64,000 nucleotides of DNA from Heterotrichella gracilis (lineage: Eukaryota > Sar > Xanthophyceae > Tribonematales > Xanthonemataceae), in contig JAULBX010025718.1 of NCBI GenBank assembly GCA_032358255.1, positions 62,001 to 126,000 on the forward strand, written 5' to 3'. Below the pieces are notes generated by a model, which did no database searches, was not told where the DNA came from, and was given only the letters and a program-made list of their open reading frames with translations. Below are positions 1-64,000 of this stretch, one piece after another; positions within the stretch are counted from its first letter, which is position 1, and each line of letters begins with the position of its first letter. Both the position numbers and the translations under genes were made by a program.

Positions 1-849
1 CCTGCTTTGTTAGCCTTCACTGTGATAGGTGATTGAGTGTTGACTGGTGCACTACCGTGCTGTTGCCATATTGACGCTCGTAGGCACTGTCAGCGAACTC
101 TTTGTGCGAGTGGTGTAACCTGGCGGTTCAGTACAGTGAGTTGGCAGCTTTCGCGTAAATTCGTGCCATCCCGGACCGCTCTCAAATGGTGCAGTAAGTT
201 TGTGGCTGATAAGTATATTTTACTGCACCCTGGCCAAAATGGTACAGCTTGTAAGTATATTTCGTGACTGATAAGTATATTTTGCTGGTACAGTTAAGTA
301 ATTCTTACGGGACGAAAGAAATAATCCGAAGAGAGATTGGGATATTGATCAACCACTTTACAGTGCCCGGCAGTAGGGGTCTCAAGAACGGAAGGATGTG
401 GGCACGCGTTTTCAACGGGAGTAACCTGGTGTATGCATGCTGGGCGAGGTTCGAGCTGGCCAGTTACTCGAACTCACGGGTGCCTTGTGATGTATGTTGA
501 GGGAGTGGGTTGTTTCCTTTTGTCCTTGTATCGATAACCAAGTCCGGTGTGCACAGCTAAAGCCAAACTACACAAGTGCTTTTGGTCACTATAAGTCGTG
601 ATGCATGCAAAGTTTAGGGTTTCCACTGGATTTTAGGGTTCAAGCTAGCTAGAGCTCAGCCTGAAGTGCAGCTACGTCACCTTGAGCCAAGTGCCAGGAG
701 TATAAAGCAAGCCAGTGTTTGTACATACAGCAAGCCATAACCTGCGTTTTCCCTTCGTGTTGCTGCCGACCTCCCATCGCACGCAGGGTGTGCAAGCACC
801 ACTCCTCGATTGCATAGGTGCATACGCCGGAGGACTAGGGGCGTGGAAG
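1..849. other. 5' flank, no gene recognised
   Basis: No supported coding exon was found. The stretch around 205-290 repeats a short AT-rich word (gataagtatattttRctg) two to three times. Single telomere-like words (tttagggtt) occur near 615-640. Bases 700-849 lie directly upstream of the proposed first exon of the D-lactate dehydrogenase gene and should hold its promoter and leader, but no TATA box or other element stands out. Confidence 0.4.
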
Positions 850-3800
850 ATGGCGCGAGCTGGGTCAGTGTTGGCCAGGGGTTGTGGAGGGTGGCAACAG
901 ATGTTCGCTGGCCACACCAGTGGCCACATCGGTGGTATGCCGTCAGCGTCCCTCGCAATTGCTGACTGCCTGGGCGCCAATCAGGGTAGGTGCTCGGCAT
1001 GAATTCGTGCTGGGTCGTTGATTCACCTGCACAACACACAATAGTGGTACACAAGACTGTGTGTTTGACTGAGTAAGGGAGCGCATGCTCGTACCAGTGA
1101 CCTTGTTTTAGAGTGCAGGCAGCGCAACGAGCCTGTTAGGTTGCTTGCACCATATGCATGCATGTCATCTCTATGCCGGTTCCGCATGCGTGCAGTTGGC
1201 CACACCTTTACAACGTGTTTGCACCCTGACCGTACACTCAAACACCCGCATCCACTCATCCACAGCCACCGCCCCCACCACCCCCTACCACCCCACCACC
1301 CGCCACCTGGCCACCGCCACCCCCTCACCCCCCCTGGACGAGACCCAGCTGCAGCGCCTGCGCGACACCCCCATAGCAGTGTTCTCAGCATCACGATACG
1401 TGCGGGAGTTCATGAAACCACTGGAGCAGGACTTCCACAACATCCACTATTTCGAGGTGCGCCAAGGAAAAACCCTATGGCCAAACCCTTGCCTCTGAGG
1501 ATGCGGATAGAACCCCGATCGCCAAGCCCTACATGGATCAGATGCCTTAGGTAGGGTTGAAACAGCTGGCTCAACAGTACCCTCCGAGGTGGCCTGCCTC
1601 ACCAGTCCTAAACTCTAAAGCCTCTTGAATCCATTGTATGGTGCGTGCAACAGTATGGGCTTGGCATATAATAGGAGATGCTTCACAAGATATAGCTTGT
1701 CATATTGTATTGGCGCAAGGCCGTATGCCATTTAGGTTTGCTATGTGCTTGCCCTAGAGTGTGGCATTAGGGTTTTGCATGATCTAACCCTAGGGTTTTC
1801 CTGCAGGCTCGCCTGGACAAGTTCAACGCCAAGCTGGCGCGTGGCTGCGAGGTGGTCAACCTGTTTGTGAACGACGTATGCGACGCAGAGGTAAGTCCAC
1901 AGGTGTAGGGGTTAGAGTTAGTTATTGACTGAGACCACATTGGTACGAGGCCGCAGAGGCGCAGCACCTCATCTGCACGCTACCCACCTCAGGAGTGAGC
2001 TGGTAAAAAATCCTCTGGAAACATTGCTGAAAGCTGCATGGCATCTGATATTGCTTCTGGTCTCTTGTTGCACACTGTTCAGACGAGCTGTTTGTTGATA
2101 TGTTAAAGTCCGGGGTGGTGTTCATTCTCCAGTCCCAGATGTTACAATGCCCTGACGATTATTAAGCATTTTGTCATTTGAAAACTACATCATTACTACC
2201 CTGCCCCCCAGAGTTGCTTAAAGACAGGTCAAGATGGTCTCATGGGGACATCTCGACGAGGTCGCATCCCCATGCTCACCCAGTTCAATCCCCGCCCCAG
2301 GTGGTGTCCATCCTCCAGTCCCAGGGGGTGCGGCTGGTGTCCATGCGGTGTGCGGGGTACGACCGGGTGGCCGTCAAGGCTGCGGTGGCTGCGGGGCTCA
2401 AGGTGGTGCGGGTACCCTCCTACTCGCCGCAGTCGGTGGCGGAGCATGCAGTCGCGCTCATTCTGACGCTGGCTAGGTGGGTGTGGATGGGGAAGATGGG
2501 GGTGGGGCCGAGGGTGGGGCCAACACGTGAGACCAGTAAAATTGGGTTGGTTGGTGGTGCAAGGTGGGTATTGGTGGGTGCAAGGAGGGGAGGGAAATGG
2601 GTTGCACTCCTCCTGGCCGCAGTGGGTGGCGGCGCAGGTGGTGGCGCTCATTCTGACACTGGCCAGGTGGGTGCGGGCTGCGGGAGTGGGGCGGGGTGGG
2701 GGGTCTGGGGTGGCAGAATTCTTGCTGGGTTGGCGCTGGCGTTGGCGCTGGCAAGGTGGGTATTGGTGGGTGCATGGAGGGGAGGGAAAGGTATGGCCCT
2801 CCTATTTGTGGCAGTCTGTGGCGGAGGCCGCAGTGGCGCTCATTCTGACGCTGGCGGGAGGGGGGCGGGAAGGGGCGGCGGGTTCATTGCTGATTTTGTG
2901 GTGCATGTGCTGCCACTGGCATGGTGTGTGTGGGGCTGTGCAGGGTGCAGGTCTGGGATTTGGTGTGCCCCCTGTCCCCACCTCACCACCCGGCTGTCCC
3001 CCGCCCCACCATTAATCCATGCAGGAACACACATCAACATGCTCACCAGTATGTGACACACATGCACACATAGCACAACGCACACAAGCACCCCTTGGGC
3101 ACTCCCGTTCTCCACCCCGCACCCACCCACGCAGGAACACGCATCGCGCCTACAACAACGTGCTGACCGGCAACTACGCGCTCACCCAGGGGCTGCTGGG
3201 GTTTGAGGTGGCGGGCAAGACGGTGGGGGTGATCGGGACGGGCAAGATTGGCACTGCGGTGTGCAAGATGATGAAGGTGAGGGGGAATTGAGGGTAGTGG
3301 TGGTGGTTGTAGTGCTTAGTGCCAGTTGGGCATGGTAGTGCAAACAGTAATGAAGGTGAGGGCTTTAAGGTATTCATTTTTATTACTTAATCAATTTGTT
3401 AATTAATTCAATTTTGTTCCCAAAGCGAGGCGGGCTGATACTGATGGTGGTGATGGTGGGTGTGGGGTGCTATGGTCAGCTTCTGTACTCCATTCACAAA
3501 GGAATGTGCATAACCATGCCCACGAAGACTGCACATGCAACCAGCGCATTTGCACATGTGTGGATTGAGGTCTTGACATGTTCCTCTTCCCGCAGGGCAT
3601 GGGGTGCAGAGTGATCGCTTTCGATCTCAAACCCAACCCCGAGTGTGAGGCCATTGGGGTATCTTACTACCCCACGGTGGAGCCGCTGCTTGCAGAGAGT
3701 GACATTCTCACCATGCACTGGCCGCTGCTGCCGTCCACCGTGCACTTCCTCAATGCGGAGAGGTGACCATTGACTCCAAACCCTAAATCTTTCATACAAA

Positions 3801-4497
3801 ACCCTAAACCCTGCACTGGCCACTGCTGCAATCCACCCGTGCAAGTTCTTATAATGCAGACAGGTGACAACAAACCCTGAAGCTGAGGATCCAGCATGCC
3901 ACACAAGCGTTGCAGTGACCGCGACTTTTAAGCAGTTCATCCCGATTAGGTGCACCTTCTAGGAACGAGTGGGTCGGGGACTGAGTGGAAAAGAGTGCGT
4001 GTTGCAGGATTGCCCACTTGAAGAACGGGGCTGTGCTGATCAACGTGAGCAGGGGAGGTCTTGTTGACACAGATGCGGTGCTGGATGCACTGGAGTCGGG
4101 CCAGATTGGCGCGTTTGGCACAGACGTGTATGAAAACGAAGGTATGTGTATTATAGCATTTCTGCTCCTGCTCAATTGCTTGAAAATTTAAGGATGTTTT
4201 GAGAAGTCTCCTTGTAAACACTGACGGTGCATCGGCAAGCTTTTCATATTGCTGAACAAACCCCTGCCTTTTGCAGGCAATCTTTTCTTCAAGGATTATT
4301 CCTCCCGGCCCACCAATGAGCGGATGGGCAGCTGGGACCGAAAATTCACCCTCCTCAAGTCCCTGCCCAACGTGCTGGTCACTCCCCACATAGCCTTTTT
4401 CACGCGGGAGGCGCTGGCAGAGATTGCTGCGACCACAAGGGAGAACATCAGGGATTGGGTGTTGGGGAGGAAACTAGTAAACGAGGTCAAGGCATAA
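850..4497 (+). CDS. D-lactate dehydrogenase (LdhA type), 8 exons
   Basis: This enzyme reduces pyruvate to D-lactate with NADH, a fermentative step. Exons are 850-985, 1266-1456, 1807-1890, 2301-2476, 3135-3276, 3596-3762, 4008-4141 and 4277-4497; phases agree and give about 416 residues. Visible motifs are VFSASRY at the start of the catalytic domain, [30 protein letters not shown], the NAD-binding VIGTGKIG (about residues 228-235), NVSRGG with the substrate Arg near 314, TDVYENE with the catalytic Glu, and TPHIAFFT with the catalytic His near 381. Order and spacing match bacterial LdhA (about 330 residues) rather than plant glycolate-type enzymes. The extra N-terminus starts [11 protein letters not shown], is rich in Arg and Ala, lacks acidic residues at first and resembles a mitochondrial presequence. 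Exon 1 is supported only by splice phase; the rest is firm. Introns after exons 4 and 6 hold exon-edge copies. Confidence 0.92.
2431..2870 (+). repeat. Triple tandem copy of the exon 4 3' edge (D-LDH intron 4)
   Basis: The end of exon 4 ([15 protein letters not shown] plus the GTGGGT donor, 2431-2485) recurs at about 2620-2675 and 2813-2865, a period of about 190 bases. The second copy keeps ALILTLAR and a GTGGGT donor; the third has lost the donor. The spacer between copies (ggtgggtattggtgggtgca...) is also duplicated, so whole blocks of exon edge plus intron were copied. Confidence 0.85.
3715..3870 (+). repeat. Decayed copy of the exon 6 3' edge with telomere words between (D-LDH)
   Basis: Bases 3714-3768 (cactggccgctgctgccgtc... 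to the donor AGGTGA) are followed by aaaccctaaa...aaaccctaaaccc and then a degenerate copy, cactggccactgctgcaatcc...gacaggtgac, at 3812-3867. The order is exon edge, telomere-like words, exon-edge copy. Confidence 0.75.
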
Positions 4498-4971
4498 ATA
4501 AAGGGTGGCGGGGTTGGTTGGAAGCACTCACTAGAGGTGTGAGACTGTACTGGAGGCTTTAGTGGCGGACTGCGTGGCCCATTGGTGGTGGAGTTGTTCT
4601 ACTTTCGTTGTGGTTTGTTGTGCAAAAATTGCAGCGCATTGAAGGCCAATTGGCAAACTTTACGGTGCAACAGTTGTGAAAAAAGCGAAGTAAAGGTATG
4701 ATATGTTATGATTAGGGTCGTTTATTTTTCTCGCCTCAAACATCTGCACTGCAGGCAAACGCTGGGCAAACGTTCACATACCGTTCATAGACCCATCCCG
4801 GAATTCAGTCGATGCCGGTGAATGCCGGTGATGTTGTTGGTGGTCTCACGGTCCAAGCATGCTACAGTTGCACCGATATGTGTCAAAACCCATCATCTTG
4901 TATGTGCATTCGAAGTGAGGGGTTGTAACCTCCAATTTGACTGCAGTGGGGACAGTCAAACTACTGAATGG

Positions 4972-7900
4972 ATGGATACGCCTGCACCTCGTCCGTTGCA
5001 GCATGACGCACAGGGCAGTCAGCCAGCAGCTCTGTTTGCGACACACCACAGCCATTCTACAGCAAACTTCGGCTCGACACAAGGTTCTGACCTGACCAAG
5101 CTTTGGGACACCTCTGCACCAAAGCAGCAAGGGTTGCAAGGGTTCCAGTTCACTCAGCAGGCCGATGGGAGCTTGCTTTTTGAAGAGGAGGACGTAGCCT
5201 TCGATCCATTGTACCAAGCTGGTGCACGCTTTTCCCAGCTATCAGATTCTAAGATGGGGGCATGCGTTTCCAGTCCACAGCCCCAACCCACTCAGGAAGC
5301 GATGCCACTGACCTTCACACAAAAGCACCTGCACCAGCTTGCAGCACAGCACCCACAAACTGATAAGGCACCAGTGCATTTAGAGGCAGAGCAAGTAGAG
5401 CGCATCAACAGCCTACGTGTGCTTTCTGCACTGTCTGAAGGGCTGGAGGTTGACCAAGCCCACCACAGCCAAGCACGGGGAGGACCACAACGGCGTGTCA
5501 GCACCTCTACAGCCAGTGCAACCAGCGTTTCACCCAGGTCCAACAGCCTCTCCAAGCTCATTGCACTTGCGGAGGAAGAACAGGGAGCTGCACAACGGTT
5601 GCAACCTCCCTCAAGGAGTGGCAGCCTGAAAGCATTCTCAAGGGCTGTGCCAGACTCCTTTGAAGTTGCAGCGAGCCAGGTTCCCTCGCAGGGTTACAAC
5701 GATGGCGGGTACTTGCACCAAGCCCTGAGCTTTTCTGACTCAGACAATGACCACCCCATGGGCGCTGATGCAGCACACTCCAGCCAGTTCAGAAGCAGAA
5801 ATGGCAGTGGCACCAGGAGCAATGCTACCACCAGCACAGTCTCTCCAGGCAACAGCATGGAAGCCTCAGTAGATCACATCACCCCATACAGGAGCCTCAC
5901 CCACCCATCAGAGCGCAGCCAATGGCGAATGCCCGACCACCCACACCATGGGCTACAGGTCATGCCACAGGACCATGCGCTTGCCAGCCCTTTGACCAGC
6001 GAGTATGCCGACAGCCACCACATCCCACTGGAGGGCCAGTGCGACCTGTTCAGCCCTGGATCAAGCAGCCCAGGCACACCCCCAACCACATCCAGCATGC
6101 ACACGCCAGCCCACAGGTTGCTGCAGGACCAGCCATCCTACCCAGCTTCGGCAGCGGAGATTGGCCACACCCCAAGCACCGCAACTGCCACTCCAGCAAG
6201 CGTGGGTGGGCGGGGTAGCCAGCGCCACGCGGCAGCCAGTGCATCAAACCCTAAGGGTAAGCAGCCTGGCGGCGGACAGGTGGCAGCCAGTGCATCAAAC
6301 CCTAAGGGTAAACAGCCTGGCGGTGGACAGGTAGCAGCCAGTGCATCAAACCCTAAGGGTAAACAGCCTGGTGGACAGGTGCATGTTGGCAGGCTCAAAC
6401 AGGAGCACAGAGGTCATCCCACTGCCCCACCTGCAGCCAAACCTTCTGCCAAGAAGACCCAGCAGCAGGGCAAGGTGGCGCGACAACTGCCTGGCAGAGT
6501 TGCAGGAGGTGCAAAGCCGCGTGCATGGAGCCCTGGTGCATCCTCCCCTGCTCGAGGGAGGCCCATCACTCGGGGAGCACAGAGTGCCAAGCGCAGCCCG
6601 GCTCACAGGTAGGATCCATTTCAAACCCTAATAAGGGTAGACACTGAACCCAAGAGCCTCGATTACATCTTCCTCTATCCACTCGCACACACCCTTCCAT
6701 TTCATGCCACTTTTGTTGTCTGGCGCAAAATTGAAAAGAGGCTATCACATGCATTCATGCGATTGCCCCTGTGTAATCATTGTATCCAGCGTTTGAATTT
6801 TTTGTCTTCTCTATCTACAGCAGTGCTAGGGCTAGAGCTCGGGTCAAGGCCCCCACCCCCAGCATGGCACAGCTGGGATTGACTCCAAAAGCCAAGCAAA
6901 CCAATGACAGCCTTGCAGAGACAGCGGCATCACTGGATGAGGGTGCCTCTCCAGACCTGGATGACGAGGCTGTTGAGGAAGCCCTGCAAGCTTGGCGGAG
7001 GGTCCACCATCCACTGAAGTACAGGTAGGCTGCTTTAGGGTTTAGGGTTTTGGACAGGTGGGTGGCTCATATGCATGCATCAATCAGCATGTATTGATGC
7101 ATGCATTTTAACGACCTACATGTAACCTTCCCACTGAGCCAAGTCCGCATTACACAGGCTGAGCCACCTCAGCAGACAGACATTACCAAGATGTCCTTAG
7201 AAGCAGGATGGTCCATGGTTGTATATTTCACTACACTATTTTGCTTACATATTGATAAATAAATGATTGACCATTGGTTTGCAGGTCAAAGAGCGCCCCG
7301 CGACTGGGCACACAGCCACCTCCACGTGCAGCCCCCAGCCGCACACCGTGGGACGCATCTTCACGTGTGGACCACAGGGATCCGGTGCTGGAGTGGCTGC
7401 CCCCCAACTTCCATGTGCGCTTCAACTTTGATGCCACACTGCGCGGGGGTGATGCGCCTGCTGCCTGTGGTTCTGACCAGTCTGCCAGGAGCAGCAGCCC
7501 ATTTGCACAGGTAAAAATAGGCAAAAAGCTTCTATGTATAGCTAAACACGGGAATGTAAATGTACTGTTTTCTATTTGAAATTTCCCTTTGCTGGTAGGC
7601 AGGCTGCGGCCTTCAGTTCAGGGTGTATCAATTTAGGGACTAGGGTTTAGGGTTTGAGGTTTAGCCCCTCTGCATAAGTAGGCCGGCTGTGAACTTCAAT
7701 TAGGGTTTTACAGTTTCAAGCTTATTGTGTGGTTGGTCCTTGCAGGCGATGTCACCAAGTGTGAGTCCCGGCCTTGGCCCCCGCCACACCCCTCAACCAT
7801 ATGACAACCCCCACACCACAGCCTCCAGCCAGGTCGCCACCACCACCAGACACAGCCACAGATATGCACCAGCTGTACTCACCACAGCCACCGCTGGAAA

Positions 7901-10900
7901 TGGCCAGAGTGAGGTGACGCTGGCACGAGGTGATGCCAACGGCGTTGGTTGGTCAGGCATTGACAATGCGGCGCACAATGTTGACGGATGTGAACCCAGG
8001 AGCCAGAGCTTTCCCGCGTCATGGCACATTGGCCGAGCCTGGCGCATGGCTTCGCCTCCACCCAAGCGGCCACAGGCCAAGCCCAAGTCAAAGAACGCAG
8101 CCCAACCCAAGCGCACCACAACGCCTGGCCATCCTGCTTCTAAACCCTCAGCAGGGTTTGATAGCCCTGCCATGCACCAGGTGGCTAGGACCCCCGGCGG
8201 TGTGCACCGGGAGCCCCTCCGCCTTCTTAGCCGCACCCGCACACCCTCTGCAACTACGCCTGCAACCCGCAGTGCCAGCAAAAGTACGCCCAAGGTCAAA
8301 ACGCAATCCCGGGGAGAGGGTGGCAATGTGAAATCCCAGGGACAGCAAGGGGGCGCACATGATCGGGGAGAAATGGTTGCCAACGGTAGCTCGCGGGGAG
8401 TGGTGGCCAACTTGTTTGGCTTTGACCGCACGCCAGTACGGGGTACCAGCAGTGGGAGCAAGGGGGGGAGCGTGGGAGGGGGCGTCGGTCCGATGATGCG
8501 CTTCCAGCTGGGCAGCTTTGAGCCTGCAGTTTCCCCTGGGCCCTGGGAAGAGGAGCAGGCAAGGTGAGCAGGCAGCCCTGGTGGCTGGTACATATATGCA
8601 CTGTACAAGTGCAGTTCAACCTGCGAGATTTTCCTTGTTTATCTTTGTGTTATTGTGTTTATACCACGGTGAGTGACTGGAGTGTTTTTGTACAAGTACA
8701 TTTCCACCTGTAAGCTAGCTCCTTTTTCTCACAATAGAGCGGCTTTTGGAGGACAGGCAATTTTGGTTGAATGTTTCCACCCATGTGTGCAGGGAGTGGG
8801 TGCGTGAGACCCTGGGGCTGCAGCACCTGGTGGAGCGTGGGGCACAGGCAGCGCTGCTGGACAACCCGCTGCGCAACGGACAGCTACTGGCTGCAGTGGC
8901 AGGTACAGCCTCCAAATCAGCCGTTCTCAATTATGGGCATGCGTCTGTGACCTGTGGGGTTGTACAATGGGAAATCAACCCAGTATGTCAAATAGTAATG
9001 AATCATTCTGCGGAAAAAGAATTCACAGCTAAATACTGTATATTCATTTACGAATAAAACTTTATTTGTGTTTCCAGGTGCGCTGACCACGCGCAAGGTC
9101 CCTGGCTTGGCCTCCGCCCCAAAGTCCCTGGAGGCAGCCCGCGGCAACATGGTGCGTGCCCTGCAGGCACTGGGTGTGGAGCCACCACAAGGGGGGCAGC
9201 AGGCGGCGGAGGCAATGGGGGCCCTGGTGGAGCACATGCTCCAGGTGAGGAACCGTACAATTAAATTTAAAAAATCAATGTACCTTAAATATATGGAAAT
9301 TCAGGCGGCCTCTTTTGTGGTGGCGTTGCGCATGCCTTTTTCATTATATCCATGAACCAATGGGACATATATCGTCTCCCTGCAATACATGCATTGAGCA
9401 ATGCTGACAAGCGCTGCAACCTTGCAGGGCCACCTCCCCACCATCTGGGGCCTGCTCACCCACCTGCGCCACACCCACATCAACGCACACAGCCCCCCGC
9501 CGCCCACCGCCACGCCCCCCACCTCACTCTCCCGCACGCTGCTCACCTGCGGCAGCACCCCACTGCTGCTGGGCAATGGCGAGGAGGCGACAGCACCCGC
9601 AAGGAGCCGCACCAGGACACCCACCACCACCACCACCACCAGCCACACCAGAACACCCACCAATGCCAACACCACCAGCGGCACAAGGACACCCAGCCGC
9701 TCCACCACCACCCCAACTACCGCTAGCAACTCCAAAACACCCTGTCGCAGCGCCAGTGCATGCAAAGGACAGTCATGACCTCATGTGAGGTCAACTTGGA
9801 GGGTGCTGAGGTGTTGATGGCATCCGCAAGGAGCCGCACCACCATCACCACCACCACCACCAGCCGCAGCACCAGCCGCAGCGCCAGCCGCAGCCAAGTG
9901 GGCAGTTTGCGTGAGGTGGATTTAAGGTGTTCTTCAGGCGGGTGTTTGGCAGACAGCCTTGAGCGCATGCTTGGTCCCGAGGCGCATGTGCCAGTGGGTG
10001 GTGTGGCTATGGTTGAGAGTCAGCTGCGCAGCCGGGGGCAGCTGTGCGGTCAAGGGGGGCTGTGCGAGGTGTGCAGGGAACGCCACATGGGCGGGGCTGA
10101 AGCGCAGGAGAGTGGGCCATGTGGCACTGGAGAGGGCCAGCATGCAGGGAGTTCACATGGCCCTCTAACTCAGCCTCAGCATGTCATGCTCCTGGAGGGA
10201 GAGAGGGACGCCGGCCATGGCACAGGCACACCCAAATCCGCTACCCCACAACATACCACCACCCCTGCACGCGCCACCACCCACATGATCGCTGTCAGCG
10301 CCAGCACCGCCCCAGGGCAGGATAATACAATCATGATGCAGGACAGGAAGGCGCGGTTCCACAAGAAGCTGGCCAAGTTCCTGAGCAGCCGAGCAGCGCG
10401 AAGTGGGTCCACTGGGGCAGGAGCGGCGCAAATTGGGCGAAATGGGTTGGAATCAGCGCGGTCCCATGGAGGGGCCTCGCCGCGCAAGGTGTCGGCGCCA
10501 TCACCCAGCAAGCGGGGCAGCGCGCTGGTGGTATCAGCTCCCGAGGATGCGCGGCGCGTCAGCGCGCGCTCAGTCTCCTTTAGCAGCAGCCCGGGTGTGG
10601 TCGCCACTCAGAGTTCATACAGGGAGAGCCTGCGCTTCCCCACCCCGCACAGCCTGGCGCCTGCCGGTGCCGGTGCCATCCCTGGGTCTGGTCCCCACCC
10701 GCATGACGCCCCTGTGCAGGGTGAGGTGGGGGTGTGGGGGGCCAAGCTGCTGTCGCCAAACAAGGGGCGTTTGAGCGTGGTGCAGCAGGAAGCGCTCCTG
10801 GCGAGGCTGGCTGCGCCAAGAAATGGCAAGATTGCTGCCAGCTTGGGAGGGGTGGGTGCTGCGCCCACGGCGGCACCTAGCGGGGTTCCAGCGGTGTCAA

Positions 10901-12198
10901 ATGGAGCTGTGCCAGCAGCCACAGGTGAATCATCCTACACCTTGTATGCATCTATTGTCCTTGTGCAGAAGAGGTACATTTGTGGAAATAAAATATCATG
11001 TCAATAATGCGCCCCTATTGTAAACATGTATCATTGGTTTCTATTTTTTTGTTTATTCAGCAACAGGTATGTGTTTGCAGAAAAGCCCACTGCGGAGGCG
11101 CGGGCGGAGAGTGGAGATGGCTGTGAAGGCTATGAGCAGGGTCGGCTAATGCCACGGCCCAACAACAGGGGGCCGAGCACAGATGCAGGTGGGAGTGCCC
11201 CCTGTGACATGCCAGGAGGACGATATCAAGTCCTATTTCCAGTCCTGTGGACATGCTATGATTGCATGTTTGGCACTTGGTACTGGGATATGCATGCACG
11301 CAAATCATCGCCCCTGAACATGGCAAGGCATGCAATCGTCCATTACTAACTTGTACGTGCATCTGTTGGTTGCATTTGTCATGAATTAGTGACTGAGTAG
11401 ATTGAAAATGATGTGAAGTATTGCAAGACATGACCTTTTCGGAGTACTTTTGTCAATACTGTACAATTTTGTTTTATCTCTTGCTGCATGCGTGCGTGCA
11501 TGGCTGCGCAGCCACGGCATCCGCGTGAAGGATGGGGTGCCGCTGGAGGCCGCCTGCCGCGACGGCACCCTCCTGTGCAAGGTGGTGGGGCTGGTGGGGC
11601 GCAGGCAGATGGAGGGGGTGGACTGGCGGCCAACATCGCAGGCAGCGGCGCTGAGGAACGTCACCAAGGTGAGTGCGGGCATGGGGATGAAAATAAATTT
11701 GAAAACAATTCAGGGAAAATATACAAAAAAGTAATCAATAATAATAATATGTACAAGGTGGTTGTAAAAGCTTTCTGTGCAGCTTATTCTTGACCAGGCG
11801 CCTTCGGGGTTGTCAGGAAATAGGGAGGAGGAGAGGAATTAGGGCTTAGGCTGCAGCTGGTTTGCAGCACAATTTGCCATCCCTGGTGCGATCTCACAGA
11901 CTTGAGGCTTCTGGTGTCTTTGCCTGCATTGCCCTAGTTGCATTCTTTCAACCTGCCAGGAAAGTACACCACTTCCCATTTTCTGCAGTGCCTGTCCTAC
12001 CTCAAGGCGCACAGCAGGATTGCCCTGGACCAGCTGTGGCGGGAGAGGGACATCCTTGATGGTGCACCGGGGGTGGCGCAGGCGCTTCTGGCAGACATTC
12101 AGGCTGCATACAGGAGGCGACCAGCAATAATTGTACCGGTTACTGTTCAGCGCTGGCAGCGGTTGCACACCCAAGGACTTTGCCAATGGGAGGGCTGA
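4972..12198 (+). CDS. Large disordered protein with two calponin-homology-like regions
   Basis: Supported exons are 4972-6608, 6821-7024, 7285-7510, 7746-8563, 8793-8902, 9078-9244, 9428-about 9780, about 9780-10924, 11081-11188, about 11500-11668 and 11989-12198. The N-terminal half is Ser/Gln/Pro-rich and looks disordered. Exons 5-7 (REWVRETLGL, NPLRNGQLLAAV, ARGNMVRALQALGV, IWGLLTHLR) fit a calponin-homology fold. The last two exons (WLRSHGIRV, EAACRDGTLLCKVV, AAALRNVTK, DQLWRERDILDG, ALLADIQAAY) form a second, clearer one. A basic Ser/Arg/Thr-rich linker lies between them. Such domains bind actin or microtubules, so a cytoskeletal or ciliary role is an inference. The reading frame changes inside an ACC/CAC-rich tract near 9600-9830, where I see no clean intron; an unseen intron or a sequence error is possible. 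The phase also fails just before 11512. Start chosen at the first Met of the conserved frame (MDTPAPRPLQ); an in-frame Met lies at 4822. Confidence 0.7.
6225..6385 (+). repeat. Coding tandem repeat, about 60 bases x 3, containing CCCTAAGGGTAA
   Basis: Within exon 1 of the calponin-homology gene the unit encoding AASASNPKGKQPGGGQV occurs three times, the last slightly shortened. Each unit contains the back-to-back telomere-like string aaaccctaagggtaa. The repeat is in frame, so copy number can vary without breaking the protein. Confidence 0.85.
9590..9900 (+). repeat. ACC/CAC-rich low-complexity tract with a duplicated segment
   Basis: Two blocks share gcaYccgcaaggagccgcacca followed by runs of ACC/CAC (9594-9660 and 9821-9900). 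All three forward frames are open over part of the stretch. The reading frame of the surrounding gene shifts here. Confidence 0.7.
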
Positions 12199-12514
12199 AT
12201 TAAATGATGACTTTGCGAGAGTATATTGTCGTAGTTTTTGTTCTGAACCAAAGCCTGCGTCCTCTAGGAATTACAGAGTGAGTAGCACCAGCTGAGAGGC
12301 TGTTGACTTGACACTATGGACGTGGATTTCAGGGTGCTCATGTGACATAATCACTGCTCAACAATTATTGCTTCAAAACAATTATTGTTATGTTGGAAGG
12401 CTGTGCAGGATAGTCCAACTTGGAGGCAGCCTATATGCTGAACATAAATTACAGGTTTTTATACCTACAGTAACTGCCATGCAATCATGGTTTATGCATA
12501 CCCCTAGACAAGGG

Positions 12515-13696
12515 TTAAAACTTTGAGCTGCCAGCACGAGGTCTTTGTTTGGACTTGATTGTCGCGGCTGCCTGTATAGCATGCGCCACAAATGGCTCAC
12601 CTACGCTAACACGAGCAAAGTCATGGTGGTCTGCATGGTTGGTGGAGCTTTGCATCTCATTCAGTGAAGCCAGCGGACCTCGAGCATGGAACGCTTGCGT
12701 CGGCCTTGTGCCATGAATGCTCTGCAAGTGTGTCCCGGTACCACCATTGAACGGCAGGCTGGAAGATGCAATCAAATGCCTAGGGAGTGCCCCTGGTGAC
12801 GTTGCTGGCCGCTGCGCCCTCTCCTCTTGGGCTGTGGAGCCCCTGCTGCGCATCAACTGGGGATTGATGCCATTGGCTGAGTCCCCGGGAGGCGCGTTAG
12901 GGAACACAAGCTTGCGGAGCGCATTTGAGGAACGGATGAGGTTGAAGTTCCGCTGCTGCGCGCTTGCTGCAGAGTCAGTCAGCATCTCCAGGCTGCTGTA
13001 GTGGGCTGCTGAAGGTAAGCCTAGGGTTGCTCCCTCACCGATACCCCCTTGGCTGGCAGCTAGGCTGGGGCGCCTGCTGCCCTGACCCTGAGGGGTGCCA
13101 GCAGCTATCTCACTTGCGCGCCTGCTGCTGTTGTAACTGAAAGGCACGGGGGCTGGTATATGTGGGTCAAACCTGCAAAACCACAGGGAAGGGTTTGGGT
13201 GTGCAGTGGTTGAGGAGACAAGTCAGCAGGTTGGTCCCAGTACGTCCCAGCCCTCACCTGGCGCCTGGATGGAACCCAGTGAGGTTCAACTTGCGATCAT
13301 ACTTTGTGAAGGGCACTGCACTTGCCACCTTGAGCATGTGATTGGCCTCACTGGCTGCCTGCGCCTGGTGCTGTGCCATGTCTGCCTTGAAGCGCCTGGT
13401 CATCTTATAAACTACCACTACGATTATCAGGACCATCAGGAGCCCTGTGAGCATAGGTAACTCAATTTAAGGGTGTGAAGGTAACTTATTGGACAAGCAA
13501 CTGCTAGGAACATAATTAGAGGAGTGTTACAACTACACAACTAAGCCATACCGATGCACCCTATAAGAATCCCTCGGGAAGCGTCAACGCCAGACGTTTT
13601 TATGGGTGGCTGTATTGGGTCCAAAGTAACTGGGTCAACGGAGCTTGGTTGAGGTGCAGGAGCGCTCTCAGTATCGTTGGTCTGGGAGGATTCCAT
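12515..13696 (-). CDS. Ser-rich single-pass membrane protein, unknown function
   Basis: Three exons with matching phases: 13696-13552, 13444-13258 and 13172-12515, about 330 residues. Exon 1 starts MESSQTNDTES and ends in the first residues of a hydrophobic helix that continues across the splice (GILIGCIGLLMVLIIVVVVY). This helix is followed by the basic stop-transfer stretch KMTRRFK. The short acidic N-terminus probably faces the lumen or outside and the long Ser/Arg/Ala-rich tail the cytosol, by the positive-inside rule. The tail has several RRxS-like sites (NSSRRASE, SRRPSLA), which look like kinase targets. No family was recognised. The gene lies tail to tail with the calponin-homology gene and head to head with the malic-enzyme homologue, sharing a 0.7 kb upstream region with it. 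Confidence 0.62.
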
Positions 13697-14392
13697 CCTG
13701 ACCACCTTTTTTGCAGGTTTTTCCCGTGATGCTCAGTCAACGGCACGGGTAAGACCTTGCAATATAATATGCGCGTCTATCTCCAACGATTCACAGCTAG
13801 TACATGCCGCATAGTGGGGTGTGGACAACATAACGACCCCCCTTGTCCAAAGCAGTCTGCAGTACTGGACTCGAGATGCCAGGGCATGCCACCAGTGTAT
13901 TTTCGACCAATTGAAGGGAGGGTTGCAGCAAACGTTAGTGAATCGCCCACTAATATATCTCGGTAATCTTGCGTAGCTATTCTGCAATTGACAAGTTTAT
14001 ATTCACATGTCAACAAAATTAGTTTCGAACCTGCAGGCTTATCCAGTCTCACAGTGCCCACTTCCGCATGATGCATCAATATATAGTTGGACTAGACGCT
14101 GTTTCCAAGTACTCATACCGCGCCTTCTTTAGCGAACCTTAAATAACCAACTGGGTTGTCGAAGTGCGCGCAAGCACACAACCCCTGCTGGCACCCCTCG
14201 GCTCTAGTGATCTGCGCTGTGGTAGGGTACACATCCATGTGCCAGCTTTTTACGACAGCAATGTAGCAGAGCACAGGAACCACTGCCTGTCTTGTAAGGC
14301 TCATAAAACCGCATAGTCACACCTGACGTAAGCTCAAAGCATCCTACATCTAATAGCCAACGCGGCAGCAGTCTCCGAGACACACACAAACC
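13697..14392. other. Shared upstream region of two divergent genes
   Basis: This 0.7 kb separates the start codons of the membrane-protein gene (minus) and the malic-enzyme homologue (plus), so it should contain both promoters. It is less GC-rich than the flanking exons. I see no coding exon and no clear TATA box. Confidence 0.4.
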
Positions 14393-17300
14393 ATGCGAAG
14401 GCTGGGGCTCATCGCCACGTTACGTTCCATCTGGCCGCAAACCTCTCAAGCTGACGCCTCGTGCAAGCTGGCAACGTTCTTGGCCCAAAGGCGACAGATA
14501 AAATCTGGATCTGACGATGAGGAGTACAGTGGGAGGCCTGCCACGCCGTGGGTGCGGAGCGTCATCTCTGGGGTGGACCTCATTCGGAACCCGAAGTAAG
14601 AGCCCACCTCCTGCCTGGGCACCTGGTAGAGTGCCAAAGCACAGTTCTACATTCTCAGTGGGTTTTCACGACCAGCTGCCGTGGAATGTGCATCCCTTGG
14701 GTCAACTTGCATATCCATGCATTAGCTGTGTCCCCAAGCTAGGGTGAGTGCTTGGCCAGGTGGAAAACACCATGCGTGTGTGTGTTGTGCCTAGCTTGTT
14801 ACCTGTGAGAGTACCCTATCTGTCTGTGAGGCTGGCACTTGGCAGCGGCTTGGAGTGTGGCTCTCCTATTGAACGCAAGCTAGGGATACTCGGGGATAAG
14901 TGCTAGGGATACTCGGGGATGAGTACCTGGCCAGGGTGGAACACACCCTGTGTGTGTGTTGTGCCTGGCTTGTCCCCTATGACCGTCCCCTTTCTTTTTT
15001 GTCTCCCTTCCAGTAAGGCTGGCACTTATTAGCGGCTTAGAGCCTACGGCATGTGGTTCCCCTGTTGAACGCAACCTGCCCAAAGCCACGCATTGTACTG
15101 TGGGGCGTGTGAATCTGCCTTATATCTTTGTTGCACGCGCTGACATCCTCTCCCTCTAGTGCATGCACGCCATTGGCACCATGACACGGTCCCACCCACC
15201 GCACTGCACCCCAGGTACCACAAAGGGCTGGCCTTCACAGACAAAGAGCTCTGAGCTGGCAGGCCTAACACCCTTACCAAACCCTGCAGTGGCTCAGCCC
15301 CTGGGTGCCCCCTTGACCAACACTGCACCCCTGTTCTACCAACCGCAACCCACCGCATCCCAGGTACAACAAGGGCCTGGCATTCACAGACGAGGAGCGG
15401 GACCGGCTCTACATCCGGGGCCTGCTGCCACCTGCAGTACTCTCCCAAGACATCCAGTCGGAGCGCGTCCTGATCAATGTGCGGGGCCAGGCGGACGCCC
15501 TCTCCCGCTACACCTACCTCACCTCCCTCAACGAGAGGAACGAGCGCCTGTTCTATCACGTGCTGACCCACAACTTTGCCGAGCTCATGCCCTCTGTGTT
15601 CAAGCCCACGGTGGAGGAGTACAGCCGCAAGTACAGCCTCATGTTCCGGAGCATACCGCGCAGCATGTTTGTCAGCATACAGGTAAGGACACCCTAAACC
15701 CTTATTTAGGGTGTGAGTACAGCCTCATGTTCCGGAGCATACCGCGCAGCATGTTTGTCAGCATACAGGTAAGGAGAAGGACACCCTAAACCTTATGTAG
15801 GGTTTTACAGCCGCAAGTACAGCCTCATGTTCTGGAGCAGACCCGGCACCATGTTTGTCAGCATACAGGTAGGGACACCCTAAACCCTTATTTAGGGTTT
15901 TAGCAGTAGCCTTGTTCATGGGCACCCAGGTAGGATCACAGTCAGCAGCTTGTGTGAAGCGATGCTCCTTGTCAAAGCGTAGTAAACCTGCACGTGATCC
16001 ACTGTCGTGCAGCGCCTTGTCAAGCGCTTCTGGTTCAAATAGCAGATAGCAGGACGCATTATTATGATATATGTTATTATTATGAACAATAACATGCGTG
16101 CCTCTCCAGGACAAGGGCCGTGTGTTCTCCATCCTCAAGAACTGGCCTGAGCGGCGCATCAAGGTGGTGTGCCTCACAGACGGGGAGCGGTGCGGGAGCC
16201 ACGGGGACCTGGGCGTGCAGGTAAGGGGGGTGCATAGTCCTTTTAACCGGAAGCTTTATTATCAGGAATTTTTTCTCCGGGGGAGTATACGTTCTGAGCA
16301 AAGCGGGAGTCACGGGGACCTGGGCGTTCAGGCAGATTCAATTCTTCTCATGTAACTCAAATTTTTCAACCAAATAAAACATGTATTTTACCAAGGAAAT
16401 TCATCTTTTCACCCCCTGTGTGCAGGCAGTGAATGTGCCCATGAGCTATCTGCACATGTACACAGCAGTGGGCGGCATCCAGCCCTCAGACTGCATGCCG
16501 GTGTGCATAGATGCAGGCACTGACAATGAGGACCTGCTGGGTAGCGCATTCTATGTGGGAGAACGTGCGTGGGGGGGGATTGTGGGGTGGAAGAGGCCAT
16601 TACAGCCATTTCATGTCGACGTGAGCATACACACCAACACATTGAGAGTGGCATGTGGGCGCATTCAGTATTGTGGAGACTGTGGGTGCGATTGGGTGTA
16701 TTGCCAAACGAGGACCTGCTGCGCAGCTTTTTCCGCATGGGGGGATTGAAGTACGAGGGGACTGAAGTATATGTGGTGGGAATGGTGGCAACGGCCATGC
16801 ACTCACATGCAGACACACCGCATACAAGCCCACTGCATATACGGTAGCTCTACACACTGACACCCATCCCCGATCTCACCCCCTCCGCCACCACCCCGCA
16901 GGCCACCGGCGCATCAAGGGCGAGGCCTACTTTGAGCTCCTTGACGAGTTCCTCATGTCCTGCCAGCAGCGCTTCAGCAACACCATGATCATGCACTTCC
17001 AGGACATGGGCTTTGCAACCACGCAGGCGCTGCTGCAGCAGTACAGGGCGGCCTTCCCGGTGTACAGCGACGCGCTGCAGGTGGGTGGGGTGGAATTTGT
17101 TTGGCGGAGGGGGTTGGGTGGAGGGGAAAGGGAGGGGGATCTGCCAGTGTCGTGGTGGTGGCATGGTGGTGAGGGAGGTGGGGGGGGGTGGGAGAGGGTG
17201 ATTGGGGCGGCAACCACGCATGCCCCGCAGCAGTTCAGGGCAGCCTTCCCGGTGTACAGCAATGCACTACAGGTTGTTGGTGGTGGTGGGGTATGTAGAT

Positions 17301-19319
17301 GGTGCCAGCGGGGCGACACAAACCCTGGCCTTAAACCTTGATCTCCAATTTGAACTCTTAAATCTGATCTCACATCATAAGTCACACTTCCCACCCTGCA
17401 GGGCACCGCCAGCATGGTGCTTGCTGGACTGCTGGCCGCCCTCCCCAGTTTGGGCCAAGGGGGCCTACACCAACACACGCTCATGTTGGTGGGGAGCGGG
17501 GCTGAGACAGCCTTCCTGGCAGAATTCCTTGCAGAATTTATTGCAAGGTAAGCCATACAACCATATTAAAACGGTTTCTAGATGTCTTTTAGTTGTCTTT
17601 CCTTCCTAGCCGTGCTCATTGCGAGGTGAGAACGCTACGAGGAAGTGTGCACTACTTTGGGGCAGCTCTAGGGTTTGCGGTATGCGCCAACCCTAATCCC
17701 CTAGAATGAAGCTTTCAACCCTGCAACGAAGCTCAAACCCTCTCCACTTCCTACCAGGGAGGAGATACCTCAGGGGGGTTTGGTACTCGAAGCCAGGGAG
17801 CGCATGTGGCTGGTGGACGAGCATGGTCTCCTGCGCAGGGGGAGGGAGGATGCGAACGAGCTGGGGGTGTCTGTGCTCCCCTTCTGCCATGACGCGCCCC
17901 CCTGCGGGGATCTGCTGCAGGCCGTCAAGGCGCACAAGCCAACGGTGCTCATAGGTGCGGGCAGGGGTGTTAATATATACACCAGGAAGCCCCTGTTTTA
18001 TATACTCCTGGTCTATATATAAACAACCATGGTGCGGGCTGTGATATAGGGTTTGGGGCTTTATGATTGTTAAGTTACACTATCCCCCCTCCCCCCCACC
18101 CCCCGATGTGGTCCGAACCTGCCCCAAGCAGCCAGGGCTAACAAGCCAATTGTGCATTAATTTGGCATGCCACTGTCCCAAAACCACCAACCCGCACGTC
18201 ATGTGTGTGCTTTGCCTCCTGTGCCCTTCCCTCCCCCCTGCCCGTTCCCTTTCAACGCACCATTACCACTCCTTTCATCCCCACCCACCACCTACCACCA
18301 CCCACCCACCTGCAGGCCTTGCCCCCTGCGCCTCCTCGGGCCTGCCCTTCCAGATCAACGAGGCGGTGTGCAGGGAGATGGCCACCCACAGCCCGCACCC
18401 TGTCATTTTCAACCTGGCTTCGGCGACGCAGGATGATCACACAGCGGCGGAACAGGTGGGTGAAGGTGTGGGTTGGGGGTAGGGGGTGTACCGTAGAGTG
18501 TGTAGGATTTAGGGTTTGGTGGCCACCCACTGACCTAAATAATCACCAAAGAGCAAAACCAACCCCGAAAACACCTCCAGCTCAGTGGTGCTCAGTGAGA
18601 TGAGCGAGTAGTCATCATCCCACCTCAGGACACGGGTTTTGGGGTTTTGGGGTTTTCCCTCTGAACTCCTGCTGCATCCACCCTGCAGGCGCAGCAGATA
18701 ATGGAATGGACCGAGGGCCGCGCCCTATACGTGGACAGCAACCTCTCCACCCAGCGGGCCCCCGTGGAGGCGCCAGGTGGCGGCCAGCGGGTGGCCAACG
18801 GGCTGCACACAGTGATGGCATTCCCGGGGATTGGGCTGGGGACTGTGATGTCGAGGTCGACAAGGATTCGGGAGGAGATGCTGTGGGCGGCTGCACGCGC
18901 CATCGCTCGCCAGGTGGGGGTCGGTGATGCCGCGTACATTAATCATAATATGAGCTGCTATAAAAGTTAAAACTTTTGATGTTGAAAAAAAGACCTTTAA
19001 AAGTGTGAATGCGCCATTTAATGCAATTTCCCCCGCCAGGTGCGAATAAGACATAAAAAACAAATATTTTTGAAAAGTATACTACTTTAAAACCCACCAC
19101 CCCCACCCCCCACCACTGCAGGTGACCGAGGAGCAGCGCGCCACAGGGCAGCTATACCCCGACGTGGCCACTGCGCGCCACCTGGCGGCCCATGTGGCCA
19201 CAGCCGTGGCGCGCAAGGCGTACGACTTGGGGGTAGCAACCGCACTGCCCAAGCCCCACGACCTCCATGCGCATGCGCGCGAGTTCATGTATGTGCCCAA
19301 GTACAAGAAGTACCGATAG
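14393..19319 (+). CDS. Malic-enzyme homologue lacking active-site residues (probable pseudoenzyme), 10 exons
   Basis: Exons 14393-14595, 15364-15682, 16110-16220, 16426-16564, 16902-17080, 17402-17547, 17758-17954, 18316-18455, 18689-18913 and 19122-19319 join in phase to give about 618 residues, normal for the family. Family landmarks are YNKGLAFT, RGLLPPAV, LNERNERLFYHVL, LTDGER, HGDLGV, CIDAGTDNEDLL, GTASMVLAGLLAAL, AFPGIGLG and the C-terminal REFMYVPKYKKYR. Active malic enzymes oxidatively decarboxylate malate using a Tyr, a Lys and a metal site of Glu, Asp, Asp. Aligned by eye with human mitochondrial ME2 (numbers from memory), Tyr112 is Phe (SVFKPTV), Lys183 is Tyr (NVPMSYLHMY), Glu255 is Gln (HFQDMG) and Asp279 is Ala (YSDALQGTA). 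The LSNPT and GNN substrate motifs are also gone (NLASATQ, ANGLHTV). The frame is intact, so this looks like a retained protein without malic-enzyme activity. At least five exon edges are duplicated in introns or 3' flank. Confidence 0.9.
14745..15085 (+). repeat. Tandem duplication inside intron 1 of the malic-enzyme homologue
   Basis: The block 'gagtgcttggccaggtgg...tgtgtgtgtgttgtgcct...ggctggcacttggcagcggcttggag...ttgaacgcaa' (about 14745-14880) recurs at about 14920-15075 with moderate divergence. The 20-base word ctagggatactcggggatRag is itself repeated at 14880-14922. Confidence 0.75.
15180..15420 (+). repeat. Copy of the exon 2 5' edge with acceptor (malic-enzyme homologue)
   Basis: ccgcactgcaccccagGTACCACAAAGGGCTGGCCTTCACAGAC (15197-15243) mirrors ccgcatcccagGTACAACAAGGGCCTGGCATTCACAGAC at the true exon 2 start (15353-15392). 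The copy keeps the acceptor but hits a stop soon after (gagctctga). Confidence 0.8.
15640..15905 (+). repeat. Three copies of the exon 2 3' edge separated by telomere words
   Basis: The true exon end (agcctcatgttccggagc...agcatacag|GTAAGG, 15636-15690) is followed by accctaaacccttatttaggg, then a near-perfect copy with donor (15719-15780). Another accctaaacc...tagggtttt follows, then a third, more diverged copy (15809-15876), and again accctaaacccttatttagggtt. It is the cleanest example of exon edge and telomere-like word being copied together. Confidence 0.9.
16185..16340 (+). repeat. Copy of the exon 3 3' edge (malic-enzyme homologue)
   Basis: gagcggtgcgggagccacggggacctgggcgtgcag (16185-16220) recurs as gagcaaagcgggagtcacggggacctgggcgttcag (16296-16331). 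The copy lost the GT donor. Confidence 0.85.
16520..16760 (+). repeat. Copy of the exon 4 3' edge (malic-enzyme homologue)
   Basis: aatgaggacctgctgggtagcgcattctatgtggga (16526-16561) is echoed by aacgaggacctgctgcgcagctttttccgcatgggg (16707-16742). Confidence 0.65.
17015..17285 (+). repeat. Copy of the exon 5 3' edge (malic-enzyme homologue)
   Basis: accacgcaggcgctgctgcagcagtacagggcggccttcccggtgtacagcgacgcgctgcag|GTGGGT (17018-17086) is echoed at 17212-17276 (accacgcatgccccgcagcagttcagggcagccttcccggtgtacagcaatgcactacaggt). Confidence 0.88.
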
Positions 19320-19660
19320 GGGTGAAGGAGCACCAGCAGCGCATTGCCACCTCCAAGCACAAGGGCGTGGTGGGGGCTGGAGAGGGCGGGACCGCGACGG
19401 CTTGACCTGAACACAACCCCAGTGGCGATGGAGGTGTTGCAGACATCTGGCTCTCTCCCGACGGCAGCGGGGGAGGTGTATGGGAGCGGGACGGCAATCC
19501 CATGGCATGCTGCGGATCGCCCCTTTGGTTTGCTCATTGTGCGCAAGGGGGGCGACCTGGGTGTGGGCGACCGCGCTGCTCCAAGCCGCATGACCTGTAT
19601 GGGCATGCGCGGGAGTTCATGCATGTGCCAAAGTGCAAGAGGTACTGATAGGGGGTGAGG
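19225..19660 (+). repeat. Copy of the last exon's end, including the stop, downstream of the malic-enzyme homologue
   Basis: The terminal stretch gcaaccgcactgcccaagccccacgacctccatgcgcatgcgcgcgagttcatgtatgtgcccaag...taggggtga (19238-19325) recurs at 19567-19658 as gcgaccgcgctgctccaagccgcatgacctgtatgggcatgcgcgggagttcatgcatgtgccaaag...gggggtga. The copy sits in the 3' flank, so duplication is not limited to introns. Confidence 0.85.
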
Positions 19661-19990
19661 ATTAGAATCTGGCCAGTTGGGGATGGGGGTGGGGAGGAGA
19701 ATTGGACAGGGACGGGGAGGAGATACAAGCAGCGGGCAGTGTAAGGGAAGGGGTTAAGGGGAGGCCAGGTCCATGACGCCTACGTGGCAAGGCCATGGCA
19801 TAGCATGTCTGCGTGCCATTCCCATCTTGTGCGCTCTTTCATTTCAAGGCTGCTGCTACATGTGCATTGTGATTATTTAATTATCTACCATGCCAGCGCC
19901 ACTACTGCCAACCACTGCGGCACTGCTAGCTAACTAGACACCTGGAACTGTGGCTCACAAGTACTAGTATAAGATGTAACTCAAGATGAC

Positions 19991-20629
19991 TTGATGGATC
20001 ATGATGACTATGCCTATACCTTTTGGTGTGCGATCTCTGAGTCTCAGAGTGGGGATTCAGACAGCGCCCTGGAGGGTTTAACCTGCAGGGTTGCCATGTC
20101 CCAGTCCCTGGAGGATGGCCAACACCTCTTGCTGCTGCTCCATCCAGCGGCAGACATGCGCAACCGCCTGCTGCTCTCCAAGGCCCCCGCCCCACCTGTG
20201 GTGGTACTGGCGCTGTCACTGGTGGGCCAAACACTGCTGGGGTGCGGCAAGCCTGGCGGGCCCCAGGGCAGCCTGGTGTGCGCCCAGTGGCAGCCACCAG
20301 TACCTTCACAGGCAAAAGGCAGGCGCGCCAAGCAAGAGGCTGCAGCGCTGGATGTGCATGTGCTGGTTGATGACGTCAGCGCGTGGAGGGCGATGGCAAA
20401 GGCATGGGGTGATGTCGCATGGGAGGGGGTAGCGGGGAGGTGGGAGAAGGGGTGCTACCAGTGCGGTGCCAGCCCCACTGATTGCGACCCCCTGCGCAAG
20501 TGCAAGTGCGGTGGTGCCTGGTACTGTGGGCGCAGCTGCCAGTTGGAGCACTGGAAGGGGGGGCACAGGGAGGGGTGCAGCGCGCGCAAGGGAGGGCCAA
20601 CACAGCCCAAGGCTGATGGTGGGAAGTGA
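19991..20629 (+). CDS. MYND zinc-finger protein
   Basis: A single open frame of 212 residues. The C-terminus holds a MYND-type zinc finger at about residues 155-196, with ligands in the order C-x2-C, C-x-C, YC-x3-C, H-x3-C (CYQCG, CKCGG, WYCGRSC, HWKGGHREGC). MYND fingers bind proline-containing peptides of partner proteins and are common in algal chromatin and signalling proteins. The N-terminal part has no recognised domain. It contains a hydrophobic Leu-rich stretch (GQHLLLLLHPAAD) and a VLALSLVGQTLLG segment that look like a folded core rather than membrane helices. The start is the first Met in an open frame; an upstream exon cannot be excluded. It is the last plus-strand gene before a 1.2 kb convergent spacer. 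Confidence 0.68.
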   Translation: MMDHDDYAYTFWCAISESQSGDSDSALEGLTCRVAMSQSLEDGQHLLLLLHPAADMRNRLLLSKAPAPPVVVLALSLVGQTLLGCGKPGGPQGSLVCAQWQPPVPSQAKGRRAKQEAAALDVHVLVDDVSAWRAMAKAWGDVAWEGVAGRWEKGCYQCGASPTDCDPLRKCKCGGAWYCGRSCQLEHWKGGHREGCSARKGGPTQPKADGGK

Positions 20630-21833
20630 TGGCCAGCGTGCGCACAGCCTTTTCTCCCACGGGCCATGAATGGCAATGCAATGGGCGGCCCTGTCGCCAG
20701 TGCTTTTATGCTGTTTACACCAAACTTCAACCCCCGGGGGTGGCATGCCATCATGGCGGTCTGCTGGCATTGGCTAAAGGCCCATGCTTGACCAGCCGTT
20801 CTGGCTGGTTGGTGCCCTGGTGCGAGCCAGTGGCCCCTTAACTCCGCCTTTGCGCGTCCCCTTTCTTTCATTCTTTCTGGCCCATAGTCTGGTACTACCA
20901 GGTTGATGTGCATCACCAGCACCAAATTATGAGATCAATGGTGAGTGTGGCCAAGGATGGTGCACCGGGTCCCGGGACTTAGGGAGTGTGTCGTGATGAC
21001 ATCCTGGGACGTCACCTGTGAACCTGTACAGCAGGCCCTGGGGGAGCAGTAAGCGGGGAATGGTATCCAATAGAAATAATTCAAAAGCCTTACTGCTGTG
21101 CCAGCCTAACGGTTATGCAATCAATATTACTAATTGTGTACTTTTACACCAATCGCTGTTCATCAAACAAGTTTTTATCCTTCTGATTATGCTTTTAATC
21201 TCACAAGGCTTGCTTGTGCATGCCTTGGGGCTGGCTCAAGAGTCTGAAGTCACATCACAAGGGCAACTACCACAACATTTCGTGGTCAATACCACCTGAA
21301 AGGAACAAATATAAAAAGGACATAGAGCCCACCTCCCGATCATATTAATAATGCGAAATGCAAAACACAAGTGCCATCACGGCCCACGCACGTCATTGGA
21401 CACAGTGACTGTAGGTATACTAGTAACAGTTTCAACATCAGAATGGACGCATCACACTCCTCAAAGTTTGCCGCAATGCATCAGATGTTCAACTGATGCA
21501 ATTGCAAATCAACGTGCCCTTGTCCATCTCAACCAGCATCAAAGTTAGAAATTTGGAAGAAACCATCTCAACCATCAACAAAGTAAGAATGATGATGAAA
21601 GGCCCGCAGCATGGAAGAAACCATCTCAGCCAGTGCACCCCCCCCCCCCTGCCACCCCCCTGAAACTCTGATAGATACACCCCTGGCTCCTGCAACCCCT
21701 TTCCCTCATAGGGCTGGCATGGCATCTCCAAGAACCATTTTGGGGGTGATAGTATATATGGAAATTCTTGCAACATCCTCATTCCCAACTTGAGCATTAA
21801 AACCCCTTTCTCAAACCTGGCAGAGGGTCAGGC
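20630..21833. other. Convergent spacer, possible dispersed repeat at 20640-21010
   Basis: No supported gene lies between the MYND gene and the 3' end of the membrane lipase gene. Bases 20640-21010 are GC-rich and read open on the minus strand for about 150 codons without any known domain. That composition resembles the coding-like dispersed repeats of volvocine genomes, but this is a weak inference. The stretch 21020-21800 is AT-richer and holds a poly-C run at 21640. Confidence 0.35.
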
Positions 21834-24800
21834 CTAGGCCCCACAGTATACATCAGCCTGCTCCTGCACAGGCTCCGCATCCCCACCACCATCCCCACCA
21901 CTATCCACCACCTCCACCACCACCTCCCCACTACCCCCACCAACCAATTTCTCCCCCTTCGCCGCTTCCTTCGCAGCGCCCTCCTCCATCGACGAATCCC
22001 CACCCAGGGAACCCTTGTCTGCTCCCTCCCCATCGACTTGATCACCAACGTCTTCCTCCCCTGGCATTGAATCCAGGGCCTCAGCCATTGCCGCGGCAGC
22101 TTCCTCGTCAGTGTTGCCGCCTTTGCAGGAGGTGAAGACCTGTATATTACAAGAAGCACTCAGGGGATATGAATTGAAAATGTGATCATCTGGGGATGAG
22201 CTACAATGGCATCATATATGATCGAGAATCATTGCTGTCTCAGTACAAAGGCTGGCCGACAGAAGTTACAAAACACAGGGACATGATTAACAGGATAGAA
22301 TGAGCAGAACAGAACACTACAATAAACAATATGAAGTCTAGGGAACAACACAGAACAGAATGATGCCAAGGCGCCCGCCCACACAGCATGGCACTCACCG
22401 CCTTGAGGCTCCTGCTGCTGCTTTTCTTCGTCTTTGACTTCACCCCCCTGATGACCTTGGTGCCCCAGCGCGCCAGCTGGCGGGCCTCGCCCCAGTCCAG
22501 TCCAGCCTGTGCGCCAATGGGAACCCTAGTCAAATACCCTAAAGTCAAACCCTGGTGAAACCCCCTAGCTAAGGGTGGCCCATCGCGCCAGCTGGCGGGT
22601 CTCGCCGCACTCACGACCAGCCTGTGCACCAATCGAAACCCAAAAAAAGAAACTACGGTATGAAGACCTCCTAGAAAATAACAAGCAAGATCGCACCTGC
22701 GCCATGACCTTCCGCATGACCTCGTCCCTCTGCAGCATCCCCAGCAGCGCCTCCCGGCCCCCAATCCCCTTGCGCCCAAACTGCGCGGTGCAGATGGACA
22801 GGAACGCGCGCTGGTACTCTGTCAGGAGGTGCTGCCGCACGCTGTTGTCTGCGGGGTGGGGGGCAGGGAAACCCTTAATTAGGGTAAGGGAAAATATATA
22901 CCCTAAATAAAAAACCGTAAGACAGACACGACCCTTGATGAGGGTAGATTAGTTAGCATACAAAGCATTGTTTTAGATTACGAGGTTGCCTACCCTTGGG
23001 ACAGGGTATTTAAGGCTTGCCACTGCATATTTTGCGTGGACCATATCAGTGTCATCAGGAGAAGGATGGGTAGCACCCCAAGAATCCTAAATCATGCAAC
23101 CCGCCCCCCTCCCCCCTCCCGCACACAACACTCACTCCCAAATTTCTGGTGCAGGCTGGTCTCCAGAAATGAGGGCCTGACAATTAGGTCCCCCATGTCA
23201 TTGATCAGCACGCGGTGCCCCGGGCGCTTGTAGTACTGCACGAATTTGGCCCCTTTGGCAACCACGTCCTGGGGCAAGGGGAGAAAATAGCATCAGTGAC
23301 AGGCACCCGATGATGTCTCAATTCCCACAGATTTGAAGCCCATCGGCAATCCAATATACAGCTGACCAGAAGAATGACATGGAATGCATAGGCATAGGGG
23401 GGCACAGGCACACAGCAGGGCACCACATGGTTGACAATATATGCAATGGTATGGCACCCCAAGAAAAGGCTCTAAAGACTCCATTTACCAACCCACCGAT
23501 CATTGATCTCGAGCATACCTGAGCATTGATATGTGCCACGTGTCAGGCACTCTCTCCTTGTACATGGTAGCAAACAATTACTCCCACTAATCACTCCCCT
23601 GCCCACCCACCTGATCGTTGATGATGTGCCACGTGTCAGGCACCATCTGGTTGTAATCGGTGGCAAACGCGTGGTTGCCAGTGCGTGGTGCACCGTATGT
23701 GTAGCAATGGAGCTTGGCGTGGTCCAGGTAGGGGCATGCCACAGCGATGTCATACGCAGCAAGGGTGGCTAGCGCGCCTCCCAGGGAGTGACCTGGGGAT
23801 ACAAGGAGTCGTAAGTCCTTGGTGGCGTAGACAAATGAGAAAAAATGGGGTTGTGAAGGGAGGGTGGATGGGATGTATGGTGTGGCGTATGCATGCATGC
23901 AGCTTGGCTTGCAATGCAGCTTTCCAAACAACCGCATCGCAGGCAGGGTGGGTGGCTTGGAGGGTGGTCTGGCCAGAGCGCCTCCTAGGGAGTATTTTCA
24001 GATCTCTTTGGCCAGTAATCACACGCTTGCCAGGCGTTGCAATAGCAAGTCAAGGGCGATCACTCAACACCCCACTCTCCTTAGACAAAGGCAACCTAAA
24101 ATCCCCACTCCCCCCCACCCCCCACCTGTGACAATCACCGTCACCCTTCCCCTGTCCACCCCCTCCCCCTCCACCACCCGCTTCACGCATTCCACCACCC
24201 TCTTGTTCAGACCGTTGCACACCCAGCTGCGCAGGAAGCCGCTGTGCACACCGGGGCGGGAGAGCATCGGGGTGCCTCGGGCAGGGGGGTGGGACACCTG
24301 CCACGCCTGCAGTGAGGGAGGGGGGCGAGATGCATGGGGTGGGTAGGTTTGGCGCTGGTGTGAGGTGTAAGAATGGCATGGGTGGTGTCAATGCGCCAAA
24401 GTTGCCTGCCGTTGCTCATGCCCCTTGTAGAGGTTTTCCAGTTCTTTTTGCTGCGGATGGGTGCGGTTCTCAACGCCAATCACAAGGCTTTCAAAAAGGG
24501 CGCCGAGTTATGCCACATCCCCACAGGACAGGAGTGCACTAAAGCAGCACTATCCTAGTGTTGCCAAAACCCCAAAAAATACATTCCTCCACACCCACCT
24601 GTTGGTCTGCGCATGCATTCGCCATGCTAGCAGTCCCCCTGAGAGCCACCACTACTGTGGTGCTGCTCCATGCAACGATGCACCAGGTCTCAAGCTGCAA
24701 TTCCCCCCACTACACTCAACCCCACCCCATCCCAGCTCTGCTCACGCTGTTACCACCCTCAGTTTCCCTACAACCACCCTTCTAACCCCACCTGCAGGTC

Positions 24801-27800
24801 TGCGCACGCATTCGCCATGCTGGCCGTCCCCCGAAAGGCCACTTCCACAGTGGTGCTGCTCCATGCAACGATGTACTTGGTGTCAAGCTGCATCCTCCCC
24901 CCCCCCCCCAACACCACGCATGCATGAGCCATACTCCCACTCCCCCCACTCCTCACCTGCAGGTCCGCGCACGCGTTTGCCATGCTGGCCGTGCCCCTGA
25001 ATGCCACCACCACAGTGGTGCTGCTCCATGCAACGATGCACTTGGTGTCAAGCTGCTTCTCCCACAGCAGCTCGTGTTCTTCAAGCTTGTAGAGGGCCAT
25101 GGCGGTGGCAAGGGTGAAGGGGGAGGAGAGGTTCTGGGGGAGGAGGGGAGGGGGTGAGGTGGGTATTTAGCGGGGAGAAGGGGCAAAGGCTACCACACCA
25201 CACAACTCCATGTGCTCACACAGCAAAGAGCTGCAGCACCAGCAGGTTACTGACCCTTACCAAAAACGCTACAACTCATTACTCCCTACCCATCTCCAAG
25301 TGCTCGTACATGACGCATCTCTGGGGAAACCCTAGCCAAACCCTAGCCAGACCCTACGCACCTCCAGGTGCTCATACATCACAAAGCTCCAGTACCAGCA
25401 CTTGAGGGCGGTCTCAAACACAAACAGCGGCTCGTGTTCCAGCTGGGTGGCGAAGGGTTCCGGTAGGGTTCCGCTGCGCTGGGCAACCTTGGCGCACGCC
25501 TCGCGCTCTCCCCAGGCAAATTCCTGGAGCCACACCTGCGCGAGAGAGGGAAAGCGGGTGAGGGGAGTATGTAAGAAATGAGGGATTCTACCCTGTGTCG
25601 AATTGAGGGGTTAGTGGGGAAATATCTGTGTTCAAGTTTAGGGTTCAAACGACCGCTTCATGCTGTGCGCGCTGAGGCAGTTGTTCAGCTTTATGACCTG
25701 TAACATGTCAGACGCGGCAAATGCTCAAGGTCAGTGCTTTATCGCATGTATTCCGAGTACTGGGCAGGGCTTAGGGTTTAGGGTTTAGTGCGCGTACCGT
25801 GAGCACTGGGTAGGGGTCCGATCGCTTGGTGCGTGGGGTGCTGAGGAAGAGATTGGCACAGGCCACGGCAGTTACCACAATCTGCAAGGGGGAAGAAGGG
25901 GGTGGGCCATATGCGGGGAAGGAATTGGGGGTAAGGGTAGAGAGCGCGAGTACTGCGACCACGGCCTGCCCCTACCAGGGAGAGCACATGTGACGAAGGC
26001 ATTCACAAGAGTTTCAAGGCCTTGGTTTAACTTCCCCTAATAGGGTTCACAAACATCCACGCGATTTTGGTGTGTACCCAATTTGTAGAGTATGGAGAGG
26101 CAGTCACAGAGGTAATAGGGTTTTGTTAGGGTTTTGTTGCACCCACCTGCATGGGTGTGTAGCCGAGCCACGAGAGCGAGTATGACTGGCAGCTGTTCAT
26201 CTTGACCAGGGTGTACAGGATCTCAGTAAGCACAAAGAACACCATGGCAGGGACGCGCATGCGGATCTGAAAACAAGGGGAGGGAAACCGGCTGGTCGTT
26301 TAGAGGATGGAGAACAATGCATGGGGGGGGGGGAAATATTCCATTTCATTTATTTCAATTACTTATTTGTCAACATCTTTCTTTGTCCACAAGTCTTTGT
26401 CCTGCTTACATAGGCTGATCCCTGCATATTGTGGCCCACAGCCTGGCGGTTGCATTTGCCATCGAATTTCGACACTCTCTATAGGCCACCTTTGGAAAGG
26501 AAAGGAAACAGATGCGCCAAAGGCTTGCATTTGCAGAACTAGACAGGGGATAACCCAATGGGAACTCATTATATCTGCCTCACGCCTCCTCTCCACGTAC
26601 ATTCCCCAAACACGCCAAACTAGACAGGAAAACCGGTTTTGCAAGCCGCTACCGCATCCAGCTGCCCACGTACAGTCCTGACATGAACGAGCCTATCGTG
26701 CTTGTGCAATGACATGCTTGATGGGCTTGTTTATGCCTGGACTGTACGCTGGATGCTGGGTGTGGTAGCGGGTTGCAACCCCGGGATTTTCCTGTTTGAT
26801 TCACGCTTAGGCACTACTAATCTCTTTGATTATATACAAGCTAAGGCCCACATGTAAACCCTGACACCTGTGTCCCACCTGCAGACCTTGAATACCGGCT
26901 TTCCTGTCTAATTCACGTTTTGGCAAAAGGTAGCATCTACAGGCTGGGACCCCAAGCTGAACCCTAAAACTTGTGCCCCCCACGTGCAGCCTGACATTTG
27001 CGTTTGCCATTCTGCACTCCCTGTAGGGCACCTATTGAAGCCAGCTGACGACGTGGACCAGTGGATGTTAATTCATAAGAAAAGGGGTCATAATGAGTAC
27101 CCGTCGAGACTCGAGCAAACCATTCCTTAAGCCACATTTACACAAACCCAGCAGGACCTCAAGTCACGTGGGATCATTAAGATGGATTGGAACAGTGCCA
27201 GGAAAGAGCTGCGTGGCGCCGCATTTGCAAGACCGACTGCTAACCTGGCTGTATTGCTGGAATGCATGTAACTAACTAACTAACTAGCACAAACCCTGCG
27301 TATTTCGCCCCACCTGCAGCCTGACGTTTGCGTTGGCCATTCTGTACTCCCTGTAGGGCACCTTCTGAAGATAGCGTGAGACATGCGCCAGCAGGAAGAT
27401 GTAGGCCACCAGGTATATCACGCTCACGGCGGAAATCTGGGGGGGGGCAGGAGGGGGGGCAAAATGTTAGTATCTGGGAAAATTGACAAGGGGGAAATGA
27501 GCCAGCATTAAGATGTAGGCAAGGAGGTATATCCCGCTCATGGCGGAAATCTGGGCCAAGGATGTGGGTTTTGAGGTTGAAAGCATGGAAAATGGTTTCC
27601 AATTTCATTTGAACGATTAGGGTTGAGGATATTATGTAGGGTGTACAGTAGAGTTGCGCCCAGCGCCAGCAGCCACTTCAGGCCCGGACATGAAGCACAC
27701 TCATGTAGGGCTTAGGGTTTTACGGAGTAGAGCATAGGGTTTAGGGTTGCGCACCAGTGCCAGCATCCACTTCATTGGCCCTGGCATGAAGCACACCAGC

Positions 27801-30800
27801 TGCTGGCTCTCACAGCCTGGGCCTGTCTCGATGTGGGGCAGGTGCTCTGAAATGTGTGTGTGTGGTGGGGGGGATTAGTGGAGCACGGGAGGGGGTGTAA
27901 TGGAGGGGATGCCAGCGGGTACATTTACAGATACAAATACGATCACAACCATGATCTCGACACCAAGCCCAGTTACACATATGATTACAAGTATGACTCA
28001 AATCCTGATCAAATCCTGATCACATCACCTTTTACAAATACGATTACAATCCTGATCACAATCACGATTAGAATCACACTTATGAAGGGGTCTTAATGGA
28101 CAATGACAGGAAGTATCAGCAGCATGTATTCCAGCAAGGGATGTGCACCCAGCAATTGCATGGGGGTCCATAATGCAAAGGCAGGGTGGCATACATTGCA
28201 TTGGCCAGTACATTGCATTGGCCGGTATTTGGGTTTAGGGCTTGTGGCGGCGACTTACCCACTGCGTAGATGCTGATGGCAATGACCAGGACTTGGAAGG
28301 ACACCCTGCAGCAAACAACACCAATTGTCATTATCAACATCATTATCTTTATCGCTGTCGTTGTGATGCATTACAGGGGGGTGTGTCGCACCAGACGGGG
28401 AGCAGGGGGCATCACATTGCCCATCCTGAACCCTACCTCTACCCTAAACCCCGAGTAACGTGGTGCACCAAAAGGGGTTAGACTGGCCACCACATGGTCC
28501 ACCCTAAACCCTAGACCTTTTCCCTAAACCCTAAGTAACGTGGCGCACCAAAAGGAGATAGGTGGCCACCACATGGTCCACCCATACCCTAATGCTCTGC
28601 CCTAAACCCTCAGTATGGTGTCGCACCAAAAGGGGATGAGTGGCCACCACATGGTCCACTTGGCATCCATCACAATGGCATCGCTCTTGACGGCAAGCAC
28701 CTCCGGGACACCTGAATGAGGGGAAGCAAAGGGGTGGGTAGGGATGCTGCGTTCTGAGGTGAAACACTGGAGAAATGATGCACAACCCAACGTGCATGAT
28801 TCTGACATGACAGGCGCGAATATACATGACATGCGCGAATACATATGAAGCATACAACGGTGCAACACAGCCGGTGTGCACAGGGGTTTGGCAGCCCCCG
28901 AAACCCTATGCCAGGCCTTTGCTGCAACAACCCAAAACCCTAAAGCAAGGGTCATTGCAACCCAGCGAAGCCCTACGCAAGGGTTGTTGCTGTCTGGTGG
29001 CACGTACCGTGGTGCTTTGTTTTGAAGCTCTTGAGCGGCTGGACCAGGTAGCCCTGCAGCAGGAAGAGTGCAAAAACCTGCAAGGGGGAAAAAGGGAATA
29101 CAATTGACAAGGAAGGGGAGGAATGGGGGGCACAGACTTTCCAAATGCAAGATATCGCTCATGCTTTCCAATAGCATGCAGAGGGACTTTCCAATTGAAA
29201 GATATCGCTCCTACAATCCAATACAATGCAAGACTTTGCAAAACCCTCCAATTCCCTATTGCAAAGTGCCGAAGGGTATCGCTCCTACTTTGCAATTCAC
29301 TCCAGTAAGTTGACCAGTTTTCTCAAAAATTACATGCACTTTGGAAAGTAGGAGCGATACCTTTCGGCACTTTGCAATAGGAAATTGCAAGCTTTTGCAA
29401 AGTCCTGCAGGATTTTGCAAAGTAGGAGCGATACCTTCCAATTGAGAATTGGAAGGTTTTAAATAATGCATGCTAATGGATAGTAGGAGCGATATCTTTC
29501 AAATGGAAAGTCTCTGCATAATATTGGGAAGTAGGAGCGATATCTTTCAAATGGAGAGTCTCTGCATACTACTGAAGGAGAAATCGCTATCATGCAATAA
29601 ACAGGAATACAAGCATTAATCACCATGTTTAATCCAGGCAAAATTTAAACCCACATTACCACAGAGGGTAATCAGGAGTCCTTGCTGGGTTGCAACGCTA
29701 CTTCAAATCCCTTTCCAGGATATTTTATTCCTTTATAGGCCCAGGACGCTATATCCCTTGCAAACTCTAAACCCGTTGGGCGGTGTTTGGAGCGTTTGAA
29801 CTCAACCCCGCTGGTGCATGCTCTTGCATTTGCAGTAGTGGAAGTGCACATACAGCTTGAGCACAAGGAAGAAAGCCACCCTGATTATGCTGACACACCC
29901 AAAACGATGCAGAGGGGGCACTAACAGCCCTAATCCAGGGTTTGGTGTCTTTGTTAGGGTTTTCCCGCACCGTGTTCCAGCATGTCCAGCTGGCGAACGC
30001 GCACCAGTCGACCACCGGCGAGAACCATGAGCACTTATTGACGTGCACATACACATTTGGCACTAGGAAGAAAACCAGGTTGAGGAAGGTGACCAGTCCC
30101 AGCAGGAAGCAGAAGAAGCTGTAGCCGCCCCGGCGCCGCGACCTGCGGGAGGGGGTTTAGGGTTTCAGGCAAGGGTTTAGGGTTTCAGTTTGTACAGCAA
30201 GAAAGCTGTAGCTGCCCCGGCGCCGCAACCTGCGGTAGGGTAGTAGGGTTGCAGGCGAGGGCTTTAGGGTTTCAGGATGTAAAGCTAGGGTTGAAAAGAG
30301 CACCAGGTCGAGGGAGGCGTCCCCGACCAGCAGGAAGCAGAAGAAGCTGTAGCCGCCCCGGCGCCGCGACCTGCGGGAGGGATTTAGGGTTTTTAGGGTG
30401 CCACGACATTTCCTCTTGCTCAGGCAAAGACTTTAGGGTACGGTTTAGGGTTTCCGGCCAGGGTCGCAGGCAAGCCCCTCCCTTGAATGGTATGTGAGCA
30501 GTGTGTACTCACCAGCGCATGTTCCCCTTCCAGTTTGTGTACACCCTTAAGAGGTAGGGGATGAAGAACAGCCCCAGCACAAAGAGGCACACGCAGGCCA
30601 CGATGATGTTCACCAGGGGGAGCCAGCCGTGGTTGAGGTAGTAGGTGGAGGGCTGCAAGGGGAGGAGAAAATTCCTGAGCTAGGTGGTGCGATGGAGGGT
30701 GCAATGCGTCACCAGGCCTTAATCTCAATCCCCCCATGTAGTTACTCACCCACTTTCATTGCCGAGGGCCTCCCTCATTGTTCTACTTGACTGAATTTTG

Positions 30801-31766
30801 TGTAATTGGTCCTATCAGGAATCGTTTATTACGATCCTGGCTGAATGTTATGCACAATGTTGTCGTGCAAATGGCCACATGAATGAAATTTAATGTGGAG
30901 TTTATGGAAATCGTATGTAGTTCTTTGTTCATGACCCTACCTGACCACAACACATGCAACCCCGCATGCGACCGTGGTTGAGAAAACCCTAAACGCTACA
31001 CCAGAACCCTACACCCCCCCTACCTGGCTGAACTTCATGTAGATGGCGGTGACGAGGAAGCCCAGCGCCGCAATGATGGAGATGTTGATCACCGCCAGGA
31101 TGGTCTGGACAAAGGGAGGCATTACCTCCATCAGTGGCGCTCAAAAGAGGGCTAGGGTGCCAGGAGTGTCCAACAGTACAAAAGATGCCATGTATGTCCC
31201 ATATATAGGCAAGCAATGCAGCCTACACCCCAAATTACCTCTTGCGTTTTTCCCCGAACAAAGCCCACGTCCCCAATTATGTCGTTACGGGAGACCCAGA
31301 TTACTGGCCGGTCAATCTCACAGATGCTCAAGTCAACCCGTGGCAATGCAGAGCACTTCCTCTAAGGAGGATGGCGGTGTGCCATCAAAACCATTCGATC
31401 CCCAGCCCCATCAGGCGCATCAAACCCTCCCTACGGCCTCACCTTCATGTCCGTCCCTGAGCAGAACTCCACCTTGGCAATCACGTCATTTCCCGGGTCA
31501 TAATGCCCCGTCAGTTTCATGGATGACGCAGCCAGGCTGAGGGTCCCGCTGCCTTGCTTCACCCCCCCTTCCTCCGCACCACTGCCATGCCGTTCTACCC
31601 CTTCCACGCCACCGTTGAAATGCAACCCCGACTGGCTACTCCTGTTGGTGTCCGCATCACCCATTGCGTCTTCAATTGTTTTGGAAGCGTCGTCCCCCTT
31701 GGGGGTGGATGAGGCGGAGGGGTTGGAGCTGCGAGACCCTAGGGTAGGGTCTTCGGGGGTGGCCAT
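21834..31766 (-). CDS. Multi-pass membrane protein fused to a class 3 lipase, about 19 exons
   Basis: Exons, high to low: 31766-31443, 31104-31024, 30652-30513, 30142-29971, 29077-29008, 28711-28627, 28305-28259, 27846-27755, 27436-27314, 26266-26147, 25881-25798, 25535-25362, 25133-24957, 24306-24126, 23792-23611, 23268-23136, 22848-22697, 22506-22399 and 22139-21834. All phases agree, giving about 916 residues. After a Ser/Asp-rich N-terminus come about eight hydrophobic segments (for example AVINISIIAALGFLV, LVNIIVACVCLFVLGLFF, SVIYLVAYIFLLA, PAMVFFVLTEILYTLV). The C-terminal half is a lipase 3 hydrolase: VVVAFRGTAS oxyanion strand, nucleophile elbow GHSLGGAL, YGAPRTGNHAFA, NDQDVVAK with the probable catalytic Asp, and GHRVLI with the probable His. 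It should cleave an acyl ester of a membrane lipid. The multi-pass half vaguely recalls Wntless/TMEM181-type domains, which is unproven. The tail is acidic and Gly-rich. Two adjacent genes are the alternative, but no stop or start separates the halves. Confidence 0.8.
22400..22640 (-). repeat. Copy of the exon 18 5' edge with acceptor (lipase gene)
   Basis: On the minus strand the true start GCACAG|GCTGGACTGGACTGGGGCGAGGCCCGCCAGCTGGCGCG (22510-22470) is preceded by GCACAG|GCTGGTCGTGAGTGCGGCGAGACCCGCCAGCTGGCGCG (22630-22588). The copy retains its acceptor and is followed by a telomere-like ccctaaagtc word. Confidence 0.85.
23490..23665 (-). repeat. Copy of the exon 15 3' edge (lipase gene)
   Basis: tgatcgttgatgatgtgccacgtgtcaggcaccatctggttg (23612-23653) is echoed by tgagcattgatatgtgccacgtgtcaggcactctctccttg (23521-23561). 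A smaller echo of the same exon's other edge (gcgcctcctagggagt) lies at 23980-23996. Confidence 0.8.
24599..25133 (-). repeat. Three 96-base in-frame exon copies in the lipase gene
   Basis: The last 96 bases of exon 13 (LDTKCIVAWSSTTVVVAFRG... to ACADLQ, 25052-24957) recur at 24887-24792 and 24694-24599. Both copies are exactly 96 bases, carry a CAG acceptor and a GTGGG donor, are phase 0 at both ends, and have no stop. They encode LDTKYIVAWSSTTVEVAFRG... and LETWCIVAWSSTTVVVALRG.... The copied segment includes the oxyanion-strand motif AFRGT. Confidence 0.92.
26430..27560 (-). repeat. Copies of lipase-gene exon 9 on both sides of it
   Basis: The 3' half of exon 9 (minus strand, PYREYRMANANVRLQ, 27358-27314) is copied at about 27032-26985 (PYRECRMANANVRLH) and in decayed form at about 26495-26440. 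The 5' half (lower-case plus strand: aggaagatgtaggccaccaggtatatcacgctcacggcggaaatctgg) is copied at 27509-27556. Confidence 0.8.
27640..27850 (-). repeat. Frameshifted copy of the exon 8 3' edge, with telomere words
   Basis: gcgcaccagtgccagcatccacttcattggccctggcatgaagcacac (27749-27796) is echoed at 27656-27704 with a 2-base deletion. The words gggcttagggttttacgg...agggtttagggttg separate the two copies. Confidence 0.8.
28440..28715 (-). repeat. Three copies of the exon 6 3' edge, each followed by telomere words
   Basis: The block 'accctaaaccct(c)agtaYggtgYcgcaccaaaagggg...tggccaccacatggtcca' occurs at about 28440-28502, 28513-28580 and 28598-28663. Only the last belongs to the true exon (WTMWWPLIPFW). 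Each unit carries its own CCCTAAACCC tract. Confidence 0.9.
29140..29600. repeat. Foldback (large inverted repeat) element in a lipase-gene intron
   Basis: An AT-richer island built from a unit centred on TAGGAGCGATA. Three units read in one orientation (tatcgctc at about 29152, 29203, 29277) and four in the other (gtaggagcgata at about 29349, 29423, 29483, 29535). The inner arms ttgcaaagtgccgaagggtatcgctcctacttt (29250-29283) and aaagtaggagcgatacctttcggcactttgcaa (29344-29378) are nearly perfect reverse complements across about 60 bases. It could fold as a long hairpin. No coding capacity or target-site duplication was identified; a MITE-like origin is an inference. Confidence 0.85.
30060..30390 (-). 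repeat. Three copies of the exon 4 5' edge with telomere words
   Basis: aagaagctgtagccgccccggcgccgcgacctgcggga is found at about 30112-30150 (true exon edge), 30202-30238 (diverged) and 30340-30380. Each is followed by (g)ggtttagggtttcagg-type sequence. The third copy also retains ctcgagggaggcgt... and cagcaggaagcag upstream, so the block exceeds 70 bases. Confidence 0.88.
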
Positions 31767-33571
31767 TGGACCCCCACTATCCAGCTTGAGCAGTGTGGGG
31801 GAGATCTTGGGCAGTGGTGGGAGGACAGGACCTGGGTGCGCCTAGCTTGCTCTGAATATATCCCGTGCCTGGAGGTGCAGTGGACACCTTGTGGGGTTGA
31901 GGGTTCTAGGTTGGAAAACAGGTTGGGGAGTAAGCCAGTGTGTTGGTACGCACTGCCACAAGGTTGACTTCAGAAAAGTCCACTTTGTAGAAGTGTCAAA
32001 CCGAGGCAACCCAGTTGAGAACAGGAGTGTATGCACTTGCGTGCAGAGGGGTGCACCAAGTGCCGGTACGGTAAGGTTGGTTGCTGATTGAGGGCCACGG
32101 ATGCGCTCAATGCACAGGGCTTGGCAACTGTGAGCCCAAAAAGGCAGCACTTGGTAACCAAGTAACAAGCTAGGTTTGGACATAGCCTGGGGACCCCTCC
32201 AGTGGGCAACGAACACGACATGCATGCATGCATTGTTTCCGACAATTTGCCTTCACCCCTCGTCTACAAAGGTTGTCAGCAGGCTAACAGCGCAGATCAT
32301 CACTACTAGGTGTGGGTAACAGCGCACAGGTCAGCAGCCAGGTGCTTACCTTACAACCGTTTGTGCTGCCTACAATTATGGCATATTCACCGCTTTGTAT
32401 GTCCTTCACACAGCGCAACTTTGCAGTCAGCGACGCGCGACCCAGCAGCGGAAAGGGCGACGTTCAAATTTGTGTGCACTAGCACGGCTACGCTCCCTCT
32501 TGACAGAGTGATAAGTAGCCTACGGGGCTCTGTGTATGTGCCTCTGTTCCTGGGTGGGTTATCCCATGCATAAACCCCACGAACAGTGAAGACCCGCAGG
32601 GCGTGCCCGCTGCAAGTGGAAACAGCGAGATACAGCCCAAGATGGCTTACTAAAGAGCTGCCCTGCGTGGGTTTATCAAACGCGTGGTGCTTGAATGCAT
32701 ATCGACAAACCTGTGACCAAGAAATAGCCAGGTATTTCCGCAAGAATGGAAAAGAAAATGGATTTTAAAAAATAGAGCTCCCTTCTGGTCCAACCTATGT
32801 GACCAGACCAAACGTTTTCCCTTGTCAACTGCGCCAGTACTTCCACAGGGATCATTTCTTGTTGACGGCGGCCTGCGGGTTTTGGTCAACAGGTCCTTGC
32901 AGGTCTTGGTGTGCGGAGGCAACGGTTGTAATAATGTGCGGTGGGTTGAAGTACAGATGTTGCAAACTGCAGGTGCCCAGCTGTCCCTATGTCAGCGGTG
33001 AGGCAATATGGCGGTGGCAATGTAGGCGGCAGTGTCATATCAAATTTCTTGCTGCAGCCAACAGGGGTTGTTCAGGCGGGTGGCTGCAGCAGCTGTCATA
33101 TTGAGTTACAAAGGTGCGGCGGTGTCCACTGCAAGACTTACGGCAAGACAGGTCGTGTCTGTTGTGTGAAGAAAGGTACTCGCAGCATTGAGTGATATGA
33201 TCACGCCTTTTTCGAGAGAAACAAGCCCCTCGAGTTAGTGCATGTCACGTCACGAGTCTGGCATCTGGCGTGCGGTAGGGCTGAAATGGTTTCCAACTTG
33301 GAATTGACTGCAAGCATTTGTCACACAAGACAGAGCCTTGTACAACAAACTAGCTTAAGCTAAGATACCTGCTGACTGGAAGGACAAGCAACACACCGGG
33401 AGGAGGCTGCAGGCATTACATGACTTCAGGCAAACATGCCACTGCGTCCAAAGCAATTTGGTGCGACAGAAAAGGAACAAGACACGTCAGTGCAAACCCC
33501 AATATAATTCCAAGACAAGGCTCCCACGTTTGCAGAGCAGGGGTTTGGGGTGCCCTGTTGGCATTCTAGCG
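31767..33571. other. Spacer without a recognised gene
   Basis: The frame of lipase exon 1 stays open upstream of its first Met for about 25 codons, so the true start may lie slightly above 31766. Beyond that, short open frames on both strands have no domain. Bases 32300-33560 are of moderate GC with no exon-like signal. Confidence 0.4.
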
Positions 33572-33766
33572 CTATTGGTTGGCCCTCTTGATGCTCAGCC
33601 TAGAGTCCCGCGCTGCCTCCTTAGCGTCCATGGATCCGTCACGAAGCTCGGCCACCGTCTGCTCCCGCTTCCTGACGGTTTTGCTGATGAACGGCAGCGC
33701 AGCCACCACCATGGCAACGCCCACAGCCCCAAACACGATCTTCTGGTTGGCTCCACCCCACCCCAT
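33572..33766 (-). CDS. Small single-pass membrane protein, 64 residues
   Basis: The frame starts MGWGGANQK, has one hydrophobic helix (IVFGAVGVAMVVAALPFI, about residues 10-27), then a basic and acidic tail ending in RLSIKRANQ. An acceptor-like CAG lies about 10 bases before the Met (near 33778). A donor-like GGTAAGC lies near 33975, which would make the first exon a leader only. Size and form resemble the many small organelle or ER membrane proteins of algae, but no family was recognised. The clean helix, the charged tail and the placement of both splice signals are the reasons for calling it. Confidence 0.5.
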   Translation of the reverse strand: MGWGGANQKIVFGAVGVAMVVAALPFISKTVRKREQTVAELRDGSMDAKEAARDSRLSIKRANQ

Positions 33767-34548
33767 ACTGCCCTGCTGTGCCTCTTTTCAGCGATTCTCG
33801 GGAGGAGTTTATCAAGTGTGCTGGAAAATTGGTTTATAAACTGACAGGGGCTGCTGTGTGTGATTGGGAAACTTGGGGAATGGGAAAAATCAAGTTGCAT
33901 GCATGCATACCGGTGCATGCATGGGAGGCTAAGGCACTGAGATGGCGCGCGAGAGAGGAGGGGAGAAGAAGCTTACCACCAGATTGACAGATAATAGCCG
34001 TTGCGTTGTAAGCTATGTCTTGGTCAAGTGAGATAAGGCTGTAGCTGGTGTTGGGCAGTATATATATGATGCTGTGCGGGTCCCCACTGCGACCCAGTCA
34101 CGAGAGGGCACCAGCGCGCAGTGCCGACCCAGTATTCACAGTGCCCTTCATATCGTGGAGTTTTGGACAGAAAAAGGGAAATTCAACCGTTGGTATAACA
34201 AACTGTCTGTATTCAGCGGATTTTTTCCCTCTAGTGAAGGTTATCGTTGCATCCGTGCATGCACACATAAGTGAAGTACAGTTGCATTTGCAACGTGAGC
34301 GAACGTGGTGAACTGTTAACTTATTCTAGCTCCAATCCAAAGCTGGGTTATCAAGCATTGCCCGTTGCCAGTAAGAAGTAACCGTGTAGTTGCACCTGTG
34401 TCTCGAAATACGCACATTCACATTTGCCCCCCGCATGGGTATCTCAGATATCTGCAACGCTTCCCTCTCCCGCTAAGGCCTGCCATATGCAATGGAATAA
34501 CAGAGTGACGTTGACCCACAACCAGCCGTAGCCTCCTGACGGTCCACG
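33767..34548. other. Divergent upstream region
   Basis: It lies between the start of the small membrane protein (minus) and the transporter (plus). It probably contains a leader exon of the small gene (near 33975-34020) and both promoters. No other coding sequence is apparent. Confidence 0.4.
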
Positions 34549-37500
34549 ATGGGTGGGGGAGTGCTGCTTGGGGGCCCAAACCCTCACAAGATCAAAGGCG
34601 GCAAATGGACGGTGTTCAGGTTCTTCAGCGTGTCGGTAAGTCTCCCTGCCCAGCAACACCTCTACGAGCCCTTGTCGACAGCCACGTGACGCTGTCAGTC
34701 CACGTATGCTACCAATGCAACAGTGCCTTGGGACCCCCATCTTGTGGCATGGCCTACATTTCTGTAGCCTCAACCCTCGGCCTTCTGCCCTCTGTGGCTT
34801 CAGCTGGGGAGCCGTCACCCCTTTTTAACCTCATCAAATTCATGCTCCTGTAGCCGCATCCCCCCTATCCGTCTGTGTCCTCATGCCCCACCCATGCATA
34901 TCTCCTTCCGCTTCCCTCGTCCTCCTGCAACTTCTCCCCTCACCTCTCTTTGCACCTCAACCCACCCCCCTCATCCCTTACCCCTCCCCTTTTGCCATAG
35001 GTCGCATACACTGTGGGGTGGACAGCGCTGTCTTCTCAGCTGACCTACTACAGCAGCCTGCATGGGCCCCAAGTGCTGCTGCAGATGACCATCGCCTACT
35101 TCATGCCAAGCATACCGCTGCTGCTGGTGTCCAGCATGGTGGATGAATACCTGGACAAGCGGTTTGGTACGCGCAAACCTCAGCCATCCCCTTGACCATC
35201 TGTAGTCACACAGACGGAGTGCAGCTGAGTAAATTGCCATTGTTGTCATGCTGCCTCCACCGTAGTAGCCTGCTTTCCGTGCGCAATTGTTGAAGGCATG
35301 GGTGAGAACCCAATTTCCCGAGTGATTGGCGAGGGACAGGTTGGGTGAACGTGTATCGTGCCTCCGGTGGCGTCAAACCTCGAACCCTAAACCCTAAGCC
35401 TGCACCCTAAACCCTACTTGTCCTCACCTCGGCCCTAACTCCAGCCTGTGTGTGGTGCCCCAGGTGTGCCGTCCACCATCCTGGGGAGGCTCATCATTGG
35501 GCTGACAGGGTCAACGGCAGTGGTGGCGGTGTTCCCTTTCGAGCCACCCAGACTCAGGTGAGCAAGCGCAGGGAAAAGGTCGGCGTTTTAGGGTTTGCCT
35601 AAACCCTAAACAGCGGTATTCCCATTTGAGCCACCCAGGCTTAGCTGCAGCACACATTGGTGGCCAGGGTTGCCATTTTCCCTAGACAGCCGCCACTCAT
35701 CATGACGACTTCCCGGCAGATTGCCTTAGTAGCATTGCAGCAATAGCACCCGCATATATCATATCATTACAGCACTACAGCATGACAGCAACGGTGGCGG
35801 TGTCTCATTTGGATCCCCTCAGGCTCACAAATGGCGCATGAGCGCAGCATTTGGACAAACGCTCACTTGGACAAATTGGCGCATGAGCACATGGCAAATG
35901 ACAGATGCTCATTTGGACAAATGCTCATGCGCCATGACAAATGCTCATTTGCCATGCGCCTTGAGCATGAGCGCCACCAGCCAGCACAGCAGCATCCGCG
36001 CAGAACAGCAATGCAGCAGCACATTACAGGTTTACAGCATTGCATGCAACGCCATTCCTGCATGACATCACATCCCGATGGCAATGGCTCACCACCACAT
36101 TATAAGGCCATAGCAACGTTGCACAACAGCGTTGCATGACAGCTTTGCATGACAGCGTTGCATGACAGCGTTGCATGTCCCTAAACCCTAAACCCTAAAC
36201 CCTAAACACCCCATCCCTCCCCTGCAACAAGCATGTATCTCATTTATAAAACTATCCAACACGCTTTACCTTGTCCATCTCCTGCAGCTACCTTCTGGCA
36301 ACAGTAACCGCCCTGGGCCTCTTCTGTGGCTTGGCATTCTCAGCCTCCTACCAGCTGGTGGCGCGCTTTGCCAACAAAAACATCATCAGCCTTGGGTTGG
36401 GCCTGGTGGGCAGTGGGCCCATTGTGCTTGTGCTGCAGCTGGTGCTGAGGATAGGCGAGGCGCCCACCAGGGCGCAGTCCATCGCGCTGTTTGAGACCGT
36501 GGCAGGTGGGTAGTGGTGGTGGTGGTGGTGGGGTGGTGGTGGTGGTGGTGGTGGTGATGGTGGTGGTGGTGGTGATGGTGGTGGTGGTGGGTATGTTGGG
36601 AAAGAGCACTGCCAGCCTAGGGTTGGAGCGCGGGCCTAGCATGCTGGTGCTGAGGATAGGCAAGGCGCCCACCAGGGCGCAGTCCATCGCGCTGTTTGAA
36701 ATGGTGGCAGGTGGGCGGTGGTGGCTTGGCGTGGTGGTGCTGGGTGGTATGTTGGGCAAGAGCATTGCCAGTCTTGGGGCTGACTGGTGGGCAGCGGGCC
36801 CACTGAGTGTGTGTGTGGGGAGGGTGGGGTGCGGACTGAACGATGCACCATGCTTTTGGATTGGCCACCCCCAAATCATTGCACCACTGAATACCCTCAA
36901 CCCACCACCCCAAAGCCTACCCTCTACCCTGCAGTGTTCAACATCCTTGGCCTGGCTGCATCTGCCTCCCTAGTGCTGCGCCACTGGCGGGCGATCGAGG
37001 CGGCCACCCAGCCCCACCACCACGACGCGTCGCACCGCTCCAGGCGCAGCTCCCTGGCAGGACCGGAGCACGAACCGCTGCTCAAGCAGGTGCGGTAACT
37101 CTAAACCCTAATCACAACCCTAACCACCACCACCTCGCATCGCACCGCTCCAGACGCAGCTCGCTGGCGGGGCCGGAGCACGAACCGCTGCTCAAGCAGG
37201 TGCGGGAATCCTTAAACCCTAATGACAACCCTAACCACCACCACGCATCGCACCGCCTCAGGCGCAGCTCGCTGGCGGGGCCGAAGCACCGAACCGCTGC
37301 TCAAGCAGGTGGGGAAATGCTAAACCCTAAACCTTTTAGTTCTATATCCTACACAAAACCGCACATTTCTGAACCTACACCACCACGCCCCATCACATCG
37401 CGTCTAGGGCAGCAGCGCAGGCATATGCGAGTCTCCCAAATACCAAATTCTTTACCCTATAGGCACCCACACATTGCATCGCACCACCACCCCACCGACC

Positions 37501-40284
37501 AGGTGTCACATTTTTTGCAGGAGGAGGGCCATTCCGGGGAGCCATCCCTGGCAGTCACGGGATCCATGCTTTCATCCCCGGGACCCGGCTCGGAAGCTGG
37601 GGATGGCAGCCTTGACTTCCCCTTGGCCCCCAGCCAATCTTCCACCCCCACCTTCCCCTACCTCATGCGCCTCTCCCCCCTTGAGCCCTACAACAACATC
37701 CTGGCGGGGGTGGAGGAGGCAGACAGCGATGACGGGGAGGAGGAGGGGGAGGAACCGGTGCTGCCAGGTGGGTTAAGAAATTTCTAGGGTTTGTAGGTTA
37801 TTGTAGGGTTTTGGGGTTTCCAGGCGTTTTCTAGTGGGGGAGGAGGGGGCGGATAGCAGTGTGGAGGGGAGGAACCGGTGCTGTTAGTTGGTTTAGGATT
37901 TTGTACTGAGGGTCCAGGCTTTAGGCTTTCATTTAGAGTTTCCAGGTCAACAACTCCATGTCATTCTATTTTCATTGCGCAGGCCCTGCCCGTCGCTACA
38001 CCACCACCCACCTGCCCCTCACTGGAGCCACCTCCGCCTCACTGGCCCTCATGCGATCAACGTCGCTTCCAGCAGAGGTGCCGCATGGGCATATGGACCA
38101 CGGTGGTGCGAACCCTAGACCCTAAACACCGTATGCATGGGCATATGGACCACGGTGATGCAAACCCTAGATCCTCAACACCGCATGCATGGGCATATGG
38201 ACCACGGTGGTGCGAACCCTAGACCCTAAACACTGCATGCATGGGCATATGGACCACGCTGGTGCGAACCCTGGCCCCTCACCAAAAACATCTGATCGCG
38301 GTTTCCCAACCTGAAATCCCAAACCCTGCACCCTCATGTGAGAGGTCCGTGCTGCAATTGGAGGCTCTGCAGTGGCATGCCCCTGTGGCGACCATTATGT
38401 GTACCCGTATGCAATGCACGGCACCACCTATTCCTGACCACTGCTGTAAGTGAGGCGCGCCTACAAACCCCAAACCCTAATCCCGAATCCCTGAACCCTA
38501 AACTCCAACACCTGAACCCTAAGCCCTTGTGACATGGCAACATGCGCTGTGCAGGGGTAGGCGTGCCACTGGGGGCAATCAAGCACAGCGGAGGAGGGGA
38601 GGACCAAATAGTAGCTGAAGGCCTGGCGCCAGGTGCGTGTAGGTCGTTTTTTTGCAGATTGCACGCCATGCTCACTTGCAAATCCCCACATGCAGCCCCC
38701 AGCCCTCCTCAATCCGCACCATGTGGCCTTTCTCCACTCACCCACCACCCAATGCTACCGCTTCACCCACATGCAACCACGCTTCCCCCCCTCACCCCCA
38801 CCCCCCACCCCTCCCACAGGCAGCCGCCAGTCCTCCCTCACCACCCACCCGGCCCCCCACCGCTCCCCTCCCCAGGCGGGGGGCGCCAGCCTGGGCAACG
38901 TGTTGCTGAGTGTGTGGCCGACTGTCACTGCGCTGTTCCTGGCCACCATGTGCATCTACATAGCCTTCCCATTCTTCACGTATGTGCCGTCATCGGGCCT
39001 GTTTGGGTCGCTGCTGCCAAAGGTGGGTGTTGGGGTGGGGTTGAGTGAGCTTATGACTGACGGTCACTGCTCTATTCCATGTGCACCGCCATTCCACTCG
39101 ACAAAAACCTATGTAGATAGCCCATATGTCTGGCGCATGTGCACCACGCGTATGTGCATCACGCATGTACCTTACCAACGTGCCTTATCCCGCTCAGGTA
39201 CCTCCTCTCCTCTCCCCAATTCATGTTCTTTGCACGCTTGTTTGCCGATGCTCTAGAGCGCCTCGGCACCACCTCCCCCTACACCACCCCTACACATATT
39301 GCCTCCCATCCCTCCTCCCCAGGTCATGTGGCCCATCTATGCAACCCGAAATGTGTGCAAATCTGGCCCCATCTGCCTACACTACATCCCTCCCCTTCTC
39401 GTCCCCAGGTCATGTTCTTTGCACGCCTCTTTGCCGATGCCCTAGGCCGCCTGGCACCCCGGGTGCCGCTGCTGGCCGCCACCTCCCCCTACACCGTGCT
39501 GCTCATCTCCCTGTACATGACCGTAACGCTCCCCCTGTACTTCCTTTACATCAAGTCACCACCCACCTTCCACTCGGATATACTGCCCACAGGTGGGTTC
39601 CCAGGGTTTGGTTAAAACTTAAAATAAAGTCTTGCATGCGTATTAGGTCGCTGGGAACTTTCTCCCTGCGTCATGCTGCTTTCTCCCTCTACTTTGCCAT
39701 TAGTCCCCCCATGTACCACCTGTACGTTTAGGTATAACCCACATGGCCCTTGGGCATGCTGCAGCACTGATGAACATGCCCATTGCAATGCTGGCTTAGG
39801 GTTTAGGATCGAGGCATCCACTGGCCTGCACACCAACTTGCCCCCCTTCCCCCCCTTATCCACCCCACACACCCACACCCACACCCCGCAGCGTACGTCA
39901 TGGTCCTCTGGTTCTGCTATGGCTATGTCAGCAAGACAATGACCCTTAAGCTGCTGCACCGGATTTAGTTTTAGGTTTTAGGGAAAACGGATCACGTCAG
40001 CTGCTCACCGCATTGGCACGCATACTCATTGGCCCTTGGGCACCTCAATCCACCCACTAAAATGCCCCCTCCTTTCCCTCGCAGTGTACGTCATGGTCCT
40101 CTGGTTCTGCTACGGCTACGCCAACAGCTTGTCCAACACTATGACCCCCAAGCTGGTGCACCCATCGCTGCGGGGCGCTGCTGCCGGGGTGATGGCCATC
40201 GCCTTTCAGGCCTCACACGTGCTTGGGCTGCTGTGCGCGGTCATAGTGGCGGCGCAGTGCTTTGGGGGAATCACGCCGCAGTAG
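34549..40284 (+). CDS. Equilibrative nucleoside transporter-like membrane protein, about 11 exons
   Basis: Exons 34549-34635, 35001-35166, 35464-35557, 36288-36505, 36935-37089, 37521-37767, 37983-38077, about 38555-38632, 38820-39022, 39409-39592 and 40085-40284 encode about 560 residues. The phase between 38077 and 38555 is not closed, so one small exon may be missed. Hydrophobic segments precede and follow a hydrophilic loop rich in Ser, His and Asp/Glu (exons 5-8), the large central loop typical of the SLC29/ENT family. Family-like landmarks are WTALSSQLTYY in the first segment, LLSVWPTVTALFLATM with LFADALGRLAP after the loop, and a last exon YGYANSLSNTMTPKLV...RGAAAGVMAIAFQASHVLGLL. ENT proteins move nucleosides or nucleobases down their gradient across plasma or organelle membranes. 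Assignment is by motif order only; another multi-pass family is possible. Nearly every intron carries exon-edge copies. Confidence 0.72.
35530..35830 (+). repeat. Copies of the exon 3 3' edge (transporter)
   Basis: gcggtgttccctttcgagccacccagactcag|GTGAGC (35526-35563) is followed by tagggtttgcctaaaccctaaa and then gcggtattcccatttgagccacccaggcttag (35611-35643). A third, weaker copy, gcggtgtctcatttggatcccctcaggctc, lies at 35796-35826. Confidence 0.85.
35825..35990. repeat. Short palindromic repeat cluster in transporter intron 3
   Basis: Words gcgcatgagc, atttggacaaa, cacttggacaaattggcgcatgagc and their complement gctcatgcgcca alternate five to six times, so parts can fold back on each other. 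Not coding. Confidence 0.7.
36118..36216 (+). repeat. 16-mer tandem repeat joined to a (CCCTAAA)4 telomere tract
   Basis: gacagcgttgcat/gacagctttgcat repeats four times (36124-36176) and runs directly into four consecutive CCCTAAA units (36180-36208). This is the longest perfect telomere-like tract I see in the window. It lies in transporter intron 3. Confidence 0.9.
36430..36725 (+). repeat. Copy of the exon 4 3' edge plus (GGT)n microsatellite
   Basis: ctgaggataggcgaggcgcccaccagggcgcagtccatcgcgctgtttgagaccgtggcag|GTGGGT (36446-36511) is echoed at 36650-36716 with donor GTGGGC. An almost pure GGT/GAT run of about 85 bases (36510-36596) lies between them. Confidence 0.88.
37030..37325 (+). 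repeat. Three copies of the exon 5 3' edge with telomere words
   Basis: cgtcgcaccgctccaggcgcagctccctggcaggaccggagcacgaaccgctgctcaagcag|GTGCGG (37028-37095) recurs at about 37138-37206 and 37246-37314. The copies are separated by taaaccctaatcacaaccctaacc and taaaccctaatgacaaccctaacc. Both copies keep a GTGCGG or GTGGGG donor. Confidence 0.93.
37735..37890 (+). repeat. Copy of the exon 6 3' edge (transporter)
   Basis: ggggaggaaccggtgctgccag|GTGGGTTaagaaattt (37747-37783) is echoed by ggggaggaaccggtgctgttagttggtttaggatttt (37866-37902). The words tagggttttggggtttcc lie between. Confidence 0.82.
38075..38275 (+). repeat. Four-unit tandem array of the exon 7 3' edge plus telomere words
   Basis: The unit gcatgggcatatggaccacgStggtgcgaaccctagaccctaaacaccgtat, about 45 bases, occurs four times from 38084 to 38271. 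Each unit ends in an AACCCTAGACCCTAAACAC tract. Confidence 0.9.
39190..39480 (+). repeat. Degenerate copy of the exon 10 5' edge (transporter)
   Basis: ttcatgttctttgcacgcttgtttgccgatgctctagagcgcctcggcaccacctccccctacacc (39219-39284) resembles the true exon (gtcatgttctttgcacgcctctttgccgatgccctaggccgcctggcaccc..., 39409-39475). A short second echo (ccccaggtcatg) lies at 39317-39328. Confidence 0.8.
39889..39970 (+). repeat. Alternative last-exon copy with acceptor and stop (transporter)
   Basis: CCCGCAG|CGTACGTCATGGTCCTCTGGTTCTGCTATGGCTATG... (39885-39968) copies the start of the true last exon (40085 on). It keeps the acceptor and the frame (YVMVLWFCYGYVSKT) and closes with TAG at 39966-39968. 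If used, the product loses the final conserved membrane segment. Confidence 0.85.
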
Positions 40285-41430
40285 CAGGGGCTGGTGGTGG
40301 GATGGATGGTGCCATTGTGTTCCGGGTACGGCGCGTGCGTTGGCTTATTTGTGCGTGGTTGTAGTTGACGTGCAGTGCTTTGGGGGTGCACGCCGGAGAG
40401 GCAGGGCTCGCCATGGTGGTGGTGGTGCAGTGGCTGTGGTGGTGGCGGTGGTGGGTTTGATGGCCAGTGCATTTTGCGCATGGCACAGGCTTGGGCTGCT
40501 GTGCTGCAGTCATGGAGGTGGCGCAGTGGTTTGGAGGGGCCACGCTGCGGATGCGGGGCCAGTGAAACAATCCGTCGGGGGTTAGATGGTAGTTTGAGCG
40601 GGGTTGAGCAGTTGGGGGGATAGCGCACTTGACCATCTGGAGGGGGGCAAGGGGGCTGGTAGTGAGGGGTTCATGTAGGGATTGCTGGGTCCCCAAACTG
40701 GGTAGCATGTGTTCAACCCTTGATCGCTGGCAGACCATTGCAGCTGCCATTGCAGAACATGCCCCACGTGATGGGTGAAGCTCCTCTGGGGCTGCAAGCT
40801 AAGTTATTTGGTAGTGATGAACTGTATTTTGGTAGCGTAGGGGTCAGAGAAACGGATGGGTGTTTGGGCATTCAGTTACAATGTTTTGAGTATTGTTGTG
40901 CAATGTCAACACTTCAAGTCTAGACAGTCACTGCAGGTGACCATGCTGTACATTGTACCTAGTTCAGTAAGCGAGGGTCCTTCCTTCAAGCGTGCATATC
41001 ATATTTATAATACAATAATTGATCATGACATTGACAATGTGCGAGATTTTAATGTTATCCATAGCCATGGCCTGCAATGCCATTCAAAATAATAATTATC
41101 TGATGGTGCTGAGCCTCATGTGAATATCACTACAGCATACATTGTCGGTTTGTCCTCTAGCATGGACACCCTGTAACGTTAACCGTGTACACAATATGTC
41201 ATACGGTGTGCAACTTTCAGATGTAAATTTCACAATGTTGGCTGGCCAAGGTATATATTCCATGGTTCATATCTGGCAAAGCATTTTCAGCACTGCTGAG
41301 CAAGCAAAATACACCACTGCGCAATCCGATACGAAAATCTGTACCAGCAATGTCCCGATCTATCGATTATAATTTGACCAGGCTCCATTGATCCACTGGA
41401 TCGGCAATCCACATGGCGCAGTGAGCTGCA
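40285..41430. other. Convergent spacer with decayed transporter sequence
   Basis: Just after the transporter stop, 40290-40560 holds two or three decayed copies of its last lines (cagtgctttgggggtgcacgcc, cttgggctgctgtgctgcagtcatggaggtggcgcagtggtttgg). The remainder (40620-41430) is AT-richer with no gene seen. Confidence 0.5.
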
Positions 41431-44090
41431 TCAGTCAGCTGTCGTCGTTTGTGCCCCCGCCTGGCCCGCAGCTTGCAGCACTCGCCTCACCTCCTCGTCC
41501 CCCGAATCAACCACCTCAAGGGCTGTGTGGTCTTGCTGCACACACACGGGGAGGGGCTTCGTGAGGAGTGCATGATTGGGGCAAGTCTCTCAAGAATCTG
41601 ATTCAGGGTGGGCACCAGGCTCCACATGTACATTGAATGCATGTAGCAACCCCATTTACTCCATGACCACACCAACCACACCTTGCTGCAGCCTGAGGGG
41701 TCTGTCCCCTGCTTAAGCTGCAAAACTCCCTGATTCTCAGAACTAAACCATATACCAATACCTGCACATACGCAAGACTCTAAAAAATCCCAAACCCTAC
41801 CTTGTTGCGCGCGGAGGGGTCTGCCCCGTGCTCCAGCAGGTAGGCCGCCACCTGCGCCCACCCGCCCCGCGCCGCGTGGTGCAGCGGCGTGTCCCCGTCA
41901 ACATCCACAGCCATGACTGCACCGGGGGAGCGCTCGACAATGGCGCGCACAATCTCCTGGTACCTGCGCCCGGTTGAAGGTTTAGGGTTTAGGATTTAGA
42001 GCGCAGCAGGGTGCGGCCAAGGAAACGAGCTGCACATCAAAGGTAGGGCTAAGGTAACCTCGACACTCCATCCTAAACCCCAAATCAGGGTAACCAGCTG
42101 ACCCTAAACCCTAAAACCTGGACCAGCGCTGAGATGCTGGGGAGCCACCCCTCCATCTTGAAGACCATGCTGTGGACAGCGACAGGAGAGCCAGCCTGGC
42201 TAGCGGGAGCCAATGGCCCCCCAGGCGCAGTTCAACGGCATCGTATTCAGAATGCAGGAGCTGCTCACCAGTCTCACAGCGCTGCTCAGCCTCTGCCAGG
42301 GGCAGGCTTGATGTGTGGCTATGCAGGTGGGCATGCGGTGAGGGCCTGCGGTGGTAGCATGCCACGCAATTGTGACGTGGTCGCCATGGGTGGCCTTGCA
42401 CCATCATCGGGCGGTGTGATCATGACATGATGCCGGCGCTGTGACACGCCGCAACGGCAATCAGGACCCTGCCAAGCGGTATGCATTCCCATGCCGCCCT
42501 GCCCCAAAGCACACTCTCACCCTAAACACATTGGCTGCATTGCATGGCGCCTGTCTTCCTCCACCACATGCACATTGTGATGTACCACAGTGCACAACGG
42601 TGCCAAGCGGTATGCAACCCATCCGGCATGCCCCGCCGCCATGCCGTACACGCTCGTTGCTATGCTACCCAACCAATGCCCATCATGTCCCGCCGCCATG
42701 CCCGCCGCCAGGCATTGCTCACCCGCCTGCCGCCGCGTCATGCAGCGGCGTGGACCCATCCTCGTCCACCACGTTCACACTTGCCCCGCTGCGCAACAGC
42801 AGTTGCACCACATCCAGGTGGCCGTACAGGGCGGCCAGGTGCATGGCGGTGTCGCCATCCTCGCCCTGGGTGCATGCATGACCCGGTCAGAGCAAATAAT
42901 TGCTGTTCGTTATTATTTATTTTTTATACACTTGCGTGATGGTGTTGCCAGTGAGAACACAACAAATTCTCTTAATACACATATATTTTCCCCTTTTCGT
43001 TAAAATTGCATCATCGTGTTGCCATCCTGGATCTGGGGTGCAGGACGATGCAATGCAAGCCAAAACAAAGTCACCCTTGAAAGCATTGATTGCCCAATCT
43101 TTTGCACTGCCCCATGCCCACTTGACAGCGAGCGATATGTGCAGCTGTGGCAGGTTTTCAGGCATGCACCCCAGGGCACTTGGTAAGTTAGCTACGATTG
43201 TTCCAGCAATACGAGCACTCAGCACTTGCACAGCTTGCGCCACCCACCTCCGAGCCACCATTGACGTGCCTTATTCCCGCTCTCAAAGTGCTAAGTAAGG
43301 GCTTTGATGACCAGCATCCCATATAGCCTTGAGTGCCCCCATACAACATATCCCTCCCCACTTCCCGGTGTCAACTTACCGGCGTGTCGAGCGATATGTG
43401 TAATTGAGGCAGGATTTCCAGCATGCGGTCCAGTTCCCCATCTTCTGCCGCCTCCAGGAGCTGGCTCAGTGCCTGGCCCTCAGATGGGTCAACCCAGTCC
43501 GGTTGCAGAGCTGACTGGAGCCAGGCATAGTCAATGTCACCGCCCTGCAGCTGCACCCCTTCTGAAGGACCTTCACCCTGCCAATAGCAGCCAACTCTCA
43601 ACCGACAAGAAGGGGTGCCTTTGCGACGGGTTCAAGGACAGTTGTGCAGTTCAGGACTGCAGTGCTCACTTGATGTCACTACCAAGGTAACGTGCAAAGC
43701 TGGGGCCAGTTGGATGATCCAAAACGCGTGAATGTGGTTTGCATGCATGCATGATCACAGTGCATGCATGCCATGGAAAAGAAAATCGATGTTGTCAGCT
43801 GCGTGCTATGCCAGCAAGTGGTTAACAAACCATCATATTTAAACTCAGTTCTCAGCAGCGCAACCAGCAGGACATACCGAGGAGGCGCTGGCGGGAGAGT
43901 CACCACCGTCAGGTGCAATGCTGCCATCGACTGGTCGTCCGTTCTCCATCTGCTTACCCTCACTGAGGGTCTCAGTCTGGATGTGCTGAGGGGTGGTGGT
44001 GGGTGCTCCTTGTTTCTTGCTTAGTTGAACCAGTATTGAGTCCCTGGTGGAGCACACTGGGGCACGGAGCTGGTATCGGCCTAGGTGCAA
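41431..44090 (-). CDS. Ankyrin-repeat protein, 5 exons
   Basis: Exons 44090-43878, 43577-43380, 42865-42723, 41963-41801 and 41535-41431 join in phase to 273 residues. After a Ser/Thr/Gln-rich N-terminus and an acidic stretch ([22 protein letters not shown]) come ankyrin repeats with the usual signatures: [72 protein letters not shown] and a capping repeat [20 protein letters not shown]. These stack as helix pairs that bind other proteins; no catalytic domain is present. A second in-frame Met (MENGRP, at 43949) is an equally good start and gives 226 residues. Exon borders fall between repeats. Decayed copies of the exon 2 and exon 4 3' edges lie in the following introns. Confidence 0.85.
41685..41865 (-). 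repeat. Decayed copy of the exon 4 3' edge (ankyrin gene)
   Basis: gaggggtctgccccgtgctccagcaggtag (41813-41842) is echoed by gaggggtctgtcccctgcttaagctgcaaaa (41695-41725). Telomere-like aaaccctacc lies at the true donor. Confidence 0.6.
43105..43440 (-). repeat. Copy of the exon 2 3' edge (ankyrin gene)
   Basis: gtcgagcgatatgtgtaattgaggcaggatttccagcatgcgg (43385-43428) is echoed by acagcgagcgatatgtgcagctgtggcaggttttcaggcatgca (43125-43168). In translation the copy still reads [12 protein letters not shown] beside [12 protein letters not shown]. Confidence 0.85.
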
Positions 44091-45024
44091 AGTGGTTCAC
44101 CTTTTGGCTTGGCGACAGAGGAATAGGAAGCTGTGCCCAAAACACTGCAGCAGAAGGGGAGGGACAACTAGCTGAGGTGTTTACACTTTACAAAGTGTGT
44201 GTTGAACAACAGTGTGTTTTGACTCTTCTGGCTTGTATGATTAAGGATACGAGAGGTGCGCCCACTAGTTGTAATATCAGGTGACCTCACAGGGTGTTGC
44301 AGAACGTTCACACTGGTCAGCAAGGCAGTCACACCAGCTGGAAACCCAAACGTGTGGCTGTGTCACACGAGGCTTGCCATGGCTGCATGGTGGTACCTAG
44401 CTGCTGCAGATACTGCAGTGCATGTGGCCCAGCACGACCTGTATTGCAAAACCGCGCCCAGGGCAGGCTGCAGCATGCACAGCGCCAGGAGGGAACTGGT
44501 CGGCGCTGCCTCGCGTGCAAAATGGTTGTTGATGGCTGCTCAATCATATATGGCTTTGCATGCAAATGTAATAGTCCAGGCCCCACAGGTCTCCCACAAT
44601 TACTGTGGTGTGAGGCCATGAGTTTGTCACGAGGTCTGGAGTACAGCACAACTGTTTTACAGGGTGTAACAAGGAAGCAATAACATAAGGAAGCAATTGT
44701 CTTTAGCTGCGCCCAGCGTCAACACAACCCAGGTAGACAAAAGGATTTCAAATATAAGACCAACATAGCACCACCTCCCCAACCACATCGTGTTGCAGAC
44801 AACCAGTGCACAGCCCTATACACACAGTATTCTACATCTGGCCTGGCAAATCCCCCCCTCACCCACGCCACCGTATTGCAAACGTATTGTCAAAGCACAG
44901 GAAAAGCTGCATGCGTTATCCAAGCTGCACCTCCTGTGGCAAGCGAGAAGCAAAAAATCTAGCCCCTGTCACTCTGCGCCTACCTACCCCCCACAAATTT
45001 GACTCCCGCACAGCAAAAGCCACT
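44091..45024. other. Spacer, no gene recognised
   Basis: It lies between the ankyrin gene's 5' end and the glutamine synthetase stop. The short plus-strand frames at 44250-44690 overlap one another and show no domain. It should contain the ankyrin gene promoter and the glutamine synthetase 3' UTR. Confidence 0.4.
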
Positions 45025-46702
45025 CTACATCAGCAGTGTGCTCTCCACAATCAGGCGGGTAACCACATAGGGGTCCAGGTTGCTGGCTGGGCGGCGATCC
45101 TCGTAGTACCCGCAGGTGTCCACTGGCACTGAGCGGCCCACGCGGATGGAGCACCCGCGGTTGGCCACGCCCCAGCTGAAGTCGTGCATGCTGGAGGTCT
45201 CGTGCTTGCCGGTCAGGCGGCGCTCGTTGCCCTCGCCGTAGGAGGCGATGTGCACCGCGTGGCGCTTCTCCAGCTTGGCGATCTGCGCCTGGATGGCCTC
45301 CCAGCCAATGCCCGGGGTGCGGGTGGCCTTGGTGGAGTAGTTGGTGTGGCCACCGGCACCGTTCCAGTCACCTGTGGGAAGAAGAGAAGGCGGTGGGTAA
45401 GCATACAGCATATGGGCTGGCTTCACCCAGCAGGGTTGCAAGGTTAAAAAGAGCATGCCTCAGCATCTGGGCAGGATAAGAACTGAATGCTGAGACGGTT
45501 CCCAACAAGAAAACTAAGCAGAGCAGTGCACAGCTTGGGCTACTGTTATTTTGGGTGACACCAGGGAAACACACAAGGACACGGAGTTTATGCACATGGA
45601 GTGATCACACAGCTAGCTCAGCACTAGGTCATCACCACCCTAGCAATGGCAATCAGGGTCACAAGCCTCTTTGCTATACAACAAATATTGAACTACGACG
45701 ATGCTACAACACTACGACGATAAGGTTTTGTAGGAGGTTGTGTGGGCAGTGGCGATACGGCACGGGAAAGGGCGACATCAGGTTGAGAGGGGCAATACCT
45801 GGGATGGGCTTGGGGTCGAACGACACGTCCACGTTGTAGAGCTCGCCCAGGCGGTACAGGAGGTACCTGCTCATCCAGTGGTGGTCGCCCATCTCAATCC
45901 CCAAGCAGGGGCCAACCTGGTACTCCCACTGCAAGCAAAAACCAAGGTGTCGTCGTTAGTCACCCAAACACCATGTGACACACCACCTAACCGCTGATCA
46001 TCGATCACAGATCACAGCAAACTCAGAGGCTGTTCTCACCTGGGCGGGCATCACCTCGGCGTTGACACCGGAGATCTTCACGCCGGCGTACAGGCAGGCC
46101 TTGAGGTGGGCCTCCACGATGTCACGGGCGATGGCGCAGCCTGCTCCAGCAGAGCAGTAGTAGGGTCCCTGTGGGCCGGGGTACCCGCAGGCGGGCCAGC
46201 CCAGTGGCCACTTGGTGGTGGAGCTGAGGAGGGTGTACTCCTGCTCGATGCCGAACCAGGGCTCCTCGGCCGCTGCCTTGGCCATGACATCGGCGCAGGC
46301 GTAGCGGGTGTTGGTGGGGATGGGCTTCATGGGGGTGACAGTGCCATCGGGGTTGTTGACGGGAGGCACGTAGGCGTCGCACATGACGATGATGTTGTCG
46401 CCCAGGCGGAAGGGGTCCTTGAAGATGGCGCGGGGCACGATGAACACCTCGGAGTCGTCGCCTGGGGCCTGGCCGGTGGAGGAGCCATCGTAGTTCCACA
46501 CGGGCAGGTCCTCTGGCTTGGTGGGGGCCTTCTCCAGCACACGGGTCTTAGACCGCAGGTCGGCGCCGCTGCCGCCGATCCACACGTACTCCACGGAGAT
46601 CTTGCCGCCCTGGTCGAGGTCGGCAAACCTGCTGAGGATGGAGGTGTCCAGCAGCGAGCTGATGCTCTCCGTGGTACCGAAAGCGACGGGGAGGCCCGAC
46701 AT
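45025..46702 (-). CDS. Glutamine synthetase, type II, 3 exons
   Basis: The enzyme joins ammonium to glutamate with ATP, the entry step of nitrogen assimilation; GSII works as a decamer. Exons 46702-46040, 45928-45799 and 45371-45025 encode about 379 residues, close to the usual 355-380 for the family. Visible signatures are [10 protein letters not shown], the beta-Grasp block [17 protein letters not shown], the metal-binding [57 protein letters not shown], the flap-like [44 protein letters not shown] and the C-terminus [11 protein letters not shown]. All catalytic motifs are intact. The first Met of the conserved block ([13 protein letters not shown]) leaves no transit peptide, so a cytosolic enzyme is likely. 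An in-frame Met 11 codons upstream does not change this, and a further upstream exon cannot be excluded. This is one of the few genes here whose introns carry no obvious exon copies. Confidence 0.96.
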
Positions 46703-48318
46703 TGTGTCAAGCTTGCCCTGATCCCAATACAACAAAGGGTCAGAACGATAGGTGGAGACTGAATCAGATCAGCCCGGGTGGTTGCCTATCGCTGCTGCAC
46801 ACCAAGACGCAGGAATGCTTGCAAAAGCTGGCCAACGCTGGTTAAAACCCTCGCAATATCAGCCCACCTGATCCAAAAAGTGGATGCCGTCGTGACGTCC
46901 CCTTACCCAATATTATGCTCACATGCACAAGGGGCGTCAAAAAAGGAAAGGGAGCGGAAATGGATGCAGCACCAGCCAATCAGCGGCCAGTATCTGGGTG
47001 GCGTGCACACGGGGCGTGCACGGGTGCCTCGCCATGTGAGCCCTCACGCCTTGTACTGGCATCTCACGTGCAGGTTGATCTAGCCCGTGCACGACCCCGT
47101 GCAGGGCCTCGTGCCACCAGCCTCAACGTTGCTCAGCTGGATGTTTGGCTTGGCCACGACTTGGCATCGTGGATGGCTCAGAAGGCCCAGTGGGTGGCAA
47201 AGGCGCATGCACTATGGGGTGATGCCACCACATTTGCAGGAGGGACCTCAACTTGAGCCTCAAGTCCCCTAGACAGTGGCCCTGTACTGGGCTGAGTTTC
47301 ATTGGCACGGAGACCTTGTGAGATAGAGTTCAGCAAGAGGGCTTGTAGGACACATAGCCAGATTACAAGCCTGTGCCTCAGTGACGGCTGAGCATATGCT
47401 GGTGTCAGTGCCAGTGTCAGGTCAGTGACAGCCTAGTGTTGTGACTGCTGCTAACAGTAGGGCAGTATCAGCTTGCACCAGTGCCATAGAAAGAGTGCAA
47501 AGAGTGACACTGCTAGCATGGCATTCTGTGGCAAGCATCGTAGCCCTTGGCGTCACCCAGCACCCCTCCCCTGCCAGATTGTGTGCCACAGGATCCCGGG
47601 AGTGGGTGCTGTGCTTCTGCAAGGCTGGGTGCCACAAGTTCCAGGGACTGCAGCAAATTCTGAAGCCAGTTGCAAAAGCGGCAGACATGTATTGCAGTCT
47701 CTATCAATGCGTTACACCAAGGGCGCTCGTAAACATCTGGCAAAAACCCAAGCTGACCCACACAGGTAGAGGTAAAAAACCGGTAATACAACACTTCAAA
47801 GAACATTGTGCTAGCCTGCACAAAATATGGAGGCTCAGCCCGCCCATTGACGTTAGGAATTTCCACCCATGGAACGGTTGGGTTTCAGATGCATCCATGC
47901 GCCTACGCGATCTGTCACAGTCCAGTGAGACCCACAGGTGTTAAAGGCTCCTGCCACTGTCTCTGACACAGTGTCGGACCGTGCAATTGAAATTGGTTGC
48001 CCGTTTCAAAGCTTTCCCTTGTAGGCTCTCTCCTGGGCCCTAGACTAGGGTCATCCTCGACGTCAAAACCCTAGCTCATAGCAAGGCCTTATCTTGAGCG
48101 CTCAATTCGAGCGCTGAATTTGAGTTTCATGCAATCCTTACACCCAACGAAACTCCTATCAAAGCTCATTGACCTCGCACTAGCTTTGTAACGGAGCGTA
48201 GACACAAGCGAGCCCAAACTTTGGTAGTACGCCCGAGTCAGGTGCCCACCATCATCAAGGCCTTCCTTCTCTGACTCTGAACCTCTCTGACTTTCGCTTC
48301 AACAGTTCCATCGCAACT
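46703..48318. other. Divergent spacer with part of a dispersed repeat
   Basis: It lies between glutamine synthetase (minus) and the short-chain dehydrogenase (plus). Bases 47420-47950 read open but show no domain. The segment near 47690-47790 matches another place in the window (51280-51400), so it is probably repetitive DNA. Promoters for both flanking genes should lie near the two ends. Confidence 0.4.
47680..47795 (+). repeat. Dispersed repeat, copy 1
   Basis: gcggcagacatgtattgcagtctctatcaatgcgttacacca...cgtaaacatctggcaaaaacccaagctgacccacacaggtagag...gtaatacaaca resembles 51280-51400 (gcggcagacatagtcacgatcaacgcattacacca...cgtaaccgtcaggcaacaaccaaaactgacccacgcacgtag...aataatacacaa). Divergence is moderate. 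The ends were not defined. Confidence 0.6.
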
Positions 48319-50271
48319 ATGGCGTCAAGAACAGTGTCAGGCAAGACCGTCATCGTCACTGGGGCGAACCGTGGCCTTGGCTTGGAGGTGAGTCTAAATT
48401 GGCATGCATGCATATGCACAATATGCACGCCGCGGCCCCATGGCAACGGTCCACCGGAACCTGCTATTCGCTCATAAAGAGTCTCTCGAAAGTTGTTGCA
48501 GAATCATTATTAGCTCTTATTGTAGTTCGTCTGTAGGGCTTGCACTTCGCTTCCGGAACGTTGGGCACAGTTCCGGAGCATCAGCAGTTCCGGAGCATCA
48601 TGCACCGTTCCGGAAGTACTATTCCGGTACTAGCTCATTAGCTTACTAGCTTAACCCGGGGCAGAGCTTTTACAGTGCGTCCAGGTCAAATACAGCTCCT
48701 GCATGCCAATGTGGCGCTGCAATTTAGAGCAGTGATGGCCTTTGTGCGCATGCGCTAGCGGGGGGGCATCGGTGCCTGGTCAACCCCCACCCCTGCCCTG
48801 TGTTCTAATTAGACGGCGGGATTGTGTGGCTAGCTCGTCGCTGTCTGCACACGCCTTTTGAGCACTCCTTTGTGTGAGCGCAGTGGGTCAAAGAGCTCCT
48901 CGCAAGCGGCAACACCGTCTACGCAGCGGTTCGAACCCCTGACGCTGCCACCGCCCTCAACGAGCTTGCCTCCAGCAGCCAGGACAAGGTGGTGGTGACC
49001 CAGGTGGACGTGGCCTCTGAGGAGTCGGTCAAGGCGTGGGCGCGGGGCCTCAAGGAGCTGTCAGTCGGACACATAGATGTAAGGGGTGCACGGTGGTGTG
49101 AGTGCTGATGTTGGTGTGAGTGCTGTGAACCCTCCTCTGTCCGTTGCCTGCGCAACACCCTCTTGCAGCGCATCCCTAAACCCTAAACCCTACCACCACA
49201 TGGATACCCACTCCAGCAGGTCCGGTGTGCGCAACGCCCTCACACAGCGCAACCCTTAACCCTAAATCCTGAACCCTAACCCCCGCCATCAAATGGGTTC
49301 CCCTCCAGCAGATCTGGTCTGCGCAACAGAAGCTTTCTGCCAATGCAGCGCACTGCGCAACCTGCATATGTGAGGTGCCTTATCTACCTAGTTGGCGTCA
49401 GTTGTGCCCTGTGCTTTTAAGCAACGCTCCCTTCTGTGTCAGCGCAACAAGCCGCGCTAGCCGGTGACAACCCGCCATTAACTCCTTCACATGCACGCCC
49501 AGGTGGTCATCAACAACGCTGGCGTATTTCTGGAGGGTCTACAGAAGGACTGGGACTCCATCGAGGTGGATGACTTCCTGACATCCTTCAAGGTGAACAC
49601 CCTGGGGGCCTTTGTGGTCACCCGGGAGCTGCTGCGCGCGGGTCTCATAGGCCAGCCAGGAACCATCGTCCTCAGCATTTCCTCCATCTTGTCTTCCATC
49701 ACCAACACAAGCTTGGATGGGCCAGGGTAAGTAGTTGGCCCAGCGTGTGCCTATGTCTCTTGGCGATTTTGGTGGGACCCATTATTATGTTCCACTCAGT
49801 GCCGACCACTATTTTCAAGGCCAACTTGTTAGGAGTACTGTTACACGTTGACCAATACCCTTAAACCCAATCTCATTCTCACTTGTTCCTCCCTCAGAAG
49901 CAAGGCTCTTCGTCTTTTGCTCCTCTGCGCTACTGTAAACCTTAAAACCCTAACCCTAAACCCTGAACCCGCTCACGCTCGCACTTGCTGCCTCTCTCAG
50001 GAGCAAGGCCCTCGCCTTCCGCTCCTCCAAGGCCGGCCTCAACATGATCAACAAGCACATTGGCCTGGCGTTTGCCAAGGACAACATCACCTGCGCCGTG
50101 GTGCACCCTGGTGCCTACTACGTGGAGACAGACATGTCGGCTCACCCAGAGAGCAAAGCAATCGGGGCTGAGGAGTGTGTCAAGGGCATGCTGGCGGTGT
50201 TGGCGAGGGGCCGCGAGGGGCTGAGCCACGATGTGCTGTACAGCTACGATGGCACCACCATCCCGTGGTAG
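48319..50271 (+). CDS. Short-chain dehydrogenase/reductase with catalytic Tyr replaced by Phe
   Basis: Exons 48319-48387, 48884-49078, 49503-49726 and 50001-50271 join in phase to 252 residues, the classic SDR length. The cofactor loop is VTGANRGLGLE, followed by AVRTPDA (an Arg that often favours NADPH), QVDVAS, the NNAG motif (VVINNAGVFLEG), VNTLGAFVV, and the catalytic Ser in VLSISSILSS. The family's YxxxK is here FRSSK (ALAFRSSKAGLNM), so the general acid Tyr is Phe while the Lys stays. The next block, AVVHPGAYYVETDM, is normal. Closest in form to carbonyl-reductase or C-factor-like SDRs, which have YR(A/M)SKAALNM at this point. Without the Tyr hydroxyl, ordinary ketone reduction should be weak or absent. 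The Ser, Asn and Lys remain, so altered chemistry or a binding role are options. A decayed copy of the exon 4 start lies in intron 3. Confidence 0.92.
49130..49365 (+). repeat. Tandem units of about 100 bases with telomere words in SDR intron 2
   Basis: Two to three units share the pattern ctgcgcaacRccctc...agcgca...ccctaaaccctaaaccct...caYatggRtacccYctccagcagRtcYgg. They are at about 49147-49220, 49228-49320 and, more decayed, from 49318. Confidence 0.7.
49885..50045 (+). repeat. Decayed copy of the SDR exon 4 5' edge with telomere words
   Basis: ttcctccctcagaagcaaggctcttcgtcttttgctcctctgcg (49886-49929) resembles tgcctctctcag|GAGCAAGGCCCTCGCCTTCCGCTCCTCC (49989-50028). Between them is aaaaccctaaccctaaaccctgaacc. 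Confidence 0.8.
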
Positions 50272-51736
50272 GCGAAGGGCTAGCCATGCTGCCTAATCAA
50301 CCAGCGCTGTGGTTACATTACATTGCGTTGCATGCGTGCCCCCGAAGAGATGCATCCACCGACAGCGCAGTGGTTATGATGGTGCGATTGGGTGGCCAAT
50401 TTTGACAATTACTTGAAAAATATGTAGGGCAGGTAAGACTACTTATACAAGCACGCTTTGTTTCCTGAACGTGTTCGTGAAGGCATGGTTGCAGTTGATG
50501 TTTACTTTCCGTTGTTGCTTGACTCTATCGTTGGCCCTAGAAATGGTAGGCTAGCCTGCTAACCCTGAATCGTGCTTCAAGTGATCCCAATTTCACCTAG
50601 GTGACCATTTGCAAATTCCTTTCTCTTCACAAGCGGTATCCTTTGGACATAAGCTTTCCACTCTTCCCACATTTTTCAGTGAAAAAACATTTTGAAATTT
50701 TTGAAAATTAGACTTAGGTCCCAAGTGACTCTGATTGGGACTCTGTCCTGGACTTTGATGAAGTGATGGTGTTCCACTTTGCCCCCCCAGCGTGGACCAC
50801 CCAGGGGCTGCCACAATTTGGCATGGCCCTGATTGCTCAAGGCCCTAGTGACTAGCTCAAGGCTAGCTGCAGGCAGGGCCGCAGGTTTCCATGGCCAAGC
50901 AGGGGCTCTATGAAGAATGCAAGGGTGTGGAAGCCACTGGGGAGGCTCCATGCCAACCTGTGTTTCACTTGGTTTCAGGCAGACAGGCCTGGTTGAAAAC
51001 TTAGTAATACGAAGAAGTTCTCATGTCGTAAAAACAGTTACAAATTGTTATTACATTTTGTTTTGGCAATCACTGTGCCCTCTGATGATCTTTACCTACC
51101 ACCACTGTGATTGTGTTACGTACGTGGTAGAAGCCAGCTGCCACTCACCCCTGGTGCCTGTCTGGACCGTCTCGCCTGACATTTTTAAAATAGATTTAAT
51201 CATATTATTATGCATGTGCATAATAATTTATGCACATGCTAGTACTAGCCAAGGCCATGCCCTGGGTGCCTCCCGCGGCAGACATAGTCACGATCAACGC
51301 ATTACACCACCCAATATGCCATTGGCACATCGTAACCGTCAGGCAACAACCAAAACTGACCCACGCACGTAGCGGGTAGAGAGTCAATAATACACAATCA
51401 CCGTGATCGGCGGTATCATCATGATGTATTATCAACATATATCAGTTTCAACGCATAATTTTGCAAATCATGCAAGACAACGGTGTAGGCTGCAAGTTGC
51501 ACCTACTCCCAGAAAGACTGACAAATCAATCCAACTATTTAATACAACTTTCTAACTGTAAGAAAAAAACCAATGGGCATAAAGGATGCAGTTCACAAGC
51601 AAGAGCAGCGGTTCAAACAGTGTCAGTGTGGGTCTTAATAGGTATTGCTGAGCTTGAAAACCATGCGTATACAAGCACAAGATCCACAGGGAAATAAACC
51701 AACAAAAAGATGTGGGGGAAATAATAGCGGCAACTG
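50272..51736. other. Convergent spacer, probably repetitive
   Basis: It lies between the SDR stop and the 3' end of the AT-hook/AP2 gene. Bases 50600-50960 read partly open on the minus strand with no domain. Bases 51280-51400 match 47680-47795. No gene is supported. Confidence 0.4.
51275..51405 (+). repeat. Dispersed repeat, copy 2
   Basis: Partner of 47680-47795, same orientation. The shared core includes ttacacca...ggcaacaaccaaaactgacccacgca. The ends were not defined. Confidence 0.6.
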
Positions 51737-54700
51737 TCAACCCATCTGCTTTGGCGCTTTCTGTCCAAGGCCTCTCCCTGCACCACCCATCCCCCCTCCC
51801 CTGGCCGCGCCCCCTCCCCTGCGCAGCTTTACAACCCCAATCCCCCTGACTGGCAGCGGTGGCTTGCCCTTGAGCGAAAGCCCCACCGGCCCCGCAGCAC
51901 CCACTGCCTGGGCTCCACCCTCCAGTGGCTCCGCCTCTTGCAGTGGCAGCAGGCTGGTGGGGGTATCCACCACCAGAAGCGAGCTGAGGCTCAAGGGGGG
52001 GCTCCCCGCGGGGTTCAGCCCCGGGATCCCCACGTCACCCCCGCCAAAGATGAGGTCATCGTGGAAAGACGGTAGGTCATAGTCCAAGGGGAGGTCAAGA
52101 TCTGCATCGCCCAGCAGCACAGCAGCCATCTGCGGGGTGGTGGGCAGCCCCGTCAGCGGCAGATTGGGCGGCGACGGCGGCGACATTGACATCGACGCCG
52201 CCGACGGCATGCCGAAGCCGCCGACCCGCATGGCGCGCATCTGGCCCGCGGTGAAGCTGGCCTGGTTGGCGAAAGTCTGCGGGAAGTTGAGCAGAAGGTA
52301 GAGGCTGGGGCTGGCCTGCATGTGCGTCCACGCCGCCTGGTCGTACGCCACCGCCGCCGCGTCCGCGCTGTGATACACCCCCGGGAGCGCCGAAAACGCC
52401 TTCTGGGGGAGCGTGAGGCCCGCGATCCACCCGCCCTTGCGCTTGCGCACGCCGTGGTAGGCGGGGGCGGGGGCCCCGCAGCCGCCAGGTGGCGCCATGC
52501 TGGCGGCCGAGGCAGGGCGTGGGGGGTTGATGAGTGGCCCGCGCGGCGGGAGGGGCGCGGGGCACGATGGCGAGGATCGGTCGACGGGGGTGACCACCGA
52601 CCGCCGATGGCACACCGGCCGCGCCATGATTGCCGCGGCGCGGCGGCGGGAGGGCGCCACCACCGGCGGCTGCGGGGAGCCGAAAGCAGCATGGGATGCG
52701 GCGTCTCGCTTGGCGCTGTCCCTCCGCCGCACGGCTGGGGAGGCGCCCCTGCTGCCACTGGCGGTGGCTGCGCTGCGTGGGGATCCTCTCTGGCGGGAAC
52801 CCCCCAGCACCTCCTCCCCCCCTTGCTCCCCACCCAGCTGCTCAGTGACGGTGGCCTCCTCGTCGCTTGCACCCCCAGTGCCTGGCCGAATCCCAGCCCC
52901 CGGGTCCCCCGACTCCCCCGACTGCTCCATGTCATCCCCAGAGGGCTCCCACTCATCCCCAGAGGGCTCCTCCTCATCATCCCCAGATTGCTCCACATCG
53001 TCCCCAAATGGTTCCATACCATCCCCAGGTTGTTGCACGACATCCCCAACCTGCTCCATCCCACCCACAGAGTGTTCCACCCCATCCTCAGACAGCTCCT
53101 CCTGCGCCCCAGCCTGCTCTGCCTCATCCCCAGGTTGCTCCTCTTCATCCCCAGATGACTCCGTCTCGCCCTCCGACTCCATCCCATCCCCGACCTCCAT
53201 CCCAGGGGAGATGCCTCCCGCAGCAGCCGCCTGTGCAGATAAATAAATATAAACAAGTTAGTGAAATAAAAGATACACTCCTCCCACAAATAAATACATT
53301 TTCAAACAGGTACCCTCATCATCTATGAGGGCATTGGGTTGAGGAGGTGAGACAGAGCAAGCGAGGGGGCAGGCCTCGCCATTTCCTGCGGTGTAAGTGT
53401 AAATGCCTCATTATAAGCATATCTTAATAATTCTCAATCTTTAAATGAAAAACCTCACAAGCATCCCGACTTCTTGCTACCTGGGTGCTCAGCAGCTCGG
53501 CAGCTTCTAGCATGCACTGGTCAGCCAGCGCAGCCACCCCCCCCAGCATGGCGGCATCCATGGTGGGCAGGTGCTGGGCGATGCCAACCACAATGCAGGG
53601 GTGGGGTGAGGGCGCCAAGGGGAGGTCGCCATCCAAATCCAGATCGAGGTCCAGCTCGCGGCCCGAGTACTCATCCCCTGAGGAGGCTCGGGTGGTACCC
53701 TGCACAGGTTGCAAACGTGGCGTGAGCATATTGTCAAGTGGGTGTGAAGGGTTAGGAAGAAGGCTTAGGGTCGCTGCTGAAGTGAATCCATGAAAGGTTT
53801 ACGATTACAGACCATCGAGGTTGGGTTTTAGGTTTACCGCCACTCAGCATTGAGGGGAACACAGCGACATAGATTTTAGGGTAGTTGACCGCTGATGCCT
53901 AGGGTTTAGGGTTTAGCGCCACTCACCACTGAGGGTGACATGACCATTGGTGCACAGTCCTCGCCACCAGCCCCCTTGGCACCCCTTCCCAAAGACTTGG
54001 CACCACGGCCCATGGATGTGGGTGCTGCGGTGTCTCGGGAGGTGGCTGGGGTGGTGGTGCTGGTGGTGGTTTTGGAGAACTGTTGGCGCCGGGGCAGGCC
54101 ATAGTCCCGGCTGGTGTGGGATGGGTGGGGGGAGGGGTGGGCGCTTAGCGGGGTGGGGCAAACACTTGGGCTGGCCTGCATGGGGTATAGGGAGGGATGT
54201 TCAGGGTTTGATGCTGAGTTGGGCATGTGTCATGCCGCATGATGTGAGGTTTGGCGCCCATTGCAACATATGGCCATGGCGAAAAGCGGTACTGAGGGTC
54301 AAGCCACAGTGTGGCAATTTGGTTGCAATGCTGCAATTCAAATGCGACGTGCAGAAGCACGGGTTTAAACATGCCTCCTCTACCATGGGTCACAATAGTA
54401 AACAGAATATATTAGAATATAACATGTCCCCCTTAAACAGTACAACCGTAACATACCAGTGTGGCGCCTTGGTGTGCTGGGGCCTTGCCAGGTGGCGCTT
54501 CGTCAGGCAAGCTGGCAGCTGGTACAGATGGGGAGCCAAGAGCCGGTGTCACATCCCCACCATCAAACCGTGCATTCCCAGTGCCACCAGCAAGTGCCAG
54601 GGTATCCATGGCTGTGTCAGTGGCGGGACCTGCAAAGTAATCAAATAAGGAAATGAGGATCGTCATGATCAAACATATATAAATGAGTATTTTCTCATGT

Positions 54701-57700
54701 GCAAGGGCGCTGGTTCCGGGAGTGGCAGAGCAAGGCAGTGCCAGCACAGTAGGCTAATGTAGGGCTTATCCCAAACCTTAAACCCCAAACAATTTCCTCA
54801 TGTTCACCTACCGTCAGCTGCATCCTCACTCCCCAATGTGCAGGTGTGGGGATCCCCAGCAGCCAGCGCGTGGGCATAGGCCTCTGCGTCCTCTGCCACC
54901 ACCACCGGCTCCACCCACGCCATGTGGAGCGCATGGATGGGGTCCAGCAGGCGCATGTGGGCGCCACGCGGGCTATCCCAGAAGCTGAAAGCTGCTCCCC
55001 GGGGATTGGCACTTGCAGGCGCATCCCCAGAAAATGCTGCCTCCTTGGGACTGGCGCATGCTGGTGCATCCCCAGTGGGATGTGGGTGGCCGGAAGGGGT
55101 AGCAATGGCGTGCTGGCCAGGGATTTCAGGTGGAGTGTGCTCGTGGTGTGCTGCGGGGCTGGATGGGTCACAGCCCAGATCACATGGGTTATAATTATGT
55201 GGGTCCGCATCCGCAGTGCTGGGGTCATGCGTTGGGCTGCCACGTGGCAAGCTGCCCGGTGGGCTTTGAGATGGTCCTTGCAGGGCATCGGGGGAGGGCT
55301 GGCCATGAGCGCTGCGAGCGCCAACACCGCTGCCTGGTTCCTCTTCCAAGATGGATGCCAGGTGGGCGCCTGGGTGCCCATCAGAAGGGCGCGGCTGCTG
55401 GGGAGGTGGCAGGGCCTCTTGCTGACCTGGCACGACCGGCTGCTGACCTGGCACGACCGGCTGCTGACCTGGCATGAGCAGCTGCTGACCTGGCACGAGG
55501 GACCCCTGCGCTGTCCTCCGCACTTTGTGGCTGCCGGGGCGGGTGCGCTTGCCCATGCGCATGGCGGGGAGGCCGGCCTGCGTATAGGAACAATGTGTGA
55601 GGTGGTAGTTTGCAAGCAGGTACATGGTACAGTCTCAAGCCAGGCATGCTGATCTGGCTTTAATAGTGGAATGCAAAATTCTTATCACATGTGCATCCAA
55701 AGCAATGAGGGATGTGGTTGTGTGCAGGCAGTTGCAGGGTACAGATTTTGAAGCCAGATTTTGAAGCCAATGCTAATTTGGCTTCATACTGGTCTGCAAA
55801 CAGTTACCTATTGTATGGTACACCTGGATGAGCAATTAGTATTGCACATACAGCAGCAAGCAACTTCATTTGGCGCAACGGTGTGGCGGCACATTCGGAT
55901 CATCCCAGTGCAATGGCAGGGTTGCGCATGCAGTCACTCCTTTAAACACACACATGCAGTCACCCCCCTCCCCCCTCCACCCACCTCAACACCGCCACTA
56001 CGCAGGTCGGTGCCAGTGGCCGTTGCGCCCTCCGCAGGAGGCACAGGTAGCAATCCTGACCCAACGGGCGCAGAACACACTGCAACCACAGCAAGCACCT
56101 GTCCCAGCGGCAGGTTAGCAGACAGCGCAGCTGCATCATGATGGTCGGCACCGACGGGGGCCTCTGAGTGAGCCCGGAGCGCGGGTGCGGGGGTTGCAGA
56201 GTGTGCTGGTGGTGGGTGTGATGGGGGTTTTGCACTAGTTTTGCTCAGTGCCCACCACTGCTTGCCACTGAGGGAGGCCACTGGGACCAAGGGGGTGCAC
56301 GCCTGCAGAGCAGGGTCTGGCGCGGCCTGCGGCAGCAACGGGAAATGGGGGTAAGCACTCCTGGTAAATGGCGTGGAGTGCGCTGGCACTGTTTGACGTG
56401 CATGTTTAAAAACATAGAAACGATTTGATAGGTGAGGTATAGAAAAGGAAAAAGAATGACACATGTAGATTTCGAAGGTTTTTGGTGATTAAGGGGGAGA
56501 AGGGGCACACAAGAGGATTGATTTGAGGTGGGGGATGCAACGCCAATGAGCTGATCACCATGTTGTACAATCACCACCTACGCATGGTGATCAGCTTACC
56601 TCCACAGGCACCGCCATCCCCTTCCCCTTCTTGCCCTTCCTCCCTTTGCCCCCAACCTTCTTGAGCACCTGCAAGGCTGCCACCTGGCCCTGCGTGCTGA
56701 CGTCGCCCATGTTAAGGGGTCGCATGCTGACATCAGCATCGCTGGCCTCCTGCACAATGACATCACCGCCCGAGCCGCTAGCATCACCACCTGAGCCGTT
56801 GGCATCACCACGTGTTGCGCCACGCCTGCTGACATCAGCGTCGGTGGATTGGAGGATGCTGATGTCACCGCCGCCAGCTGCGAACCGGTTGCTGACATCA
56901 GCATCGGTGGCCGCATGGACAATGACATCAGCTGCCATGTCATCATCGCCACTGGCACCCGGACCCTTGACATCACCTCCCACATTACCCCGATTGCTGG
57001 AATCACCTCCGGCATTGGCACCCGGGCCGCTGACATCAGCAGCGATGCTGACATCAGCAACCCCTTTTCCAGGCACCAGGATGAGGCTCACCCTGCCATC
57101 GGGCACAAACTTGGCACCGGTGATGGCTGCAGCCACAGCGGCCTGCACAGCACACAGCACCGCCGTGTCAGAACCCTACTAAACCCCAAGTTAGGGTACA
57201 TTGTTTAGGGTTTTGGATTTAGGGTTTTAGCCACGGCGCCTGCACAGCACCGCGTCAGGCCCTTGGTAACCCCAAGTCAGGGTACATGTTGTAGGATTTA
57301 GGGTTTACAGCAGGGCGTAGGTTCCCTGCAAGACACAATTGAATTTAGGGTTCAGGGTTTATGATTTACAGTCTTGGATTATTTCTACAACCCCTGCGGT
57401 TTGCAGCCAACCTGCCAAGTGCCCACCTGGTAGCCACCCCACAACACATGTGGATTTAGGGTCTAGGGTTTAGGTTTAGGGTTTGCAGCCTGCATGTCAT
57501 GTGCCCAGCTGGTAGCCGCTACACCCTTATCCCCACACCCTAAACCCCATCCCCTGGGGTTTTGCAGCCTACCTGCCAAGTGCCCACCTGGTGGCCGCCA
57601 CACGACACATGTGGATTTAGGGTTCTAGGGTCTATGCTTTAGGGTCTAGGTTTATTTCACCACCCCTGGGGTTTGCAGCCTACCTGCCAAGTGCCCACCT

Positions 57701-60700
57701 GGAAACCACCCCAGGGCTGTGGGCCGAGCCCCTCAGCCACAGCGGCTTCAGGTTGCCCACACATTCCCAGCACCTCTGCTGGCACCTGCACACGGGTGTC
57801 ACACACAGTTACAATGACAGCAGGGCATTTGAAGCCAATATGATAGGCGTCTTAAGCCAATAACATGGTCGTCTTAAGCCAATAACATGGTCGTCTTAAG
57901 CCAATAACGTGGGCGTCTTGAGCCAATGATATAGGCGTCTTTAGCCAATAACATAGACGTCTTAAGCCATTGACATGAGCATCACATACCATTGCTCCAT
58001 GCACATTGTGAGCCTGATAATGCACAGAATGACCAAGGGGCTGGTGCCAGGGCATGGTGAATCAGATGGCGGCACAGCCCGCAGCATGCATGCACACCAT
58101 GCCGCATCGCGTTGGTGCACGCAAAGGGAGTGGTTGGTGCGTTCACTTTGCATGCAAAAATAGAGCAGGTACATGTGACACAGGCACCCCTGCGCACAAC
58201 CTAATGCATGCGCGCACATCGGAACCGGCCACAAGGCAGGTAAGTATGCGCTATTCCTAGCCACACAGTGCATGTCCACGCAAGGCCACTGCTGTTGCAC
58301 CCTCACACCTGCACTGCAGCCTCCTCCACCTGTTGCGGCTTTTGCTTGGGCTGCCGCCCCCGCCGCTTTTTTACAGGCGCCACCTGGCGCACCACCAAAG
58401 TAAAATACTAAGTAAATTAAAAGTATAAATAAATAACATTAATTCACTGAGTAAAAAACATGCCGATACAAAGCAACTATACTGCTGAATCCAAGTATGC
58501 AGGCATTGGTCGGAAAAGAGGCAGAGCAGGAGAGAGCTAGCCTCAGAACCTTGGTCATTTCCTCACAGGTCCCTATTACTGATAGTATCGGACCTACCTG
58601 CCCACCACCACCACCACCAGCCATGGCCACAGCCGCAGGCTCACCCAGGGCGTTGCCAGGCACGCGCGCCCCACCGCTGCCGGGGTCCAAACCAGGGGCG
58701 GCACCCCCCTCTGCACCCGAGGGGCCGCTGGGGCCCTGGCGCAGGGTGACGCCAGCATCTGCTGTGATGCGTGCCTGATCTAGGGCTGAAGGGGGAAGGG
58801 GAAGTGGGGCCTCCTGCTGAGAGGTAGGGATCGGCACCTGCGCCACCGCCACACACATGATTGGCGCAGGAATGGAGGAGAGTGTTTTATGACGCTAGTC
58901 ACTGTGTCGATCATGCCTTAGACGGCGGCAACGATGTCCCCCATAAATCAAACCCTAAACCCCAAACTGCTGCCTATGCAAGGCGCCTCACCTGCCCAGC
59001 CTCCGCTGCCCCCAGCACATCTGCCGGCCGCTGCTTGGGGGGCCGCCCCCGCCGCTTCTTGACACCCTTCTCCCCCCCTGCCACTCCCTTCTGGGCACCC
59101 TTCTTCCCTCGTCCCACTCCCTTCTTGACACCCTTCTCTCCCCCTGCCACTCCCTTCTTCACCCCCTTCTTCCCCCCTGCCGCCCCCTTCTTGACACCCT
59201 TCTTCCCCCCTGCCACGCCCTTCTGGGGACCACCACTGGTCCCCACAGCATCAGCAGCCGCATCCCCCTCCGCAGGCGCTTGGTCCCCACTGGAGGTACC
59301 TAGGGTGAATGCTGGCGTGGTGCTGGGTGGGGCTTGTGGCGGGTGGGCGGGTGTGGCGGTGGGTGGGGGTTCACGTGGGGCAAGGGTGGGTGCATCGACC
59401 TGGAGGTAGAGGGGGAGAATACGCAGTCAGTGTAGGGTTTTAGGGTGCATTGTACCAGACTGTGTCACCTACAGATTGGTTGGTGTTCCAACTGATACTC
59501 CAAATTTGGATCAACCTCTGTGCATTTCCATTTCAGTTGTCTGTGTGTCTTTGAACGCAAACTGAGACATGGTTGTTCATTTGTCTTGTTTCCTTCCATA
59601 TGGATGGGTGCAATGGGATCCACCCACACATGCGGGTGGGAACCAGCGGATGCAGCAGACTACCAAACCCTACACTTTAAACCCTAAACATGGGGCATTG
59701 GAATGAGCAGATACAGGATAAGCTGGGCAACACAACCCACCTGCCCCGATGGCACTGCAGGTACCTCCTCCAGCAAAGCGGCCAGAGCCCATTCCCTCAC
59801 AGGCCCCTCCAGGCCCCCACCCACCGCCTCCCGCTGCTGCTGCTGCTGGGGTTGCTGCTTGGGGGGCCGGCCCCCCTTCTTGAGGGGCACTTCCTGTACC
59901 ACAGGCTGTTGCATCCCCACAGCCTGAGGCAGAGGATGCTCCCCATGGGATGCGGGGGTGTCCTGTGGCATAGGCAGCTCCGCATTCTGCTTCTGCTGCT
60001 GCTTGGGGGCCCTGCCCATTTTCTTCTTCACCGGGGCATCGTGGGGCACAGGCAGCTCCGCCTGCACGTAAGAATAAGAACCAAAATGAGCACCCCTTGC
60101 AACGCTTACAGACCATAGGCGGCAGGCTAGGACAGGCGGCAGCGGTGGTGTGCAGAGGTTGCGCCCACATGCAAAAGCAATGAAGCACCACAATGAAGTA
60201 CAAAAATGGAGCAAAATGGAGCATGCTCCCGGGGTTACCCGCACATCCCCAGGTACAGGCTGTTCCGCCTGCACCACCTCCACCACCTGCTGCTTGGGGG
60301 CCCTGCCCATCTTCTTTTTCACAAGCGCAGCCACCGTTGGGTCCAATCCCAGGGAGGAATCCAATCCCAGGGACTGTGACTGCTGCTTGGGGGGCCTGCC
60401 CTTCTTCGCCTTTTTCACCGGCGCATCTGGGGATGGGTCGCATCCCTGCTGGAGCTGGCGCTTGGGCTGCCGGCCCTTCTTCTTTTTCACCTTCTCCGCC
60501 TGGGGCTCCGCCAATCCCTGGGCACCCTCCTGCATCCCCTGCCCCTGCCCTGGCTCATGATGCGTGGCTGCATCTGCGGCCCCCGCGCCAGCCACACCCA
60601 TACCCTCCTCCTGCGGTGGTTGAGGCTGCTTCGGCTTCCGACCCCCCTTCTTTTTCACCGGCACAGCCTGGGGCTCCGCCAATCCCAGGGCCTCCTCCTG

Positions 60701-63700
60701 CCCCGCATTCGCCACCCCCTGGTCCACCCCTTGCTGGTCCCCTTGACCCTGCCCCTGCTGGTGGTGTGTGGCTGCATCTGCATTTCCCTCATCAGCCCCA
60801 GCTGCACCCTCTTGCGGTGGTTGGTGCTGCTTGGGCGGACGGCCCTTCTTCTTTACCACATGGGTCATGTTGTCCCCAGGTGGGCGCTGCGTGGGCGGCC
60901 TGCCTCGCTTCTTCTTCACTGGTGCCACCGGTGCTAACAGAGCATCAGCCCCACCAGCCTCCTGTGCACATAAATATTAAGTGAATATTTGATATTTGGG
61001 ACAAATAACTGGCAAATAATATGCCCCACGGCACACGTACAGTGGCGATGGTTGAGAAAGAGACAGGGCGGGAGATGCAGGGTGAGAGATCGCCCTCTCA
61101 AGCAAGCCCTTGCAAATGTGAACCTACCTCTTGTGCAGGAGGATTGGCCTGCCCTTTGTGCTTTTTTGCAACTGGCGCCGCCTCCACACCCACCGCACCA
61201 GCCACACCCACCACACCCACCGCACCAGCCGCACCAGGGGCACCAGCCACATCCACCCCCTGCACAGGGTAGGTAGGTTGGCTAGTTAGTTGCTTACATG
61301 CATTCCCAGCAAAATAGCCACATGAGTTATCCCCCATGCACATGCGGCACTAGATAGGTTCAACCTGGCACTGCGTATACCATTTGTTGATCCCTTGCGC
61401 AATCCTAGGGTCCTGGGCGAGAAAGTCAGCCCCATGCGCCCATAATGTTCTTATTTGTGAAGAGAGACAGGCCTAAACCCTAAACCCTATACCTTAAACC
61501 CACAATGCATAAGGCTTATATGTGCAGGGAGATGCCTCAACCCTAAACCCATAGGGCTTACATGTGCAGGGAGATAGGCTTAAACCCTAAACCCCGAATT
61601 CATAAGGCTTACCTGTGCAGGAGGATGCGCCTGGCTCTTGCGCTTCTTGCCTGCCCCCTTTCTCGCCTTAGCCTGCCCCCCCTCCCCCTCCTGAGGCACC
61701 TTGGGGGGCCTCCCCCTGCGCTTCTTAACACCCTCCCCTGGACTCACCGCAGGTTGTAGCTGGTTCACCACTGGTAGACCCACGCCGCCCCCTGGTAGGG
61801 CATCGCCACCTGCCACCGCTGCACCCGCCTGGAACTGCTTGGGCAGGCGCAGGATGACCCTCGGTAGGGCATTGCCGCTGGTCACCGCGGCACCGGCTGA
61901 AACCCTTCCCGAGGGTGTGGGCTGCTCGGCTGCAGGTGCAGTGATGGTGTCGGGGCTGGAGGTGGTCCCCGGGAGGATGCCAATGGTGCCAGCTGCGGGG
62001 GATGCAGGTTCTGATTGCTCAGCTGCCGGTGGTGGTGCAGGGTCCATTTGCCCAGCGGCAGCAGCAGCAGCGGCGGCAGCAGTAGTAGCAGGTTGTGCGG
62101 CCTCCGGTTGTCCAGGTGCATGCGCATTGCCTGAAGGCCCTGCAGAAAAAATTGCACAATTACCAAGCCGCAGAAAGCACGTGCCTAAACCCTTAAATCT
62201 AAAGACTGAAAATGCCTGAAGGCCGTGCAGCAGCCCGTGCACAATCACAAAGCAGCAGAAAGCATGCCAATGCAGCACCATCAACACCCGTTTCACCAAC
62301 CCTGCTGAGGGTTATAATGTAATTTATACGTGTAGGGCCGCACCTGTGCGCGCCTGAACACGCTCGGCTGGTGACGGAATCACAGAGGTGGGAGCTGCAC
62401 TGCCATCTAGCGGGGGTGCGGCGCCATTTGCTGCGGCTGTGGCTGCGGCTGCGGCTGTGGGTAGCCCATCCCGCACTTGATCAGGCTGCATTAGACGAGA
62501 TTCTTGCTGCTCACGTGGGGATGCTGGCTGGTCATGCGGGGATGCTAGCCGGTCCCCAATTGGGGAGGACGAGGGGGCTGCAGCCCCTGCCGATCCTCCA
62601 CCCACCACAGGAGAAACGGCACCAGGTGCTACCTTGGCTTGTGCACGCCGCTGCTGGGCTTTGTCCCCCCCAGCGCCCGGCGCCTCCGACATAACTTCGT
62701 CCCCTTGGCCAACTGCGCCCGCCGCACCATCGCCAGGCGGCGCGCCAATGGCGCCGTCCCCTCCGCTGCCTGCTGCTACCTCCCCCTGCTGCTGGCTGGG
62801 AATAGCCCCCACACATCCCAAGGGCCTAGCAGGTAAATCCATGGGCGTGGTGGCGCCCCCATCCACACCCACACCCGCTCTGGCGGTCGCAATTATACCC
62901 ATAGTGCCCCCCACCACCCCCGCCTTGGTAGCGGTGGCAACCATGCCCGCTTTGGCGGGGACGTCCACGCGCTGGGTCAATGTGGTGATGCCCCGCTGGC
63001 GCCGGGCGCTGGCAGGGCGCGGGGACTGCTGCGGGGCGCGGCGGTGCGCTGGTGCGTGCGCGGTCTTGCCAGGTGGCGACCTCACCAGGCTAGGGTCACT
63101 GTCATCCTGCGGTTTAGGGTTCAGGGTTGAGGAATTATGGTTTAGGGTTAGGGTTTGAAGTCGAGCTTTTACACCAGGCTGGGGTCACTGTCATCCTGTG
63201 GTATAGGGTTTGGAGTTTAGCGGTAACAAGCAGCAGCCCGTGTTCTCCCCCTTGTGTGTAGTGAAGGCAATCTCACGCACCACTTCATGTGAAACCATGT
63301 GATTCACATGTACATGGACTGAATGTACTGTCGGAAAGTTCATGCCCACTACCTAAGTACTGTTACTTCACATGCATGTGCCCCAGTCCCTTTGCCACCC
63401 TCATTTGACATTTTAAACATGCTACTGCCGATGCCACTGTAGATGCACCTTCCAGCGCACCTGCAGCCACTTCTTGAGGTCTGTTGCGGGGAACCAGTAG
63501 CACATGCCGTCATCCACAAAGTACACCACCAGGCAGCCCTTCCTGGCTGGGTCCCTGCGCTGTATCACCCCCTTGAAGGCACCCCGCTGCACGTGGAACA
63601 CCTTGCCAGGGACCATCACGGTGCGCCCAATCAGCTCAGCGATGCCTGCACACGAGGAGAAGGAAAGTAAGAACAATACGTGCCACCGCGGGGTTTTGGG

Positions 63701-64000
63701 GAGATTGCAGCACCATAAATTTCAGATTTCATTACATATGGTTTGGGGTCCAGGGTTACCCATAGGCTGGCATCATGCATTATACCAGAACCTTCAGAGG
63801 CTCGTTGCCGCGCCGCGGGCGCGAGGCCTTCCGCCACCTTACTTCTAAACCTAAAACCAGAACCCCTGAACCATACCAATGCACTCTGGACCATAACCCT
63901 AAAAACCACCTTTGGAGGCGCGCTGGCCCCCCCCTGGGCAAGTGGGTGTTCACACCCCAAAAGTGAGGCCTTGAACTTGGTGTGTGTATATAGAAGCCAG
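51737..64000 (-). CDS. Giant AT-hook and AP2/ERF domain protein, 5' end outside the window
   Basis: Seventeen exons follow in phase: 63645-63461, 63106-62344, 62139-61613, 61259-61128, 60961-60239, 60061-59741, 59399-58992, 58837-58598, 58383-58309, 57785-57699, 57142-56600, 56326-55985, 55577-54812, 54629-54457, 54175-53927, 53699-53481 and 53230-51737. That is about 2,415 residues, plus a likely exon ending at 63786 and more beyond the edge. The first full exon holds a Tudor-like module (VMVPGKVF, GAFKGVIQR, VVYFVDDGMCYWFPATDLKKWL). Eleven AT-hook-like motifs follow: six with a GRPP core and five variants (GRKP, GRQP, GRAP). Exon 7 (59399-58992) has a histone-H1-like KKGVKKG repeat. The last exon carries acidic EQSGDD repeats, then an AP2/ERF domain (VRKRKGGWIAGLTLP, AAAVAYDQAAWTHM, LLLNFPQ; 52460-52280). 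AT-hooks bind the minor groove of AT-rich DNA and AP2 binds GC-rich sites, so a nuclear regulator is likely. Two or more adjacent genes are the alternative, but no internal start or stop was needed. Confidence 0.8.
53830..53950 (-). repeat. Copy of the exon 15 3' edge with telomere words (AT-hook gene)
   Basis: cgccactcaccactgagggtgacat (53918-53942) is echoed by cgccactcagcattgaggggaacac (53839-53863). The words gggtttagggtttagcg lie between. Confidence 0.72.
57380..57720 (-). repeat. Four-copy tandem array of the exon 10 3' edge with telomere words
   Basis: tttgcagccYacctgccaagtgcccacctggtRgccRcc occurs at about 57398-57435, 57482-57520 (diverged), 57554-57600 and 57672-57710, the last being the true exon edge. 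Units of about 90 bases also share acacatgtggatttagggtYtagg, so each carries TTTAGGG. Confidence 0.9.
57825..57990. repeat. Minisatellite, about 22 bases x 7
   Basis: The unit gtcttaagccaataacatggtc repeats about seven times with few changes, ending ...gtcttaagccattgacatgagc. It lies in the intron between exons 9 and 10 of the AT-hook gene. It has no spacers of unique sequence, so it is not a CRISPR array. Confidence 0.92.
61485..61625 (-). repeat. Three copies of the exon 3 3' edge with telomere words (AT-hook gene)
   Basis: cataaggcttaYMtgtgcagggagatgcc recurs at about 61508-61535, 61551-61577 and 61600-61628 (true edge). The words aaccctaaaccc lie between the copies. Confidence 0.85.
63085..63215 (-). 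repeat. Copy of the exon 2 5' edge (AT-hook gene)
   Basis: caccaggctagggtcactgtcatcctgcggtttagggtt (63083-63121) is echoed by caccaggctggggtcactgtcatcctgtggtatagggttt (63172-63211). The words tttagggttcagggtt...tttagggttagggttt lie between them. Confidence 0.9.

Follow-up and report, generated by a model that had tools for sequence, protein, structure and literature searches.

Exon-edge copies in introns of Heterotrichella gracilis and their association with telomere-type words

Introns of Heterotrichella gracilis contain copies of the edges of their own adjoining exons, and closely spaced copies are separated by telomere-type words (CCCTAAA or TTTAGGG) far more often than expected. We lean towards short-range templated re-copying at breaks near such words as the explanation of these copies, or echoes. 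The test sample (264 kb of a 68.5-Mb genome) consisted of the window, which is the whole 64-kb stretch of DNA presented above, and 20 further pieces of 10 kb from this genome, 9 of which derive from one contig.

Exon echoes in the window and in the wider sample

In the window we counted 39 occurrences of CCCTAAA and 36 of TTTAGGG. The loci with copied exon edges or related repeats are as follows.

3715..3767, + strand: D-lactate dehydrogenase (D-LDH) exon end and donor (copy A; exon end at 3762); self-blastn pair, 79% over 56 nt; border placed by a solved D-LDH
3768..3812, + strand: 45-nt spacer containing two telomere tracts (AAACCCTAAA and AAACCCTAAACCCT)
3813..3868, + strand: intronic echo of 3715-3767, with AG/GT
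2369..2882, + strand: an earlier D-LDH exon end in three copies, without telomere words; repeat family search and protein alignment
15620..15717, + strand: malic-enzyme-like exon end and donor (15683) with a CCCTAAACCC...TTTAGGG tract, copy 1; repeat search, border by homology
15706..15903, + strand: copies 2 and 3 in the malic-enzyme intron, the tract copied along with the unit; repeat search
16192..16332, + strand: 30-nt echo (93%) of the exon end that comes next in the malic-enzyme gene, without telomere words; self-alignment
22459..22633, - strand: echo of an acceptor, three tracts lying between the copies; self-alignment
24586..25063, - strand: predicted exon end in three copies, without telomere words; repeat search and self-alignment
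27380..27796, - strand: region of intron 27437-27754, with echoes of both neighbouring exons and words only in the donor-side gap
28455..28659, - strand: three copies separated by CCCTAAACCC tracts
30068..30391, - strand: exon-edge copies separated by TTTAGGG tracts; repeat search and repeat score
37014..37326, + strand: three copies of an exon end with its donor, joined at TAAACCCTAA-type words; repeat search
38083..38284, + strand: 52-nt unit in about four copies, telomere words within the unit; repeat search
49857..50027, + strand: short-chain dehydrogenase acceptor echo, 76%, CCCTAAA in the gap; repeat score, border by homology
57388..57702, - strand: three to four copies, the gaps containing telomere words in forward and reverse orientation; repeat search
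61508..61593, - strand: 42-nt tandem unit with CCCTAAA; repeat score
63083..63210, - strand: acceptor echo, 92%, TTTAGGG words between the copies; repeat score

At the ten loci for which the initial annotation had reported a telomere tract at the junction of copies, the best direct-repeat pair scored 46 to 163, against 17 to 29 for the best of 100 shuffles; this control is slightly lenient, as each shuffle was scored at a single cut point but the real stretch at whichever of many cut points scored highest, and two ranges were slightly widened for scoring (49840-50045 and 63040-63215). Exact CCCTAAA or TTTAGGG occurred in nine of the ten ranges, with other rotations of the word in 37030-37325. 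Repeats without telomere words were also present in the same part of the window (2415-2869, 16192-16332 and 24586-25063). The earlier count of echoes in seven of twelve genes was not reproducible as written: the gene finder gave 9 models, some merging separate genes.

Gene models were predicted ab initio by a finder trained on the same DNA, so that echoes may be called exons, and several echo copies are indeed open enough for this. In three homology-checked genes the copies are best read as intronic, because the joined proteins align across the borders. The malic enzyme product aligned without gaps to a solved structure across 15682/16110, as did that of D-lactate dehydrogenase across 3762/4008 (solved D-LDH); the short-chain dehydrogenase alignment had a one-residue gap at 49726/50001. 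Leaving out the second and third copies of the 2.5-2.9 kb echoes of D-LDH resulted in a one-residue difference, at a joint chosen by eye. Pfam returned no family for 5 of 10 exon queries, and two matches were below the curated cut-off. The host genome has plant-type genes and the acceptor TGCAG/G.

In the 264-kb sample, 46 of 406 predicted introns carried a copy of the adjoining exon edge. The corresponding fraction was 0.000 as printed for mismatched introns, and inverted comparisons gave 0. Chance is ruled out by the shifted, noncoding, mismatched-intron and inverted controls; the exon-edge copies in introns are real. Where enough intron bases were aligned, the splice dinucleotide was usually kept (21 of 28 donor echoes still have GT, and 21 of 23 acceptor echoes still have AG), and introns with echoes were longer (median 391 vs 254 nt; the median in predicted gene models is 268 nt), in agreement with the initial proposal that introns grow and are supplied with splice sites in this way. 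Divergence between copies is 0 to 30%, with very few of them identical, and donor repeats with telomere words recur across many contigs; both observations speak against an assembly artefact, to which we give almost no credence.

A sharp boundary of donor echoes was considered and dropped, as end positions were scattered even among the closest copies: 10 of 33 donor echoes stop 5 to 9 nt past the donor, and among the eight with identity of at least 0.90, the ends are at 5 or 7 in four and at 1, 18, 30 and 37 in the rest.

Telomere-type words between the copies

The enrichment of telomere words at copy junctions that the initial annotation led one to expect was found: a tract was present in 32 of 45 close-pair gaps vs 6.2±2.3 expected, with repeat pairs inside one array not independent of each other. 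Pairs at 126-260 nt were less word-rich (29/61 vs a null of 13.1), and those beyond 260 nt showed no tract excess (13/27 vs 12.3). Of 46 echo introns, 34 contained a tract vs 22.0±3.2 in length-matched echo-free introns, and tracts made up 12.0% of the bases between splice site and echo vs 5.6% elsewhere in these introns.

Viewed from the words, intronic telomere clusters had direct repeats on their flanks in 61 of 294 cases; for random intron positions (with distance to exon unmatched) the count was 143 of 2,940. Inverted repeats flanked none of the 294 clusters. For clusters with three to six G/C runs the fraction was 25/50. Non-telomeric intronic clusters with four or more G/C runs had a small excess over the random positions (9/98); the idea that the words act as plain G-quadruplex sites is thus weak, and G-quadruplex formation alone appears insufficient. 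Among eight loci picked by telomere 21-mers (two overlap) the repeat score was reached by two, too few to weigh.

Initially the words had been described as often interleaved with the copies and often copied along with the unit. In a set of 45 close pairs, chosen slightly differently from that of the gap-tract test, words were in the gap only in 18 pairs and in the unit as well in 14, while 13 had none. The 14 unit-like pairs, as well as evenly spaced arrays of up to six donor copies (84, 87, 87 and 87 nt in C487; 131-157 in C48), would fit plain slippage or minisatellite growth, with tandem expansion of units that chance to hold telomere words. We consider this improbable, given the 18 pairs with words only in the gap, the other spacer sequence that separates copies, and the enrichment of words against intron-matched positions.

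Pairs with words only in the gap would also be expected if a break were healed by telomerase with a few repeats and its staggered ends filled in, leaving new DNA between two flank copies. A telomerase-at-break model, with strand invasion, was proposed for the origin of plant telo boxes (PMC3022908), and interstitial telomeric sequences of rodents and primates are described as inserted at double-strand breaks, with duplicated flanks at 6 of 130 insertions in rodents and 4 of 25 in primates (PMC2246262). Ends of G-strand tracts are biased in phase to ...GGGTTT (chi-square p 8e-8 in tracts of 14 nt or more; the opposite end less so, p 0.001), as expected if synthesis halts at the template boundary; however, this phase equals that of the telo box. 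Also against such filler, exact tract makes up only 27% of gap bases, and in gap-only pairs tracts abut 9 of 36 copy ends vs 6.4±1.8 at random placement, with no significant excess. With the paralog evidence given below, we regard telomerase-made filler as unlikely.

The words themselves are a marked feature of this genome. Exact telomere 14-mers number 5,629 genome-wide vs 5 for the reversed word, and AACCCTA occurs 329 times vs 23.5 expected in 264 kb. Their density per Mb was 1632 in introns vs 314 in predicted intergenic DNA vs 127 in the third class, with a peak within 40 nt of donors. In the 30 nt after the donor octamer CAGGTGAG, CCCTAAA was matched 225 times and TTTAGGG 307 times, and before the octamer they were matched 59 and 61 times (these are matches, some sharing a donor, and partly reflect the intron location of the words). 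On the C strand 200 of 478 tracts start with AAAC (24 of the 53 tracts of 14 nt or more), in the phase of the plant telo box core AAACCCTA.

This core phase, the intron enrichment and the peak near donors could mean that selection maintains the words as working telo boxes of introns or as elements acting in splicing or chromatin, with the duplications incidental. Still, the orientation preference relative to the gene strand is weak (224 C-type and 185 G-type words), which speaks against an RNA-level signal; as both orientations are common, a branch-point or other RNA-level role was rejected as the main cause. The words are concentrated between copies, more so with greater tract content, and enrichment in Arabidopsis introns is absent in the figures given (150.7 vs 155.2 per Mb; PMC3022908). 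We find selection on the words rather improbable as the explanation. On the other hand, the excess of words in introns over intergenic DNA is not predicted by a general break process and counts against the re-copying explanation that we prefer.

Spacing, position and age of the duplications

Donor octamers have a preferred spacing near 80-120 nt genome-wide. Donor-to-donor distances between CAGGTGAG copies peak at 91-121 nt; successive 31-nt classes held 81, 133, 49, 72 and 62 pairs, with about 24 expected per class from the density in the sample. A second spacing near 190-215 nt, suggested by local pairs, was not retained: its genome-wide excess was only two- to three-fold over the flat expectation, and some of these pairs are sums of two shorter steps.

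More repeat pairs spanned exon-intron junctions than did shifted pairs (81/135 vs 40.8±5.3). This excess is no proof of a special exon link, because the exon copy is conserved and so detectable longer. Repeat-flanked clusters were not clearly commoner near exons (49/211) than deeper in introns (12/83). Thus, the special tie to exon borders suggested at first is not borne out. Duplication rates appear similar in intron interiors (22 pairs in 130 kb) and intergenic DNA (11 pairs in 48 kb); this counts against the re-copying explanation, as do the 13 close pairs free of words, the weaker word content of wider pairs and the lack of an abutment excess.

One pair of paralogs, L014 and L015, allowed a comparison of eight introns, all at positions common to both genes. 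Introns 4 and 7 have an echo in one paralog and a far lower score in the other. The spacer of intron 8 is common to the paralogs (26 of 31 nt) and is word-like, reading TAGGGTTT in one and TTGGGGTTT in the other. The intron 4 spacer, which has no exact word, shows modest similarity between the paralogs (it scores 45, and 500 shuffles reach 43 at most), while on the far side of the insertion there was no alignment to the paralog (scores reached by 90 and 179 of 500 shuffles). As the spacer looks like old intron, clearly in intron 8 and modestly in intron 4, it is the exon-edge copy, not the spacer, that seems to have been inserted. This bears against telomerase-made filler, less clearly for intron 4, and gives no support to the earlier suggestion that telomere repeats were added. 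The range from near-identical to barely recognisable copies had also been taken as a sign of a continuing process; yet near-identity does not prove recency, as an echo in L014 that is 98% identical has a counterpart in the paralog and therefore may be old and homogenised. Among the eight introns of this pair none was new at a formerly intronless site. Echoes lie in pre-existing introns of shared position, and therefore we speak of intron growth rather than gain.

Relation to known systems and a possible mechanism

Introner elements have spread intron sequence in algae. Here the copied DNA is local and not a dispersed family, save for one repeat inside an echo intron, and we found no introner-like families in the 264-kb sample. 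Cross-record matches of 60 nt or more numbered 26 in these 264 kb (11 between L014 and L015, 14 due to one dispersed repeat and 1 other); among the matches listed for gap sequences, those to other places fall mainly on telomere tracts. The term 'introner' occurs in PMC8469720.

Published routes to intron gain include tandem genomic duplication and the repair of breaks with filler (PMC3443670, PMC3296678). As here, exon segments bearing AG/GT are duplicated and repair is implicated, but the present echoes are inside existing introns at positions common to the compared paralogs; no word starting with 'telomer' occurs in the main texts of these two papers. Interstitial telomeric sequences of mammals resemble our loci in being short telomere-type tracts at internal sites with flanks sometimes duplicated. 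However, duplications are a minority of the events described (PMC2246262), whereas here copies of about 30-80 nt recur, the words are degenerate and concentrated in introns, and in both cases open to comparison the spacer looks ancestral. Plant telo boxes share the core AAACCCTA but are reported to concentrate in 5' UTRs and to be unenriched in introns (PMC3022908); the words in H. gracilis mark local duplications and appear to differ from this 5' UTR/promoter pattern in being denser in introns than in predicted intergenic DNA, their intronic density being about ten times that given for Arabidopsis introns. Templated insertions copied from break flanks are known at G-quadruplex breaks, and those ascribed to polymerase theta, like our copies, reuse pieces of the flanks, form patchworks in plants and arise at G-rich motifs (PMC8654963); here the copying is tied to telomere-type words and introns, and such an enzyme is putative. 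Each ingredient is therefore known already, while our literature search found no description of exon-edge copies, telomere words and intron growth in combination.

The preferred explanation, re-copying at breaks, may be put as follows. Breaks or stalled synthesis would strike introns at or next to telomere-type words, and repair would re-copy a short nearby piece of about 40-80 nt, usually taken from a distance of some 80 to 120 nt. The pasted piece would be either a tandem unit carrying the word or a displaced copy, parted from its source by old intron. Since introns are short, the copied piece would often be an exon end with its splice site. Copies would be tolerated if the outermost true splice site survives, and introns would therefore become longer, accumulating exon echoes and surplus splice sites. 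The words would spread through the copying, and a single action of telomerase at a break may have made the first ones. The data establish that the copies exist and contain exon edges, that they go with the words against intron-matched controls, that their spacing is preferred, and that some occur in one paralog with none detected in the other. We infer the break, a polymerase-theta-like or template-switching repair and the telomerase part; the self-alignments show a nearby-flank origin of the copied piece, and its insertion is suggested by two paralog introns, one of them modest. Of the interpretation offered at the outset, word enrichment and local re-copying, recurrent in self-alignments and genome-wide at donors, hold, and the link to exon borders, added telomere repeats and recency are not supported.

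More tentatively, introns may be growing genome-wide in this manner, with telomere-type words as recurrent break or joint points, exon edges and splice sites pasted about 80-120 nt off, and words and splice sites multiplied together, about one intron in nine still showing it.

The growth of introns and the source of surplus splice sites are old questions usually answered from faint remains. The products appear abundant here and their divergence runs from none to 30%, so that the steps could be followed between strains. Echo copies called exons by a gene finder are a hazard for annotation. If the telomere link is causal, interstitial telomere words would be tied to intron size in one lineage, and H. 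gracilis would offer a natural system for error-prone repair at G-rich words.

Exon-edge copies and telomere words in introns

From a genome of 68.5 Mb (903 contigs, eukaryotic in character) we took a sample of 264 kb, consisting of the window plus twenty pieces of 10 kb whose placement was blind to telomere words (heptamers of the CCCTAAA/TTTAGGG type). Among 7-mers seen >60 times in the sample the most over-represented were telomere-type heptamers: AACCCTA was observed 329 times versus 23.5 expected from dinucleotides, and seven reversed telomere words used as control had only 27 to 47 occurrences each. Genome-wide, exact CCCTAAACCCTAAA occurred 5,629 times and the reversed word five times.

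Gene models came from a self-trained ab initio gene finder, by which introns make up 49% of the sample (donors CAG/GTGAG-like, acceptors TGCAG/G); in three window genes the exon borders were upheld by protein homology to within one residue. Tracts, i.e. runs of telomere words, accounted for 3.1% of the bases in introns, 0.9% between genes and 0.3% in coding sequence, and the telo box AAACCCTA occurred 1632 times per Mb in introns, 314 in predicted intergenic and 127 in coding sequence. Within the sample, the density of telo-box words in introns exceeds that in predicted intergenic DNA ~fivefold, and neither strand is strongly preferred. In Arabidopsis the telo box, an already known element, is reported in PMC3022908 at 150.7 per Mb in introns versus 155.2 in the whole genome.

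Self-alignment of the sample, with telomere words masked beforehand, produced 151 local direct-repeat pairs in 93 clusters (one further pair was removed as low-complexity). Considering non-overlapping or barely overlapping pairs, 81 of 135 spanned a predicted splice junction versus 40.8±5.3 for shifted pairs. The initial annotation had described intron-borne copies of exon edges, hereafter echoes, and these were recovered: the adjoining exon edge was copied, with score at least 40, inside 46 of 406 predicted introns of the sample (from the upstream exon in 28, the downstream in 22, both in 4), while the mismatched control, using up to five other introns of similar length per intron, gave 0.000 as printed and inverted comparisons of exon edge with intron gave 0.

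Further features of the window (L numbers are 10-kb pieces of the sample)
2623-2709, 2815-2900, 30230-30370, 37154-37199, 37262-37308: echoes with an open reading frame, called exons by the ab initio gene finder
14393-20629: malic-enzyme-like gene model, continuing into a MYND zinc finger exon at 20089-20629 (Pfam PF01753)
20761-20879: dispersed repeat of ~70-165 nt; relatives, 78-98% identical between members, lie in L009, L011, L013 and L023
27061-27307: spacer between the copies of an echo pair at offset 330, carrying a dispersed repeat also found at L026 7438-7516 (92%) and in L022 and L017
57823-57999: 22-bp tandem array, ~seven copies, without telomere words, adjoining an echo region

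The model at 14393-20629 may be a fusion gene, or the predictor may have joined two genes; the repeat in the 27061-27307 spacer is a mobile-element-like piece within an echo intron.

Telomere words at copy junctions and spacing of copies

The expectation that telomere words are enriched at copy junctions was confirmed. Where the two copies were offset by 125 nt or less, 32 of 45 gaps between them contained a tract (noncoding null 6.2±2.3), and tract made up 27% of gap bases, versus 9% and 7% in the two flanking 60-nt stretches. A tract was present in 29 of 61 gaps when the offset was 126-260 nt (null 13.1); offsets above 260 nt showed no excess (13 of 27, null 12.3). Conversely, direct repeats flanked 63 of 364 telomere clusters of the sample versus 131 of 3,640 random positions and, in introns only, 61 of 294 clusters versus 143 of 2,940 random intron positions (odds ratio 5.1); inverted repeats flanked none of the 294. 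Direct-repeat flanks were present at 25 of 50 intronic clusters having three to six G/C runs and at 9 of 98 non-telomeric G-run clusters. Tracts were found in 34 of 46 echo introns versus 22.0±3.2 in length-matched echo-free introns. In the whole genome a telomere word lay within 30 nt after the donor octamer CAGGTGAG in 532 matches and before it in 120, where some matches have a common donor and the contrast partly restates the intron location of the words; with the reversed controls, each pattern had 1 to 3 matches.

The copies have a preferred spacing near 80-120 nt. Donor-to-echo distance was 86 to 122 nt in 15 of 28 cases and acceptor-to-echo distance 83 to 127 nt in 11 of 22. Genome-wide, CAGGTGAG pairs numbered 81, 133, 49, 72 and 62 at 60-90, 91-121, 122-152, 153-183 and 184-214 nt, respectively, with ~24 per class predicted from density alone; pairs of the reversed pattern numbered 3, 0, 1, 3 and 0. 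Arrays of five to six fairly evenly spaced donor octamers with telomere words between them were seen in the genome at G000:C48:58129-58882, C487:111370-111722 and C807:11936-12287.

Exon borders and paralogous introns

The counts give no clear support for a special tie of the duplications to splice sites, as initially proposed: repeat flanks were present at 49 of 211 telomere clusters with coding sequence in the 120-nt flanks versus 12 of 83 farther away, and duplication rates were alike in intron interiors (22 in 130 kb) and intergenic DNA (11 in 48 kb). Therefore, exon edges seem to be caught through their closeness and the conservation of their copy. Tracts were held by 15 of 20 intron-interior, 52 of 78 junction and 2 of 8 intergenic gaps.

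Two related genes, on L014 and L015, have eight introns at common positions. The acceptor echo of intron 4 scored 53 in L015 and 22 in L014; the corresponding values for the donor echo in intron 7 were 49 and 16. In intron 4 the L015 stretch from echo to acceptor aligns with the L014 intron end (score 45, reached by 0 of 500 shuffles, best 43); on the other side of the copy there was no such alignment (score reached by 90 and 179 of 500). Intron 8 begins with 31 nt, telomere-like word included, that the paralogs have in common (26/31, 0 of 500 shuffles), and past the echo the similarity is weak (6 of 500). In introns 4 and 8 the spacer appears to be older than the copy. The L014 intron 8 echo is 98% identical to its exon, yet it is matched by a counterpart in L015; therefore, the exon and its echo may have been homogenised or undergone gene conversion, and exon-echo identity is no clock.

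A probable mechanism and known parallels

The duplication, its association with telomere words, the spacing and the presence of copies in just one paralog are established; the probable course of events is a break at or near a telomere-type word, followed by templated re-copying. According to PMC8654963, G-quadruplex breaks repaired by polymerase-theta carry insertions copied from flanks, with patchwork outcomes in plants. Against the proposed mechanism count the lack of abutment excess of tracts at copy ends (9 of 36 ends versus 6.4±1.8), the 13 of 45 close pairs without telomere words and the word-poor intergenic DNA (telo box 314 per Mb). The words themselves could have originated from telomerase, which is compatible with their end-phase bias and with the telo-box model in PMC3022908; however, selection of telo boxes fits the same evidence equally well.

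PMC2246262 describes telomere repeats inserted at breaks, with flanks occasionally duplicated, and PMC3443670 and PMC3296678 describe intron gain via tandem duplication and via filler DNA. In the accessible portions of the open-licence literature we found no description uniting telomere words with exon-edge duplications. The separate ingredients, telo boxes among them, are known.
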